IMG/VR virus record: IMGVR_UViG_3300043436_002386
Coordinates: 1-48,052 of that record
Direction: 5' to 3' (one strand)
Length of the DNA: 48,052 nucleotides
From: a virus
In this document: positions 1 through 48,052 of the stretch, one piece after another
How positions within the stretch are numbered: position 1 is the stretch's first letter
Layout: every line of letters begins with the position of its first letter
Notes under the pieces: generated by a model
Database searches by the model: none
Seen by the model: the letters and a program-made list of their open reading frames with translations, nothing else
What the model was told of the DNA's origin: nothing
Made by a program: the position numbers and the translations under genes

Positions 1-1
1 T

Positions 2-361
2 GACCTGATTACCGACGTTGACAACATAATGGAAGCTGGATTCAAAGAAGGCAGTGTTGTTATTCTCAATGCTCATGCAAATCAGTTAGAATATGTTAAG
101 AAATTAAAAGATAACTGCAGACTGGTGGTAATGGGAAGTGTAGCATCAATTAATCCTGACCCAAACATGCAAGAATACAGCAAAACTAAACTAGAGTTAG
201 AATCATATGTACAGTCTGTATCATTGCATAGTAAATATCCTATTTTGTACTTGAGACTTACAAGTAGTAGTTACAAAAATTATAAATTGATCTCTGATAG
301 TATAAAATTTTGGTTAGACAATCCAGACGTAAACTTTATAGGATATAATATAAATGAGTGA
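2..361 (+). CDS. Short-chain dehydrogenase/reductase-like protein, 5' truncated by window edge
   Basis: The reading frame is open to the left edge, so only the C-terminal 119 residues are present. Visible features fit the second half of a Rossmann SDR enzyme: an LNAHA segment where SDRs have NNAG, a beta-5 strand VVMGSVAS ending in the catalytic Ser region, and YSKTK matching the YxxxK active-site motif. The family carries out NAD(P)-dependent oxidoreduction, often of sugars or ketones. It overlaps the next SDR gene by 8 nt, so the two are probably translated together and may be diverged duplicates; both carry the unusual VVMGSV strand. The substrate cannot be inferred. The start lies outside the window; the first in-frame ATG at 29 is probably internal. 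Confidence 0.75.
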   Translation, partial: DLITDVDNIMEAGFKEGSVVILNAHANQLEYVKKLKDNCRLVVMGSVASINPDPNMQEYSKTKLELESYVQSVSLHSKYPILYLRLTSSSYKNYKLISDSIKFWLDNPDVNFIGYNINE

Positions 362-1001
362 AAAGAAAATAATAATCACTGGACATACTAACGGTGTAGG
401 AAAGGCCATCTACGATAAATTTAAAAAGATAAGTTGTAGAGAAATTGTAGGGATGAGCCGAAGCAACGGGTACGACATTGAAAAAGATTTTGATAAAATT
501 GTTGAAGAGGCAACCGGAGCAGAATTGTTTATTAATAATGCTTATAGAGACAGTCAGCAATTAAAACTGTTTCATGCACTTAAAAACAAAGTTGATATGA
601 TGGTTGTAATGGGCAGTGTTAGTAGATTGTATCCTGAACTTATTCCGACTCAATATGTTCATGACAAACAAGCACTAGCAGAAGCATGTCGACTAGAAAG
701 TATTAATCCGGATGGCATTCCTATACTGCATTTAGATTTAAGTTTTCTCGAAGCTACAGAAATTAATAAAGATGACACTACAGCATTTAATAGTGATTAT
801 AATACACCATTGAGTGATGTAGTTGATACTATTATATTTTGGGCTCAAAAACCTAGTATTAGACAAGTAGAATTTAGATGGAAATTAACAAACCACGTGT
901 ATAATGAATTAAAACGCATTAATACAGATCATTTTGCACTAGATGCCCTGTATAAATCTAGTGCTGCTCGTGCTTCTGGCCACCAAAATTCTTCCATTTG
1001 A
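354..1001 (+). CDS. Short-chain dehydrogenase/reductase family protein
   Basis: The 215-residue product begins with a Rossmann nucleotide-binding turn, ITGHTNGVGKA (TGxxxGxG type). It has FINNAY in place of NNAG, VVMGSVSR on the strand before the active site, and YVHDK as the YxxxK catalytic pair. It is slightly shorter than typical SDRs (about 240-280 residues), and the substrate loop is reduced. It follows another SDR gene with an 8-nt overlap. Its 3' end runs 73 nt into the convergent GNAT-like gene. The fold call is firm; the reaction partner is unknown, with sugar-nucleotide or ketone reduction being typical of such accessory phage genes. Confidence 0.82.
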   Translation: MSEKKIIITGHTNGVGKAIYDKFKKISCREIVGMSRSNGYDIEKDFDKIVEEATGAELFINNAYRDSQQLKLFHALKNKVDMMVVMGSVSRLYPELIPTQYVHDKQALAEACRLESINPDGIPILHLDLSFLEATEINKDDTTAFNSDYNTPLSDVVDTIIFWAQKPSIRQVEFRWKLTNHVYNELKRINTDHFALDALYKSSAARASGHQNSSI

Positions 1002-1537
1002 CGATAAAATTCCGGCACGTTCATTCGCCAAAAACTTTGTATAGCACCCCTGTATTCTAATTCAATTGACTCTTCTAATACGTTAACTTTTTTTAAACCT
1101 GGACAATAAAGTCTATGAACATACTTTTGAGTGCCTGTGTCGTTTTCATTGGAACTAATATACAAATTTTTATCTTTGCCGGCCCATTCTATACAAAGCG
1201 GTAATAAAAATTGTGCAGTTAGATTTTGATGTTTTGCAATAATGGTATTTGGAGTTCTTAAGGTTTTTCTCTGTCCTATTAAATCGTCAAAAGTACAAGT
1301 TCTAGCAGCAATACGGTAAGCATCGCCTAGCACACCTAATTCTTCTAAACTATGCGCAGCTATAGATCCTACAATGATTTCATTATAGTATAACAACCAA
1401 ACTTGCCATCGATCCATATGTAACCATGTATCAATTAATTTTTCTTTAGTGTTGTTATTATAAAATCCTCTTTCAGATGCAAGACGATAATATTCTGATA
1501 AATCTAAATCTTCGTTGTATTCTTGTATATAGAACAT
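929..1537 (-). CDS. GNAT-like acyltransferase family protein
   Basis: This 202-residue protein resembles the GNAT-like product at 32839-33450. Both have a W..(L/A)YxN segment followed by a small hydrophobic strand (IIVGSIAAH here) and then a conserved Arg-rich strand, YRIAARTCTF. Both also have an LPLCIEWA or LPYQIEWA helix and a strand ending LYISSNEN or LYWTHDI, as expected for the GNAT core that binds acetyl-CoA. A classical Q/RxxGxG/A loop is not obvious, so catalysis is uncertain. It starts inside the end of the upstream kinase-like gene (34-nt overlap) and converges with the SDR gene, sharing 73 nt with it. The target is unknown. Confidence 0.55.
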   Translation of the reverse strand: MFYIQEYNEDLDLSEYYRLASERGFYNNNTKEKLIDTWLHMDRWQVWLLYYNEIIVGSIAAHSLEELGVLGDAYRIAARTCTFDDLIGQRKTLRTPNTIIAKHQNLTAQFLLPLCIEWAGKDKNLYISSNENDTGTQKYVHRLYCPGLKKVNVLEESIELEYRGAIQSFWRMNVPEFYRQMEEFWWPEARAALDLYRASSAK

Positions 1538-2214
1538 GCTCGATCCATTACATCTGCAGGAAAATCTGTTTTAAAACTTTCAAAGGCTAACTTTTGTATG
1601 TTGTAAAATGGTGTAGGTTTATCAATATCTATGCTCAATTCTTCCATTTTAGGAAATAACGATTGTCTTCTATTAATACTAATATGACTCATTACATCTG
1701 TCAAGCTAATTGGCGTATCTTCATCTGTATAACAAAAGAAGTAATTAATGCTTTTTAATTTTCCGTTGACAACAAAGTAACTACTAGGATGCATACTGTA
1801 TTTGTATATTCCTAAGTCGGCATGTGCTTGTATAATTTCTAGCATTTGTTCTTGCCAGTCTGGTAAAATTTTACTATAATTGTTTTGAGAACACTGTGCT
1901 TGCTCCCAAAAATCTACACCATCTATATCGAAATATATTTTTTTGTTTATGTGATCGATAGTGTCTATTGTTGGAACATGCTCAGGATAATGCTTTGCCA
2001 TAGTGCATAAAAATTTAACTTCTCTGTGCCACTTTTCTTCCATTAACTTTGAATCTACAACTTCGTTATGTCCGCCGTGATAATTTTTATCGTTATAATA
2101 CCACTGACAAAACGTTTTACGATCTTTTGATATTAGACTAGTATAAATAAGATTATTTCTACATAATCCTTTGCCAGGAACATTGTTGTAATAGTAGTCA
2201 AACTGTGTATGCAT
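1504..2214 (-). CDS. Degenerate protein-kinase-fold (pseudokinase-like) protein
   Basis: The 236-residue protein reads like a small aminoglycoside/choline-kinase or protein-kinase fold. There is an EEKWHREVKFL helix (alpha-C-like), a VPTIDTID strand pair, and a segment HADLGIYKYSMHPSSYFVV where active kinases have HxxLGIxHxDLxPxNxLV. It is followed by GKLKSINYFF where they have the DFG strand. The catalytic Asp, the metal-binding Asn and the DFG Asp all appear replaced, so phosphotransfer is doubtful. The gene ends in TAG, showing that TAG is a normal stop here. It is divergent from 2241 with only 26 nt between the two starts. The kinase-fold assignment is inferred from pattern only. Confidence 0.45.
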   Translation of the reverse strand: MHTQFDYYYNNVPGKGLCRNNLIYTSLISKDRKTFCQWYYNDKNYHGGHNEVVDSKLMEEKWHREVKFLCTMAKHYPEHVPTIDTIDHINKKIYFDIDGVDFWEQAQCSQNNYSKILPDWQEQMLEIIQAHADLGIYKYSMHPSSYFVVNGKLKSINYFFCYTDEDTPISLTDVMSHISINRRQSLFPKMEELSIDIDKPTPFYNIQKLAFESFKTDFPADVMDRACSIYKNTTKI

Positions 2215-2243
2215 ACTAATAATTAGCGATAAGTAACAGTATG
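2212..2243. promoter_or_regulatory. Compact divergent start region
   Basis: Only 26 nt separate the ATG of the minus-strand kinase-like gene (2214) from the ATG at 2241. The region is flanked by a perfect 6-bp inverted repeat, CATACT/AGTATG, that includes both start codons. I found no convincing -35/-10 pair and no Shine-Dalgarno sequence for either gene. The promoters for both directions must lie here or inside the opposing coding regions. Confidence 0.35.
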
Positions 2244-3056
2244 ATTAGAGGAATTGACGGTAAACCTTATATTAACTTAGATCCCTACATTGATGTAGAA
2301 GGATTTAAAAAATTACATCCTGAAATAGCACGAGGATTTGCATTAGCAAGAGATTATGCTAAAGAAGGAACGTGGATGTCTCCGGGGTTTGATTGGAAAG
2401 ATGCAAGTTATATAATTAACTGGAAACCGATATACAAAGCAGTCGAAGAATATCTTGCATTGCCCGAAAGTGATCCAATTAGACTTATAGGTGACAAGCT
2501 ATATTTTACCGATTTAAAAGATTTTAGAAATAGAAATATTTTTACTAGATATCTAAAAACAACCGTGGGTGCAAATGATCCGTACACTTATTACTTTTTG
2601 TGGGATCAAGGGGACTGGAATGAACGCAATGCTGAACGACAGAAAACAGAAGAATCTAAATATTTTCCAGGAGTTGTAAAATGGGTAGAAAATTTACAGC
2701 ATACAGGAATAATTGATAGAATTGGCCGGGTTATTTTCTTTCATTGTGACCATAACGGCAAAGCATTTGAACATAGAGATTTAGATGCACGCAACGGCGT
2801 GTTAACCGATCACCAATACACTTCTCACAATAACGAATTTATTCATATTCGATATAGAACAAAACGTGGTTTTTATATTTGGGATCCGGACACAGAAAAC
2901 AAACATTATATAAATGCTAATGCAGCATTTTGGAATGACCAAGATTGGCACGGCGGAGAAGAAAGCAAAGAAGTTGAATACGGGATGAGAATTGACTGTA
3001 AGTTTAGCAATTCATTTCGTAAACAATTGGGTATAAATCATTTGGAGCACTATTGA
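2241..3056 (+). CDS. 2OG-Fe(II) oxygenase-like protein
   Basis: The 271-residue product has a C-terminal double-stranded beta-helix signature. FFHCDHNGKAFEHRDLD supplies an HxD pair (HRD), then HIRYRTKRGFYIW, and then DWHGGEE gives the distal His. This HxD...H set binds Fe(II) in 2-oxoglutarate-dependent hydroxylases. The N-terminal 150 residues are not recognised and may form the substrate cap. It is the first gene of the rightward accessory operon. Its stop overlaps a TTG start for the next oxygenase (TTGA), so the two are probably coupled. Substrate unknown. Confidence 0.6.
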   Translation: MIRGIDGKPYINLDPYIDVEGFKKLHPEIARGFALARDYAKEGTWMSPGFDWKDASYIINWKPIYKAVEEYLALPESDPIRLIGDKLYFTDLKDFRNRNIFTRYLKTTVGANDPYTYYFLWDQGDWNERNAERQKTEESKYFPGVVKWVENLQHTGIIDRIGRVIFFHCDHNGKAFEHRDLDARNGVLTDHQYTSHNNEFIHIRYRTKRGFYIWDPDTENKHYINANAAFWNDQDWHGGEESKEVEYGMRIDCKFSNSFRKQLGINHLEHY

Positions 3057-3547
3057 TTTATCAAGGTAATTTTGCAAACTGGATCGATCCACAATGGAGA
3101 GAACTTGTCCTAAACACAGTAGGACAAGCAAGGCCCAGAGATTGGCCGCCTGAAACTGCCGCAGAAAGTGCAGAATATCAAAAAGCACAGGAAGCAGGAT
3201 ACGACTTAACTGCGGTAGATTGGTGGGTATATGAAAAGCACGATTTGAGCATTAATATAGATCCTCCGTGGTGTACTGGAAAAACCGATTGGTGGATCAC
3301 CAAGTTAATGCCTGGCCAATTTATGCCAATGCACACAGACCCATTTACACATTACAAAACTTGTAAGCGATATTGGGTTCCTCTACAAGACTTTTCGTCG
3401 GGGCACTTATTTGTATACGGAAATGAACTAATCAAAGATTATAAAGCCGGAGATGTGTTTGAGTACTATGATAGCAGAGATACGCACGGTGCAGCTAACA
3501 TAGGTCACACACCTAGAGTAATTTTACAGGTTACAGAATATGTCTAA
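3053..3547 (+). CDS. 2OG-Fe(II) oxygenase
   Basis: The 164-residue protein is a near-minimal oxygenase core. It contains KLMPGQFMPMHTDPF with the HxD iron ligands, RYWVPLQDFSSGHLFVYG strands, a KAGDVFEYY turn, DTHGAANIG carrying the distal His, and TPRVILQVTEY with the Arg that normally binds 2-oxoglutarate. The start is TTG at 3053 within a TTGA overlap with the preceding stop; no in-frame ATG lies nearby. It overlaps the following radical SAM gene by 8 nt. A similar oxygenase-then-radical-SAM pair recurs at 20852-22646, which hints at a functional partnership. Confidence 0.75.
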   Translation: MIYQGNFANWIDPQWRELVLNTVGQARPRDWPPETAAESAEYQKAQEAGYDLTAVDWWVYEKHDLSINIDPPWCTGKTDWWITKLMPGQFMPMHTDPFTHYKTCKRYWVPLQDFSSGHLFVYGNELIKDYKAGDVFEYYDSRDTHGAANIGHTPRVILQVTEYV

Positions 3548-4682
3548 TACATACTGCCCTTTGCCTTGGGTGCATTCTAGTTTACAAAATGGAAACACTA
3601 TACTTCCGTGTTGTGCATTTATGGATGCAGGCAAGTTTATGGATCAAGGAAAATTTGAAGATTTATTTTTTAGTAAAAAAATGAATCAAATTAGACAAGA
3701 TATGCTAGATGGAAAAAAAATAAAGGGCTGCGAGCAGTGCTACTTTCAGGAACAAAGCGGTATGGAAAGTATGAGACAACGATCTATTGGAAGGTTTGGC
3801 AATGTTACTGAAATAAATGTTAAAGACCTTAACATTGTGCTTGACAATGTATGTAACTTAAAATGTAGAATGTGCAGCAGTGGATATAGTCATCTCTGGT
3901 TCGACGAAGAAAAAGAATTGTATAGCACAACATTTTCGCCAGTGAAATATTTTCAAAATACATTTTATAGAGAAATAGACCTGTCATCTGTAGAGCATTA
4001 CGACATTACCGGCGGCGAACCTTTGTACAGTCCTCACTTTAAACCTTTCCTAAAAAAAATAAATCAAGAAGCAGACGTACAGAGTGTTTCAATAGATTTT
4101 TTTACAAATGGTACAATCAAGCCTGACAATGAAACTATAGACATTTTAAAAAACTTCAAATCGGTGTTTATAACAATTAGCATAGATGCAATAGGACCTT
4201 TGAATAATTTTATTAGAAAAAACAGCGACTTTAATGACATAATACAAAACTTAGATTTTTATCACACATTAAATGATAACTTTTCAATTAACATTTTAAC
4301 TACAGTAGGAATATATAATGCAATATTTGTAGAAGAAATTAAAAATTATTTTAAAGAATATTATCCCAAGTTTAGATGGAATTATGATCTAATACAATAT
4401 CCAGAGCATTTAAGCATACGAAATATGCCAATTGAATTAAAAAACATTTATAAAAAATATATTATTGACGAATCCATTTTATCTTACATGCATGACAATG
4501 CAGACGATTTATTTGGACATTTTTTAAATTTTCATAATGACTTAAATAAAATTAGAAATGAAACACTTGTGGGCAATGATATTTTACAAAAGTTTATTGA
4601 AACAAAAATATACAATGTTTCAAAAAGCGAAACAGAAACGTATTATAAAAATTTAATTAAGGAACTAACTGGCAATGGTTAA
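3540..4682 (+). CDS. Radical SAM protein with N-terminal twitch-like cysteine domain
   Basis: The 380-residue protein has the radical SAM motif C105-x3-C109-x2-C112 (CNLKCRMC) and DITGGEP on the next strand (GGEP, SAM amino group binding). Before the core lies a cysteine-rich region: C6 in CPLPW, paired C24-C25, and C64/C67 in KGCEQC. This CxLPW...CC...CxxC pattern matches the family known as twitch-domain-containing radical SAM proteins, where an auxiliary Fe-S site precedes the core. Paralogs are encoded at 15001, 16407 and 21522. Such enzymes use a 5'-deoxyadenosyl radical to modify unactivated carbons. It is flanked on both sides by 2OG-Fe oxygenase genes. The substrate is unknown. Confidence 0.85.
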   Translation: MSNTYCPLPWVHSSLQNGNTILPCCAFMDAGKFMDQGKFEDLFFSKKMNQIRQDMLDGKKIKGCEQCYFQEQSGMESMRQRSIGRFGNVTEINVKDLNIVLDNVCNLKCRMCSSGYSHLWFDEEKELYSTTFSPVKYFQNTFYREIDLSSVEHYDITGGEPLYSPHFKPFLKKINQEADVQSVSIDFFTNGTIKPDNETIDILKNFKSVFITISIDAIGPLNNFIRKNSDFNDIIQNLDFYHTLNDNFSINILTTVGIYNAIFVEEIKNYFKEYYPKFRWNYDLIQYPEHLSIRNMPIELKNIYKKYIIDESILSYMHDNADDLFGHFLNFHNDLNKIRNETLVGNDILQKFIETKIYNVSKSETETYYKNLIKELTGNG

Positions 4683-5178
4683 TTTAGAAGAATACAAAAC
4701 AGAAAACAACTTAAATTTGGTTATTGATATATTGTCAAAAAAACCTATTAATTTTATTGACACTGCTCCATTATTGCACATTAGTGATATTAAGTATGAA
4801 GAAGAAGCGTGTCGTTTTCGTGTATTAGAATTTTTTAATGTAGACGAACCAGTTTCGGACGAAGTTTTAGATTTGTTTATTGAAGAAAACAAAATAATAT
4901 CTAACATGAAAAATGTTGTTAGAGCAATGTATATGTCAATTGATTCACATACAGTTATTCCGGAACACACCGACGAAGAAGATCCTAATTTTAGAATTGT
5001 AAATGTTATACACTCAGGTTCGTCAAACATAGATGAGTGTGGCATGGTTATTAAAGATACAAAATACTCAATGATCAACGGGTTAGTAATTGGACTTGAT
5101 GCAAGTATTGAATTTCACAGAGTTTGGAATTATACAGATGATCCTTTAATTATCATGGTAGTTATTATAAAAAAATGA
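4675..5178 (+). CDS. Aspartyl/asparaginyl beta-hydroxylase-like 2OG oxygenase
   Basis: This 167-residue protein has VIPEHTDEEDPNFRIVNVI with HxD ligands. It also has ECGMVI and GLVIGLDASIEFHRVWN, where the distal His is followed by the WN pair typical of the aspartyl/asparaginyl beta-hydroxylase branch. The order of strands matches the C-terminal catalytic half of that family. It overlaps the preceding radical SAM gene by 8 nt and the next gene by 4 nt (ATGA). Small-molecule or peptide hydroxylation is likely; the substrate is not visible. Confidence 0.65.
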   Translation: MVNLEEYKTENNLNLVIDILSKKPINFIDTAPLLHISDIKYEEEACRFRVLEFFNVDEPVSDEVLDLFIEENKIISNMKNVVRAMYMSIDSHTVIPEHTDEEDPNFRIVNVIHSGSSNIDECGMVIKDTKYSMINGLVIGLDASIEFHRVWNYTDDPLIIMVVIIKK

Positions 5179-6380
5179 TTGGCGCAATTATTGTTTTAGA
5201 ACTATGGTTTTTATATGAGGATCAATACGATGACATCGATATTTTAGAAGCAACATATAATTTGGCAATGGCAGATATAAAAACTGCTATTAAAGAAAAA
5301 AACGCTGATACTATTATAGGAATGATGATTGCAGACGGATGGACATATAAGCACAACGATGAATGGTATAATTTTCTTGCAAGACTAGAAAAAAGTGCAA
5401 AAAATCTCGGAATTAAAAAGTTTTATCTTGTACCTGGACAATGTCATGAATATCAAGATGAGCTTAATAAAAGAAATTTAGACTTTGAAATAGTAGAATT
5501 TCATTGGGCTGTACAAGAAGTAAAAAATAATTATTTAAAAAATAACCGTATCGAGCAAATCAAACAGTGGAATTGCAATACTGAAAAATTTATGTTCATT
5601 GGTGGGTTTTCTGCAAGGCCTAAACGTATAGGAATGTTAAGCAAGTTATATGATGCGGGTTTACTAACTAACAATGCAATATGGAGTTTTTATCCTCCGT
5701 GGACAGCTGAAGATAAAAAGTGGTGTAGAGAATACTTACACAAATATTCGGATAAAGAATATAAAAGATTTTTAAAAACAGCAGATAGCTATCTTGATCC
5801 TATGTATAAACATAGTTTTAAGTATACCAGGATGTCGGGTAAAGAACTTAAAGACAACAACGAATTCAAAAAGGGTTGGTGGAAAAACGTAGGTTATATT
5901 AATAATTCTTTTTTTAATAAAACATCTGTAAGTATTGTAAATGAAGGCCCTGGAAATGATGAAAGATTTCTTACTGAAAAAACTTGGATACCTGTAATAA
6001 ATAATCATCCGTTTATACTAGTAGATAGTCCTACAAGATTTCGATATTGTAAAGATATTGGATTAAAAATGTTTGAAGAATATATGTTAATACCTGAATA
6101 CGGATTTATTGAAGATAACGAAAAACAAATGGATGCAGTTGTTCTAAATGTGCAACATTTTTTAAAAAATGCTAGTAAAAATGTTGAATTGATAAAAGCA
6201 GATATAGAACATAATAAAAATGTATTTTGTAATATTGCAGAACAAAATTTTAGATTAGTTACAGATTTAGAAAAAAACACAGGAACGGTCGGGGTATATA
6301 AATACCTTGCAAGTAGATATTTAGGAAACTATAATAGAATACCTAAATTATCGGAAATACCTACACACAAGGACAAATAA
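5175..6380 (+). CDS. Glycosyltransferase-like protein (exostosin/fucosyltransferase-type C-terminal motif)
   Basis: The 401-residue product has two parts. An N-terminal half contains FMFIGGFSARPKRIGML. A C-terminal half contains ERFLTEKTWIPVINNHPFI followed by RYCKDIGLKMFEEY. The TEKT..P...HPFI...LG.K.F pattern resembles the donor-binding region of exostosin- and GT10-like glycosyltransferases often found in marine phages. The ATG sits in an ATGA overlap with the upstream oxygenase. A TATAAATA string at 6297-6304 lies within the coding sequence and I do not treat it as a promoter. The sugar donor and acceptor cannot be predicted. Confidence 0.5.
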   Translation: MIGAIIVLELWFLYEDQYDDIDILEATYNLAMADIKTAIKEKNADTIIGMMIADGWTYKHNDEWYNFLARLEKSAKNLGIKKFYLVPGQCHEYQDELNKRNLDFEIVEFHWAVQEVKNNYLKNNRIEQIKQWNCNTEKFMFIGGFSARPKRIGMLSKLYDAGLLTNNAIWSFYPPWTAEDKKWCREYLHKYSDKEYKRFLKTADSYLDPMYKHSFKYTRMSGKELKDNNEFKKGWWKNVGYINNSFFNKTSVSIVNEGPGNDERFLTEKTWIPVINNHPFILVDSPTRFRYCKDIGLKMFEEYMLIPEYGFIEDNEKQMDAVVLNVQHFLKNASKNVELIKADIEHNKNVFCNIAEQNFRLVTDLEKNTGTVGVYKYLASRYLGNYNRIPKLSEIPTHKDK

Positions 6381-6982
6381 TGAAAAATTGGAATTATATC
6401 AATCTTCCTAATTGGAAAAAATTAAGAGATCAGATCATTGAATTTAAAAAAATTGCACCGATACCGGAAGAAATAAGTGAATGTTGGCAATGCTATTTTC
6501 TCGATACATTAAAAGAAGAACTACCCGACGTAGTCGAGGCATTTGCATCAATTGGATTAACTCCTCGTCAGATGATTTTATTTGATAATGCTCCGAACGA
6601 TATTAATGACAAGAACCATACAACAAAAAATGCAATTTTTGTTCACATAGATGCACGTGACGACGAAATGCCAGAAACTGACTTTGATCCAACCAATGCA
6701 ATAAATATTCCATTGGTAAATTGCGAAAATTCACACACATTATTTTTTGAAATCGACTTGCCAGAAGGCAGACATCCAGAAGACATTTATGTAATATATG
6801 ACGAATTTTATAAATGTGGCGGGCTGTACTTAGATCTTGTTAAAGAAATAGATAGATTTACACTCGATAAACCTGCAATACTGCGTGTTAATATTCCACA
6901 CGGAGTATATAATCCTACAAAACAACTACGAGAAGTTGCTACATTTCGTTTTTATGAAGATACGGATCATTTATTAAAATAA
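6380..6982 (+). CDS. 2OG-Fe(II) oxygenase-like cupin-fold protein
   Basis: The 200-residue protein carries FVHIDARDDE (HxD), then AINIPLVNCENSHTLFFEI, and near the C-terminus ILRVNIPHGVYNP with the distal His, followed by REVATFRF with a conserved Arg. The NIPLVNCENS strand and overall order are shared with the protein at 29718-30407, which has lost the HxD aspartate. It shares a 1-nt junction with the preceding gene (TAATG) and with the next gene, giving tight coupling into the cobalamin-type radical SAM gene. The fold call is moderate; the substrate is unknown. Confidence 0.55.
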   Translation: MKNWNYINLPNWKKLRDQIIEFKKIAPIPEEISECWQCYFLDTLKEELPDVVEAFASIGLTPRQMILFDNAPNDINDKNHTTKNAIFVHIDARDDEMPETDFDPTNAINIPLVNCENSHTLFFEIDLPEGRHPEDIYVIYDEFYKCGGLYLDLVKEIDRFTLDKPAILRVNIPHGVYNPTKQLREVATFRFYEDTDHLLK

Positions 6983-8847
6983 TGTTAAATGTTTATCTTT
7001 TCCAAGTAAACTATCAAGCAGGATTAGGAAAGTACATTAGTCAATGGCTTCCTTACAGTATTGCTTGTGTATGGGCTGCGGCTGAAGCTAACAGCGAAAT
7101 AAAAGAAAACTTTCAAGTAAACGAAGTCATCTTTAAAAGAGAACCGTTTGATGATATACTTGCTCGGTTAGATAATCCCAACCTGTGTATGTTTTCAAAT
7201 TATATTTGGAACGAAAATTATAACCAACTTATGGCCGAATGTATCAAAGCACAGTATCCAGATTGTATCATAGTGTTCGGTGGCCCACAAGTTAACGAAG
7301 ATGGATATGCATTTTTAGAAGAGAATACGTTTGTTGATGCAGTAGTAGTTAATGAAGGCGAAGTAAGCACACAAAGTCTGTTACTTGATATTTTACATAA
7401 CCGTCCATTAGAAAAAGTTTATAACAAACCACCTCGAGTAGATCTATTCAATAAACCGTCGCCTTACCTTGACAGTAAATTACTTGAAAAGATTATACAA
7501 GACAACCCGGGAACAAAGTGGGCAACTACACTTGAAACAAATAGGGGCTGTCCGTTTAAATGTAGTTTTTGTGATTGGGGAAGTTTAACACAAAGTAAGA
7601 TTACTAAATTTGATATCGACACAGTATTAAAAGAAATTGATTGGATTGCTAAACACGGTATTGATTATATCTATATTGCTGATGCTAACTTTGGAATTTT
7701 TTATGATAGAGACCGAGCAGTCATTGAGAGATTAATTAAAAATAAAGAAAACGTTGGAAATCCTCAAAGCGTAAACATCACTTGGTATAAAAACAGCAGT
7801 GAACAAGTATTAGAGCTTGCAATAATGCTTCACAATGCTAATTTAAACAGAGGGTTAACTTTAAGTGTTCAAAGTATGAATCCTGCCACTTTAGAAAATA
7901 TTCAAAGAAAAAACATGGAAAGTAGCAACCTAGAAAAAATGTATTCGATTTGCAACGACAACAATGTTGAATTTTATACAGAATTTATTCTAGGACTTCC
8001 ATATGAAACAAAAGACAGTTGGCGAAAAGGTATTTGCGATGCAGTCGAACTTGGATGTCATAGTGCATTAGAAATCTTTCCTACCGAGATATTGCGTAAC
8101 AGTGATTTAGCAAAACAAGTTAATGAACATGATATGGAAATATTTAAATTTGAAACAGTAGAACCCCGGCAGCTAACAGCAATACCGGAACGACACAACT
8201 TTGTAGTAAGCACAAAATATATGAGTAGAGATGACTTACTAGATAGCTGGATGTGGGGGTGGCTAATAATTAACTTTCATGCGTATGGCTGGACACAGAT
8301 GATTACTAGATTTGCTAATAAGTATGTTGGTATATCAATGCTTGAGTTATACGAAAACTTTTTTGAAAATTGTATTAAAAAAGATGAGCTAATGTGGAAT
8401 CTTTATAAAACACAAAGAAACGAATTAGAAACGTTCTTTTTTCATGATGCTAATGCAGCCAACATAATGCAAAATGATGATGTAGTTGTATATAGACATC
8501 AAATGGAATGGCAATACAATAGATCGCATGTGCAACAAAAAATTAATATTTGGGCTATAAGTTTATTAAGCAATAATATACAAAGCTCTACCTTACTTGA
8601 AAATTTATTATGTGTTAATAACTCGTTTACTGTAAATTATGAAAATCTTGATGATATTGTTCTAAATTTAAAATACAATATACCCGATTATGTTTTAAAA
8701 ACAAATGCTGAACTTGATAATACTGGACATACATATGTTGCAAAAAATTTAACAGACTGGGATAATTTAGAAGACTTTAAAGCAAAGTTGGCGTTACGAC
8801 ATAGATATGGATTTAGTAAAAGAAAAATAATAAAACATAATGCATAA
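6982..8847 (+). CDS. B12-binding-domain radical SAM protein
   Basis: The 621-residue protein has an N-terminal Rossmann-like region (about residues 1-140; CIIVFGGPQVNED, VVVNEGEVS) as in cobalamin-binding radical SAM enzymes. This is followed by ETNRGCPFKCSFCDWG with C190-x3-C194-x2-C197. IADANFGIF, ITWYKNSS and FYTEFILGLPYET are typical of the radical SAM barrel in this class. No DxHxxG motif is seen in the N-terminal domain, so any cobalamin may bind base-off or not at all. About 200 C-terminal residues are helical and unassigned. A homolog lies at 30328-32304. A downstream gene carries only the two ends of this architecture. Methyl transfer or ring rearrangement is typical of the class. 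Confidence 0.82.
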   Translation: MLNVYLFQVNYQAGLGKYISQWLPYSIACVWAAAEANSEIKENFQVNEVIFKREPFDDILARLDNPNLCMFSNYIWNENYNQLMAECIKAQYPDCIIVFGGPQVNEDGYAFLEENTFVDAVVVNEGEVSTQSLLLDILHNRPLEKVYNKPPRVDLFNKPSPYLDSKLLEKIIQDNPGTKWATTLETNRGCPFKCSFCDWGSLTQSKITKFDIDTVLKEIDWIAKHGIDYIYIADANFGIFYDRDRAVIERLIKNKENVGNPQSVNITWYKNSSEQVLELAIMLHNANLNRGLTLSVQSMNPATLENIQRKNMESSNLEKMYSICNDNNVEFYTEFILGLPYETKDSWRKGICDAVELGCHSALEIFPTEILRNSDLAKQVNEHDMEIFKFETVEPRQLTAIPERHNFVVSTKYMSRDDLLDSWMWGWLIINFHAYGWTQMITRFANKYVGISMLELYENFFENCIKKDELMWNLYKTQRNELETFFFHDANAANIMQNDDVVVYRHQMEWQYNRSHVQQKINIWAISLLSNNIQSSTLLENLLCVNNSFTVNYENLDDIVLNLKYNIPDYVLKTNAELDNTGHTYVAKNLTDWDNLEDFKAKLALRHRYGFSKRKIIKHNA

Positions 8848-9250
8848 CACATACCTTTTTTATCCTCAGTATCAAGAAGGAAAAGAACCATTTGTAACTC
8901 AGTGGTTGCCGTATAGTGTATCTACTGTGTGGGCATACGTTGACCAATTTAAAGAAATAAAAGAATATCTTTCAGATGTAGGTTACACAGATTTAATTAT
9001 TAAAAATATAATAAAATTTAATGAAAATTTTAATGTCAATCGAAGCTCAAAAGAAGCATATATAGTCGATTATGATTTTAATTTATATGAATTTATATTT
9101 TACAATAATGTCGTTTTAAATAAGAAAAAGACTAGCTATGTATATTCAAATAACATAAACTGGAATTCAGATGACGAATTTGATCATTTGGTATATATAC
9201 GACAACGTCAGGGATTTTTAACTAAAAACATCATACAAAAGCAGGAATAA
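8840..9250 (+). pseudogene. Internally deleted remnant of a B12-type radical SAM protein
   Basis: The 136-residue frame is open, but it combines an N-terminus like that of the upstream enzyme with a C-terminus like its tail. NTYLFYPQYQ...TQWLPYSVSTVWAY matches NVYLFQVNYQ...SQWLPYSIACVWAA. TSYVYSNNINW...RQRQGFLTKNII matches HTYVAKNLTDW...RHRYGFSKRKII. The approximately 480 residues between them, including the whole CxxxCxxC radical SAM core, are missing. It cannot be a radical SAM enzyme. It overlaps the upstream gene by 8 nt and ends 20 nt inside the convergent fibre gene. It is either a decay product or a retained small partner protein. Confidence 0.7.
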
Positions 9251-10820
9251 ATCTTTTTTGTCCGTTTACTATAATTTCTAACCATTCGATTGGTGTTGTA
9301 GTATTTACAGGAATAGACTTTGTATTTCCTACCACTGTTAAATCTTTAATAACTGTTGTAGTATGCCCGTTCATATCTGTGCTAATACCAGTTACTTTGT
9401 CACCATTGTTATTAACAACTGAAATTGTAAATTTACCAGGAATAATTCCGTCAGTGGGTGCCTGTACTACGGTACCGTTTGGGTCTACCTCGGTTTCTAA
9501 TAACACTGACGCAGCGTATGCACCTTCGATTCCGTCTAACACCTGACCGCCAAATACAATACCTGTAAGTTTGTCGCCAGGACTAACTGCACCAAAATTA
9601 TTTTTTACTTTTACAAATGCAAGAGCACCGATGCTTTCGTTGTCATCGGTTGTTGATATGAAAGTTATTGGATTTTTTCCTTCTTCCATGCTCCCATTAA
9701 CGTTTATTAAAAGCTCACTTGTTTCGATTGTTTTGGATGAGAGTTTTCTAATATTTGCTAACCCTACTGTTAAAATTTCAGCAGAAATATTAGTACTATT
9801 AACATCGCAAAGCACCTTGCTGTTATGGCAATCTATCATCAAGTCGCTATAAGAAGATAGTATACTTCCTCCCTTTATATTTGTATTTACTAATTCTCTG
9901 TTGTAGACATTGAGTACAGGAATTCCGTCGGCATCGCACACACTGCCTTGCAACTGAGCGTAAATTACTTGCTGTACTGCATCAATCATAAGTTGATTGT
10001 TTACGTCGTAAACATTTCCGCCATATATATCTCCTCTTATTTCACCAGACTCGCCATGTATCAACAGTAGCCCGTCCAATGAATAGATATTTTTAGAATA
10101 TATATCTACATTTTGTATTGTCTTTTCGACACAATCAAAAATAACACGTTTATCTGAAGAAAATACATTGCCTATAAAATTACCAAAAAATTCAGTTGTA
10201 TAACTGTTTATAAGAACAAGCCCATTACTATCTTTAAATTGTCCTGTAAAATTTCCACTGAACATATGCAATTCGGGATCGTATCCAATTTCTCCGTGAT
10301 TAGAAATAAGATTACCTGAGATAGATACTGCATTTATTTCACTGGTTTCCGTATTTACTATAATATTATTGTCCGACCCAACTACATTTCCATGCAAAGT
10401 ACCGTGCAGTGTTTTGTTGTTAGAATTTATAATTATTTCGTTGTATTGAGTAAAAACGTTTCCGTAATAACATCTATTTAAATTATCTAGCACAAGTGAA
10501 TTATTTTGATCTACTATATTTCCTTCTACAGGTCCTTTGAATAGGTGCAATTCATGGTCAAATGCTATCTCCCCGTTCTTGGTAATAAGATTTCCTGTAA
10601 TAAAGTTGGCAGTAATTTCGCTGGTAATTACATCAACTATAGTTTTGCCGTTGGCATTTACAACGCTTCCACTAAACGTTTCTTTTTCTATGTCCAATAA
10701 CACTGACCCGTAAGCAGTAACTACATCGGCTTTTATTTGATTTGACCAAGAATCGACAATAACACTGCTATCACTTCCGACAATGTTAATTCTATAATTG
10801 TTGCCTTCAAAAAGTTCCAT
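9231..10820 (-). CDS. Tail-fibre-like beta-repeat structural protein
   Basis: I chose ATG at 10820 because AGGAGA lies 5 nt upstream and a late promoter lies 17 nt before it; a longer frame to 10862 lacks such a site. The 529-residue product is built of short repeats of the form GNxx...NxxIxD...T...G, about 30 residues each, as in triple beta-helix fibres. A longer unit is duplicated about 110 residues apart (GNLITKNGEIAFDHELH / GNLISNHGEIGYDPELH). The C-terminus ends TPIEWLEIIVNGQKRFIP, a form common at the ends of marine phage fibre proteins. Its N-terminal INIVGSDSS module recurs in the fibre protein at 37577-39094. It is isolated on the minus strand inside the accessory island. Confidence 0.75.
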   Translation of the reverse strand: MELFEGNNYRINIVGSDSSVIVDSWSNQIKADVVTAYGSVLLDIEKETFSGSVVNANGKTIVDVITSEITANFITGNLITKNGEIAFDHELHLFKGPVEGNIVDQNNSLVLDNLNRCYYGNVFTQYNEIIINSNNKTLHGTLHGNVVGSDNNIIVNTETSEINAVSISGNLISNHGEIGYDPELHMFSGNFTGQFKDSNGLVLINSYTTEFFGNFIGNVFSSDKRVIFDCVEKTIQNVDIYSKNIYSLDGLLLIHGESGEIRGDIYGGNVYDVNNQLMIDAVQQVIYAQLQGSVCDADGIPVLNVYNRELVNTNIKGGSILSSYSDLMIDCHNSKVLCDVNSTNISAEILTVGLANIRKLSSKTIETSELLINVNGSMEEGKNPITFISTTDDNESIGALAFVKVKNNFGAVSPGDKLTGIVFGGQVLDGIEGAYAASVLLETEVDPNGTVVQAPTDGIIPGKFTISVVNNNGDKVTGISTDMNGHTTTVIKDLTVVGNTKSIPVNTTTPIEWLEIIVNGQKRFIPAFV

Positions 10821-10837
10821 GATATCTCCTACGTCTC

Positions 10838-10845
10838 TATTTATG
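10838..10845 (-). promoter_or_regulatory. T4-type late promoter (CATAAATA)
   Basis: CATAAATA on the minus strand differs from the T4 late -10 consensus TATAAATA at one position. It sits 17 nt before the ATG at 10820, with AGGAGA between them. The downstream gene encodes a fibre-like structural protein, as expected for late expression. Confidence 0.65.
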
Positions 10846-10855
10846 AGGTAAGTAC

Positions 10856-10883
10856 TTGACAATTAATAATATTTGTATATAAT
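10856..10883 (+). promoter_or_regulatory. Consensus sigma70 promoter with -10 box 6 nt before ATG
   Basis: TTGACA (10856-10861), a 16-nt spacer and TATAAT (10878-10883) are both perfect hexamers. The ATG of the next gene is at 10890, so transcription would begin at or within a base of the start codon and give a leaderless message. No Shine-Dalgarno sequence fits between. It probably drives the long operon to 25482. Confidence 0.8.
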
Positions 10884-10889
10884 AAAAAC

Positions 10890-12824
10890 ATGTATGACAT
10901 AATCTTTATTCAAACAAATCCAACTGACACATTGTGGGATAGTTTAAAAACTAGATTTCCTACTGCAAAAAAAGTGAAAACATTTGATGATGCAAAGAAA
11001 GTGTCGTTGACTGACTTTTTTTGGATTGTGTGGGATGACATAATCGTTGCTGATAATTTTGAGTTTGACTATATTCCGGACACATGGAGTAAAGACTACG
11101 TACACGTATTCTTAAACGGAGAGTTGTACAACGGTATTGCTCTTGTTCCTAAACATGCAGCTATAACAAAAAAAGAAGTTGAGCATAGATTTTTTGTTAA
11201 CAAAAAAGAAATAGCTATAATAGCAAGTATCCCTACGCCGTATGGATATTTTGAGATCGATTCATACACCGATTATCTCGATGCCTTGAACAATTCAAGA
11301 ACAACACTGTTTTGGATGTCGAGCTCTAATATTAAAATACATGAAGATTTTAATTTTAACAAGAGCTACGATATAAATCAAACACATGCTTTTATACATA
11401 AAGTTGACGGTAAAGATTTATACAATGGTTTATTTTTGTGTTCAAAAAATAATGTATTAACGCAGAACGAAGTTGAATATAGATTTCCTATAAAACGACT
11501 GGAGTGGGACATTGTAGCAAGTGGACCCGCAGTATACGACCACTTCTACATAGACACATACAGTGAATATCTAGAAGCTTTAGAAAAAAGTACAACTGAA
11601 CTTTTTTGGGCTGACTCACGTAATATTAAAAGTTTTATACCCGACATTTATTTTACGCACGACAATGAGTTTGATCGTAAACAGAATCATGCATTTATAC
11701 ACAGAGTTGCTGGTAAAGATTTATACAACGGTCTATTCTTATGTTCAAAACACCGATTGTTAACACAAAAAGAAGTTGAACACAGGTATATTGTTAACAG
11801 AAAAGAATGGGATATAGTTGCTAGCGGTCCTTGCCAGTATGAGATTTTCTATCCTAAAGTTTATGAAGATTATCTCGAAGCACTAGAAACCTCTAAGACA
11901 GAAATGTTTTGGATAGTACCCGATTATGTAAAAATTACAGAAAGATTTAAGTTTGATACCTATTTTAGTTTTGATCAAACATATGATCGAGAAATAAATC
12001 ACACATACTTAAACGGAAAATATCACGACGGAGTTATACTGTGCAGTAAATATGCTAAATTTAGCAAACGTGAATTTGATTACAAGTTTATTGCAAATAA
12101 AAAAGAAGTTAACGTAATTGTATCAACTCCGAAACCATATGATATTGTGTTTATTAGTTATCAAGAGCCATTAGCTGACGTATACTATAAGTATTTGACC
12201 TACAGATTTCCGAGAGCAAAACGTGTTCACGGAATTAAAGGTATTCATCAGGCGCACATAGAAGCAGCAAAACTTTGTGAAACTGATATGGTTTGGATAG
12301 TTGACGGAGATGCGTTAATAACAAAGGACTTTAAATTTGATTATCAAGTTGCACAGTGGGACAAAGAAGTTGTACATGTATGGAGATCAGTAAATCCAAT
12401 TAACGATCTTGTTTACGGTTATGGCGGAGTTAAACTATTCCCGAGGATGCTAACTATAAATATGGATACTAGCAAACCTGATATGACAACTAGTATTAGC
12501 AACAAGTTTAAGGCAGTGCAAGAAATCTCAAATATAACCGGATTTAATACAGATCCGTTTAGTACTTGGAAAAGTGCGTTTAGAGAATGTACAAAACTAA
12601 GTAGTAAAGTTATCGATAGACAAAAAGACGACGAAACACAGCAACGATTGCAGACATGGTGTACAAAAGGCAAAGACAGGCCATTTGGAGAATACGCAAT
12701 ACTAGGAGCAATAGCAGGCAAACAGTATGGCATAGACAACGTAGGCAACATTGAAGCATTAAAAAAGATTAACGACTTTGATTGGTTAAAGGAACAGTTT
12801 GATGGAAATACATGCATTACTTGA
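10890..12824 (+). CDS. Repeat-containing glycosyltransferase-like protein
   Basis: The 644-residue product contains five related modules of about 95-120 residues, starting near residues 1, 118, 213, 313 and 416. Each has FW(I/A)xx...I...F.F followed by (Y/H)xxLxG...YNGxxLxxK and a KKExxIVAS-type linker. The last module has MVWIVDGDALITKDFKFDY, with a DGD that could be the DxD metal site of a GT-A glycosyltransferase. The corresponding Asp-rich position is degraded in the internal modules. The C-terminal 120 residues (STWKSAFREC, RPFGEYAILGA) complete the enzyme-like part. It begins at a predicted leaderless promoter. The repeats may be binding modules built from dead copies of the catalytic domain. 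Confidence 0.6.
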   Translation: MYDIIFIQTNPTDTLWDSLKTRFPTAKKVKTFDDAKKVSLTDFFWIVWDDIIVADNFEFDYIPDTWSKDYVHVFLNGELYNGIALVPKHAAITKKEVEHRFFVNKKEIAIIASIPTPYGYFEIDSYTDYLDALNNSRTTLFWMSSSNIKIHEDFNFNKSYDINQTHAFIHKVDGKDLYNGLFLCSKNNVLTQNEVEYRFPIKRLEWDIVASGPAVYDHFYIDTYSEYLEALEKSTTELFWADSRNIKSFIPDIYFTHDNEFDRKQNHAFIHRVAGKDLYNGLFLCSKHRLLTQKEVEHRYIVNRKEWDIVASGPCQYEIFYPKVYEDYLEALETSKTEMFWIVPDYVKITERFKFDTYFSFDQTYDREINHTYLNGKYHDGVILCSKYAKFSKREFDYKFIANKKEVNVIVSTPKPYDIVFISYQEPLADVYYKYLTYRFPRAKRVHGIKGIHQAHIEAAKLCETDMVWIVDGDALITKDFKFDYQVAQWDKEVVHVWRSVNPINDLVYGYGGVKLFPRMLTINMDTSKPDMTTSISNKFKAVQEISNITGFNTDPFSTWKSAFRECTKLSSKVIDRQKDDETQQRLQTWCTKGKDRPFGEYAILGAIAGKQYGIDNVGNIEALKKINDFDWLKEQFDGNTCIT

Positions 12825-13710
12825 CAGATTTGAATTATTGTACCCTAATATTCAAGAGCTTGCTGATTTAAGAAGAGCATATATTGATCAAGATTTAAAC
12901 AGTATTTTTAGATTAAGTCCTAATACTATTAGTGGAACTATAGATGATTTACGAAAAGCAGTAACAGAAAAAGACTTACGTAGTATTTTTAAACTTGTAG
13001 ACTTTGAAGATTTAGCAAAACTAATTTTAGACAGTAATATGTGGAAAATTGGACCACTATTAAGCAGATATGTCGACACTGAATTTATAAATGCATTTAA
13101 AATATTACATGCAAACGAAGTTAACTATGACAAAGACTGTTTTAGTAGAGGTCAACTTCAAAGTAAATTATGGTTAGTAGATGAGTTAACAAAGTGCAAT
13201 GAAGACTTAGGAACTGTATTTTTATGTGCCGGATGGTATGGTACATTAGCTGTCATGTTATTTGAACAAGGATTAAAGATAAACAAAATACGCAGCTTTG
13301 ATTTAGATCCGGCTTGTGCTCCTATTGCCGAAGTATTCAATAAAAAATGGGTAATGCAAGATTGGAAATTTAAAGCATCAACTGCAAATATACATAATAT
13401 AAATTGGAAATCACATACATATGATACGTTGCGTTCAAATGGAACAATTTGCAGTTTAACTGATTATCCTGATACTGTTATTAATACAAGTTGCGAACAT
13501 ATTGAAAATTTTGAAACATGGTTTAAAAATATACCAACCGGTAAGTTGATAGTATTACAAAGCAACAACTATTTTGAAATCAAAGAACATGTAAATTGCA
13601 GTGCATCATTAGAAGACTTTAGCAATAGTTGTCCGATGACTGTAACACTATATGAAGGCGAACTTGATTTAAATAAGTATAAAAGGTTTATGAAAATTGG
13701 ATATAGATAA
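12802..13710 (+). CDS. Class I SAM-dependent methyltransferase-like protein
   Basis: I chose ATG 12802 over TTG 12799; AAAGGA lies just upstream. The roughly 302-residue protein has a helical N-terminal 130 residues. A Rossmann core follows: TVFLCAGWYGTLAVML (motif I position), IRSFDLDPACAPIAEVF (acidic loop with DLDP), and VINTSCEHIENFETWF (motif IV-like). KLIVLQSNNYF completes the core. The pattern is a SAM methyltransferase seen in T4-like marine phages. It overlaps the preceding gene by 23 nt. Its acceptor is unknown, and the modified glycine motif suggests weak or altered SAM binding. Confidence 0.65.
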   Translation: MEIHALLDRFELLYPNIQELADLRRAYIDQDLNSIFRLSPNTISGTIDDLRKAVTEKDLRSIFKLVDFEDLAKLILDSNMWKIGPLLSRYVDTEFINAFKILHANEVNYDKDCFSRGQLQSKLWLVDELTKCNEDLGTVFLCAGWYGTLAVMLFEQGLKINKIRSFDLDPACAPIAEVFNKKWVMQDWKFKASTANIHNINWKSHTYDTLRSNGTICSLTDYPDTVINTSCEHIENFETWFKNIPTGKLIVLQSNNYFEIKEHVNCSASLEDFSNSCPMTVTLYEGELDLNKYKRFMKIGYR

Positions 13711-13921
13711 GTTAACATTGCGACAACTTCAAACAGAAAGCGCCAGAGCACTAAGTACTATTGAAGCTACAAACAACAACATATCACAATTTAACAAACT
13801 TGCACATCACAATAGTCATCTGTGGTATAAAGCTGTAATAGAGTGGTATATAATGCAGTACGGAGATTTGCCCAGCAAATCTGGACCAGGCAAGGATGTG
13901 AAGTTAATACACAATGTATGA
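13697..13921 (+). CDS. Small protein of unknown function
   Basis: This 74-residue frame starts with TTG at 13697, with AAAAGG about 9 nt upstream. It overlaps the methyltransferase gene by 14 nt and the next radical SAM gene by 8 nt, which supports translation. The N-terminal half is a likely helix (LRQLQTESARALSTIEATNN). The middle is aromatic (HLWYKAVIEWYIMQYG), followed by a flexible SKSGPGK tail. I recognise no family. Its place directly before a radical SAM gene makes a precursor peptide or adaptor possible, but nothing in the sequence proves this. Confidence 0.5.
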   Translation: MDIDKLTLRQLQTESARALSTIEATNNNISQFNKLAHHNSHLWYKAVIEWYIMQYGDLPSKSGPGKDVKLIHNV

Positions 13922-14993
13922 ATACAAAGATATAAAAACTATACACTTAGAAGTAACACAAAACTGTCAAGCTAGTTGTCCTATGTGTGACCGTAATCAA
14001 AACGGTGGCGCATTAAATCCCCATATCGATTTAAGTGAGCTAACACTTGATGATTGTAAACGTATATTTGAACCTGAGTTTATTAAACAACTAAAGACAA
14101 TGTATATGTGTGGAAACTTAGGAGATCCCATTGTTGCTAGAGATACACTCGAGATATTTCGTTATTTTAGAGAACACAACAAAGATATGTGGCTTAGTAT
14201 GAATACCAATGCAGGAGCAAGAGACGAACTATGGTGGACAGAGCTTGCTATTATTATTGGTCGTTCGGGCACTGTTATTTTTAGTGTAGACGGCCTACGT
14301 GATACAAATCATTTATATCGTCAGGGTGTTAACTGGGATACAGTATATCGTAATATGAAAGCATTTATTGCTGCCGGCGGCAGAGCACGGTGGGACTTTT
14401 TGATTTTTGAACATAACCAACATCAAGTAGATGAAGCAGAAGAATTAGCACAGACAATGGGATTTGAAAAATTTCAAGCTAAAAAAACCGGTAGATTTAT
14501 TACACAAGATAGTAAGAAAAAAGAATCGCATCAAGCAGTAGATCGTAAAGGCAATCAAACAACAGAACTTAAAAAGCCCAAAGACGAATATATAAACAGT
14601 GCGTTAAAGAAGCAAACACTATTAGAAATAAAATATGGTAGTATGGATGCTTACTACGAGCAAACACCTATTCGTTGTAAAGTAAAAGACGAAGGCAGTT
14701 TGTTTATTACAGCCGAGGGTTTAGCATTACCGTGTTGCTGGACTGCCGGTCGTATGTATAAATGGTGGCATAAAAATCCTAAAACTGAACAAATATGGCA
14801 ATTTATAAACTTTGCTGGAGGCAAAGATGCAATAAATGCTAAGATACATGGTTTAGAACGTGTATTTGCTACAGAAATTTTTGATCTTATAGAAGCATCT
14901 TGGCATGAAAACAGTTACGAAAATGGAAAATTAAAGGTTTGTGCAATGAAATGTGGAATCGAGTTTGATCCATTTGCAGAACAATTTAAATAA
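13914..14993 (+). CDS. Radical SAM/SPASM-type protein
   Basis: The 359-residue protein has the radical SAM motif near its N-terminus, C18-x3-C22-x2-C25 (CQASCPMC). MCGNLGDPIVARD replaces GGEP, and SVDGLRDTNHLYRQG matches the barrel strand that contacts substrate. The C-terminal region has IRCKVKDEG, ALPCCW and KVCAMKCG, a SPASM-like set of cysteines for auxiliary Fe-S clusters. A Lys-rich insertion lies around residues 195-240. It differs from its N-terminal-twitch neighbours in having the auxiliary cysteines after the barrel. SPASM enzymes commonly act on peptides, though some act on sugars. Confidence 0.83.
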   Translation: MYEYKDIKTIHLEVTQNCQASCPMCDRNQNGGALNPHIDLSELTLDDCKRIFEPEFIKQLKTMYMCGNLGDPIVARDTLEIFRYFREHNKDMWLSMNTNAGARDELWWTELAIIIGRSGTVIFSVDGLRDTNHLYRQGVNWDTVYRNMKAFIAAGGRARWDFLIFEHNQHQVDEAEELAQTMGFEKFQAKKTGRFITQDSKKKESHQAVDRKGNQTTELKKPKDEYINSALKKQTLLEIKYGSMDAYYEQTPIRCKVKDEGSLFITAEGLALPCCWTAGRMYKWWHKNPKTEQIWQFINFAGGKDAINAKIHGLERVFATEIFDLIEASWHENSYENGKLKVCAMKCGIEFDPFAEQFK

Positions 14994-15000
14994 GTAAAGT

Positions 15001-16410
15001 ATGTCAGTATCAGATAAAATTTCACCAACATTTTGTGCATTACCGTGGTTACATCTAAGTAGTCGTCCTGATGGTAAAATGCGTACTTGTTGTACTAGTA
15101 ATGCTAGCAGCGTACAAGATTCTGATTCTAATAAGAAAATTGGTGGTGGAGAAGTTGGAGTTGTAAAAAACGACGATGGTATTCCGGCTAATTTTAATCA
15201 TACAACACTAGCAGATGCGTGGAACAGTAGTTATATGCGTAACGTTCGTAATATGATGTTACGAGGCGAAAAGCCTGCAAGTTGTTTAAAATGTTACAAA
15301 GAAGAAGAAGCAGGGCATTTAAGCAAGCGCAACTGGGAAACTGACTACTGGAACCAGCGTTATGACATAGAACAATTAGTTGCAGAAACTCAAAAAGATG
15401 GATCTATACCTGTTAAAATAAGATATATAGACCTGCGAATGGGTAGCAAGTGCCAGCTTGCTTGTGTAATGTGCAGCCCTCACGACAGCAGCGGTTGGGT
15501 CAAAGAGTGGCAGCAAATGTTTCCGCAAATACAGAATGAAAAATTAAAAAACACAAGTCAGTGGGAAAACAAGGGACAAGTACATGGAGCTAGTTATAAC
15601 TGGCACAAAAACAATCCAAGATTTTGGAGTGAACTTTTTGAACAAGTTCCTAACATGTATCAACTTTATTTTGCAGGCGGCGAAAGTTTAATCATTAACG
15701 AACATTATGATCTTTTAGAAGAGTGTATTAAAAGAGGATATGCTAAAAATATTGAATTAAGATATAACAGCAACGCAGTTGAATGGCGAGAAGATTTGTT
15801 CGATCTTTGGGCAGAATTTAAACGTGTTAGATTTCACTATAGTATTGATGCCCACGGCGAACACAACGACTATATACGATATCCAAGCAAATGGGAACAT
15901 CAAGAAGAAGTCTTTTGGAAATTAGACAACACTGCACCTCAGGTGGAAGTAACAACTGCTACTACTATTATGGCTCTTAATATCGCTTATATTCCAGAAT
16001 TTGTACAATGGAAAGTACACCAGGGATTTAAAAAGATTAATAAATGGCCATTGGGCGCAGGCGGGATTAACATGCATTTTGCATATTGGCCTCCGCAATT
16101 GAATGTAAAGGTATTGCCTGCACATGTTAAGCAACATATAACTGAAAAATATACAAATGAATTTTATCCCTGGATAGAAGAAAATTGGGACAAGTTTACA
16201 GGTGTAAAAGAAAACAATATTTCGAAAGAACAGTTTTTAGAAAATCCGTACGGTGTTAAAAGATTCAAAGGGATTGTAAATTTTATGAACTCTGAGGATT
16301 GGAGTGCAAGACTTCCTGAAACTAAAGAATATCTAGAACTAATTAACAGACAACGGGGGTGGGACGATAAATTTTTAAAGGTTTTCCCTCTATTTAAGGA
16401 TATACTATGA
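15001..16410 (+). CDS. Radical SAM protein with N-terminal twitch-like cysteine domain
   Basis: The 469-residue protein belongs to the same family as the products at 3540, 16407 and 21522. N-terminal cysteines are C12 (FCALPW), C30-C31, and C95/C98 (ASCLKC), followed by the radical SAM motif C151-x3-C155-x2-C158 (CQLACVMC). FAGGESL takes the place of GGEP. A long insert between the twitch region and the core (about residues 105-140) is shared with the next gene's product. The start follows a 7-nt gap from the previous gene. The next gene overlaps it by 4 nt and is a diverged duplicate. Confidence 0.84.
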   Translation: MSVSDKISPTFCALPWLHLSSRPDGKMRTCCTSNASSVQDSDSNKKIGGGEVGVVKNDDGIPANFNHTTLADAWNSSYMRNVRNMMLRGEKPASCLKCYKEEEAGHLSKRNWETDYWNQRYDIEQLVAETQKDGSIPVKIRYIDLRMGSKCQLACVMCSPHDSSGWVKEWQQMFPQIQNEKLKNTSQWENKGQVHGASYNWHKNNPRFWSELFEQVPNMYQLYFAGGESLIINEHYDLLEECIKRGYAKNIELRYNSNAVEWREDLFDLWAEFKRVRFHYSIDAHGEHNDYIRYPSKWEHQEEVFWKLDNTAPQVEVTTATTIMALNIAYIPEFVQWKVHQGFKKINKWPLGAGGINMHFAYWPPQLNVKVLPAHVKQHITEKYTNEFYPWIEENWDKFTGVKENNISKEQFLENPYGVKRFKGIVNFMNSEDWSARLPETKEYLELINRQRGWDDKFLKVFPLFKDIL

Positions 16411-17780
16411 GTAAAGATAAAAAATGCACGTTCTGTCCGCTACCGTGGAACAGTATAAACTTACGCAACAACGGAGATCTGCGTATTTGTTGTAATACAA
16501 ACAGTTATAGTCCGCAGCGTGGCATTATGCGTAAGGAAGATGGCACCCCATACAATGCTGGACGCGACGACTGGAATGAAGCACGTAATGCATCGCTACT
16601 TAAAGATGTTCGTGCAACTATGCTAAAAGGAGAATGGCATCCAGAGTGCGAACGTTGCCGTCAAGAAGAAACCAATGGTATCAGATCACGACGTGAGTAT
16701 GAACATGACGACTGGAGTAGTTGGTATGGAAATTATATTGATTATAATAAGGCAGCAGAAATAACCGCCGAAGACGGTACACTAGATGTGTCTAAGCAAG
16801 ATATTAATTTTGTTGATATAAGATACGGAAACTTTTGCAATTTAAAGTGTCGAATGTGCGGACCTACTGATAGTCACCAATGGTATGATGACTTTGTTAA
16901 ATTGTACGAAACTACAGCTTACAAAGATACACATGATAAGATACAACTTGTAAAAAATGAAAAAGGTCGATGGTCAACTGACCAGTATGATTGGTTTCAA
17001 GGCAACAACATGTATTGGTCAAATTTTGAAAAATATGCAGTTAAAGCACATAAGCTATACATTGTAGGAGGTGAACCTCTTATTATTGACGAGCATCAGG
17101 AGAGCTTAGAACGTATAGTTGCTAGTGGTAATGCACCAAACATGCGATTAGAATACAATACAAACTTAACAATGCTGCCAGATAAGTTAGTATCGCTGTG
17201 GGAAAACTTTAAAGAAATTCGTATCGGAGTATCTATTGACGGAATTGGCGCAGTTTTTAATTATCAAAGAACACCTGCAAAGTTTGATCAGGTGTATAAA
17301 AACATGTTAAAAATCGATCAAAATCAAAAAATAAATCTTAGAGGATGGTTTGCGTTTACTGTAACACCGTTTAACGTGTTTCATTTTCCAGAGTTCATGA
17401 AATGGAAATTAACCGAAAGCCAATTAACTAGGTTTAATCCGTTAATTGATTCGAGACCGATTGTAAGTCATCATATGTGCCATAGTCCTAAATACTACAA
17501 CGTTAAAATGTTGCCTCCGGAGTTAAAACAAGAAGTTAAAATATATTACGAAGAATATATAGAATGGATCAATGGTACAGATGCTAGAGATAATGTTAAA
17601 AAGGACTTTGCAAAAGTATTAAACGGTGTTCTTAAATTTATGAATAGTGAAGATTATTCTAAAGATTGGCTAAAAACGTTTGTTGAAACAACTATTAAAT
17701 TAGACAAAATGCGAAATCAAAATATAATTGATATAGTGCCACAGTATAAGGAATTGTTTAATGAAAAAACAGATATCTAG
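16407..17780 (+). CDS. Radical SAM protein with N-terminal twitch-like cysteine domain (tandem paralog)
   Basis: The 457-residue protein is a tandem paralog of the preceding gene's product and starts in an ATGA overlap with it. N-terminal cysteines are C10 (FCPLPW), C28-C29, and C81/C84 (PECERC). The core motif is C144-x3-C148-x2-C151 (CNLKCRMC), followed by IVGGEPL. SIDGIGAVFNYQRTP is the substrate-side strand, corresponding to SIDAHGEHNDYIRYP in its neighbour. Two unequal copies kept side by side suggest either successive steps on one substrate or a heterodimer. Confidence 0.84.
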   Translation: MSKDKKCTFCPLPWNSINLRNNGDLRICCNTNSYSPQRGIMRKEDGTPYNAGRDDWNEARNASLLKDVRATMLKGEWHPECERCRQEETNGIRSRREYEHDDWSSWYGNYIDYNKAAEITAEDGTLDVSKQDINFVDIRYGNFCNLKCRMCGPTDSHQWYDDFVKLYETTAYKDTHDKIQLVKNEKGRWSTDQYDWFQGNNMYWSNFEKYAVKAHKLYIVGGEPLIIDEHQESLERIVASGNAPNMRLEYNTNLTMLPDKLVSLWENFKEIRIGVSIDGIGAVFNYQRTPAKFDQVYKNMLKIDQNQKINLRGWFAFTVTPFNVFHFPEFMKWKLTESQLTRFNPLIDSRPIVSHHMCHSPKYYNVKMLPPELKQEVKIYYEEYIEWINGTDARDNVKKDFAKVLNGVLKFMNSEDYSKDWLKTFVETTIKLDKMRNQNIIDIVPQYKELFNEKTDI

Positions 17781-18468
17781 AATTAAAGCATCTCTTAATT
17801 CATTAGCAAATGCCAACATTGAATGGAATACAGATGAAAACAACGATATATGGGTTTTGCAAGTATTAAAACAAAAATTTAGCGGAGTTTTTATCGAAGC
17901 CGGACCAGCTGGTAAAAGTAATTGTGTAACACTAGAAAAATATTTTAGCTGGTCCGGTGTTTGCATTGAGCCTCATACTCGATCATTTAATATTTTATTA
18001 AAAGAAAAAAGACAAACGCCAATTAATAAATGTTTGCATTATTACAACGGTCAAACTGACTTTTATGAATGCTATGACAAAGAAAAACGATTAGCATATG
18101 AACAATTAAGCGGTATACCTGATTATATAGAACCACGGTGGATTGATATAGTTAAAGAGTATGGCACAGTGGTTAAAAAAGAATGTATAACACTTGAGCA
18201 AGTTATTATAGACCACAATCTTCCAACTACTATTGACTTTTTACAAATGGATATCGAAGGAGCAGAACTAGAAGTTTTGAAAAGTTTTCCATTTAATAAG
18301 TATACATTTTTAACTATGGCAATTGAAAACGGCTATCGTTATAAAGAATTATTAAACAAAAATAACTATACTATGGTAGAAAATCCTTTTAGAGGCGATA
18401 CTAACTTAGACCATTACTTTGTTCATAATAGCATTTTAAAAGACTATCCATACGGAATATTACAATGA
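17761..18468 (+). CDS. FkbM-family methyltransferase
   Basis: The 235-residue protein shows the FkbM pattern. GVFIEAGPAGKSNCVTLE is the SAM-binding glycine loop, GVCIEPHTRSFNIL carries the EP acidic site that binds the SAM ribose, and FLQMDIEGAELEVLKSFPF is the highly conserved DxEGAE helix. The family O-methylates sugars and polyketide hydroxyls. AAGGA lies 8 nt upstream of the ATG. The gene overlaps the radical SAM gene before it by 20 nt. It supports sugar or glycolipid modification by the operon, but the acceptor is unknown. Confidence 0.85.
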   Translation: MKKQISRIKASLNSLANANIEWNTDENNDIWVLQVLKQKFSGVFIEAGPAGKSNCVTLEKYFSWSGVCIEPHTRSFNILLKEKRQTPINKCLHYYNGQTDFYECYDKEKRLAYEQLSGIPDYIEPRWIDIVKEYGTVVKKECITLEQVIIDHNLPTTIDFLQMDIEGAELEVLKSFPFNKYTFLTMAIENGYRYKELLNKNNYTMVENPFRGDTNLDHYFVHNSILKDYPYGILQ

Positions 18469-18506
18469 ACGATACGGCTAAAATATTAAATATGGAACAA
18501 CGCTAA
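18465..18506 (+). CDS. Possible 13-codon micro-ORF filling the gap between two operon genes
   Basis: ATG at 18465 overlaps the FkbM stop as ATGA. The frame encodes 13 residues (MNDTAKILNMEQR) and ends in TAA that shares one base with the next gene's ATG (TAATG at 18504-18508). Exact start/stop overlap at both ends suggests it relays ribosomes between the flanking genes. It could also be chance in dense AT-rich sequence. No product function is proposed. Confidence 0.3.
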   Translation: MNDTAKILNMEQR

Positions 18507-19402
18507 TGCACATAACAAACGAAAACTTAGATTGTTGCATTGTAACTTTATTCATTCACAATGTTTGTAATTATAAATGTTCTTATTGCAACGACTATCA
18601 TAGAGACGGCACTCACAGATGGCCTGATAACTGGGAACCATACATTAATTTTATTAATGATTTAAAAACAAAAAATAAGTATTTGTACGTCGAAGTATTA
18701 GGAGGCGAACCTACAGTGTGGCCAAAATTTCAAGAGTTTGTAGATACTATTAGCGATGAAAACGTTTTTGTAGAATTTGCTACAAACGCTAGTAGAACTT
18801 TAAGATATTGGGAACAATTTAAGACTCAACGAGCATTTATGTTTTTAAGTTGGCATTACGAATTTGCAGATGATGACCATTTTTATAAAGTTGCCGAAAT
18901 TTTACAAGATAAGGTTAGTGTTAGTATTCCACTAATGATCGTTCCTGACAATTTTGAAAGAGCAAAAAATCTATATTATAGATTAAAAAATTTAAGAGTC
19001 GAATGTACACCAAAGTTTACTCGTACATCTATAAATGGACATAATTATTTTGAATATACAGATGAGCAACGAGAATGGATACAAAACAACAGTTGTCATA
19101 ATATGAAGCCGTTTGGAATTAATTGGAAAATACCTCAAAATTTATATTTTAACGGAGAGCCGATAAGATTCATGAAAGTTCTTGACAAAGGGTTACACAT
19201 GTTCGAAGGTTATACTTGCACAGCGGGTATTAAGCGCCTAATGGTAGAACCGGACGGCAATATTAAACGGTGTACAAAAGGTGTCGGCGGAAGTTTAGGA
19301 AATATTAAAACAGGAAATTATAATTTACCTAATAATCCTATTGTGTGCGATTATAAAGCCTGTCCGTGTAAACTAGACGCAGTGGTAGAAAAATGGATAT
19401 AA
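18506..19402 (+). CDS. Radical SAM protein with C-terminal SPASM-like cysteines
   Basis: The 298-residue protein has C21-x3-C25-x2-C28 (CNYKCSYC), EVLGGEPTVWP and FATNASRT, placing it with the products at 23330, 24493 and 26623. The C-terminus has YTCTAGIKRLMVEPDG, IKRCTKG, GNIKTG and KACPCKLD, a compact SPASM/twitch-type auxiliary cluster region. It is shorter than most SPASM enzymes (350-450). It overlaps the PLP aminotransferase gene by 10 nt, suggesting the two act on related intermediates. Confidence 0.83.
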   Translation: MHITNENLDCCIVTLFIHNVCNYKCSYCNDYHRDGTHRWPDNWEPYINFINDLKTKNKYLYVEVLGGEPTVWPKFQEFVDTISDENVFVEFATNASRTLRYWEQFKTQRAFMFLSWHYEFADDDHFYKVAEILQDKVSVSIPLMIVPDNFERAKNLYYRLKNLRVECTPKFTRTSINGHNYFEYTDEQREWIQNNSCHNMKPFGINWKIPQNLYFNGEPIRFMKVLDKGLHMFEGYTCTAGIKRLMVEPDGNIKRCTKGVGGSLGNIKTGNYNLPNNPIVCDYKACPCKLDAVVEKWI

Positions 19403-20322
19403 AATACGAAGATTTAACCTTTGATATGTTGGGCACAAGACGTCAACGTCCAATGTTTGTTAGTGAATTTTTAAAATTTAGAAAAACACTGGATATGTCA
19501 ACCTATCCAGATAACGTTCACGGTTATGTTTACATATTTCTTGATAAAATAGATACATGGGTTAAAAGTCATAAATTTGTACAGTATCACAATTTAGATT
19601 CTTTTTCTAGAAAAGACGCTATAATTGGAACAACACAGCAACTCGACGAATTGCATATGTTGCACGGAAAAAATATTGCAGTATTTAAGGGAGAATACAA
19701 GTATCATAGAAGACTAACAGACTTTACCGTTAAGCAAATAATGCATTTTTCTGAATTAGTTCCTGGAGATGTATTTGTTACATCATATCCTAGTAATATA
19801 ACAACAAATTACCATAAACAATTTGATGAATTATTAAATTATTGTTTAAAGAATTCAATTCCTGTGCATATCGACGGTGCGTGGTTTGGCCAATGCCGTA
19901 ACTTTGAGTTTGATGTAAGCCATCCTGCTATACATAGTGTAAGCGTTAGTCTAAGTAAGGCATTAGGCATGGGCAGTCAGCGTATCGGTATACGTTATAC
20001 CCGTGAGCGTGTCAATGGTCCTATTGCTGTAATGAATGATTTTAATTATTGTAATGTTAGTGATATGTGGCTAGGTGTACATATGATGGATCGCTTTGGA
20101 GTAGATTATTGGTGGAACAATTATTCTCAATTATATTCGAAAGTTTGTAAAGATTTTGACTTAGAAGAATCTGATAGCATACATGTTGCATGGAAACAAA
20201 CAGAATATGGTAAAGAGCCTATGGGTATTAGAACTCCGTTAAGGATGCTCATTGATGGATTTTACGACGAAAGAGGAACAGATAACGGATTAAATAAAAT
20301 TGAAAGAGATGAAAGAACTTGA
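19393..20322 (+). CDS. PLP-dependent aminotransferase-like protein (fold type I)
   Basis: The 309-residue product contains IPVHIDGAWFGQC, with the Asp that pairs with the pyridine nitrogen of PLP. It also contains SVSLSKALGMGSQRIGIRY, with the SxSK Schiff-base lysine and the following Arg. This is the fold type I aspartate-aminotransferase pattern, but the protein is about 80-100 residues shorter than typical, with a reduced N-terminal region. A similar compact enzyme is encoded at 34055-34819. It is followed by a TTGA overlap into a methyltransferase gene. Transamination of a keto-sugar or keto acid is likely; the substrate is unknown. Confidence 0.72.
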   Translation: MDIKYEDLTFDMLGTRRQRPMFVSEFLKFRKTLDMSTYPDNVHGYVYIFLDKIDTWVKSHKFVQYHNLDSFSRKDAIIGTTQQLDELHMLHGKNIAVFKGEYKYHRRLTDFTVKQIMHFSELVPGDVFVTSYPSNITTNYHKQFDELLNYCLKNSIPVHIDGAWFGQCRNFEFDVSHPAIHSVSVSLSKALGMGSQRIGIRYTRERVNGPIAVMNDFNYCNVSDMWLGVHMMDRFGVDYWWNNYSQLYSKVCKDFDLEESDSIHVAWKQTEYGKEPMGIRTPLRMLIDGFYDERGTDNGLNKIERDERT

Positions 20323-20849
20323 TTGCACCAGGATGGATAAGCATTGACGAAATGGATCTACATATGGAATATATGCATAGTTTATCGGGCTCGTTCCTCG
20401 AAGCTGGGTGTGCAGCAGGAAGATTATTTTCTTATATTAATCAAAAATTTCCTAACTGGAAATACACTGGTATTAATCCGTGGACTGGCGAAGATGTTTA
20501 TTTACAAAAAGATTGGAATAAATCCTACTGGGATGAAGGCAATCTTGGAGATCTAATAACAGAAGAGATGTTTAAAAAGAATTGTTCTTTTGCAATTGGG
20601 CATGATACTTATTTTGAAAAATTTTTAACAAAAGAAAAGTTTGACATTGTTAGCATTGGACAAGTGGGTAAAAGAGTTGATTGGAAACAAACATATAACT
20701 ATGCTAATACATTGGTTAAAGACAACGGATTTATAATAGGAAGAAATTACAATCACAAAACATATGGTGTTGCAATACAAGAAGCTATTAAGGATTTTAA
20801 AGTTTTAAAAATTGTAAAACAATGTTTTGTATTAGAACCAAAGAGGTAA
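20319..20849 (+). CDS. SAM-dependent methyltransferase-like protein
   Basis: This 176-residue protein has SGSFLEAGCAAGRLFSYI, a motif I of class I methyltransferases (E/DxGCxxG). WKYTGINPW follows at the acidic-loop position, and KFDIVSIGQVG occupies the motif IV position. The start is TTG in a TTGA overlap with the aminotransferase stop. The same start/stop arrangement is seen at 3053. The domain is close to minimal size, with no clear substrate domain. An ORF in another frame at 20344-20556 is a shadow. Confidence 0.65.
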   Translation: MIAPGWISIDEMDLHMEYMHSLSGSFLEAGCAAGRLFSYINQKFPNWKYTGINPWTGEDVYLQKDWNKSYWDEGNLGDLITEEMFKKNCSFAIGHDTYFEKFLTKEKFDIVSIGQVGKRVDWKQTYNYANTLVKDNGFIIGRNYNHKTYGVAIQEAIKDFKVLKIVKQCFVLEPKR

Positions 20850-20851
20850 CT

Positions 20852-21520
20852 ATGTACGGAATTTATAATTTTAATTTGAATTTAAGTAAATTTGTCGACG
20901 AATATAATCTTTTACAAGAAACAGCCGCACCAAAGATAAAAGGCGAAAAAGGACATAACAAGTTTTACAAAGTTTCAAACGCTACTAAAGAAGAGTTGTC
21001 AAAATACTTAACAGAAGTAATTGGCAAAAAATTTGATTGGAGTTTTGATTTTTTTATATCAGGCGAGCCAGTTGGATTACATACTGATTATACTGTAATT
21101 CCATGGAATGACGAAGTTAGCTGTAGAGTTGACGTTGGAGTCATTATTCCAGTTAAATGGAATTGCAAACAGCCGTATACCTTGGCATATAACAAGTCTG
21201 CAACTGAACCTATAAAAATTATGTTTAAAGGTAAAGAACTAATGGACGATAACGGAAATATTATTCAATATCGTGAAAAGTATGAATACGATCCTGAAAT
21301 ATTCAAGTACCATCCTAGGGGAACGCCTAATTTAATACAATATGCAGATTTAAAAATTGACGAAGTATTTAAATGGACTACTGGATCAATGTATGTATTT
21401 GATACAAAAAAATGGCACAGTTCTAGTTGGTTTTTGCATACAGATCATATTCCTAATGTCTCTACAGAGTATAAATTTTTTATTGTTGGATTTGGATCTG
21501 TAGATATTCCCAAGGTATAA
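20852..21520 (+). CDS. 2OG-Fe(II) oxygenase-like protein
   Basis: I chose ATG 20852 because AGAGG lies 6-7 nt upstream; an upstream ATG at 20822 overlaps the previous gene. The 222-residue product has FISGEPVGLHTDYTVIP (HxD), VDVGVIIPVKWN strands, and FKWTTGSMYVFDTKKWHSSS with the distal His. These are the iron ligands of a 2-oxoglutarate-dependent oxygenase. An insertion around residues 130-175 is unusual. It directly precedes an N-terminal-twitch radical SAM gene, repeating the pairing seen at 3053-4682. Confidence 0.68.
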   Translation: MYGIYNFNLNLSKFVDEYNLLQETAAPKIKGEKGHNKFYKVSNATKEELSKYLTEVIGKKFDWSFDFFISGEPVGLHTDYTVIPWNDEVSCRVDVGVIIPVKWNCKQPYTLAYNKSATEPIKIMFKGKELMDDNGNIIQYREKYEYDPEIFKYHPRGTPNLIQYADLKIDEVFKWTTGSMYVFDTKKWHSSSWFLHTDHIPNVSTEYKFFIVGFGSVDIPKV

Positions 21521-21521
21521 G

Positions 21522-22646
21522 ATGAATAAAACTTTTTGCATATTGCCGTGGACCCACGTATGTTCGACAACAGAAAATGATATAATACCATGTTGCAGAT
21601 TCTATACTAAAGATATACCGAGTAAAGTGGAATTATTAAATAACATTGGAATCGATGCTTTAAACACTGAAAGGTTTAAAAGTATTAGAAGAGACATGCT
21701 AGAAGGAATTAGGGTTCCTGAATGTAAAAAATGTTACAACGAAGAAGAAAATAATAAAATATCGTATAGACAAGAGTCTAACAGCTTGTATTTAAATAGT
21801 TCAGTAGAAACATTTACAGAAAACTTTAATGAAACATACTCAATAGAAATATCTTTAGACAACATTTGTAATCTACAGTGCAGAATGTGCAGTAGTCAAT
21901 TTAGTACCAAACTAATATTGCGAGATAAATTATTAAATTATAAAGTTTACAAAAAATTAGAAAGTGACTATTCATTTTTAGAGTTTTTAGACATATCAAA
22001 ACTAAAAAAAATAAAAATCTTAGGAGGAGAACCTGTTATGTCTCCGAACTTTGAAAAGTTTTTAGATTATATAATAGACCGATCAACTCCTGAAAATATA
22101 ATAGTACATCTAGTTACAAATGGCACTCACGAGATAACCCCTGTGTTGATTAAAAGATTAGAAAAATTTAAAACAGTACACTTAGCAGTTAGTCTAGATG
22201 CATATGATACTGCAAACGACTATCAGCGACACGGAAGTTCTTATATTACAATTTGGAATAATGCAAACACGTATAGAAAATTTTTAAAAAACGCAACTGT
22301 TGGATTTCATACAGTAATTTCTTTATATAATGCTAACGTAATATACAAAACTTTATCAAAATTTGAAGAAAACGACTTTGGATATTCAACAGATTTTGTT
22401 TACAATCTAGAAATGTCGATAGAACATGCACCGGATGATTACGCAGAATGGCTACTTGAAAAAAATAAAAGCCACAATACTGCTCAACAAATTATTGAAA
22501 ATATGTTAAGACGCAGAAAGTACGACAAAGAAAGATGGTCAGAATTTTTAAGTAATACTAAAAAACTTGATAACTATTATAAAATTAGCTTAAACGACTA
22601 CAACGTTGATTTATATAATTTTTTAAACAAACGATATGGATACTAA
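21522..22646 (+). CDS. Radical SAM protein with N-terminal twitch-like cysteine domain
   Basis: The 374-residue protein is the closest in length and layout to the product at 3540. It has C6 (FCILPW), C24-C25, and C68/C71 (ECKKC). The core is C116-x3-C120-x2-C123 (CNLQCRMC), followed by KILGGEPVMSPNF and VSLDAYDTANDYQRHG. It begins one base after the oxygenase stop and abuts the QueC-like gene. Its C-terminal 100 residues are helical and variable relative to the paralogs. Confidence 0.84.
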   Translation: MNKTFCILPWTHVCSTTENDIIPCCRFYTKDIPSKVELLNNIGIDALNTERFKSIRRDMLEGIRVPECKKCYNEEENNKISYRQESNSLYLNSSVETFTENFNETYSIEISLDNICNLQCRMCSSQFSTKLILRDKLLNYKVYKKLESDYSFLEFLDISKLKKIKILGGEPVMSPNFEKFLDYIIDRSTPENIIVHLVTNGTHEITPVLIKRLEKFKTVHLAVSLDAYDTANDYQRHGSSYITIWNNANTYRKFLKNATVGFHTVISLYNANVIYKTLSKFEENDFGYSTDFVYNLEMSIEHAPDDYAEWLLEKNKSHNTAQQIIENMLRRRKYDKERWSEFLSNTKKLDNYYKISLNDYNVDLYNFLNKRYGY

Positions 22647-23333
22647 ATGAAAGAAGTAGAAGATTTACCAGACGGTACATATAACATAGCAATAAAATTA
22701 AGTGGAGGAGCTGATTCTTCGTTAATATATTATGCCTTGTGCAATAAGTTTAAAAATAACAAAGACGTTAATATAATTCCAGTTACACTCGGTACTGATT
22801 TAAAACCTGACTACATTCCGTATTCTAAAAAAATAATAGATATTGTTTATAACTTAACAGGAAAAAAACCCTTAGACCACATCATTAGATATATAAAACA
22901 TGATCCGATCGAATACGACCTTGAACAAATTCGAATGGTAGAATATGTCATTGAAAAATATAAAGTTCGGTATTGTTTTTCAGGACTTACTATAAATCCT
23001 CCATATAAAGAAATGGTAAAATATTTTTCTGACAATTGTAAAACTTTAAATCTAGACTTATCTAGAATATCAGCAACTATTGAATCTCGAGATAAGTCTA
23101 GGGACACATCGACTTATGTTAGTAACGACTTTAGTCAAAGGCCGTTTGGTAATAACGATAAGAAATATGTAGCAAAATATTACAAAAAGTATAATGTGCT
23201 AGAAAGTTTGTATCCTTACACTCATAGTTGTGAAGCTTTTGAAAAAGCAACCGATCATGATGGAAATGCATTGCACTGCGGACATTGCTATTTTTGTGCA
23301 GAGAGATGGTGGGGATTTGGAAGATTAGTATGA
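22647..23333 (+). CDS. QueC-like PP-loop ATPase
   Basis: The 228-residue protein has KLSGGADSSL, the SGGxDS PP-loop of adenylating enzymes (residues 19-24). At the C-terminus are C195 and C211-x2-C214-x2-C217 followed by ERWWGFGR. This matches the zinc-binding region and following helix of QueC, which turns 7-carboxy-7-deazaguanine into preQ0 using ATP and ammonia. The length is close to QueC (about 220-240). The middle diverges. A QueE gene lies at the right edge, so deazaguanine synthesis is possible. However, this copy is embedded between radical SAM genes, so a changed acid substrate is equally possible. Confidence 0.6.
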   Translation: MKEVEDLPDGTYNIAIKLSGGADSSLIYYALCNKFKNNKDVNIIPVTLGTDLKPDYIPYSKKIIDIVYNLTGKKPLDHIIRYIKHDPIEYDLEQIRMVEYVIEKYKVRYCFSGLTINPPYKEMVKYFSDNCKTLNLDLSRISATIESRDKSRDTSTYVSNDFSQRPFGNNDKKYVAKYYKKYNVLESLYPYTHSCEAFEKATDHDGNALHCGHCYFCAERWWGFGRLV

Positions 23334-24496
23334 ACTTTACCGGAATAGATCTTGTTTTTGATGATAGCTTTGATGTAGTTTGGGACCTTGGTCGCCGTTG
23401 CACATATGCCTGCACATACTGTGGTCCTCATCATAGAAATAAAACATCTCCTAATGCAAGTTTAGAAGTTTTAAAACATACACTCGACGGTGTTTGGGAA
23501 TACACTTCCTTGTTAAATAGTTATAGAAATTTATCTAAAAAAACAACCCTTGCGTTTACTGGTGGCGAACCTACTGTTAATCCTTGTTTTTTTGATTTTA
23601 TTAAGTATGCAAAAGAAAAATATCCAGAAATAAGAACAAATTTAACCACTAATGCTTGTTACAATGCAAGGAAAAATCAAGAAATCATTGACAATATTAA
23701 TAGCTGCACAGTTAGTTACCATCTAGAAGCTTCTAAAAGCGAAATTGATTTAGTAAATAAAAATATTGAATCAATGTATAAGAGTGATTATAATTTTAGA
23801 GTTAATCTTATGTTTCATAAAGATTATTTTGATGAGTGTATTAAGGTGTCGGAATGGTTTGATTCTTTAGGAATTAAATATACACCGAGAGTAATTGGTG
23901 ATTCAAACAATGCAGACGATGTCAAGGATGGTACAGCCCATGTTTACAGTGATTCTCAACTACAATGGTTTAAGGATTTTTGGGAAGGTAAAAAAGAGAA
24001 AGTTAACAAAAGTGCAAAATCCTGCGAAATGGCCTCAGGAAAAATTGGAAGGCCGTGCTGTGCTGGAAGAAATCTAAAACTCAACATTGATAATACATGG
24101 ATTGACGGAACTTTTGTACCGAGCAATAATTTCCAAGGATGGAACTGTATGGTTAATTGGAATTTTTTATTTGTTAATAGTGAACTGGATGGAGTGTGGC
24201 ACCATCAAACCTGTCAAGTTAACCTTGATGGAGAAATAGGACCTATCGGGAAAGCAAGTAGATTTGACTTAATAAATGAGAATCTTAAAAATACTTTAGA
24301 GTCAGGAAACATGCCATTAATAAAATGCCCAAAAACATATTGCGGGTGCGGATTGTGTTCTACTAAATCAAAATCGGATGCTGATGCTTATAAACTTTTT
24401 AAAAGTCATACTAAAAATTTAGAACCATTGTTTCAAGCTGAAGTTAAAAACGAAGACCGTGCTAAATCAATTTATAGGATGTTAAAAAATACATGA
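23330..24496 (+). CDS. Radical SAM protein with C-terminal auxiliary-cluster cysteines
   Basis: I chose ATG 23330, which overlaps the preceding stop as ATGA; the frame extends upstream to 23285 but only inside the QueC-like gene. The 388-residue protein has C24-x3-C28-x2-C31 (CTYACTYC), FTGGEPTVNP and LTTNACYN. Its C-terminal half is cysteine-rich: CEMASG, RPCCAGRN, GWNC, TCQVN, KCPKTYCGCGLC. These could hold one or two auxiliary Fe-S clusters. It overlaps the amber-interrupted radical SAM gene by 4 nt. Confidence 0.82.
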   Translation: MNFTGIDLVFDDSFDVVWDLGRRCTYACTYCGPHHRNKTSPNASLEVLKHTLDGVWEYTSLLNSYRNLSKKTTLAFTGGEPTVNPCFFDFIKYAKEKYPEIRTNLTTNACYNARKNQEIIDNINSCTVSYHLEASKSEIDLVNKNIESMYKSDYNFRVNLMFHKDYFDECIKVSEWFDSLGIKYTPRVIGDSNNADDVKDGTAHVYSDSQLQWFKDFWEGKKEKVNKSAKSCEMASGKIGRPCCAGRNLKLNIDNTWIDGTFVPSNNFQGWNCMVNWNFLFVNSELDGVWHHQTCQVNLDGEIGPIGKASRFDLINENLKNTLESGNMPLIKCPKTYCGCGLCSTKSKSDADAYKLFKSHTKNLEPLFQAEVKNEDRAKSIYRMLKNT

Positions 24497-25482
24497 AATT
24501 TCAAAATAAACAAATCATGGCTATTAAGTCGTCATTTTTATCAGTTGATTGGTGTTTAGGAAATTATTGTAATTTTTCATGTCATTATTGTTTTCCGGAT
24601 TCAAATACTGGAACTCACAAACCTCCTAAAGTTGACAATATTTTAAAAGATAATATTATACATTTAGTTAACAATATACGAAAGTTTAATGCTAGTTCTC
24701 AAATTTTATGGAATTTTGCAGGTGGAGAACCTACAATATATAAAGATTTTGAAGTGTTACTTTCATTTATAAAAGAAATTGACAACAATTCTTGTTTTAC
24801 AATGGTATCAAATGGCAGTAGATCTCCAGCATAGTGGAAAAAAAATGCAAAATTTTTTAAACAGTTAAATTTATCCTATCACCCTACACAAACTAATAAT
24901 GATCATTTTAAAAATGTAATAAAAGAATTAAGTACTGTACACGACTTAGATGTTTATATTTCTATATCAATCGACGGAGATTTAGAAGAAACATCTTTTT
25001 CTATATTATTAGATCTATGTTCTTTTATAAATACTTTTCCGTTTTCAAATATTGGTGTAGATATGACACATCTTCGTGAAACATGCACCTATTTTCCAAA
25101 AAAAGTTTCAGAAGAATACCAGAAAAAGATAACTGATTTTCTTTCAAGCGATCCGATAAAAAATAGAAAACACTACAACAAGGATAATGACAGCACTTAT
25201 ATTGTGTTTAAAGACGAAAAAGAAGAATACAACACATGGAAAATGCAACAATTTAGTGGGTCGTGGAGTGGATACACTTGTTTGGCTCCGACACAGTTTA
25301 TACAAATATATCACACTGGTTTAGTAGGATACATGTCCTGCGGACACAAGTATACTACTATATCTAACATTTTTAATGAGGATTTTAAAAATAATTTCCT
25401 GCTTTCAAACTCATCAATAATTTGTCAACAGACAAGATGTGGATGTAGAGGTCTTGAGGAATCTTCGAAATATATAGTGTAA
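24493..25482 (+). pseudogene. Radical SAM/SPASM gene interrupted by an in-frame TAG
   Basis: Two open segments (24493-24834 and 24835-25482) lie in the same frame with a single TAG at 24832-24834 between them. Joined, they give about 329 residues with C26-x3-C30-x2-C33 (CNFSCHYC), NFAGGEPTIYKDF and SNGSRSPA before the stop, and WKKNAKFFKQLNLSYHP after it. Near the end come YTCLAP, MSCGHK and TRCGCRG, as in SPASM relatives. The relatives read SRSVSWF (26623) and SRTLRYW (18506) here, so TAG replaces a Trp or Tyr, reachable by one base change. TAG ends a gene normally at 1504, so general recoding is unlikely. It is a nonsense mutation, a sequencing error, or programmed or suppressed readthrough. 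Confidence 0.85.
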
Positions 25483-25528
25483 AATATTGTTAAATTGTCA
25501 TCCTTGTTTCTAGATTGGATATATACAA

Positions 25529-25557
25529 TTGACAAACATATGAAAAGGTGCTAGTAT
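25529..25557 (+). promoter_or_regulatory. Sigma70-type promoter with extended -10 close to ATG
   Basis: TTGACA (25529-25534), 17 nt, then TAGTAT (25552-25557) preceded by TGC as an extended -10 element. The ATG at 25565 lies 7 nt downstream, so the message would be nearly or fully leaderless. The 82-nt gap from the amber-interrupted gene is the largest in this part of the strand. Confidence 0.65.
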
Positions 25558-25564
25558 ACAAACT

Positions 25565-26626
25565 ATGACTGAAGAATCTGATACATATAAAAATATTCAA
25601 AGCAAAAAACACGAATTAGTAGATTTATACTATAACTATGTTTTAGATAATTACCCAAATAGGACATTAGAATTTAAAAAGTGTCGAAGAGATATGCTAA
25701 CAATAGTTGATGCATATGCAGCCGGTATACGTGATAAAAATGACTTTGAAATACGTTTTTGTTTGCACAAGTTTTACGAAAATAATAAACTACAATTAAA
25801 ATCTACTGATGTAGAATTGGATGTACATGCTCGACTAGCAGAAGATATTCTTAGCTTGATTGAAAATGTTTCTGATCGAGAATACTTTATCATACTAAAA
25901 AACAGATTTTTGCAAGAATTAGAACACAGTCCTGAAATGTTAAACATGTTGTTCATTGAAAAAATGATGTATAATAGGGCTACACAGTATAGTTTTATTG
26001 ATAAACCCATAGATCAACAAACGATTGATATTATTCTAAGAAATGCAAACGGTATTACCCCTGCTATATGCAACGAATTTAATTATAGAATAGATGTTGT
26101 TCCTGATGAATATAAACAAAAAGTTTTTGAAGCAGCGTTAACTCCGTACGACGATATACACAAAACGCCAAGCGCACTAGCTGAAGCAAGAGCTTGGAAG
26201 TTTACAGGGTTTGATAACACCTACCGTCGTTATATGCAAGAAAAAAAGTTTTGTGTCAATCCACAAGTATTTGCTCCTTTATTGCTTTGTGTTAGTTTTC
26301 CGGACGACGGAGAAGATCATAGCTTATGGCATAAAACTGACAGATTCAAAGTAGGAAGAGATTCGAGTGTAATCGGCGCTGCATTCTGTGCTTGGCATAC
26401 AGTTAACATAGTTACAGAATTAGGTCTAGATCATGCGTTTTGTGCAGGATTTGATAAAACCTATGCCAGTGAACATTTAAGATTAACTGACTCTGATGCA
26501 AATAGCTGGCATCCTATTTTATTTATTTGTATTGGATATGGCGATGAAGTAAAATCTGTACACGAAGAACGTTTAGCAAAACATGCAAATATTGTAAACA
26601 CGTTGGAATTTAAAAATAAATTATGA
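25565..26626 (+). CDS. Nitroreductase-like flavoprotein with N-terminal helical extension
   Basis: The 353-residue product has about 145 N-terminal residues that are mainly helical and unrecognised. The following domain looks like a nitroreductase: NANGITPAICNEFNYRI (usual PSA.N.Q region), QVFAPLLLCVSF, and VIGAAFCAWHTVNIVTELGLDHAFCAGF (dimer helix and glycine strand). It ends HPILFICIGYGDE. These enzymes bind FMN and reduce or oxidise small molecules. A shorter relative is encoded at 27762. It starts at a predicted leaderless promoter and overlaps the next radical SAM gene by 4 nt. Confidence 0.55.
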   Translation: MTEESDTYKNIQSKKHELVDLYYNYVLDNYPNRTLEFKKCRRDMLTIVDAYAAGIRDKNDFEIRFCLHKFYENNKLQLKSTDVELDVHARLAEDILSLIENVSDREYFIILKNRFLQELEHSPEMLNMLFIEKMMYNRATQYSFIDKPIDQQTIDIILRNANGITPAICNEFNYRIDVVPDEYKQKVFEAALTPYDDIHKTPSALAEARAWKFTGFDNTYRRYMQEKKFCVNPQVFAPLLLCVSFPDDGEDHSLWHKTDRFKVGRDSSVIGAAFCAWHTVNIVTELGLDHAFCAGFDKTYASEHLRLTDSDANSWHPILFICIGYGDEVKSVHEERLAKHANIVNTLEFKNKL

Positions 26627-27735
26627 CTGAAGATTTAAAATGGAGCAACTATGACTTTACCAAAATCCCGTTTGACGACATTGTCCGAGTCGGACAACGG
26701 ACACTCTTATATAGAGACATATTTACTGTATCTTGGCTACTTGGCAGATTCTGCAACTACAGATGTAGCTACTGCTGGCCTTATGCAAGATCCGACAGAA
26801 AAGATCATAGACCTACAGAACTATGCCTCAAAACGATTGACGAAATAAAGCGTCAGGCTCGTGCTAACGGTTTTAATAGCTTTCATTTTAGTTTATCTGG
26901 CGGTGAGCCTACCTTTCATCCTGGCTATTTGGATATTCTCGAGTATCTTGCCGATGATGTTCCTAATACTAATTATACTAGTATTCATATGACTTCAAAC
27001 TGCTCACGATCGGTGAGCTGGTTTGAAGATTATGTAGAACGTGCTAAGCCATTTCATCGTGCAAGTATTACTGCTAGTCTGCACACAGAACATTTGAACA
27101 CTGTAGACAAAATGCAAGAGTTTGCAGATAAGCTGATATTGTGCCAGGAGCACGATGTGCAAGTTACAATTAACATGGTTATGGTTCCTGAATGGTTTGA
27201 AAAGGATTGGGACAACGCATTGTTCTTTCACGAGCAGGGTATAAACGTAACGTTAAAGCCTCAAAGCGACCCTACAGCAAGCCGAGTTGTAGATGGATAT
27301 ACTGATGATATGCTTGAACGTTTACACAATGGAATGCCGCAGCGAGCATACACAGAAATAAAACGTAAATGGAACAGCAGGCCAGCAGCAACATTTCAAA
27401 TACCTCCAGGAATGAATGAAAAAATGGATGCTAGTGTTCCTAGTCATTTTCAGGTAGAATTTAAAGATAGTAAGGGCAAAACGTGGTACATAGACCAAGC
27501 TGAACGGTTTAACGCTTTTAATTTTAATAAATTTAAAGGATGGCATTGTAATGCAGGGTATCAAGGAATTATTATTCGAGAACCTGACGGTTCTGTTAAA
27601 CGTTCATATTCCTGCGGAGATGTTCCGTTAGGCAACATAGAAACAGGGTTTAAAATTTTCAATACTCCTATGCCGTGTATTACAGAATCATGTGTAAGCA
27701 GTGCTGACAGTAAAATTCCTAAAAAAAATATATAA
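26623..27735 (+). CDS. Radical SAM/SPASM-type protein
   Basis: The 370-residue protein has C44-x3-C48-x2-C51 (CNYRCSYC), FSLSGGEPTFHPGY and MTSNCSRSVSWF. A C-terminal region WHCNAGYQGIIIREPDG, YSCGDVPLGNIETG and PCITESC is SPASM-like, with the CxAG and LGNI signatures. It belongs with the products at 18506, 23330 and 24493. It begins in an ATGA overlap with the nitroreductase-like gene. Its stop codon is overlapped by a late promoter for the next gene. Confidence 0.84.
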   Translation: MTEDLKWSNYDFTKIPFDDIVRVGQRTLLYRDIFTVSWLLGRFCNYRCSYCWPYARSDRKDHRPTELCLKTIDEIKRQARANGFNSFHFSLSGGEPTFHPGYLDILEYLADDVPNTNYTSIHMTSNCSRSVSWFEDYVERAKPFHRASITASLHTEHLNTVDKMQEFADKLILCQEHDVQVTINMVMVPEWFEKDWDNALFFHEQGINVTLKPQSDPTASRVVDGYTDDMLERLHNGMPQRAYTEIKRKWNSRPAATFQIPPGMNEKMDASVPSHFQVEFKDSKGKTWYIDQAERFNAFNFNKFKGWHCNAGYQGIIIREPDGSVKRSYSCGDVPLGNIETGFKIFNTPMPCITESCVSSADSKIPKKNI

Positions 27736-27738
27736 ATA
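27731..27738 (+). promoter_or_regulatory. Perfect T4-type late promoter TATAAATA
   Basis: TATAAATA matches the T4 late consensus exactly and overlaps the TAA stop (27733-27735) of the radical SAM gene. AAGGAG (27748-27753) and the ATG at 27762 follow at proper distances. This gives the downstream genes a late promoter inside an operon otherwise served by a sigma70-type start. Confidence 0.75.
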
Positions 27739-27761
27739 CTTTAATATAAGGAGATTCTACT

Positions 27762-28418
27762 ATGCACATTACTCATGAAAATATAAAACATGCTATTATT
27801 AAAAGTCAGCACTGCCAACGAAATTGGGATTTATCAAAAGACATTCTAGCCGAAGACATGGATTTGCTTATACATGCAGTTACAAACTGCCCTAGTAAGC
27901 AGAACGTTGCTTACTATAAAGTGCATTTTATTACTAATAGAAACATTATTGAAAGTATCCACTCCTTTACAGATGGATTTACAGTAAATTTTGAAACTGG
28001 AGAAAGTCAAACTAATTCGCAAACATTGGCTAATCTTTTGATTGCGTTTGAACCTATAGATTATTTTAGTCAACCAGATAGTGATATATATCGTAGTGTT
28101 GAAGTTCAAAATTTTAAAGAAAAAACCGCATCTAGTGAAGATAAGTGGGTACTAGATAGAGATCAGCAAGTTGCCATCGGAATTGCAGCAGGATATGCCA
28201 ACCTTGTTTCATCAATACTAGGTTATTCGACAGGATGCTGTTCTTGTTTTGATATTGAAAATGTTTCACGTATATTAAACACTAAAAATGGAGTTAGTCT
28301 TCTAATGGGAGTAGGTGTTAAAGACAGCAATCGTCCTCGTAGAGAACATCATCTTGAACCTAATTTTGTATTTCCTACCAAAAAAAAGCAACCAATAGAA
28401 TTCAATTTGATAAATTAA
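27762..28418 (+). CDS. Nitroreductase family flavoprotein
   Basis: The 218-residue protein has CQRNWDLSKDI, then TNCPSKQNVAYYKVHFI (PSxQN, FMN phosphate contact). It then has SQTLANLLIAFEP, a long helix with IGIAAGYANLVSSILGYSTGCCS, and LLMGVGVKD. Order and size fit the nitroreductase superfamily. It has the strongest ribosome binding site in the area (AAGGAG, 8 nt spacing) and its own late promoter, so expression late in infection is expected, unlike the neighbouring modification genes. The substrate is not known; flavin-dependent reduction or dehydrogenation is typical. Confidence 0.75.
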   Translation: MHITHENIKHAIIKSQHCQRNWDLSKDILAEDMDLLIHAVTNCPSKQNVAYYKVHFITNRNIIESIHSFTDGFTVNFETGESQTNSQTLANLLIAFEPIDYFSQPDSDIYRSVEVQNFKEKTASSEDKWVLDRDQQVAIGIAAGYANLVSSILGYSTGCCSCFDIENVSRILNTKNGVSLLMGVGVKDSNRPRREHHLEPNFVFPTKKKQPIEFNLIN

Positions 28419-28424
28419 TATATA

Positions 28425-29075
28425 ATGAATACATATTTTTTTAATTTTCATAGAATATTCCATCTTGGGGATATAATAGAGTTGCGTCCAAAAATAAATT
28501 GTTCTAAATTACTAGATGATTTGGAAATTTATAAAGATAATTGGTTCCAATATAACCCAAGAAAAAAAATTAAAAGATATGGATTAAGTATTATTAACGA
28601 TACCGGTAAACTGATAAGTGGTCCGGATTTAGACAGCTTGCCGCAGTACAATAACGAACACGGTACAACATTGTCCGAAATTGACTTTAGACAGCCTACT
28701 CCTGTTTTTGATATCGATCAAGTCAAAAATTTACTTACGCCTATGAAAAGTTTTTTATTGCGAACTCATTTTTTAAAACTTCCGCCCGGTGGATACTTTC
28801 CTCCACATAGGGACGAAGCACTAAGAGAAGAATCTGGCAGAGTATTGTCTTTTAGAATCCTATCTCCTATTTATAATACAGATTTTCCTAATGTACAATT
28901 TATGCTTGATAATAATTTTGTGCATTTTAAGCAAGGAAGTTTATATGTTGTTAATACATTTAAATCTCATTCACTTGTTAATATGTCAACGGATGATAGT
29001 ATATGGTTAATAATTAATGCCGTTGTTTCAGATGACGGAGTTGATTTTGTTCACAGCAACATGAGTGTATCTTAA
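28425..29075 (+). CDS. 2OG-Fe(II) oxygenase, aspartyl/asparaginyl-hydroxylase-like
   Basis: The 216-residue protein has FLKLPPGGYFPPHRDEA with HxD ligands and FRILSPIYN and VQFMLDN strands. GSLYVVNTFKSHSLVNMS carries the distal His and is followed by a strand that ends the barrel. The layout matches the cupin-like hydroxylases encoded at 33447 and 32298. It is separated from the nitroreductase gene by 6 nt and shares one base with the next gene (TAATG), so it is likely co-expressed from the late promoter. Confidence 0.7.
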   Translation: MNTYFFNFHRIFHLGDIIELRPKINCSKLLDDLEIYKDNWFQYNPRKKIKRYGLSIINDTGKLISGPDLDSLPQYNNEHGTTLSEIDFRQPTPVFDIDQVKNLLTPMKSFLLRTHFLKLPPGGYFPPHRDEALREESGRVLSFRILSPIYNTDFPNVQFMLDNNFVHFKQGSLYVVNTFKSHSLVNMSTDDSIWLIINAVVSDDGVDFVHSNMSVS

Positions 29076-29716
29076 TGAATAGTTTAACTTATATAAATTT
29101 AACAACATTAAATTTGCCAGAAATTGATATATCAGAACTTAATAATGTAGAGTGGTTTTATGTAAACTTCCAAGGAGCGTTGATGTGTAGTTTATATAAT
29201 ACTAGAATTGAAGGAAATTGGATACAGGATTGGGTATTACCAGAAACTTCAAAAATTAGACAAACTATAGAAACAATTATATTTCCGTTTATAGGAGGAA
29301 AAGGTAACGTAACTGTTATAAAAACTGTACCCGGAGAAGAGTTAAATCATCATATAGACAGTGCAGCAAAGGAATATGGCACAGAACAGTATAAATTTAG
29401 ATGGGTCATTAAAGGAAGAACTGACACGCTGTTTTTCTTTGATGCCAACGAAGAAAAACATTTTATACCAAATATAGATACATATATTATTAACGGTGCT
29501 CATCCTCATGGAATGGAAAATAATGGAACCGATGATAAGTACACCTTATGTATAGGAGCACCATGGAAACCAAATGAACAGTTTTTAACAAATATAGAAT
29601 CGTTTCCAAAAAATTATTTGTCTTTGCCTAAATTAAAAAAAGAATGGACAGATCCTAGAATTGAAGAAAATAAAAAAAATGTTCTAGGCAGCACGTTTTT
29701 GAAAGTAAAGAATTAA
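29075..29716 (+). CDS. 2OG-Fe(II) oxygenase-like protein
   Basis: The 213-residue protein has VIKTVPGEELNHHIDSA (HxD as HID), then RWVIKGRTDTLFFF. IPNIDTYIINGAHPHGMENNG supplies the distal His and DDKYTLCIGAPW ends the sheet. Family-level fit to 2OG-Fe(II) hydroxylases is reasonable, though the Arg for 2-oxoglutarate is not obvious. It is the second of three oxygenase-type genes in a row and lies one base from its downstream neighbour. Confidence 0.6.
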   Translation: MNSLTYINLTTLNLPEIDISELNNVEWFYVNFQGALMCSLYNTRIEGNWIQDWVLPETSKIRQTIETIIFPFIGGKGNVTVIKTVPGEELNHHIDSAAKEYGTEQYKFRWVIKGRTDTLFFFDANEEKHFIPNIDTYIINGAHPHGMENNGTDDKYTLCIGAPWKPNEQFLTNIESFPKNYLSLPKLKKEWTDPRIEENKKNVLGSTFLKVKN

Positions 29717-29717
29717 A

Positions 29718-30407
29718 ATGTCTAAAGAAGAGTTTGTATTTGAAATAGTAAATGAAACTAAGTATCTGTGTGATGAATTTAGGAAAGCATATCTATATCT
29801 GTACGGAATAGATGTTGAAACATTACATAAAAATCATAATGGATTTTTTGTTGACAATGTTAAAGAACCGGACGAACACAATATTGTTTTTGATATCGAA
29901 AGTCTCGATAAAACTCAATTTCCAAATATTAATGCATTTAAAAATACATACATTGGAAAAAATTTAGGAAATGTTGCGTTTTTTACCGAAACTGATACAA
30001 GAAAAGGATATGAGTCGTCGAGACTTTCTTCATTAGACATGCACAAACACGTTACATCATCTGTTATAATAAGTTTTCCTTTAAGTAATTGCAATTATAA
30101 AACAGAAGTCGGATTTCACAAGTTAACTCCTGAAGAGGAATTGCAAACACATTTATGTGAAATTGGAGGCGTTCATTTAACCAATAATCGTTGGTATAAA
30201 GATCCTGATTTTGTTTATAGTAGCATAGATGATACTCCATATCTTTTAAGAGCCGGTGCATGGCACAGTGTGAAAAATTATTCAAACAGCAGACGTATAG
30301 TAAGTGGATGGTATTTTAAACCCGATGTTATTTGGGAAGATCTTCTTGAATTGATTCGTGAGGAAAGAAAAATCTCCCAACTCGATGAACAAATTCCTGC
30401 CCGTTAA
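29718..30407 (+). CDS. 2OG oxygenase-fold protein with altered iron-binding motif
   Basis: The 229-residue protein parallels the product at 6380-6982. SVIISFPLSNCNYKTEVGF corresponds to NAINIPLVNCENSHTLFF there, and LLRAGAWHSVKNYS corresponds to ILRVNIPHGVYNP. The position of the HxD motif reads MHKHV, with His in place of the Asp ligand. It may be an inactive or non-2OG relative, or use a three-His site. The 3' end overlaps the convergent radical SAM gene by 80 nt. Confidence 0.5.
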   Translation: MSKEEFVFEIVNETKYLCDEFRKAYLYLYGIDVETLHKNHNGFFVDNVKEPDEHNIVFDIESLDKTQFPNINAFKNTYIGKNLGNVAFFTETDTRKGYESSRLSSLDMHKHVTSSVIISFPLSNCNYKTEVGFHKLTPEEELQTHLCEIGGVHLTNNRWYKDPDFVYSSIDDTPYLLRAGAWHSVKNYSNSRRIVSGWYFKPDVIWEDLLELIREERKISQLDEQIPAR

Positions 30408-32304
30408 TTTTTCCTCGTTGATATGTAAATGCACTTTGTTTGTTAAAAATATAGGTGTGTCCTCCGGCTGCAAAATATAATGCATCTTTGATTGTTGGCT
30501 CGTATGCAGGAGTTCCTAATTTATATACATTAACATCCCAAACACACAATTCCTTGATTAATTTATTTTCTCTAAAAAATCTAAACCAATTATATTTTGT
30601 TTCAAATGATTTTTTAATAGTTACATTTTTATCTATTAAAATTTCTTTATTAAAATGTAAAACATCATCGAGCTCTTCGACATTAATGTTTTGATTTTTA
30701 ATTAATGACTCTCTAATAATATCATAAATTTCATCTATATTAGAAATTAAAAAAATCCAACTATTTGTGTATCTTTGGAATGGTGCATTTTTATTGTAGT
30801 CGTAATAAAATTCTACATTATCAGATTCTCTTATATCTAAAAACGAATCTAAAAACTTTTGTTTTAAATGAGTATTGCATATTTCTTTAAAAATATTTTC
30901 AAAAAACTCAATAAATCCTATTTGATAGCGAGATTTTAAATATCTCATTATGTACATAGTAATTTTTCCAAACCATAATACTTGCACCATATCTCGTATA
31001 CCACGAATGTATTTCATTTCTTCAAACGACATTGTGTTAGTTGAATTTATCAAATATGTATATTCTACTTCGTCATCATATTTACTTGGACCTTGAGGAA
31101 ATTTTGACCATTTCATTCCATATTTGTCTGATTGATGATCTAACGACATTTCGCTATTTTCTAATAATGCTAATTTGTACATATGTATTTCAAATGGATT
31201 GAAATCTAACAATCTTTCAATTCCATCTAAGTAGCTTTTTTTAGTCTCTAGAGGTAATCCCATAATAATTTCATTATAAAATGGTAATCCCCTAGCACTA
31301 AAATTATCTGCTATCCACTGCATATTACTTAATGTTTTAATATCTTCTCTTTTTATAACAGCATTAGTAGGTGGATGTAATGTTTGAAGACTAAAACTTG
31401 CCCCTGCACGATTTAAATCATGTTTTTCCATGATTTCTGCTATTTCTAAGACTCGTTCTTTGTTGTTTTTGGCATATGTAACATTTGTACTATGTAAAAC
31501 TGCGTCAGGTCTTTTTGTACGTTCTACAATATATTTTGATATTTCAACATCTCGACTAAGTATTCCAAAATTGGCATCAGCAATCATCATTTCTTGTACG
31601 TTATCAACCATCCAGTCAATTTCTTGTTTAATACGCTCGATAGAAAATTTACGAAGCTTTTCTTCTAGTCCCCAATCACAAAATGTACAACTATACGGAC
31701 ACCCTCTATTTGTTTCTAATACACCTTGTATTTCAATTTTATCTTTATATTTTTTTATTATATCGTTGTATATTCCCATTGCACAAGGACTAGGAATATC
31801 TAATTCAGTCTTATGATTTAAATATCTCTTTGTTGTTTGTATTTTTAAATTACTATTTTCGTAGTAAGTAAAACAATCGTCTAGATGCTCATATCCTAAT
31901 TCTTTTCTTATTATATTTTCTAATGCTATTTCACCTTCACTCCAAACATAATAGTCATATTGTGGATTTTCTTTTGAAAATTTAATTAATCTGTCGACAT
32001 TTTGAGGTACGTCATTACCACCGACAATAATTTTACAATTTGGATATTTTTCTTTAATAGCTTTAGTTAATTTATTTGTTCTATTTCTGTTCCACATGTA
32101 CAAAGTACATAAAACAATATCAGGGTCTTTAATATCGTCAAGCAGTTCTAACACTGTATCTTCGGCTCTAATACTAAACCCTGAGAGTTCTAAATTGTTA
32201 AAAATATCCGGTTTTGTACTTAAATATGCCCAGAGTGTTCCTATCGACACTGGAATAGTGGTAATCATAGCACTGCATATTTGTACTCCGTGTATTCTCA
32301 ACAT
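30328..32304 (-). CDS. B12-binding-domain radical SAM protein
   Basis: The 658-residue protein has an N-terminal Rossmann-like domain (KIIVGGNDVPQNVDR; YVWSEGEIALENI) and then LETNRGCPYSCTFCDWG with C202-x3-C206-x2-C209. IADANFGILSRD and FYNEIIMGLPLET are nearly identical in form to segments of the protein at 6982. The cobalamin-binding His motif is not visible. GGAG lies upstream of the ATG. It is the last gene of the leftward accessory operon and overlaps the oxygenase-fold gene on the opposite strand by 80 nt. Methylation or rearrangement chemistry is typical of the class. Confidence 0.83.
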   Translation of the reverse strand: MLRIHGVQICSAMITTIPVSIGTLWAYLSTKPDIFNNLELSGFSIRAEDTVLELLDDIKDPDIVLCTLYMWNRNRTNKLTKAIKEKYPNCKIIVGGNDVPQNVDRLIKFSKENPQYDYYVWSEGEIALENIIRKELGYEHLDDCFTYYENSNLKIQTTKRYLNHKTELDIPSPCAMGIYNDIIKKYKDKIEIQGVLETNRGCPYSCTFCDWGLEEKLRKFSIERIKQEIDWMVDNVQEMMIADANFGILSRDVEISKYIVERTKRPDAVLHSTNVTYAKNNKERVLEIAEIMEKHDLNRAGASFSLQTLHPPTNAVIKREDIKTLSNMQWIADNFSARGLPFYNEIIMGLPLETKKSYLDGIERLLDFNPFEIHMYKLALLENSEMSLDHQSDKYGMKWSKFPQGPSKYDDEVEYTYLINSTNTMSFEEMKYIRGIRDMVQVLWFGKITMYIMRYLKSRYQIGFIEFFENIFKEICNTHLKQKFLDSFLDIRESDNVEFYYDYNKNAPFQRYTNSWIFLISNIDEIYDIIRESLIKNQNINVEELDDVLHFNKEILIDKNVTIKKSFETKYNWFRFFRENKLIKELCVWDVNVYKLGTPAYEPTIKDALYFAAGGHTYIFNKQSAFTYQRGKINGQEFVHRVGRFFFPHESIQEDLPK

Positions 32305-32846
32305 TTAAAAAATTCTCCGTTTATATACTTATTATATACTTCCGAAAACGATTCTTTGATATCAAATTGTAGACTATACCTGGATTGATTTTTAGTAGTA
32401 ACTGCGTGCAAGTGTTTAGCATTAAAAACAAGCATCGAATCACTATAGTCAACACTAAAATAATAACTAGTATCTTCGTCTTTATAGAAATCGATAGGAC
32501 CGTATTCTTCGAATGTAAAAATAGGAAATAATATTGCAGTTGCCCGTTCTTTATCTCTGTGTATTGTAGGACCGTGATTAGCAGGAAATTTTACTAATTG
32601 TGTAGTTTTATAATCGAGATAATCAAAATTTAATTGCTCTCTAATTGTTTTTATAGGTTCCATGTCTTGGAGATCAGGATAGTATCTGTAACTTACTGCG
32701 GTAAAGTTGTTTATGGTGTATTTGTTTGTATCCCACCAGTGCGGAATATGTCCATCCCATCGATTTTCTCTATCTAAGTTATAGCATATATCTGCTAATT
32801 TCTGCCTATCATAATCGATTTTCACTTTAAAATAAATATCATTCAT
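32298..32846 (-). CDS. 2OG-Fe(II) oxygenase-like protein
   Basis: The 182-residue protein contains KFPANHGPTIHRDKERA (HxD as HRD), ILFPIFTFEEYGPIDFY, and DSMLVFNAKHLHAVTTKN with the distal His. SRYSLQFDIKESF includes the Arg expected to bind 2-oxoglutarate. It is compact like other phage oxygenases of this kind. It overlaps the GNAT gene by 8 nt and the radical SAM gene by 7 nt. Confidence 0.68.
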   Translation of the reverse strand: MNDIYFKVKIDYDRQKLADICYNLDRENRWDGHIPHWWDTNKYTINNFTAVSYRYYPDLQDMEPIKTIREQLNFDYLDYKTTQLVKFPANHGPTIHRDKERATAILFPIFTFEEYGPIDFYKDEDTSYYFSVDYSDSMLVFNAKHLHAVTTKNQSRYSLQFDIKESFSEVYNKYINGEFFKC

Positions 32847-33450
32847 TAAGTAATGTATCCTTTATGTTTCCGTTATGATTGTACCAAAAAGCACATTTTT
32901 TTGGCATCCAAACATAGTTTTCATTTTGTAAGTCAATATAGTACACGTATTGATAAAACTTATTATGTGGATTTTCATTTACTTTAAATAGCCATCTATA
33001 ATCCGTTTTAACTTGCTTATACCAACTAGACTCAAAATATTGTTTCGAATCAGGATCTGTCATACGTTTTTTATGTTGATATAACGCATTTAACGGCGTG
33101 TTATGTATATCGTGTGTCCAATAGAGTATTTTAAAATTCTTTTGTTTTGCCCATTCGATTTGATACGGTAACATTTTAAATCCGCAATGGCTATGACGAT
33201 ATTTTTTTAATATATGATAACGACAGATTCTAACAGCAATATCAGGATCATCTGTGTAATGACTTTTTTCAGCAACGCTTATACTTGCTAGTTCTGAATT
33301 AATATAAGCACACCAAATTTTACCATCAATGGCTTCGGGGTTGAATTTATCACTTTTTAAACTATCGTTGCCTTCTTTTATAGTCTGGCGTCTAAAAGAT
33401 TCTAATTCACCCCGATTGCTTTCGGCGTATTCTTCAATTACAACATTCAT
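32839..33450 (-). CDS. GNAT-like acyltransferase family protein
   Basis: The 203-residue protein has WCAYINSELASISVAEKS, then VRICRYHILKKYRHSHCGFKMLPYQIEWAK. KILYWTHDIHNTPLNALYQHKKRM completes the pattern. The YRhsxxG segment is a fair match to the acetyl-CoA loop (RxxGxG/A) of GNAT enzymes, and the following helix and NxxAxxxY-like region also fit. It is a distant relative of the protein at 929-1537. It lies between two 2OG oxygenase genes and shares a 4-nt overlap with the upstream one. N-acylation of an amino group made by the adjacent aminotransferase would be a logical step, but this is inference. Confidence 0.6.
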   Translation of the reverse strand: MNVVIEEYAESNRGELESFRRQTIKEGNDSLKSDKFNPEAIDGKIWCAYINSELASISVAEKSHYTDDPDIAVRICRYHILKKYRHSHCGFKMLPYQIEWAKQKNFKILYWTHDIHNTPLNALYQHKKRMTDPDSKQYFESSWYKQVKTDYRWLFKVNENPHNKFYQYVYYIDLQNENYVWMPKKCAFWYNHNGNIKDTLLNE

Positions 33451-34061
33451 AAATTTAATAAATCGTCTTGCCCGTCTAAACTAAACATAAGTGCTATCCT
33501 AGGTTTGTCGCTCATGTTTACTACTGCATGAGGATATGCAATATTTAGGAAATACGCATTACCTGGTTCGAGATTGTATGCTTCTAACTTGTCGTCACGT
33601 CTAAACAAGTTTACTACATTGCGATCAGTATATATAGGACAAATGCATCGAACAGCATAGGTAACATCATAATCTACGTGAAACGGTATTACTTTACCTG
33701 GAGCAAGTTTTGTTATGCGTACTCTACTAGCTTTTGCTTTTAGTTGAGTTACAACATGTTCGAAGTAACTATCGGTATATTCTTGTGTTGGAACATTATA
33801 CAAGTGTTCTTCTCGTCTGCGAAGTCTTTCTTTAATACTAGCTTCGTAAGGAAGTATTTCGCTAGGGGTTGTTAGATTTATTTGTTCAAAATTGTCATAT
33901 ACTTGTTCGACCAATTTCATGTGATTATCACACAGCATTGGATTTGCTGTACGCACATCAACAAATTTTTCAGCCAGTGCGTCACACTCTTTTTGTAAAC
34001 GTTCAAGATCAATTTCTAAATTGAAATTCATAATGGTAGGTAATTGATGTTTTTTTAACAT
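33447..34061 (-). CDS. 2OG-Fe(II) oxygenase, aspartyl/asparaginyl-hydroxylase-like
   Basis: The 204-residue protein has RITKLAPGKVIPFHVDYD (HxD as HVD), VRCICPIYTDRNVVNLF, and LEPGNAYFLNIAYPHAVVN with the distal His. SDKPRIALMFSLDG has the Arg. This is one of the clearest oxygenases in the window. AGGAG lies 7 nt before the ATG at 34061. It overlaps the aminotransferase gene by 7 nt. Confidence 0.75.
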   Translation of the reverse strand: MLKKHQLPTIMNFNLEIDLERLQKECDALAEKFVDVRTANPMLCDNHMKLVEQVYDNFEQINLTTPSEILPYEASIKERLRRREEHLYNVPTQEYTDSYFEHVVTQLKAKASRVRITKLAPGKVIPFHVDYDVTYAVRCICPIYTDRNVVNLFRRDDKLEAYNLEPGNAYFLNIAYPHAVVNMSDKPRIALMFSLDGQDDLLNL

Positions 34062-34819
34062 TTATAGACTCCTGCAAGACATATACGAGCTATGTCATCT
34101 TTTCTTCTAAATTTACTATAGTCACTATTTTTTGTAGTTGCTAACCAAACGCTATCGCTTGGTATAAAATTCATTTCTTCACATACTTTTCTTTGTTTAT
34201 TATACAATGACTTATAAACAAAGTCAATATCAAATTTACTTATGATACTTTCTGCTACTTGATGAGCAAAATAGTTATAATACTTTGCACTATGTATTAA
34301 TGCTTCTTGCTTTTCGTCCGGCGTTCTGCAAAAAAACCAACCTGTTCTAATATTACTAATACCAAAACTTTTACTTAAACTATAGAATACATACTGCACA
34401 TTATCGGGCAATGCAATTTTTTGAATTCTAGTACTTCCTACGTATGCTAGATCTAATGCAACCGGGCTATCGGTTTTTACAGTTTTAAAATTACCATCTA
34501 TAGCACTAGGTATACTTTGATATATTATAGTAGGGTGCATTCTTCCATTAATGTTATCTATCCATTGGTATTCACCCGGTTCTCTCCAAATATTATACTT
34601 GCTAGTTCCACTCCACCAGTTTAAACCTTCTGTAATTCCGTTCATAGGATACACATTAAAATTTGTCAAATCGACGATAGGTTTAAGCCAATCAATGATA
34701 TTTGTTTTATAGTGCATAACACTATCGTATGTAGGTGTTATACTACTAATGTGTACCTGAACTTCAGGTAAGATGTTAGTCCTTACTGCTAAACTTTGGT
34801 TTAATAAAAAATCTTTCAA
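34055..34819 (-). CDS. PLP-dependent aminotransferase-like protein (fold type I)
   Basis: The 254-residue product starts with TTG at 34819, with AGGA about 8 nt upstream, and overlaps the desaturase gene by 44 nt. It has YPMNGITEGLNWW, VALDLAYVGSTR with the PLP-pairing Asp, and FYSLSKSFGISNIRTGWFF with the SxSK Schiff-base lysine and following Arg. The ending DIARICLAGVY fits the C-terminal Arg segment. It is much shorter than usual class I aminotransferases (about 380-400), as is its relative at 19393. It may aminate a keto-sugar or keto acid. Confidence 0.7.
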   Translation of the reverse strand: MKDFLLNQSLAVRTNILPEVQVHISSITPTYDSVMHYKTNIIDWLKPIVDLTNFNVYPMNGITEGLNWWSGTSKYNIWREPGEYQWIDNINGRMHPTIIYQSIPSAIDGNFKTVKTDSPVALDLAYVGSTRIQKIALPDNVQYVFYSLSKSFGISNIRTGWFFCRTPDEKQEALIHSAKYYNYFAHQVAESIISKFDIDFVYKSLYNKQRKVCEEMNFIPSDSVWLATTKNSDYSKFRRKDDIARICLAGVYKC

Positions 34820-35423
34820 TAAGTATTCCTGCTATATCAAGTTTATGTAGTTTATACGATCTAGGATTGTCATGATGATACTTATGCCATCCTTCGCCGG
34901 GTGCTATAATATTTAAAATAGGTATGTCAGCCGGAGTACCAGATCTGTGTGCTAACCAATTGAGTAACCCAAATCCGACCCATGAAAGGATAAATGGCAT
35001 AAAAACAAAAATAATAAACAAATTTATACCTCCTAGCAGAGCTATAATACCGGCATACGTTAAATGTATATGTTTTCTGTAGCGATGAAAAAATACAATT
35101 CTTGGATTTTTTAACAAGTCTACAATATGCTTTTTTGGAATATATTCTACATGCCATCTGCTAGATAATACATTCCAAACTCCTTTATAAATAGGACTGT
35201 GAGGATCTTGTTCGGTATCACTTTTTACATGATGCATTCGGTGTACGCCTGCCCATGTTAATGCACTTCTTCCGCCGCAAATAAGCCCAAAAGATAGCAT
35301 GACTATTTCTAATGTCGACGAAGTTTCAAAACTACGATGTGTAAAATATCGATGATATCCTATAGAAATACCGATGAGAGCAGCAATATAATAAAATAAA
35401 TATCCGTATATAAATGTAATCAT
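34776..35423 (-). CDS. Fatty acid desaturase (acyl-CoA delta-9 type)
   Basis: The 215-residue membrane protein has the three histidine boxes of diiron desaturases: HRYFTH, HRMHH and HKYHH. Hydrophobic segments lie at the N-terminus (about 1-22), residues 38-52, and 120-160. The size is below the usual 280-330, with a short N-terminus, but all metal ligands are present. The enzyme introduces a double bond in an acyl chain at the membrane. It leads the leftward accessory operon from a promoter whose -10 box is 5 nt before the ATG, so it is probably translated without a leader. Confidence 0.85.
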   Translation of the reverse strand: MITFIYGYLFYYIAALIGISIGYHRYFTHRSFETSSTLEIVMLSFGLICGGRSALTWAGVHRMHHVKSDTEQDPHSPIYKGVWNVLSSRWHVEYIPKKHIVDLLKNPRIVFFHRYRKHIHLTYAGIIALLGGINLFIIFVFMPFILSWVGFGLLNWLAHRSGTPADIPILNIIAPGEGWHKYHHDNPRSYKLHKLDIAGILIERFFIKPKFSSKD

Positions 35424-35428
35424 ACTAT

Positions 35429-35457
35429 ATTATGCGCTATATTTAAAATTTTGTCAA
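35429..35457 (-). promoter_or_regulatory. Sigma70-type promoter with -10 box 5 nt before ATG
   Basis: On the minus strand TTGACA (35457-35452), 17 nt, then CATAAT (35434-35429). The desaturase ATG begins at 35423, 5 nt after the -10 box, so no room remains for a Shine-Dalgarno site. This is the third promoter of this layout in the window. Confidence 0.75.
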
Positions 35458-35499
35458 CAGTATTCATACTTTTTTACAGACTTTGCTAAATGCAAATTA

Positions 35500-37554
35500 T
35501 TAACCTCTATCAAATCTTCCAACGTATGTTACTGCAATATTTTTAAGATTTAATCCGTTAGATACGCGACTAACTCTTATTGGAAATGTAGTTTGTGGTA
35601 TTTTACTAATGTCTTGATATCCTACTCTAGCATCTCCACCTTCTAAACCGTTATAATCGGTCCAATTAGTACTAGTAGCTGTTGTTGATTCTACCCCATA
35701 ATAAAAGTCATCCGAAGACTGAACATCTAAACTCTGAAAATAATTTTTTACATCTTGATATGTCCATGCACGATTGAGACCCATTAAACAGGCAATAAAT
35801 CCTGCTGCTACTGGACATGCTGCACTAGTGCCACTAAACCCAGTATCCTCTGGTACTCCAGCACCGCTACCACTATTTGCTGTAAATCCTGGATAAGTGT
35901 CCGGATATATTCCTTCGGGTGTGTAACTTCTATTTGCTGCTAAGGTACCGTCTGCAGGCATATAAACATCAATGCCTTCGCCTCTATCACTGTATCCTAC
36001 TTTACGTTCGTCGCCATTTGTAAAATCGTCGTCTAACGCACCAACGTTTATAGTTTTGTATGTAACTTCGCCTGTACTAGGGTTAACAGTTTTTCCGCCC
36101 TGTTGCGGGAACCCTCTTCTATTAGTGGTGCCGTATACAGCTTGTCCAATATCGCTGTATGTTGTTTCTTCTAGTGTTTGTGTTGATGTTGCACTGATAT
36201 AATTGTCAAAGTCAGGGTGTCCCCAGTTAACTTGTTTTTGATTACTGTTACCTGCTGCAACTACAAATATTACACCGACATCGATTAGTTCGTCTAACGC
36301 AGTAGTTAGCGAACTTGGCTTAAATTCGCTTTTCCAACGTCCGCTGTCGCCCTGTGATCCCATATGACTTATAAATGCAGGCTCGCTGCTAGTACCTGGA
36401 TATTGAACAGGGTCGTCGTTTCGGAAATGATAGTATCCGTTTGTAGTGCCTTTACTAGATCTATATCCCCAACTATTAGAACTTACTGTAGGATTTTTAG
36501 TGCCATACTTTGGATTTATTGGTTTTGTTTGATGAAATATTTTTTGTAAATCAAATCCTGGTTCTATATCTGCGCCATTAGTGCCATAATGATTGAGGAC
36601 CCATTTGTTAGCATTGTATGCCCATCCTTGTGTTCTACCGTATGTAAGGGCCATACAAGGTGTACAATGCTCTCCTACACTGCTTTGTGCAGTGTTAGAC
36701 CCATTGCAATATGCACGAGTGTAAGAACTTGTAACAGTAACAGTACCGGCAGACGGATATAAATTGTTAAATGTGCCACTTCTATTTGCAGTTGATGCCC
36801 ACCAACTACGTGCAACACTTTCAACCGGAACAATTGTGCCATCCCAACGTGTAGTTAAACGTTCGGCTGAATTTGCATTAAAATAATCCGGATCCAAATA
36901 ATATGGTGCATCTAGCACAATATCTAATATATCACAAGTTCCGTTACCTGGTAAACGGTTGCCTCCTACATAATATGTAGGTTTGGCACCTGTACAATTG
37001 TTTTGAAATTCGGGGTGTCCTATCCATCCAGCACCGTCATCTGCAACAATAACATCAACATCTCTACCATCGCCAAATTGCTGAATGTTGCTAGTCACAA
37101 CTGAACTATCATCAAGACTGCCAGCAACCCACGGATCTAATTTCTGCATAGGTCGTAACAACTGATATCCTGTTCTGTTTATATCAGTGTTGTCTGGAGT
37201 TACAGGTAATGAATTAGTATTTTCAAAATCTCTGTATACCTTAACATTGCTTTGCCAACGTGTTAATAATTCTGCACTAGTTGCCTGAAGCTCGCTAGGA
37301 TTTGGTTTAAATTGCTCTGGATAGCTTGTAAAATCTATGTTAATCCATTTAACTCTTGGATCTGTTTTTAATGTTTCGGCTTCTTCGTCTGTAAGTAAAA
37401 ACGTACCTCTAGTAGGGCTATGAGGTTTCTCATCTACGCACATTACACATCTTGAAGGAATAGTATCTGTTCCTCCACTAGACATTAATTGATTATGTAT
37501 TTCGTACCATTGATCGGGTGTGTGCGTACCAACTTGGTAATACTTTTCACTCAT
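35500..37554 (-). CDS. Subtilisin-like (S8 family) serine protease, probably virion-associated
   Basis: The 684-residue protein has the S8 triad in order. VDVIVADDGAGWIGHPEF carries the Asp (172 or 173), GEHCTPCMALTYG has H296, VVAAGNSN gives the oxyanion Asn (436), and GFSGTSAACPVAAGF has S577. An approximately 160-residue N-terminal region may be a prodomain or structural attachment. No signal peptide is seen, so it acts in the infected cell or on the particle. It follows the tail-fibre gene by 22 nt with AAAGGA as the binding site, indicating late co-expression. It may process or sit within the fibre assembly. Confidence 0.85.
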   Translation of the reverse strand: MSEKYYQVGTHTPDQWYEIHNQLMSSGGTDTIPSRCVMCVDEKPHSPTRGTFLLTDEEAETLKTDPRVKWINIDFTSYPEQFKPNPSELQATSAELLTRWQSNVKVYRDFENTNSLPVTPDNTDINRTGYQLLRPMQKLDPWVAGSLDDSSVVTSNIQQFGDGRDVDVIVADDGAGWIGHPEFQNNCTGAKPTYYVGGNRLPGNGTCDILDIVLDAPYYLDPDYFNANSAERLTTRWDGTIVPVESVARSWWASTANRSGTFNNLYPSAGTVTVTSSYTRAYCNGSNTAQSSVGEHCTPCMALTYGRTQGWAYNANKWVLNHYGTNGADIEPGFDLQKIFHQTKPINPKYGTKNPTVSSNSWGYRSSKGTTNGYYHFRNDDPVQYPGTSSEPAFISHMGSQGDSGRWKSEFKPSSLTTALDELIDVGVIFVVAAGNSNQKQVNWGHPDFDNYISATSTQTLEETTYSDIGQAVYGTTNRRGFPQQGGKTVNPSTGEVTYKTINVGALDDDFTNGDERKVGYSDRGEGIDVYMPADGTLAANRSYTPEGIYPDTYPGFTANSGSGAGVPEDTGFSGTSAACPVAAGFIACLMGLNRAWTYQDVKNYFQSLDVQSSDDFYYGVESTTATSTNWTDYNGLEGGDARVGYQDISKIPQTTFPIRVSRVSNGLNLKNIAVTYVGRFDRG

Positions 37555-37576
37555 AGACTATCCTTTGGTTCTTTTG

Positions 37577-39094
37577 TTATGCAGAAGTACCGTCATCCAG
37601 GTTAATCCAGCCGCCGTTTTGATAACCTTGGAATCTGTTATCTGTTGTGTTGTAGATTAAATCGCCTGCAACTGGGCTAATTAGGTTTCTTTCTGTTGTT
37701 GTAAGTTGTGCTAATCTAAACGGACTAGTAGTTACTCTGACACGTTCGCCGGCTTGCAAGTCGATAACTGTTTCGCTTTCTAGTGTAGGAGCGCCACCAC
37801 CTGTACTAATAAAAGTATTAGCAGTTACTGAAGCAAATCTTACATCTGCGTCTTCTTCAAGAGATTGGTTTGGCATACTAAACCAAGAATCTGCTTGATA
37901 ATATTGTATTCTTTCAGCGTCTATATTATAGAACATTGCACCGTCGATTGAATTGCTGTCAGATCCGAATCCATCTCTGGAACTGGTGTCGCTTGGTCCT
38001 AATTTTAGGAATGTACTAAGTACAATTGCATTTTCGCTAAGTTCTTCTACAACTGCTCTGGTCCATCCTACAGTGTTATTATACATGTATAATCCACCAT
38101 CCGTGGTAACGGTATCATACATCATCTCGCCGCTAACAGGACTTGAAATCGCTGTATATGCTCTGTCATCGTCAAATTTTAAACTTCCGGTTAAAAGCAT
38201 CTCGCTTGCAGTTACACTACCGGTGAATACAGCATTGCCTTTCACATCTAGTTTTTCAGATGGAGTGTATGTTCCTAATCCTAAGTTACCTAAATTATTG
38301 AGCAACACAATTGTTGACTCAGGAAACACTGCGGTTTCGTCTACATGTAAATATATTCCACCACGACCACCGCCTATAACTGCCTCAAACTGTTCTCCGT
38401 TAATGTCATTTCGAGTAAAAAAGATTTGACCTCTGTCTGTGCCATTTCCGGATAAGTCGCCTGCTGAATTTAATTGAAAACGCATTGCTTTATTTGACAC
38501 AGTATTTTGTATTATAATGTCGTTATTTATAATTAAATCAGCAGATATTGTTCCACTAAGTGTATTAGTATCGCTGTTAACTAACATACTACTATCACTG
38601 CCGATAATATTAATTTGTTGGTTGGAACCGTCAAGTATAATAGTCGATGTATTTGGTGTATTAATCCACTCTGCACCATCCCAGGATATTACGTCACCTG
38701 GGTTTAATGTTCCTAGGTTAAAATCATTTAAATCACCTAGCGATATATTAGTAATTAAACTACCGTCGCCGATGAACGATCCATAAAATGCGCTGTTTAC
38801 GTTGTCGACAATTAACGTACTATCTACGCTAACAATACCACTGTCAATTGCCAAGGCTGATACAGTTCCGTTAATAGCAATGTTACCATTACCATTAATT
38901 TCGTATCCACTTAAATTTAGGTTTGATGTAAGAGCACTAGTAATGCCACCACCGCCGACAATTAAAGTACCGCCTACTGTTGATCCGTCACCAACATATA
39001 GTTCTCCGGTATCTGTTACGTATACAAGTTCACCTTCAGAAAATGTAATGCTTTGTCTTTGAAGGTCTGTACCGCGTCTTAATCGCAATGTCAT
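37577..39094 (-). CDS. Tail-fibre-like structural protein
   Basis: The 505-residue product begins TLRLRRGTDLQRQSITFSEG, then ELVYVTDTGELYVGDG, a head-domain pattern common to phage fibre and baseplate-attached proteins. Gly/Asn/Ser-rich beta repeats follow, including GNLGLGTYTPSEKLDVKG, typical of fibre shafts. Two segments (GEMMYDTVTTDGGLYMY; GDLIYNTTDNRFQGYQNGGW) recur as short beta modules near the end. INIIGSDSSMLVNS matches the fibre gene at 9231-10820. TAGGAGA lies upstream of the ATG within a hairpin, and a late promoter is in its loop. Confidence 0.78.
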   Translation of the reverse strand: MTLRLRRGTDLQRQSITFSEGELVYVTDTGELYVGDGSTVGGTLIVGGGGITSALTSNLNLSGYEINGNGNIAINGTVSALAIDSGIVSVDSTLIVDNVNSAFYGSFIGDGSLITNISLGDLNDFNLGTLNPGDVISWDGAEWINTPNTSTIILDGSNQQINIIGSDSSMLVNSDTNTLSGTISADLIINNDIIIQNTVSNKAMRFQLNSAGDLSGNGTDRGQIFFTRNDINGEQFEAVIGGGRGGIYLHVDETAVFPESTIVLLNNLGNLGLGTYTPSEKLDVKGNAVFTGSVTASEMLLTGSLKFDDDRAYTAISSPVSGEMMYDTVTTDGGLYMYNNTVGWTRAVVEELSENAIVLSTFLKLGPSDTSSRDGFGSDSNSIDGAMFYNIDAERIQYYQADSWFSMPNQSLEEDADVRFASVTANTFISTGGGAPTLESETVIDLQAGERVRVTTSPFRLAQLTTTERNLISPVAGDLIYNTTDNRFQGYQNGGWINLDDGTSA

Positions 39095-39099
39095 ATTGA

Positions 39100-39147
39100 A
39101 AATCTCCTAGCGTAATTGTTATATATATTTATCACGCTAGGAGATTT
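39100..39147 (-). promoter_or_regulatory. Perfect 14-bp hairpin enclosing a late promoter and sequestering the fibre RBS
   Basis: AAATCTCCTAGCGT (39100-39113) and ACGCTAGGAGATTT (39134-39147) are perfect inverted copies around a 20-nt loop. The loop holds GATAAATA on the minus strand (39133-39126). The TAGGAG binding site of the fibre gene is in the promoter-proximal arm. A transcript arriving from upstream would fold and hide the site. A transcript started at the late promoter would lack the 5' arm and stay open. The hairpin may also slow read-through. Confidence 0.8.
39126..39133 (-). promoter_or_regulatory. T4-type late promoter (GATAAATA) in hairpin loop
   Basis: GATAAATA differs from TATAAATA at the first base only. 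It lies 31 nt before the fibre ATG at 39094. The predicted start of transcription falls inside the loop. Confidence 0.7.
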
Positions 39148-39148
39148 A

Positions 39149-39463
39149 TTATTTGTTGGTTTTGAGAAATCTATAAACTCTGCGACTTAAATCGTGTTTA
39201 ATACGCTCTAAATCAAGTTTAAAGTTTATAGTTTCCATCGAATCTTCGTATTCTTCAAATAATTCGTCTAATGTGTCTTCTATATCCTCAAGTGTATGAG
39301 TTTTTCTACTTCCATTAATGTCAATATCCCATATAGTACCATTTTCAAATTTTATAATGATACTGTTGAGATATTCAACTGGAAAGAAGTCCATGTTCAC
39401 TTCGTCAAGTATTTCTTGCCAATCCTCGTCGGAAATGCGCTTTACTTTATGATTCTTCGACAA
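39149..39463 (-). CDS. Conserved-looking acidic phage protein, unknown function
   Basis: The reading frame is open upstream to a TTG at 39496, but that part lies inside the preceding gene. I favour TTG at 39463, giving about 104 residues; the start is uncertain. The protein is rich in acidic and hydrophobic residues (LEDIEDTLDELFEEYEDSMETI) with a basic C-terminal helix (LERIKHDLSRRVYRFL). No enzyme motif is visible. It is the last gene before the hairpin that precedes the fibre gene, and belongs to a four-gene run of small conserved phage genes. Confidence 0.55.
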   Translation of the reverse strand: MSKNHKVKRISDEDWQEILDEVNMDFFPVEYLNSIIIKFENGTIWDIDINGSRKTHTLEDIEDTLDELFEEYEDSMETINFKLDLERIKHDLSRRVYRFLKTNK

Positions 39464-40061
39464 TAGTAGACTTAGCTTTCTTTTTTGTCGGAACAAGTTC
39501 GTCTGCCTGCTCTCTTAGACGTTTGGCTTCTTTAAATAAAGAGTCTGCTTGACTTCTCAAAGAAGCAGCCAAGTCTTCGTCGGTTAAGACACTATTTGTA
39601 GGTGCGCTATTTGTAACCGCAGTTGTTTCTTTAACAGGAGATGTATTACTTGTTTCCTGTTGCGGTGTATTAGGTCCCTTTAACGAAAGATCCTCTAACG
39701 AAACTCCTCGCTGATTAGCAATTATTTGATTCAATTCATCTAATCCAACAGTTGTATGTAGATCTGGAATCATCTCAATTTCGTTCGTTGCAATTTTAAA
39801 TAGCTTACCAGTTCCGTGAAAACCAGCAAGCATGTTGCGTCCGTCGACTAGATATGTTCGTGCCATTGCTTCTGCAAGCTCATATGCCGATTGTCCAGCT
39901 TCGCTTTCAACGCATCTTATCAAACTAGCGTGTTCGTCAGCATTCAACGAATCGGTAAAAATTACCAACGCATTAAATGGGTCATTTGGCAAAGTTCTAT
40001 AAGCAACTATTGCTCTTCTTTTGCTCTTTTTTAAACGTCCTACGTGTTTAAGCGCCGGCAT
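39447..40061 (-). CDS. Phage protein of unknown function
   Basis: I chose ATG 40061 (GGGAGA about 8 nt upstream) rather than the longer frame to 40127, which overlaps the previous gene. The 204-residue protein starts with a basic segment (KHVGRLKKSKRRAIVAYRTLP) and has a globular middle with MIPDLHTTVGLDELNQII. It ends in a Thr/Ser/Asn-rich linker plus a helical, Lys-rich tail (SLFKEAKRLREQADEL). I do not recognise a catalytic motif. It overlaps the upstream small gene by 14 nt. A nucleic-acid or assembly role is possible. Confidence 0.6.
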   Translation of the reverse strand: MPALKHVGRLKKSKRRAIVAYRTLPNDPFNALVIFTDSLNADEHASLIRCVESEAGQSAYELAEAMARTYLVDGRNMLAGFHGTGKLFKIATNEIEMIPDLHTTVGLDELNQIIANQRGVSLEDLSLKGPNTPQQETSNTSPVKETTAVTNSAPTNSVLTDEDLAASLRSQADSLFKEAKRLREQADELVPTKKKAKSTIVEES

Positions 40062-40311
40062 CTGTGGTTTCTCCCTTGCTAGGAGTTTCAGTTGCAGCAG
40101 CCTTAGCAGCAGCTTGTGCTTGTGCAATCTTTTGTTGTTCTTCTACTGTTTTTAGAAAAAGATCCAGTTTGCTGTACACAGTACCTACTACAGCCATTTC
40201 GGCTGGTTTAAAAGCATTACGTTCGCTTGCAAGATCGATAATTGCTTTCATTGCAGCCAAATCTTGAATGTTTAGATCCTGTGAATTTGTTGCAGTTTTT
40301 TCTTCGGCCAT
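40048..40311 (-). CDS. Small helical phage protein of unknown function
   Basis: The 87-residue protein starts at an ATG with a strong AAAGGAGA site. It is mostly helical (LAAMKAIIDLASERNAF; YSKLDLFLKTVEEQQKIAQ) with an Ala-rich tail. It overlaps the next gene by 14 nt and sits in the VWA gene operon. No function is evident. Confidence 0.65.
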   Translation of the reverse strand: MAEEKTATNSQDLNIQDLAAMKAIIDLASERNAFKPAEMAVVGTVYSKLDLFLKTVEEQQKIAQAQAAAKAAATETPSKGETTDAGA

Positions 40312-40349
40312 AATTTATTCTCCTTTGTATATTATATATGTTGAAGTAA

Positions 40350-40634
40350 TTATTTGTATTTTAAAAGTGGACAAGCCAGCATAAAATAGCTCATGTCTCC
40401 GGGATTTTCGAATCCTACTTTTATTTTGTTTTTAAATTGCGAATCGTCGTCAACTAATTCTACAGTTTGCCCGATGTAGTATCTACCTGATACGTTATCG
40501 TATATCCAATCATTAAGGGCTTTGAGCAAGTTATAAGAAAACGTAACAGATATTGTTTCGAAATACGGAGGACAAAACTCTGTCCTCCGTATATCCAGCA
40601 CATTTAAAGGGTTTATTTTACCTTTACGTATCAC
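40350..40634 (-). CDS. Small phage protein of unknown function
   Basis: The 94-residue protein starts in an ATGA overlap with the VWA gene stop, so it is translationally coupled to it. It contains FSYNLLKALNDWIYDNVSGRYY and GFENPGDMSYFMLACPLLK. These look like a conserved compact domain, but I recognise no family. Its coupling suggests a role with the VWA/MoxR pair. Confidence 0.65.
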   Translation of the reverse strand: MIRKGKINPLNVLDIRRTEFCPPYFETISVTFSYNLLKALNDWIYDNVSGRYYIGQTVELVDDDSQFKNKIKVGFENPGDMSYFMLACPLLKYK

Positions 40635-41911
40635 GCAGTTTTCTCGTAGTGTGCTGTTATGCCAAACGGGCCTTCAAGGTTCTTATCGTGATTTTGGTGA
40701 ATAATGAAGATTGTATCACAATACTCCGGATCACCCCAACTGTTCCATGCATAGCCGTCTGTGAACATAATAAACTTCTTTGGCTGAATGCCTTGTTCTT
40801 TCATGTATGTCCAGTTACACATGAAATCAGTACCGCCACCGCCTTTGAGGTTGTACTCAGTCAAATCTTCGCCACAATCGGCACTGAAATCCTGTTCGTT
40901 ATAGACCTTAGTATCAAAGCACCACAATTTAATTTGGTAATCTTTGTATTCGTCCATAATGCCTTTGATTTCACCAAGGAAGTCAGACGCCTGATCGTTT
41001 CCGATAGACCCGCTCATGTCCAGTGCAATACAGATGTCAATTGTTTCAGCAAAGTTCATGCCGGGCAATACAACACCAGTATGCCATCCTTTACGATTGG
41101 GACGACTAAACGTATAGTCGCTACGAATAGTGCTTTGGATCTGTTGACGAAGCAACTGACGCCAATCCATCTTAGGCTCAGTGATTTCTTTAATCATGCG
41201 AGCAATTTCACCAGGCAAATTGCCTGCACCGGCAGCACTAGCCGCTTGCAGCATGGCTTCTTTGATCTCGTCTTTGATTTGATCGAGCTCTGCCTTACTG
41301 TATTTCGGACGAACGTTTCCTTTGCCATCGCCGTCTTCGGTGCCATCGCCTTCTAGATCAAGATGCTCGTCTAGCATTTCGCCAAGTTGTTTTACAAACT
41401 CCTCGCCATTCTTTTTAGCTTGTTTAAACAAGTCGTCGTAAACCTCTTCCGAGGTCCACTTATCGTATTTAAAGTCTTGGTAACAATCCACTACTCGGGG
41501 TTTAGTACCAATGCGATCACGAACAAGAAGGTTGTTTACAATATAGTCGGCTGCAATGTTATACAGCATAGGATTGCGATCATCACGACGACCCAAATGG
41601 TCATATACCATGTGCAGAATCTCGTGTGCAATAACAAATTCGACTTCTTTGTTATTCATTGCATTGAAGAACTGCGTATTGAAAAACAAGTTTCTGCCAT
41701 CTACGGCAGCAGTCATAAGCCAATCGTCAGCTGCCTGGATACGCAAACGAGTAGCCATGTTACCAAAAAACGGATGACGAAGCAACAGACCGATGCGAGC
41801 AACAACAATACGATCGTAAACTTCTTTACGCATATTTTCCAGTTGTTCGGGCGTGATGTTAGGATCAGGCTGCCAGTTTTTTAGTTTGCTTTGAGTTTTT
41901 TTAGTAGACAT
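40631..41911 (-). CDS. VWA-domain putative metallopeptidase
   Basis: The 426-residue protein has HEILH (residues 96-100), the HExxH zinc motif, with H105 nearby, in an N-terminal domain. The linker (about 160-245) is acidic and Gly-rich. A VWA domain begins IDICIALDMSGSIGND with the MIDAS DxSxS (298-302) and GGGGTDF later. This is the VWA-like metallopeptidase architecture often paired with a MoxR ATPase in T4-like phages, where the pair is thought to act as a chaperone or metal-insertion system. MoxR is directly upstream. It has its own sigma70-type promoter and a GAGGT site. Confidence 0.82.
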   Translation of the reverse strand: MSTKKTQSKLKNWQPDPNITPEQLENMRKEVYDRIVVARIGLLLRHPFFGNMATRLRIQAADDWLMTAAVDGRNLFFNTQFFNAMNNKEVEFVIAHEILHMVYDHLGRRDDRNPMLYNIAADYIVNNLLVRDRIGTKPRVVDCYQDFKYDKWTSEEVYDDLFKQAKKNGEEFVKQLGEMLDEHLDLEGDGTEDGDGKGNVRPKYSKAELDQIKDEIKEAMLQAASAAGAGNLPGEIARMIKEITEPKMDWRQLLRQQIQSTIRSDYTFSRPNRKGWHTGVVLPGMNFAETIDICIALDMSGSIGNDQASDFLGEIKGIMDEYKDYQIKLWCFDTKVYNEQDFSADCGEDLTEYNLKGGGGTDFMCNWTYMKEQGIQPKKFIMFTDGYAWNSWGDPEYCDTIFIIHQNHDKNLEGPFGITAHYEKTA

Positions 41912-41938
41912 AGTTTACCTCATTGTTACGTTTATGAT

Positions 41939-41962
41939 GTAATATAACATTATTTACATTAC
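41939..41962 (-). promoter_or_regulatory. Imperfect palindrome between -35 and -10 of the VWA gene promoter
   Basis: GTAAT.TAA...TTA.ATTAC over 24 bp is symmetric at eight of nine outer positions. It covers the -10 box (41941-41946) and all the spacer up to the -35 box, the position expected of a repressor site. No matching regulator is encoded in the window. Confidence 0.4.
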
Positions 41963-41969
41963 AAGTCAA
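41941..41969 (-). promoter_or_regulatory. Sigma70-type promoter for the VWA gene operon
   Basis: On the minus strand TTGACT (41969-41964), 17 nt, then TATATT (41946-41941), each one mismatch from consensus. The ATG is 29 nt further on, with GAGGT in between, so this leader is conventional, unlike those of the accessory operons. Confidence 0.7.
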
Positions 41970-41978
41970 CCGCTTGAA

Positions 41979-42010
41979 TAAAAAATGGGCAAATTTTTCA
42001 ATTTGCCCAT
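41979..42010 (-). terminator. Rho-independent terminator after moxR-like gene
   Basis: ATGGGCAAAT (minus strand, 42010-42001), a 6-nt loop, ATTTGCCCAT (41994-41985), then a run of T. It lies 12 nt after the stop of the MoxR gene and just before the VWA promoter, so the two genes are separate transcription units. Confidence 0.85.
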
Positions 42011-42021
42011 CTTCTACCATA

Positions 42022-43104
42022 TTACGCCGCTTGTGCAGCCTTAATATACTTACCGTAACGTTCGTGGAATTCATCGAAACATTCAGTTGCATCCGGATCA
42101 ATCGGAAGCGAATATTGAGTCAATGCAAGTTTGATACCCATAACAACAAGTTCGGTATCAAAGTTATCCATTGCAAAACGCAAGAAGTTGTTGACTTTCT
42201 CGTCAAACCGCTTGTCGTTTTTATCCGCAGCTTCTTTCAGCTCGTAGCAAAGAGAAACAGTCAAGGAATACATGGCACTGATTTCTTTAGTTTTCATCTC
42301 TTTGACTTTGCCGGCAAGAATTTCGGCAGGGTCGGGCATACTAGAAGCAACCTTACGGTGAGCCATAAACTTGACAGCAAGGCCTTCACCAACTGCGCCT
42401 GCAACCAGGTCAGTAGTTGTGCTTTCGTCAAGATCGTCTTCAAGCAGTTCACTTACAAACGACCACGAACGCGGAGTTGCAAACGAACGGCTAGGAGATT
42501 TAGGATCGAAGTCGTACAGGTCTCTTTTAGCAAAGTTAAGAAAACCTACAACGTCTTTGTGAACTCGGTTATTAACTGCCCACTCAAACCAGTCATCAAA
42601 CGAAACAGCAAGTTCCAAGTGGATGAAACGGTTTGCCAATGGAGCAGGCATACGATAGGTAACACCCTTGTCAGCTTCGCGGTTACCAGCCGCAACAATC
42701 ATAACATTGTCGGGCAAACGATATTGACCGACACGACGGTTAAGAATCAGCTGATAAGCAGCGGCTTGCACCGCAGGCGCAGCACTGTTCATTTCGTCAA
42801 GAAAAAGAACAATGTTATCATACTTAGCAGCCAGTTCGTCATCGGGCAGTTCGGCAGGAGCGCCCCACACCATTTTGCTGCTGTTGGTATCGAAATACGG
42901 AATACCTTTGATGTCAGTGGGTTCCCACAGCGACAAACGAACGTCGATCAACAGGCTATTCTTAAACGAGTTAGTAATCTGAGCAACAATGTCAGATTTA
43001 CCAATTCCGGGAGGACCCCACATAAAAACAGGGCGTTTTTTGCGCATTGCATGACGCAAGCTATTTTTTGCTTTGTTCGGAGTAACAGTACGTGCTTCAG
43101 ACAT
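42022..43104 (-). CDS. MoxR-family AAA+ ATPase
   Basis: The 360-residue protein has MWGPPGIGKSDIV (Walker A, residues 30-37), VLFLDEMNSA (Walker B, about 100-104), and VMIVAAGNREAD with the sensor 1 Asn. The order and length match phage MoxR-type ATPases. MoxR proteins work with VWA proteins in protein maturation or metal insertion, and the VWA gene follows immediately. It has a promoter with TTGACA, an AAAGGA site and a clean terminator. A 400-codon antisense frame over this gene is a shadow of its codon use. Confidence 0.87.
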   Translation of the reverse strand: MSEARTVTPNKAKNSLRHAMRKKRPVFMWGPPGIGKSDIVAQITNSFKNSLLIDVRLSLWEPTDIKGIPYFDTNSSKMVWGAPAELPDDELAAKYDNIVLFLDEMNSAAPAVQAAAYQLILNRRVGQYRLPDNVMIVAAGNREADKGVTYRMPAPLANRFIHLELAVSFDDWFEWAVNNRVHKDVVGFLNFAKRDLYDFDPKSPSRSFATPRSWSFVSELLEDDLDESTTTDLVAGAVGEGLAVKFMAHRKVASSMPDPAEILAGKVKEMKTKEISAMYSLTVSLCYELKEAADKNDKRFDEKVNNFLRFAMDNFDTELVVMGIKLALTQYSLPIDPDATECFDEFHERYGKYIKAAQAA

Positions 43105-43141
43105 TGTGTATTCCTTTCTGTGATTTCAGTGCCTATGTCTT

Positions 43142-43170
43142 ACAATAGCAGTGCATTACAGTGTTGTCAA
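43142..43170 (-). promoter_or_regulatory. Sigma70-type promoter for the MoxR gene
   Basis: TTGACA (43170-43165), 17 nt, TATTGT (43147-43142) on the minus strand. A CACTG direct repeat lies in the spacer. The ATG at 43104 is preceded by AAAGGA, so the leader is about 35 nt. Confidence 0.65.
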
Positions 43171-43199
43171 GAATAAATTTTCAGTTGTTGAAGATTTTT

Positions 43200-43814
43200 T
43201 TACGTTAGTGATGTGTTCTGTGTTGGCAAGACTAGTCTGAGATCTAGTTCATTTAACCACAAAAAGTCTTTTTCATATAAGTCGCATACAGTGTTCATAA
43301 TATATTGTTGTACAGTAGACTCTAAGTTATAAAATACTTCTTTGAACGCTGGCTGATGCTGCTTGCGACTAACTCGGAGATATAAGTCAATGTTTTCCAT
43401 TAATACAAAGTGACTGTTATGGTTTAGACTTTCATGCTCGAAATACCCTATGTGTTGAGGTATAGTGTGATAGTCATTGTACATGTTTTTTTCAAACTCG
43501 GTAAAAAACAATCTTGCATCAGCAACATTCCAATTTCTAACATCTATGTTAGAATACTCTTTGTGTAACGGATTATCAGACCCGTTGGAGTTTGTTTCTA
43601 TAACAAATGAAGTAAACCAGCTAAGCCATCTTTGTAAAGGATCTCTGGCTATCCTAGTAACTTTCATGTCCGCTAGTTTATCAATATTTTTATAACCAAA
43701 CAACAATCTCCAATCGGATATTCCGGCGGCTGCAATAGCTCTAAGATGATTCGTGCCGCACCGTTGCAGAGCCCAAATTACTTCGTTTCTTTGTTGACTT
43801 ACTATTAGATCCAT
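43200..43814 (-). CDS. Sulfotransferase-like protein
   Basis: The 204-residue protein has EVIWALQRCGTNHLRAI near the N-terminus, in the position of the 5'-phosphosulfate-binding loop of PAPS sulfotransferases. VTRIARDPLQRWLSWFTSF follows and matches the RDPxxRxxS 3'-phosphate-binding motif. These two sites are the main marks of the family, and the length is that of a minimal carbohydrate sulfotransferase. It is the last gene of the leftward QueE-to-sulfotransferase run, with 9 nt after the previous gene. The acceptor is unknown. Confidence 0.7.
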   Translation of the reverse strand: MDLIVSQQRNEVIWALQRCGTNHLRAIAAAGISDWRLLFGYKNIDKLADMKVTRIARDPLQRWLSWFTSFVIETNSNGSDNPLHKEYSNIDVRNWNVADARLFFTEFEKNMYNDYHTIPQHIGYFEHESLNHNSHFVLMENIDLYLRVSRKQHQPAFKEVFYNLESTVQQYIMNTVCDLYEKDFLWLNELDLRLVLPTQNTSLT

Positions 43815-43823
43815 GATATGTGT

Positions 43824-44201
43824 TTACTCTTGATTACTTCGTGTTAATGCTTTTGCAATTCCATATTTTCTAACATCGCCCGAAAACAACGTTAGCTCAA
43901 CTGCCTTGCGTTCGTTAGTAACAACTATACCTTTTTTTGTTAAGTAATAAGGACAGTCAATGAATTTGTCTAAGAAAAGAATGACTTGAGTGGTTAAAGA
44001 CATATCCAACGGAAAAGGAATGTCGTAAGTTGCCAATCCAATCTCACAGATAGTTTCATAACCTTTGTCTGTTAACCTTAAACCGGTATGACTGTTTGAT
44101 CGTGTATTTTGCCACCATAGTGGCATATATTCCGAGACTGTTTGGTCGTTTATCGTTTTGCCTAATTCTTTTAAAAAAAGTTTTGTATATGTTTCTTTCA
44201 A
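43824..44201 (-). CDS. Phage protein of unknown function
   Basis: The 125-residue protein starts in an ATGA overlap with the preceding gene. It contains a basic-aromatic N-terminal half and FIDCPYYLTKKGIVVTNERKAVELTLF, which reads like a compact conserved domain. I recognise no family motif. It is co-transcribed with its small neighbours. Confidence 0.6.
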   Translation of the reverse strand: MKETYTKLFLKELGKTINDQTVSEYMPLWWQNTRSNSHTGLRLTDKGYETICEIGLATYDIPFPLDMSLTTQVILFLDKFIDCPYYLTKKGIVVTNERKAVELTLFSGDVRKYGIAKALTRSNQE

Positions 44202-44479
44202 ATTGGTTCACCCGAAGTTAACTTATACACTTCGAACTCTTTACATTTAAAAGTAGTATTAAGTTTTTTTGCTAAGTTGTGTGCATGTCCGGGGTTAGAA
44301 AAACTTGTTTTTTTATACTTGGGTCCTGGATAGTTTGTTAACGAATTTGAACTTTTTAAATTAAAAGGTTTTCCTTTATAAAATACTGCCCAAATTGCTT
44401 CAGATGATAATACTTGTTCTGTTTTGTATGTTCTAGGATTTGTATAATCTAACAGTATTGTTGGTTTAGGTCGACTCAT
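44198..44479 (-). CDS. Small basic phage protein of unknown function
   Basis: I chose ATG 44479 because GGAG lies 6 nt upstream and a late promoter lies 24 nt before it; the frame extends to 44491. The 93-residue protein is basic, with FSNPGHAHNLAKKLNTTFKCKEFEVY. No domain is recognised. It starts a short late-controlled unit with the next two genes. Confidence 0.6.
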   Translation of the reverse strand: MSRPKPTILLDYTNPRTYKTEQVLSSEAIWAVFYKGKPFNLKSSNSLTNYPGPKYKKTSFSNPGHAHNLAKKLNTTFKCKEFEVYKLTSGEPI

Positions 44480-44503
44480 ATTACGCTCCATTAAATGCGT
44501 ATA

Positions 44504-44511
44504 TATTTATC
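44504..44511 (-). promoter_or_regulatory. T4-type late promoter (GATAAATA)
   Basis: GATAAATA on the minus strand lies in the intergenic gap, 24 nt before the ATG at 44479, the same distance class as the promoter at 27731. It suggests late expression of the three genes down to the sulfotransferase-like one. Confidence 0.6.
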
Positions 44512-44527
44512 ATCGTAAACCGGGTTA

Positions 44528-44767
44528 TTACCAACGAGAACCTGCATCCATGTTAATATTTATAACTTCATTTTCGGATGATAATGCTTCTTTTACATAT
44601 TTTTCCAAGTCGCCTTCTAACCGTGACATCACCATTCCTAACGTATACGCTAGTGACTTTGCACGATCTATAGGAATACGTATCTCTGGAGAGTTACTTG
44701 CATCTGCTTGTTTAACTTGTTGTAAATATTGTATGATTGGTAATGTGTTAAGTGGTTCGATTGACAT
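44528..44767 (-). CDS. Small phage protein of unknown function
   Basis: The 79-residue protein is helical (LPIIQYLQQVKQADAS; RAKSLAYTLGMVMSRLEGD). It begins 20 nt inside the end of the previous gene. I do not assign a function. Confidence 0.62.
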   Translation of the reverse strand: MSIEPLNTLPIIQYLQQVKQADASNSPEIRIPIDRAKSLAYTLGMVMSRLEGDLEKYVKEALSSENEVININMDAGSRW

Positions 44768-45233
44768 TGTGCAATGCTGCTTTCATTTCTAATTCTGTTT
44801 TAAAAGGCCCAATGTATTCATTACGCTCAATTGTAATAAGTTTTGGACAAAAACTTTTAAGCCAATTAACATTAAATTTAACTAGATAGTATCCTGCACA
44901 ATATACACTTTTTGACTTTTCGCTTTTTGTAAACAAAGGAAGTTTTCGACTAATATCATACATGCTGTTAAAAGGTTCAGACCTAGACGGATAGTCGTGA
45001 ACGTGAAATTCTTTATCTTTATTCGTCGGAGTTGTAATTTTGGCAGTTAAAAAGTTCTTTCCAAACTTTTTTAGCAACTCTGATTTGTCAGTGTAAAAGC
45101 TAATTTCGCCCTTACCTGAAAATATATAGTTGTCATTGTCTCTGGCTAAGGTACCGACCTTGGTATCGCCTTCGTTAATTATCCAAAACTTATCTTTTAA
45201 AACAGGTGTTGCAACAAAACTCTTTTTTATCAT
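44748..45233 (-). CDS. Phage protein of unknown function
   Basis: The 161-residue protein has AGGAT 5 nt before the ATG. Beta-strand-like segments (FWIINEGDTKVGTLARDND; YIFSGKGEISFYTDK) lead, followed by a mixed half ending in TIERNEYIGPFKTELEMK. No recognisable motif is present. It lies between the exonuclease gene and a 79-residue protein gene, in the replication-associated part of the strand. Confidence 0.62.
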   Translation of the reverse strand: MIKKSFVATPVLKDKFWIINEGDTKVGTLARDNDNYIFSGKGEISFYTDKSELLKKFGKNFLTAKITTPTNKDKEFHVHDYPSRSEPFNSMYDISRKLPLFTKSEKSKSVYCAGYYLVKFNVNWLKSFCPKLITIERNEYIGPFKTELEMKAALHNVNRTT

Positions 45234-45236
45234 AGC

Positions 45237-46220
45237 TTATCCTACATACTTTGCAGACAGTGGTTCTGCAAACGATTGCGCTTGATCAGCAACTCGTTGC
45301 AAATCCCACTTAGAACAAAACTTAATCAATCTCATACCCACTTGCGTAATATTTTTAGATTCAACTGAATTAATTGTGCTGTTAATTTCTGTTCTAACAT
45401 GGTCTGGTTGAGCAGTTAAATCGCACAGCGTTACATTGCGTGTGTAATCATCGATAACACGATGTTCAACGCCGTTGTGGTCAGTCCACCGTTGTAACAT
45501 AAGGTTATTCCATGCAAATCCTTTGGACTGTTTGTCAGCAAATGCTTCAGTCAACCCAACCTTATTCTTTGTACCTTTTACTCTAACACCGGGATATGCA
45601 GAAAAAATGTTGTCACTGGTGTCGCCACGCATACATTTTTCAAACAGCAACCACTGCGGATCGGGTGCCGGCTTAGGTTGTTTGGTTTTTTTGTCGATAA
45701 CTGTCTTACCTTTGTCGTCAAAATAGCCTTCGTGGGTAATTGTAGTGTTGCTTACACCGTTATATTGTTTAACATTAGGTGCAATTAGTTGTGCAAAGTC
45801 GCCATCTGTACTAATAATAACATGATTGTCGTTTGGATGATTTTGTACCCAGCCTGCAATCAGATCGTCAGCCTCCAAGTTAGGATGTCGAATTGTAGTA
45901 CAGTTAGTTTTATCTGCAATAAATTCTTTAAATTCGTCGTAAATTTCCCAAAACACACGATCTTCTTCTACTTCACGAGGATTCATTGCGTCACGAGATT
46001 CTTGTCTATTACGTTTGTAAGGCTTGTAATAGTCCTTACGCCAACTACGACCCTCTAAACAAAATACTACATGGGTACCGTTAAAGTCTTGCCATGCCTT
46101 TTTAATGCTATTAAGTGTAATGTGTAGTGCCATGCCTACCTTTGTGTCGATGTCGCCACGAACAACGTGACGAGCTCTAAAAAAAGTATTAGCAGTGTCT
46201 ACAAGAATGTATGTATTCAT
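45237..46220 (-). CDS. 5'-3' exonuclease (FEN-1/T4 RNase H-like)
   Basis: The 327-residue protein has the metal and DNA-binding marks of FEN-family nucleases: ILVDTANTFFRARH, YKPYKRNRQ, NLEADDLIAGW, ISTDGDFAQL and CMRGDTSDNIFSAYPGV (helix-hairpin-helix start). In T4-like phages this enzyme removes RNA primers at the fork. An insert around residues 155-195 (DKKTKQPKPAPD) is a phage-specific extension. It overlaps the upstream 134-residue gene by 4 nt. Confidence 0.87.
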   Translation of the reverse strand: MNTYILVDTANTFFRARHVVRGDIDTKVGMALHITLNSIKKAWQDFNGTHVVFCLEGRSWRKDYYKPYKRNRQESRDAMNPREVEEDRVFWEIYDEFKEFIADKTNCTTIRHPNLEADDLIAGWVQNHPNDNHVIISTDGDFAQLIAPNVKQYNGVSNTTITHEGYFDDKGKTVIDKKTKQPKPAPDPQWLLFEKCMRGDTSDNIFSAYPGVRVKGTKNKVGLTEAFADKQSKGFAWNNLMLQRWTDHNGVEHRVIDDYTRNVTLCDLTAQPDHVRTEINSTINSVESKNITQVGMRLIKFCSKWDLQRVADQAQSFAEPLSAKYVG

Positions 46221-46621
46221 GATACTTCGGATTTGCCTCTTGCAATTGGTACAACATTAATATACCCTGAATTTCTTGATGTGTCAAGTCCTTCTTCATT
46301 CAGCATGTTGAATACGATATCGCGAAACCAACGATCTACTACTTCTTCTTCAGGATCAGCAATTTCTCCGTACCCTGCTGCAATTAATTGTTCTATAAAG
46401 AAACTATTCCAATCTAGTTCAAAAAATCCGTTCCGAACATTGTTTTCGTTGACCTTTACATCAATTACGTTAACCCAAGGTTCTCCACGTTTGGTAGCAT
46501 ATGCTTTAGGATCACGTTTTTTGAGCACCTCTAGTTCAGCTTCTTCGAGTCGTTTGCGGTCGGCTTCTAATGCTTGTTCTTCAGCTTCGATACCAGTAAT
46601 TCGTTTAAGCCATTTCTTCAT
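46217..46621 (-). CDS. Phage protein of unknown function with N-terminal coiled coil
   Basis: I chose ATG 46621, which overlaps the MetK stop as TAATG, with AAGGAT about 9 nt upstream; ATG 46627 is also possible. The 134-residue protein has a charged helix (EAEEQALEADRKRLEEAELEVL) likely to form a coiled coil. A folded half follows with FFELDWNSFFIEQLIAAGY and VVDRWFRDIVFNMLN. I recognise no family. Confidence 0.6.
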   Translation of the reverse strand: MKKWLKRITGIEAEEQALEADRKRLEEAELEVLKKRDPKAYATKRGEPWVNVIDVKVNENNVRNGFFELDWNSFFIEQLIAAGYGEIADPEEEVVDRWFRDIVFNMLNEEGLDTSRNSGYINVVPIARGKSEVS

Positions 46622-47709
46622 TACCATCCAATCCTTTCCCACGGAACATTTTTGTCTCCAAAATGTCCGTATACACAGTTTTCACTGTACTTATGAAAGT
46701 TGAACAAATCAAATCTATCAATAATACCCTTTGGACTTAGATCAATTTCGTTACGAATAAAACGTTCAATTGAGCGGTTGTGACCGTTGCTATCAACAAG
46801 AATACTAGTTGGTTGTTTAACACCGATAGCATATGACAATTGAATGTTACACCAGTCTGCCATTTCGTCTGCTACTACGTTTTTAGCTAGCCACCGGGCC
46901 ATGTATGCAGCACTGCGATCTACCTTGGTAGGATCTTTACCACTAAACGCACCGCCACCATGAGGAGCAAACCCGCCATACGTATCCACAATGATCTTAC
47001 GTCCTGTGACCCCAGCATCACCGTCGGGCCCGCCGATAACAAAATTTCCAGTAGGATTAAGGTGCCAAACGGTGTTTTCGTCGATTAGATCACCCAACAC
47101 ATTGATTGCTGATTGTTTAGTTAATGCTCTAGCTTCTTCTATATTACCTTCGGTGTGTTGTGTTGAAATAACAATTTGATCAACACGCTTAATAATGCCT
47201 TCTCGTCTTGCACCATTGTATTCAACACTTACTTGTGACTTAGCATCCGGTCCTAAAATACTGCCACGATGTTTTTTAAGTTCTTTAAGTATTTCGTGTG
47301 AGTAATGTATAGGTGCAGGCATCATACTAGGTGTATGATTACAAGCATAACCAAACATAATACCTTGATCCCCTGCACCAAAGTTGTCTGTGCCTAGTGC
47401 AATATCGGCACTTTGACTATGGATTTCATTGTAAATTTTTAGTTTATCCCAATGAAATCCATCTTGTTCATAGCCAATATCTTTAACTTTGTTGCGTACA
47501 ATTTCTTTTACTTCGTCTTTGCTCACATTAAAGTTCTTTACTTCGCCTGCTAATGTAACATGATTTGTAGTTACAAGTGTTTCGATTGCGACACGTGTAG
47601 TAATATCGCCTGCCTTCAACCCAGCATCAACTAATGCATCGCTAATTTGATCTGCTACTTTGTCTGGGTGTCCGTCGCTAACACTTTCGCTAGTAAAAAT
47701 ATAGTTCAT
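46621..47709 (-). CDS. metK: S-adenosylmethionine synthetase
   Basis: The 362-residue protein is a full-length MetK with TSESVSDGHPDKVADQIS (ATP site), GAGDQGIMFGYAC (methionine/ATP loop), GGPDGDAGVTGRKIIVD, and GGGAFSGKDPTKVDRSAAY (P-loop). It ends YGHFGDKNVPWE. It makes SAM from ATP and methionine in the cytosol. AAGGAAAG lies upstream of the ATG. A phage copy fits a genome that encodes more than ten radical SAM enzymes and three methyltransferases, all of which consume SAM. It is next to QueE, itself a radical SAM enzyme. Confidence 0.95.
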   Translation of the reverse strand: MNYIFTSESVSDGHPDKVADQISDALVDAGLKAGDITTRVAIETLVTTNHVTLAGEVKNFNVSKDEVKEIVRNKVKDIGYEQDGFHWDKLKIYNEIHSQSADIALGTDNFGAGDQGIMFGYACNHTPSMMPAPIHYSHEILKELKKHRGSILGPDAKSQVSVEYNGARREGIIKRVDQIVISTQHTEGNIEEARALTKQSAINVLGDLIDENTVWHLNPTGNFVIGGPDGDAGVTGRKIIVDTYGGFAPHGGGAFSGKDPTKVDRSAAYMARWLAKNVVADEMADWCNIQLSYAIGVKQPTSILVDSNGHNRSIERFIRNEIDLSPKGIIDRFDLFNFHKYSENCVYGHFGDKNVPWERIGW

Positions 47710-47775
47710 AAATCTTTCCTTAAATTATTAAATTGTTCTTCTGTGTGTATGCCTCTTGTGTAAGGTACAACTTTA

Positions 47776-48052
47776 TCAAGTTCCCCAGGCATTTCCGAAT
47801 AAGCTAATGTGGAGTCTTGGTGTAAATCGCCACCCCTTCGCCATTGCTAGTTTTGCAACTTCTTGAACAGTGAGGTTATAGCCTTCTGTACGTCCGCCCA
47901 TCGGCATGAGGTATACAGGGCATTCCACCCCGTCGTTACGATACGCTTCAACAGCTCTACTAACTTCTTCAACATCTACACTGTCAGCCACAACAAACTT
48001 GAGATATAGGCTAGAACCAGGCACATCGTAGTATTGACGAGCAATGCTAGGC
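47776..48052 (-). CDS. queE: 7-carboxy-7-deazaguanine synthase (QueE), N-terminal part beyond window
   Basis: The frame is open to the right edge. The visible C-terminal 91 residues read IARQYYDVPGSSLYLKFVV, then PVYLMPMGGRTEGYN and GWRFTPRLHISLFGNAWGT. This is the C-terminus of QueE, the radical SAM enzyme that forms the deazaguanine ring from carboxy-tetrahydropterin. An ORF call from a GTG at 48024 is internal. In phages the pathway often serves 7-deazaguanine DNA modification or queuosine. A QueC-like gene at 22647 may supply the next step. Confidence 0.88.
   Translation of the reverse strand, partial: PSIARQYYDVPGSSLYLKFVVADSVDVEEVSRAVEAYRNDGVECPVYLMPMGGRTEGYNLTVQEVAKLAMAKGWRFTPRLHISLFGNAWGT

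Follow-up and report, generated by a model that had tools for sequence, protein, structure and literature searches.

Does a dense run of radical SAM (rSAM), oxygenase and transferase genes in a phage genome encode one pathway or a collection of unrelated metabolic genes, and if it is a pathway, on what does it act? Such phage genes are usually treated as auxiliary metabolic genes and listed singly. We analyzed one such run in IMGVR_UViG_3300043436_002386, a genome fragment from an uncultivated jumbo phage, whose whole 48,052-nt stretch is called the window here. Megablast of the window against 50,697 phage records gave no match. The flap endonuclease and an ATPase are 54% and 50% identical, respectively, to those of Pseudomonas phage PA5oct (Arenbergviridae), and small neighbouring genes are also common to both. 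The phage, of marine origin, appears to be a distant relative of PA5oct, and PA5oct has no such island at these common genes. The 33-kb cluster of radical-chemistry and sugar-handling enzymes beside tail-fibre genes is real, and consists of a constant five-gene core within an exchanged periphery. The core comprises a glycosyltransferase (GT), a methyltransferase (MT) plus the rSAM enzymes A, B and C; genes are referred to by their lower coordinate. The core genes, and a small gene lying among them, are:

10890-12824, plus strand: core glycosyltransferase, GT-A by predicted fold (C-terminal domain at 12120-12821; AF2 pLDDT 90.5)
12802-13710, plus strand: core SAM-dependent methyltransferase of class I, its N-terminal part made of helical repeats (AF2 pLDDT 94.7; Foldseek matches to class I methyltransferases)
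13697-13921, plus strand: small 74-aa protein between the MT and rSAM A, kept in most phage relatives
13914-14993, plus strand: core rSAM A (PF04055)
15001-16410, plus strand: core rSAM B, N-terminal twitch/SPASM type, with invariant cysteine sets
26623-27735, plus strand: core rSAM C (PF04055), more conserved than any other gene in the island

Based on its predicted GT-A fold and a DxD-type motif, 10890 is a predicted GT-A glycosyltransferase. The best Foldseek matches of its C-terminal domain were the GT-A enzymes RmlT, WrtF and SunS, at low TM-scores (0.33-0.46); transferases acting on polypeptides (SunS, PGANT) were among the matches. The last aspartate of its VDGD motif is invariant in 34 homologues, and the region upstream of the GT-A domain holds degenerate repeats of the protein's own N-terminal part. 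In the MT, the motif NTS.EH is invariant. Phage and bacterial homologues of rSAM A share C18, C22 and C25 as well as C255, C274, C275, C343 and C347, and in rSAM C the cysteines C44/C48/C51 and C309/C331/C352/C357 are invariant. Homologues of rSAM C occur on 341 viral contigs, the best 80 of the 341 at 82-89% identity. No close characterized homologue was found for any core enzyme, and PDB sequence searches with rSAM A, B and C returned weak, generic rSAM matches only.

The remaining genes of the island form the periphery:

2241-9250, plus strand: left arm, with putative 2OG oxygenase genes 2241, 3053, 4675 and 6380, twitch rSAM 3540, gene 5175, B12-type rSAM 6982 and the remnant described next
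8840-9250, plus strand: rSAM remnant, an internally deleted copy of its neighbour 6982 that retains both termini but lacks the middle part
16407-17780, plus strand: twitch rSAM (NF033640, 355 bits)
17761-18468, plus strand: FkbM-type methyltransferase (PF05050)
18506-19402, plus strand: rSAM (PF04055), with similarity to STM4011 below the NCBIfam cut-off
19393-20322, plus strand: PLP-dependent aminotransferase-like protein (SLSKAL motif; Aminotran_1_2 at E=0.13)
20319-20849, plus strand: methyltransferase-like protein (PF08242, below cut-off)
20822-21520, plus strand: putative 2OG oxygenase (HxD motif)
21522-22646, plus strand: twitch rSAM (NF033640, 244 bits)
22647-23333, plus strand: PP-loop, QueC-like protein (PF06508, below cut-off; SGGADS loop and terminal cysteine cluster)
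23285-24496, plus strand: rSAM (PF04055)
24493-25482, plus strand: broken rSAM with one in-frame TAG
25565-26626, plus strand: nitroreductase-like protein whose gene immediately precedes rSAM C (PF00881 at E=0.003, below cut-off)
27762-28418, plus strand: nitroreductase (PF00881, just above cut-off)
28425-30407, plus strand: three oxygenase-like genes, 28425, 29075 and 29718 (HxD motif, except 29718)
30328-32304, minus strand: B12-binding-type rSAM (PF04055; B12-binding domain sub-threshold)
32298-34061, minus strand: putative 2OG oxygenase 32298, GNAT 32839 (PF00583) and Asp/Arg hydroxylase 33447 (PF05118)
34055-35423, minus strand: aminotransferase-like 34055 (PLP-lysine motif) and fatty-acid-desaturase-like 34776 (PF00487)

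The initial annotation had counted eleven rSAM genes plus one remnant. Their clustering was borne out and the count was revised to ten intact genes and two remnants. A search with PF04055 marked 11 places in the window. All ten intact genes (3540, 6982, 13914, 15001, 16407, 18506, 21522, 23285/23306, 26623 and 30328) carry CX3CX2C, and nine exceed the PF04055 cut-off; 15001 falls below it, yet scores 413 bits against NF033640 (twitch domain-containing rSAM; curated cut-off 170 bits). At least four architectures are present, as originally proposed: N-terminal twitch/SPASM (3540, 15001, 16407 and 21522, all above the NF033640 cut-off), C-terminal SPASM-like, B12-binding-like (6982 and 30328) and short STM4011-like (18506). 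Gene 6982 scores below the threshold for KedN5-family B12 rSAM methyltransferases (NF033712, 190 bits against a cut-off of 700). The eleventh PF04055 place is 24493-25482. Recoding of its TAG was considered and rejected; because TAG also terminates three other called ORFs, a broken gene or an assembly error is more likely. Clustering of this kind is not due to chance, given that 12 of the 13 motif-called rSAMs on a related 275-kb contig (G003) fall within 38 kb.

The other enzyme classes held up to differing degrees. Among the approximately ten 2OG oxygenases first proposed, 4675 and 33447 pass Pfam (Asp_Arg_Hydrox), seven are putative by their HxD motif, and 29718 lacks HxD. For the three methyltransferases, 17761 passes as FkbM, 12802 is assigned by fold and 20319 stays below the cut-off. 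The two proposed aminotransferases, 19393 and 34055, are candidates by a PLP-lysine motif and a sub-threshold Aminotran_1_2 match, and only the second nitroreductase-like protein, 27762, exceeds its cut-off. The desaturase 34776 passes Pfam. As to the proposed glycosyltransferases, the C-terminal domain of 10890 qualifies by fold and 5175 was not confirmed.

To decide between a pathway and scattered genes, the distribution of the island in related phages is informative. Related contigs carry 2 to 22 rSAM genes, and in relatives the core recurs in the order GT, MT, small gene, A, B and C, with variable genes between A and B and between B and C. An unrelated gene served to pick 11 long contigs, of which eight had both B and C in canonical form, two had both in divergent form and one had neither; B was found in 16 of the 17 genomes carrying C. 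Downstream of the GT, the MT was present in at least 53 of 66 cases, A in at least 32 of 51 and B in at least 18 of 39, these tallies being lower bounds due to identity cut-offs, incomplete loci and the inclusion of more distant contigs. The 74-aa protein is 67-77% identical in relatives. One contig (G272) retains GT and MT while B and C are absent, and the core is therefore not indivisible; nor was divergence in phages correlated among A, B and C. Relatives freely swap the desaturase, the remaining rSAMs and the 2OG, aminotransferase and nitroreductase genes, so that the periphery is a mosaic, in which the QueC-like gene recurs and to which relatives add members of the NDP-sugar epimerase and UDP-glucose/GDP-mannose dehydrogenase families.

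The view that unrelated metabolic genes piled up at a recombination hotspot, sharing no pathway, draws on the almost complete difference in periphery between relatives and on the two broken rSAM copies. The fixed core, the B-C concordance and linkage of the same genes across phyla speak against it, and we consider it quite improbable overall; for the core it is already disfavoured, and a pure mosaic was dropped there given the concordance on the 11 contigs. Accordingly, the proposal of a pathway rather than scattered genes applies to the core, by its fixed order, B-C concordance and bacterial linkage, and fails for the swapped periphery. Many genes of the island do occur independently of one another, while catalytic residues are kept in nearly all rSAMs. 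Since the core recurs both in related phages and on bacterial chromosomes, it looks like a real pathway, whose most likely task is to decorate surface structures chemically.

The position of the island bears on its possible target. The fibre-type and edge genes in the window are:

9231-10862, minus strand: fibre-like protein, head-to-head with the GT gene (repeat structure by eye; homologues at the same position)
35500-37554, minus strand: subtilase-family protein at the right edge (PF00082)
37577-39094, minus strand: tail-fibre protein with an Mtd_N domain (PF18454), the right boundary

The surrounding tail-fibre genes noted initially are confirmed on the right, and the protein of 9231-10862 is fibre-like by its repeats; it had no significant family match, and PHROGs gave no name for the fibre-like proteins. 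A divergent fibre-like gene lies directly upstream of the GT gene in many relatives, with a detectable homologue at 36 of 67 loci, and in G003 and G002 a tail-fibre/structural gene stands on one side of the island and the Mtd_N fibre gene on the other. Our tentative preference is for a biosynthetic island, hypervariable and set among the tail-fibre genes, whose core makes a sugar-based unit, whose periphery varies the chemistry, and whose product is most likely destined for the fibres. The core would build or attach a constant sugar-based unit; the rSAMs may oxidize, rearrange or methylate its otherwise unreactive carbons, and the periphery would change its chemistry phage by phage. The modified unit could then be placed on the phage's own fibres, whose genes flank the island, and might alter adsorption or shield the virion. 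We infer each of the glycan product, the fibre target and the benefit to the phage, a sugar or glycan being the best supported choice of substrate. A SAM synthetase gene in the window (46621-47709) and the sugar-nucleotide enzyme families of relatives fit this view. An ornithine-lipid role for the desaturase, GNAT and Asp/Arg hydroxylase together would be another, speculative reading.

Co-location with fibre genes is no proof of a fibre substrate, as islands recombine at such sites. A serious rival, possible if on the unlikely side, is that the island remodels the envelope polysaccharide (O-antigen or similar) of the infected host, for example excluding competing phages, and sits beside fibre genes as a host-recognition recombination hotspot. 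Surface polysaccharide loci typically contain FkbM methyltransferases, GNATs and NDP-sugar enzymes, of which the first two occur in the window and the last in relatives; core-bearing bacteria, moreover, could apply the core to their own envelope. Work on pelagimyophages read their 'host recognition cluster', which has glycosyltransferases and rSAM cassettes, in the same way (PMC7029224). On the other hand, the window showed no recognizable flippase, polymerase or lipid-linked sugar transferase, and fibre-like genes repeatedly adjoin the core glycosyltransferase.

Two further targets were tested and look unlikely. Maturation of a ribosomally made peptide (RiPP), or synthesis of a diffusible small molecule, was suggested by several rSAMs with SPASM/twitch-like domains weakly similar to peptide maturases. 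A precursor scan was negative, with no conserved short ORF near A, B or C in the Bdellovibrionota cassettes; the sole recurrent short ORF is the 74-aa protein, which is conserved over its full length in phages and found outside them in one MAG (Chloroflexi, 50% identity). No export or immunity gene was recognized, and we hold this reading to be very unlikely. Glycosyltransferases, rSAMs and QueC-like enzymes serve DNA hypermodification in other phage systems, and PA5oct and relatives carry a QueE-like gene away from the island. Nevertheless, hypermodification of phage DNA by the island is highly improbable: the core occurs on bacterial chromosomes and the island is placed among fibre genes. 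Seven long, possibly incomplete relatives carried one thymidylate-synthase-family (PF00303) gene in two cases and none in five; hence a further hydroxymethyl-pyrimidine synthase from this family was not seen.

The whole or partial core is clustered in compact loci on chromosomes of MAGs from the Bdellovibrionota, a predatory phylum, where A, B and C are linked, often with GT or MT. Bacterial rSAM C is 56-67% identical to phage C, and bacterial A, B and C diverge in step (A-B r=0.80, A-C r=0.74, n=15), for which shared species history alone could suffice. Glycosyltransferases of family-2 type, judged by sequence appearance, recur near these cassettes, and homologues of the aminotransferase-like 19393 adjoin them. 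The cassettes are patchy: C was present in 15 of 241 genomes, and the core was rejected as a predation trait of all Bdellovibrionota. Bdellovibrio bacteriovorus, a cultured member, uses phage-tail-fibre-like proteins on prey (PMC10769870). A dedicated rSAM-based system with GT, MT and rSAM A/B/C as its fixed core and swappable tailoring enzymes, decorating adhesive fibres in both marine jumbo phages and some Bdellovibrionota, is a possible though rather doubtful extension. A general adjacency of bacterial cassettes to fibre genes was discarded, as only one (L134) adjoins a structural-protein homologue, at 30% identity, whose one phage match is weak and unannotated. Compared with the phage island, the cassettes hold the same core families, but are chromosomal, patchy and rarely beside a recognizable fibre gene. 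To our knowledge, most rSAM reactions are still unassigned. The core's presence in phages and on unrelated bacterial chromosomes makes of a puzzling gene list a defined, testable unit, the three-rSAM core, which has no characterized homologue, offers a compact rSAM set for reconstitution and may reveal a new chemical modification of virion or cell surfaces.

rSAM-rich phage islands are already known, from Campylobacter phage CP220 and pelagimyophages; what appears to be new is the conserved core, together with its counterpart in bacteria, chromosomal A/B/C cassettes not having been found in the literature searched. In pelagimyophages, the cluster is a hypervariable island that combines tail fibres with glycosyltransferases and rSAM cassettes (PMC7029224). 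The window likewise holds a hypervariable region with tail fibres and glycosyltransferases; the landmarks VrlC and gp14 were not among the genes seen in this fragment. The cultivated Pelagibacter phage Mosig EXVC030M shares desaturase, aminotransferase, GNAT (49% identity) and Asp/Arg hydroxylase (67%) families with the window, but it belongs to the Kyanoviridae, is 141 kb in size and carries no close relative of rSAM B or C. TARA_ERS488813_N000010, a marine T4-like contig, is similarly rich in rSAM genes, with 12 described in the context of Fe-S proteins; the passage on it mentions no core or island (PMC5332604). The large T4-like Campylobacter phages CP220 and CPt10 have 11-12 rSAM genes, some of which form an interchangeable module, a swappable cluster beside proteins with nucleotide-sugar-transferase domains (PMC2853527). 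The rSAMs of the window match those of CP220 at only 22-33% over part of their length, and neither rSAM B nor rSAM C has a close match in CP220. No member of the glycine amidinotransferase cluster of the CP220 module was seen in the window; the cluster is present in the relatives G002, G004 and G012, the G004 amidinotransferase being 35% identical to that of CP220.

The overlapping operons described in the initial annotation extend, as stated there, over approximately 2.2 to 35.4 kb of the window (48,052 bases, 34% GC), which is a linear fragment. A PF04055 profile search of the window returned 11 places. Ten radical SAM (rSAM) genes displayed both the CX3CX2C motif and an intact reading frame; a further one at 24493-25482 is open apart from a single in-frame TAG, reflecting either gene breakage or misassembly, and a small ORF at 8840-9250, in which only the two ends of the adjoining B12-type rSAM gene 6982 are retained, is an internally deleted copy of that gene. 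The earlier count of eleven rSAM genes plus one remnant was thus slightly off. Only two of the approximately ten proposed 2OG oxygenases are firm (4675 and 33447), with seven others recognized at motif level only. An FkbM methyltransferase, a GNAT protein and a desaturase passed the Pfam cut-off, which the proposed aminotransferases and second nitroreductase did not reach. The window also carries an S-adenosylmethionine synthetase gene (46621-47709), a possible source of this cofactor for the rSAMs and methyltransferases.

Genes of the window used in the comparisons

9231-10862, fibre-like gene
10890 (start), glycosyltransferase (GT)
12802 (start), methyltransferase (MT)
13697-13921, gene of a 74-aa protein between MT and rSAM A, strongly conserved in phages
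13914 (start), rSAM A
15001 (start), rSAM B
26623-27735, rSAM C
37577-39094, Mtd_N fibre gene
40631-41911, gene of a VWA protein

Using rSAM C, we retrieved 341 related viral contigs, the best 80 of which are 82-89% identical; since the set was found through C, its presence in all of them is uninformative by itself. The number of rSAM places per contig ranged from 2 to 22 in 22 long contigs out of this set, and in one relative (G003) a 38-kb stretch contains 12 of the 13 rSAMs called by motif. Eight mapped relatives share the order GT, MT, 74-aa protein, A, variable genes, B, variable genes, C, variable genes (in G015, GT and the 74-aa gene were detected by tblastn only; in G001, GT is truncated by the end of the fetched stretch). 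Where the mapped sequence extends far enough, the last variable genes are followed by the Mtd_N fibre gene, replaced by another gene in G005, and then by conserved genes. The variable slots hold differing twitch rSAMs, PP-loop proteins, aminotransferases, nitroreductases and oxygenases. At the position of the window's desaturase operon, G001 encodes an AMP-binding enzyme and a member of the saccharopine dehydrogenase family (273516-277521). The island is a mosaic with a real, partly conserved pathway inside.

An unbiased sample of 11 long contigs was selected via the unrelated VWA protein gene. Canonical B and C were both present in eight, clearly divergent forms of both in two, and neither in one (G272), which retains GT and MT. 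B and C thus behave like one unit, and GT and MT are able to exist without them.

None of the catalytic cysteines of rSAMs A, B and C varies among the aligned members, which for A and B include bacterial sequences, and no close solved relative was found for these three enzymes. The predicted structures of the GT domain (pLDDT 90.5) and MT (pLDDT 94.7) matched GT-A enzymes, with modest TM-scores, and class I methyltransferases, respectively; among the GT matches are SunS and PGANT, which glycosylate peptides and proteins. GT protein length differs widely among relatives, and its region 10890-12100 contains degenerate tandem repeats of its own N-terminal part.

The GT-A enzyme in the fixed core, the peripheral FkbM methyltransferase, and an extra NDP-sugar epimerase and UDP-glucose/GDP-mannose dehydrogenase family member left of the mapped core in relatives point to a glycan-type product. 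Maturation of a RiPP by the island rSAMs is disfavoured, as no precursor was found, and so is DNA hypermodification, as an extra PF00303 synthase was not found in seven long relatives. In many relatives a fibre-like gene lies head-to-head with GT, and a homologue of the window's fibre-like protein was detectable in 36 of the 67 loci with sufficient upstream sequence. In G002 and G003 the island is flanked by the Mtd_N fibre gene and by a gene of a type with PHROG tail-fibre/structural matches. Based on this arrangement we favour, at slightly less than even odds, fibre decoration, in which the island enzymes would decorate fibres with the glycan-type product. The main rival is remodelling of the host envelope, the reading given to the host-recognition cluster of pelagimyophages (PMC7029224).

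When species genomes of bacteria and archaea were searched, rSAM C relatives were found in 25 loci, mostly Bdellovibrionota MAGs (56-67% identity). Some adjoin genes that by sequence appearance are ordinary chromosomal ones, e.g. seryl-tRNA and phenylalanyl-tRNA synthetase; two phage-like loci (L120, L126) may be mis-binned phage contigs. Many Bdellovibrionota loci carry A, B and C together, often with GT or MT, and B was found in 16 of 17 genomes carrying C, which is itself patchy within this phylum (15/241 genomes). Divergences there are correlated (A-B, r = 0.80; A-C, r = 0.74), as expected from co-inheritance or shared species history; among nine phages they are uncorrelated, as expected if A, B and C are reassorted by recombination. 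One chromosomal Bdellovibrionales gene within an rSAM/GT cassette (L134:11231-12157) shares 30% identity with a protein from the structural region of G002. Bdellovibrio possesses phage-tail-fibre-like proteins (PMC10769870), and a tie to the cassettes is suggestive only, as such a homologue lies beside this one bacterial cassette only.

For the right-end genes of the window, the best matches are in Pseudomonas phage PA5oct and related phages (ATPase, 50% identity; flap endonuclease, 54%), and several small adjoining genes are also shared. These matches suggest an uncultivated large-phage lineage distantly related to PA5oct. In PA5oct the stretch adjoining the shared genes lacks an rSAM island and contains just a QueE-like gene.

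Phage islands rich in rSAM genes are already known: Campylobacter phages CP220 and CPt10 carry 11-12, including an interchangeable five-rSAM cluster (PMC2853527), the hypervariable pelagimyophage cluster contains rSAM cassettes (PMC7029224), and a marine T4-like contig has 12 (PMC5332604). Neither the A/B/C-GT-MT core nor the counterpart in Bdellovibrionota was found described in the literature searched, which covers only a minority of subscription papers. The cultivated Pelagibacter (SAR11) phage Mosig resembles the window in four families, Asp/Arg hydroxylase (67%), GNAT (49%), aminotransferase (43%) and desaturase (37%), located in a comparable island (L117, 4702-21306), and offers a practical model system for such an island.

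Follow-up and report, generated by a model that had tools for sequence, protein, structure and literature searches.

A late promoter within a hairpin that probably acts as a timing switch on a fibre-type gene of uncultivated T4-like phages

In the virus record IMGVR_UViG_3300043436_002386, whose 48,052-nt stretch analysed here is called the window, we have identified a perfect hairpin that surrounds a T4-type late promoter motif and contains the Shine-Dalgarno sequence of a fibre-type gene. This element is likely to act in cis as a timing switch like those of T4 gene e and I-TevI, guarding translation of the fibre gene.

The inverted repeat lies on the minus strand. Its two 14-bp arms are separated by 20 nt and pair with zero mismatches, so the perfect stem around GATAAATA described by the first-pass annotation is indeed present. 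The 5′ arm, AAATCTCCTAGCGT (39147-39134), which would occur in read-through RNA only, contains CTCCTA, the partner of the Shine-Dalgarno sequence; the 3′ arm, ACGCTAGGAGATTT (39113-39100), carries the Shine-Dalgarno sequence TAGGAG itself (39109-39104), with the start codon 9 nt further on. Along the minus strand, the stop codon of the upstream gene is followed by a single base, the 5′ arm, GATAAATA, 12 bases, the 3′ arm and the fibre start codon at 39094. TAGGAG had been rightly assigned to an arm of the hairpin, but the wording "promoter-proximal arm" was ambiguous, as the arm in question is the one downstream of the promoter, adjoining the start codon. The upstream gene (39149-39430, minus strand) ends with a TAA (39151-39149) that abuts the hairpin; 39430 is its assumed start in an open reading frame that opens at 39496, and its protein has no PHROG match.

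Of the 24 inverted repeats in the 48-kb window with arms at most 60 nt apart, the repeat at 39147-39100 tops the list. The 76-nt hairpin RNA has a folding energy of -23.6 kcal/mol, compared with -5.8 ± 2.3 kcal/mol for 200 dinucleotide shuffles, none of which equals it (z -7.9). RNAfold predicts a stem of 17 bp, in which GAT of GATAAATA also pairs (with one G-U), and the promoter is therefore part stem and part loop. The promoter is enclosed between the 14-bp arms, as had been claimed, but its first three bases join the predicted stem. No Rfam family matched the hairpin at its gathering score: the best hit scored 18.5 bits (E 0.77), where the threshold is 80.

The first reading of the sequence had proposed that read-through RNA folds and that late RNA cannot, and computed predictions for both transcript forms gave this contrast. 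For two read-through forms of the window leader, the predicted cost of opening the RNA from TAGGAG up to the start codon is 18.6 and 18.2 kcal/mol (range 16-19), as against 1.8 kcal/mol in each of five late starts (about 1.5-2). The Shine-Dalgarno sequence is wholly paired in the predicted read-through fold, and none of 60 versions with a shuffled 5′ flank attained the read-through value. T4 genes treated as controls also became cheaper to open from the read-through to the late form: e from 10.9 to 0.5-2.1 kcal/mol, I-TevI from 11.2 to 0.9 kcal/mol and gene 49 from 6.2 to 0.7 kcal/mol, with a smaller drop for I-TevII, from 11.0 to 5.8 kcal/mol. The two hallmarks of the T4-type element, a Shine-Dalgarno sequence and/or start codon within a helix of the long transcript and a late transcript that lacks the 5′ strand of that helix, are both found in the predicted folds, the predicted +1 at 39120 lying beyond the arm at 39147-39134.

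When late-motif sites were ranked by their read-through/late difference, the fibre site had the largest value among 30 sites in pieces of a 330-kb relative, among 26 in pieces of a 251-kb relative and among 4 in the window. In the 251-kb relative a second motif also leads to the fibre gene, and the runner-up gene in the 330-kb relative reaches 10.0 kcal/mol. A gene in the 330-kb relative whose product starts MARNIEASRYN, behind a minus-strand promoter at 5030 (L236), has a read-through/late difference of 10 kcal/mol.

GATAAATA occupies 39133-39126 on the minus strand. According to PMC1524935, the T4 late promoter TATAAATA spans -13 to -6, and the T at -13 is poorly conserved in other T4-like phages. 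Application of this rule to GATAAATA puts the predicted late start at 39120 (minus strand), within the hairpin. Late motifs are not enriched in the 48-kb window, where DATAAATA was observed 16 times against 27 expected. That GATAAATA is a promoter is suggested by the relatives, in which xATAAATA is kept in place before the fibre gene and the motif favours one strand. Of the nine larger relatives, eight show a strand bias of GATAAATA (26:1, 4:30, 20:3, 3:17, 17:3, 9:2, 8:2 and 8:1) and the ninth does not (7:11). A gp55-like sigma factor (phrog_234) is encoded in 9/9 of these larger relatives; the 48-kb window, a fragment, has no phrog_234 match. The gp45 profile gave zero matches across ten records and is hence uninformative.

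Neither a nucleotide search of the leader region against known phages nor a search with the fibre N-terminus of the window (at E 1e-3) found a match, and a consensus-like fibre N-terminus retrieved 82 records, every one below 60% identity; the phages in which the element was identified are all uncultivated. IMG/VR protein searches yielded at least 166 loci including the window; one was dropped because of a short upstream stretch, and the rest represent 94 distinct leaders. Among the matches listed, 14 of the 94 are without a promoter motif or Shine-Dalgarno sequence by rule, and 80 carry xATAAATA together with a Shine-Dalgarno sequence. A strong switch, for which we required the read-through and late forms to differ by 5 kcal/mol or more, was predicted in 18 of these 80, again among the matches listed. 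The remaining 62 fall below 5 kcal/mol, and as 54 of them lie behind the same upstream gene family, the gene arrangement does not need the switch. Position -13 is G in 13 of the 18 strong-switch leaders and in 15 of the 62 others listed (Fisher p 0.0004, with relatedness ignored). The 18 include dissimilar leaders, namely the GTGATAAATA group together with the window, three leaders with TATAAATA (L038, L203 and L008), L014 with a short TCCTGATA stem, and L081 with AATAAATA. Two leaders with AATAAATA, L054 and L081, have long hairpins that are unlike in their letters and similar in their layout before GGAG, with switches of 0.4 and 5.6 kcal/mol, respectively.

Compensatory changes in the two arms, the covariation that had been put forward as a check, were found in the uncultivated relatives. 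They were assessed by arm swapping and by per-leader folds, because MAFFT misaligned the 5′ arms, stem length differing by one base. In the swaps, each 5′ arm was paired with its own 3′ part or with that of another phage, over 20,000 permutations. For the 17 GTGATAAATA leaders from the protein search, among the matches listed, own pairs averaged -21.4 kcal/mol and swapped pairs -17.1 kcal/mol (0/20,000), and a 15-leader subset, without L088 and without L003, a near-duplicate of the window, gave -22.1 and -17.8 kcal/mol (0/20,000). The 28 GATAAATA leaders, unselected by fold and again among the matches listed, behaved alike, with -16.7 kcal/mol for own and -11.3 kcal/mol for swapped arms (0/20,000). 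Leaders with TATAAATA and CATAAATA gave a faint signal, matched by 271 and 508 permutations of 20,000, respectively. When 16 leaders (without L088) were folded one by one, the stem position 3 bases before the promoter occurred as C-G, T-A, A-T and G-C, and it is C-G in the window and in L003; offsets beyond -3 mix two registers in these folds. In L022, AGGAG/CTCCT has become AGGGG/CCCCT, the Shine-Dalgarno sequence and its partner having changed together. At least five of the six Shine-Dalgarno bases are paired in 24 of 28 distinct elements, whereas shuffling the flanks gave this in 233 of 1400 cases, the elements being drawn from protein and pattern searches and thus partly conditioned on the 3′ arm. 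The cells opposite the Shine-Dalgarno sequence in the 28 elements comprise 141 Watson-Crick, 10 G-U and 17 unpaired; pairing is weak in four of the 28 GTGATAAATA elements (L082, L034, L024 and L088).

A pattern that combined the promoter with the inner stem and TAGGAG matched 56 stretches in IMG/VR, with 23 distinct leaders. All 56 directly precede an ORF starting M-x-[L/F]-[R/Q/K]-LRRG, their fibre type being judged by this N-terminal motif and not by an HMM for each ORF. A single control, in which the promoter letters were rearranged and the stem letters kept, gave zero matches, and a pattern with a different stem and TATAAATA had no match. A looser scan, which required complementary CTCCTA and TAGGAG, found at least 80 loci; of the 80 listed, 59 have a correctly placed ORF and 12 are of this fibre type. 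Hairpin leaders of this general kind thus occur beyond this fibre. On other viral contigs, six such leaders (L273, L326, L271, L290, L285 and L294) have xATAAATA within a CTCCTA/TAGGAG repeat, although the stem of L271 is absent from its minimum-energy fold. Looser-scan leaders precede ORFs that match homing endonuclease, tail sheath, head-tail adaptor and head maturation protease families, as matched by N-termini of 50 residues only.

Translational coupling is an unlikely alternative. Here the hairpin would stop independent initiation, and a ribosome ending the upstream gene would open the outer stem and free the Shine-Dalgarno sequence, so that fibre output would track the upstream gene. The positions suit such a mechanism: a single base separates the upstream TAA from the stem, the gap from stop to ATG is 51-65 nt in the 17 GTGATAAATA leaders among the matches listed, with the stop near the stem foot, and 69 of the 80 distinct leaders listed have a member of one and the same gene family upstream of the fibre (15/18 strong-switch, 54/62 others). 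Nevertheless, coupling leaves a late promoter inside the hairpin unexplained, and the control in which the promoter was scrambled and the stem kept had no match; moreover, relatives without a strong hairpin have similar stop-to-ATG gaps, and the inner stem would probably remain closed, judging from the size of a ribosome footprint.

The same dyad could instead be read in DNA, as an operator: a dimeric protein bound to it would control the late promoter that it surrounds, and the RNA fold would be incidental. T4 offers a precedent in I-TevI, which binds an operator overlapping its own late promoter (PMC2988022), but we regard this reading as very improbable here. The arm letters are not fixed and vary in matched pairs, the Shine-Dalgarno sequence is itself part of the arms, and 10 of the 27 non-Watson-Crick cells opposite it are G-U; the matched changes and the G-U pairs argue for RNA rather than for a DNA operator. 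A stable intergenic stem might also terminate transcription or direct RNA processing between the upstream and fibre genes, yet this is scarcely credible here. After the stem the minus strand continues with TCAATATG, without the T run of an intrinsic terminator, whereas the plus strand, with 5 T of 8 in ATTATTTG, is opposite to the strand of both the fibre and the upstream gene, and none of the Rfam hits comes close to its gathering score. One of our terminator scans took loops of 3-8 only, which places the hairpin at 39147-39100 outside its reach, and it thus supplies no evidence there.

The 330-kb relative keeps the order SAM synthetase, exonuclease, 161-aa gene, MSRPKP gene, 204-aa gene, MoxR, VWA, four small genes, hairpin and fibre; the order is the same in the 251-kb relative, but there the SAM synthetase and the 204-aa gene are unmatched. 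After the MoxR-type gene, a terminator-like hairpin with a T run (42017-41978, minus strand) is conserved in place in both relatives (-31.0, -32.5 and -32.9 kcal/mol in the three genomes). Right after it, upstream of the VWA/metallopeptidase gene, lies a sigma-70-like promoter whose second hexamer is preceded by TG (41969-41941, minus strand). In each of the three genomes this promoter scores 10/12 matches, a value equalled by 11 (window), 4 and 5 of 300 shuffles, and no xATAAATA is found there. Sigma-70-like matches in the region overall are not enriched (44 against 38.7 ± 6.9). The VWA promoter, about 2.8 kb and five genes upstream, is the most likely start of the unit that is read through into the fibre leader.

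Downstream of the VWA promoter and before the hairpin, two weak terminator-like sites occur in the window (41712 and 39568), and both relatives have a stronger-looking terminator-like stem within the 94-aa gene, so some read-through may be lost. A conserved GGAGG...CCTCC stem in the coding sequence of the 94-aa gene (window 40595-40560, minus strand; L233 and L256) is possibly an attenuator. MoxR has a sigma-70-like promoter in the window (6/300 shuffles as good) and a weaker one in the 330-kb relative (49/300); the 251-kb relative has only TTGACG, 17 bases and TATAAA, which falls outside the scan rule. Upstream of the MSRPKP gene (44479-44198, minus strand), a small gene named here after the start of its product, a late-type motif at 44511-44504 is placed alike in both larger relatives. 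As this motif lies upstream of the terminator at 42017-41978, mRNA from it probably ends before the fibre gene.

Under the timing switch that we favour, a polymerase started upstream, most likely at the VWA sigma-70-like promoter, would transcribe both arms, and the resulting RNA is computed to fold with the fibre Shine-Dalgarno sequence buried, which should silence it. Late in infection, a gp55-type sigma factor would initiate at GATAAATA inside the hairpin. The late mRNA, starting at about 39120 without the 5′ arm, is computed to form no such hairpin and would be translated. The fibre's own late promoter, rather than mRNA initiated upstream, would thus be the source of its synthesis. Prevention of early fibre synthesis by the hairpin, as proposed in the first-pass annotation, is plausible because a conserved sigma-70-like promoter starts a unit five genes upstream, after a conserved terminator.

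The fibre gene encodes 505 aa (37577-39094, minus strand) and has an N-terminal Mtd_N domain (PF18454, E 8.3e-10). On the strength of this domain, the earlier label "fibre" is fair in the sense of a fibre or receptor-binding type; PHROGs gave one weak match, near the C-terminus. The leader and fibre N-terminus of L004-L006 are nearly identical to those of the window (95% in L004), whereas over the fibre as a whole the best segment is 70% identical; from the sequences, the C-terminal part of the fibre looks as if it were exchanged. A subtilase-like gene (35500-37554, minus strand) begins 22 nt past the fibre gene and may share its late mRNA. Elsewhere in the window, four proteins match radical SAM families (15001-16410, 16407-17780 and 21522-22646, plus strand; 30328-32304, minus strand), and a fatty acid desaturase match (34776-35423) lies near radical SAM genes.

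Hairpins that hide a ribosome-binding site and are bypassed by late transcription are known from T4. For T4 e, long early transcripts are described as hiding the ribosome site and late transcripts as being without the 5′ strand (PMC3014915), with which our recomputed folds agree; the parallel with lysozyme drawn at first reading was therefore right. Structures of this kind are also named for T4 soc (PMC3014915, PMC2988022) and 49 (PMC3014915), and I-TevI, I-TevII, I-TevIII and related homing endonucleases are reported to have a late promoter at such a hairpin within an early/middle unit (PMC2988022). The window resembles e in that read-through RNA would hide the Shine-Dalgarno sequence and late RNA would lack the 5′ strand. 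In e, however, the stem is shorter and the late promoter itself is within the 5′ arm, whereas the window has a separate CTCCTA arm upstream of the promoter, only the first bases of which join the stem; furthermore, e is a lysis gene and the window gene a fibre. The I-TevI, I-TevII and I-TevIII leaders (the first two recomputed here) share with the window a late promoter at a hairpin over the ribosome-binding site, but these genes are mobile endonucleases, and family scans of some ORFs saw no mobile element in the window. T4 soc and 49 belong to the same class by the cited accounts and are different genes; 49 was recomputed. By anatomy and comparison, the window element can be provisionally grouped with these T4-type bypassed hairpins. 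The mechanism is known from T4; the gene class, fibre, and the phage group are new, and among the matches listed, from mainly open-licence literature, there was no report of such a switch for a fibre gene or for this phage group.

The cited accounts place such switches in T4 at lysozyme, soc, 49, a few others and the homing endonucleases, and the same logic appears here to guard a fibre-type gene of large uncultivated phages. A single promoter position would set both the timing of transcription and the translatability of the mRNA, and the matched changes across many leaders are comparative evidence beyond the reach of a single genome. A wider proposal, to which we give somewhat less than even credence, is that the promoter within a hairpin is a common and repeatedly evolved timing device for virion genes of uncultivated T4-like phages, chiefly the Mtd_N fibre, and that the promoter is itself shaped by RNA pairing, its unusual G at -13 being favoured since it is paired in the stem. 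The sequence signature is offered as a means of predicting late genes in uncultivated phages.
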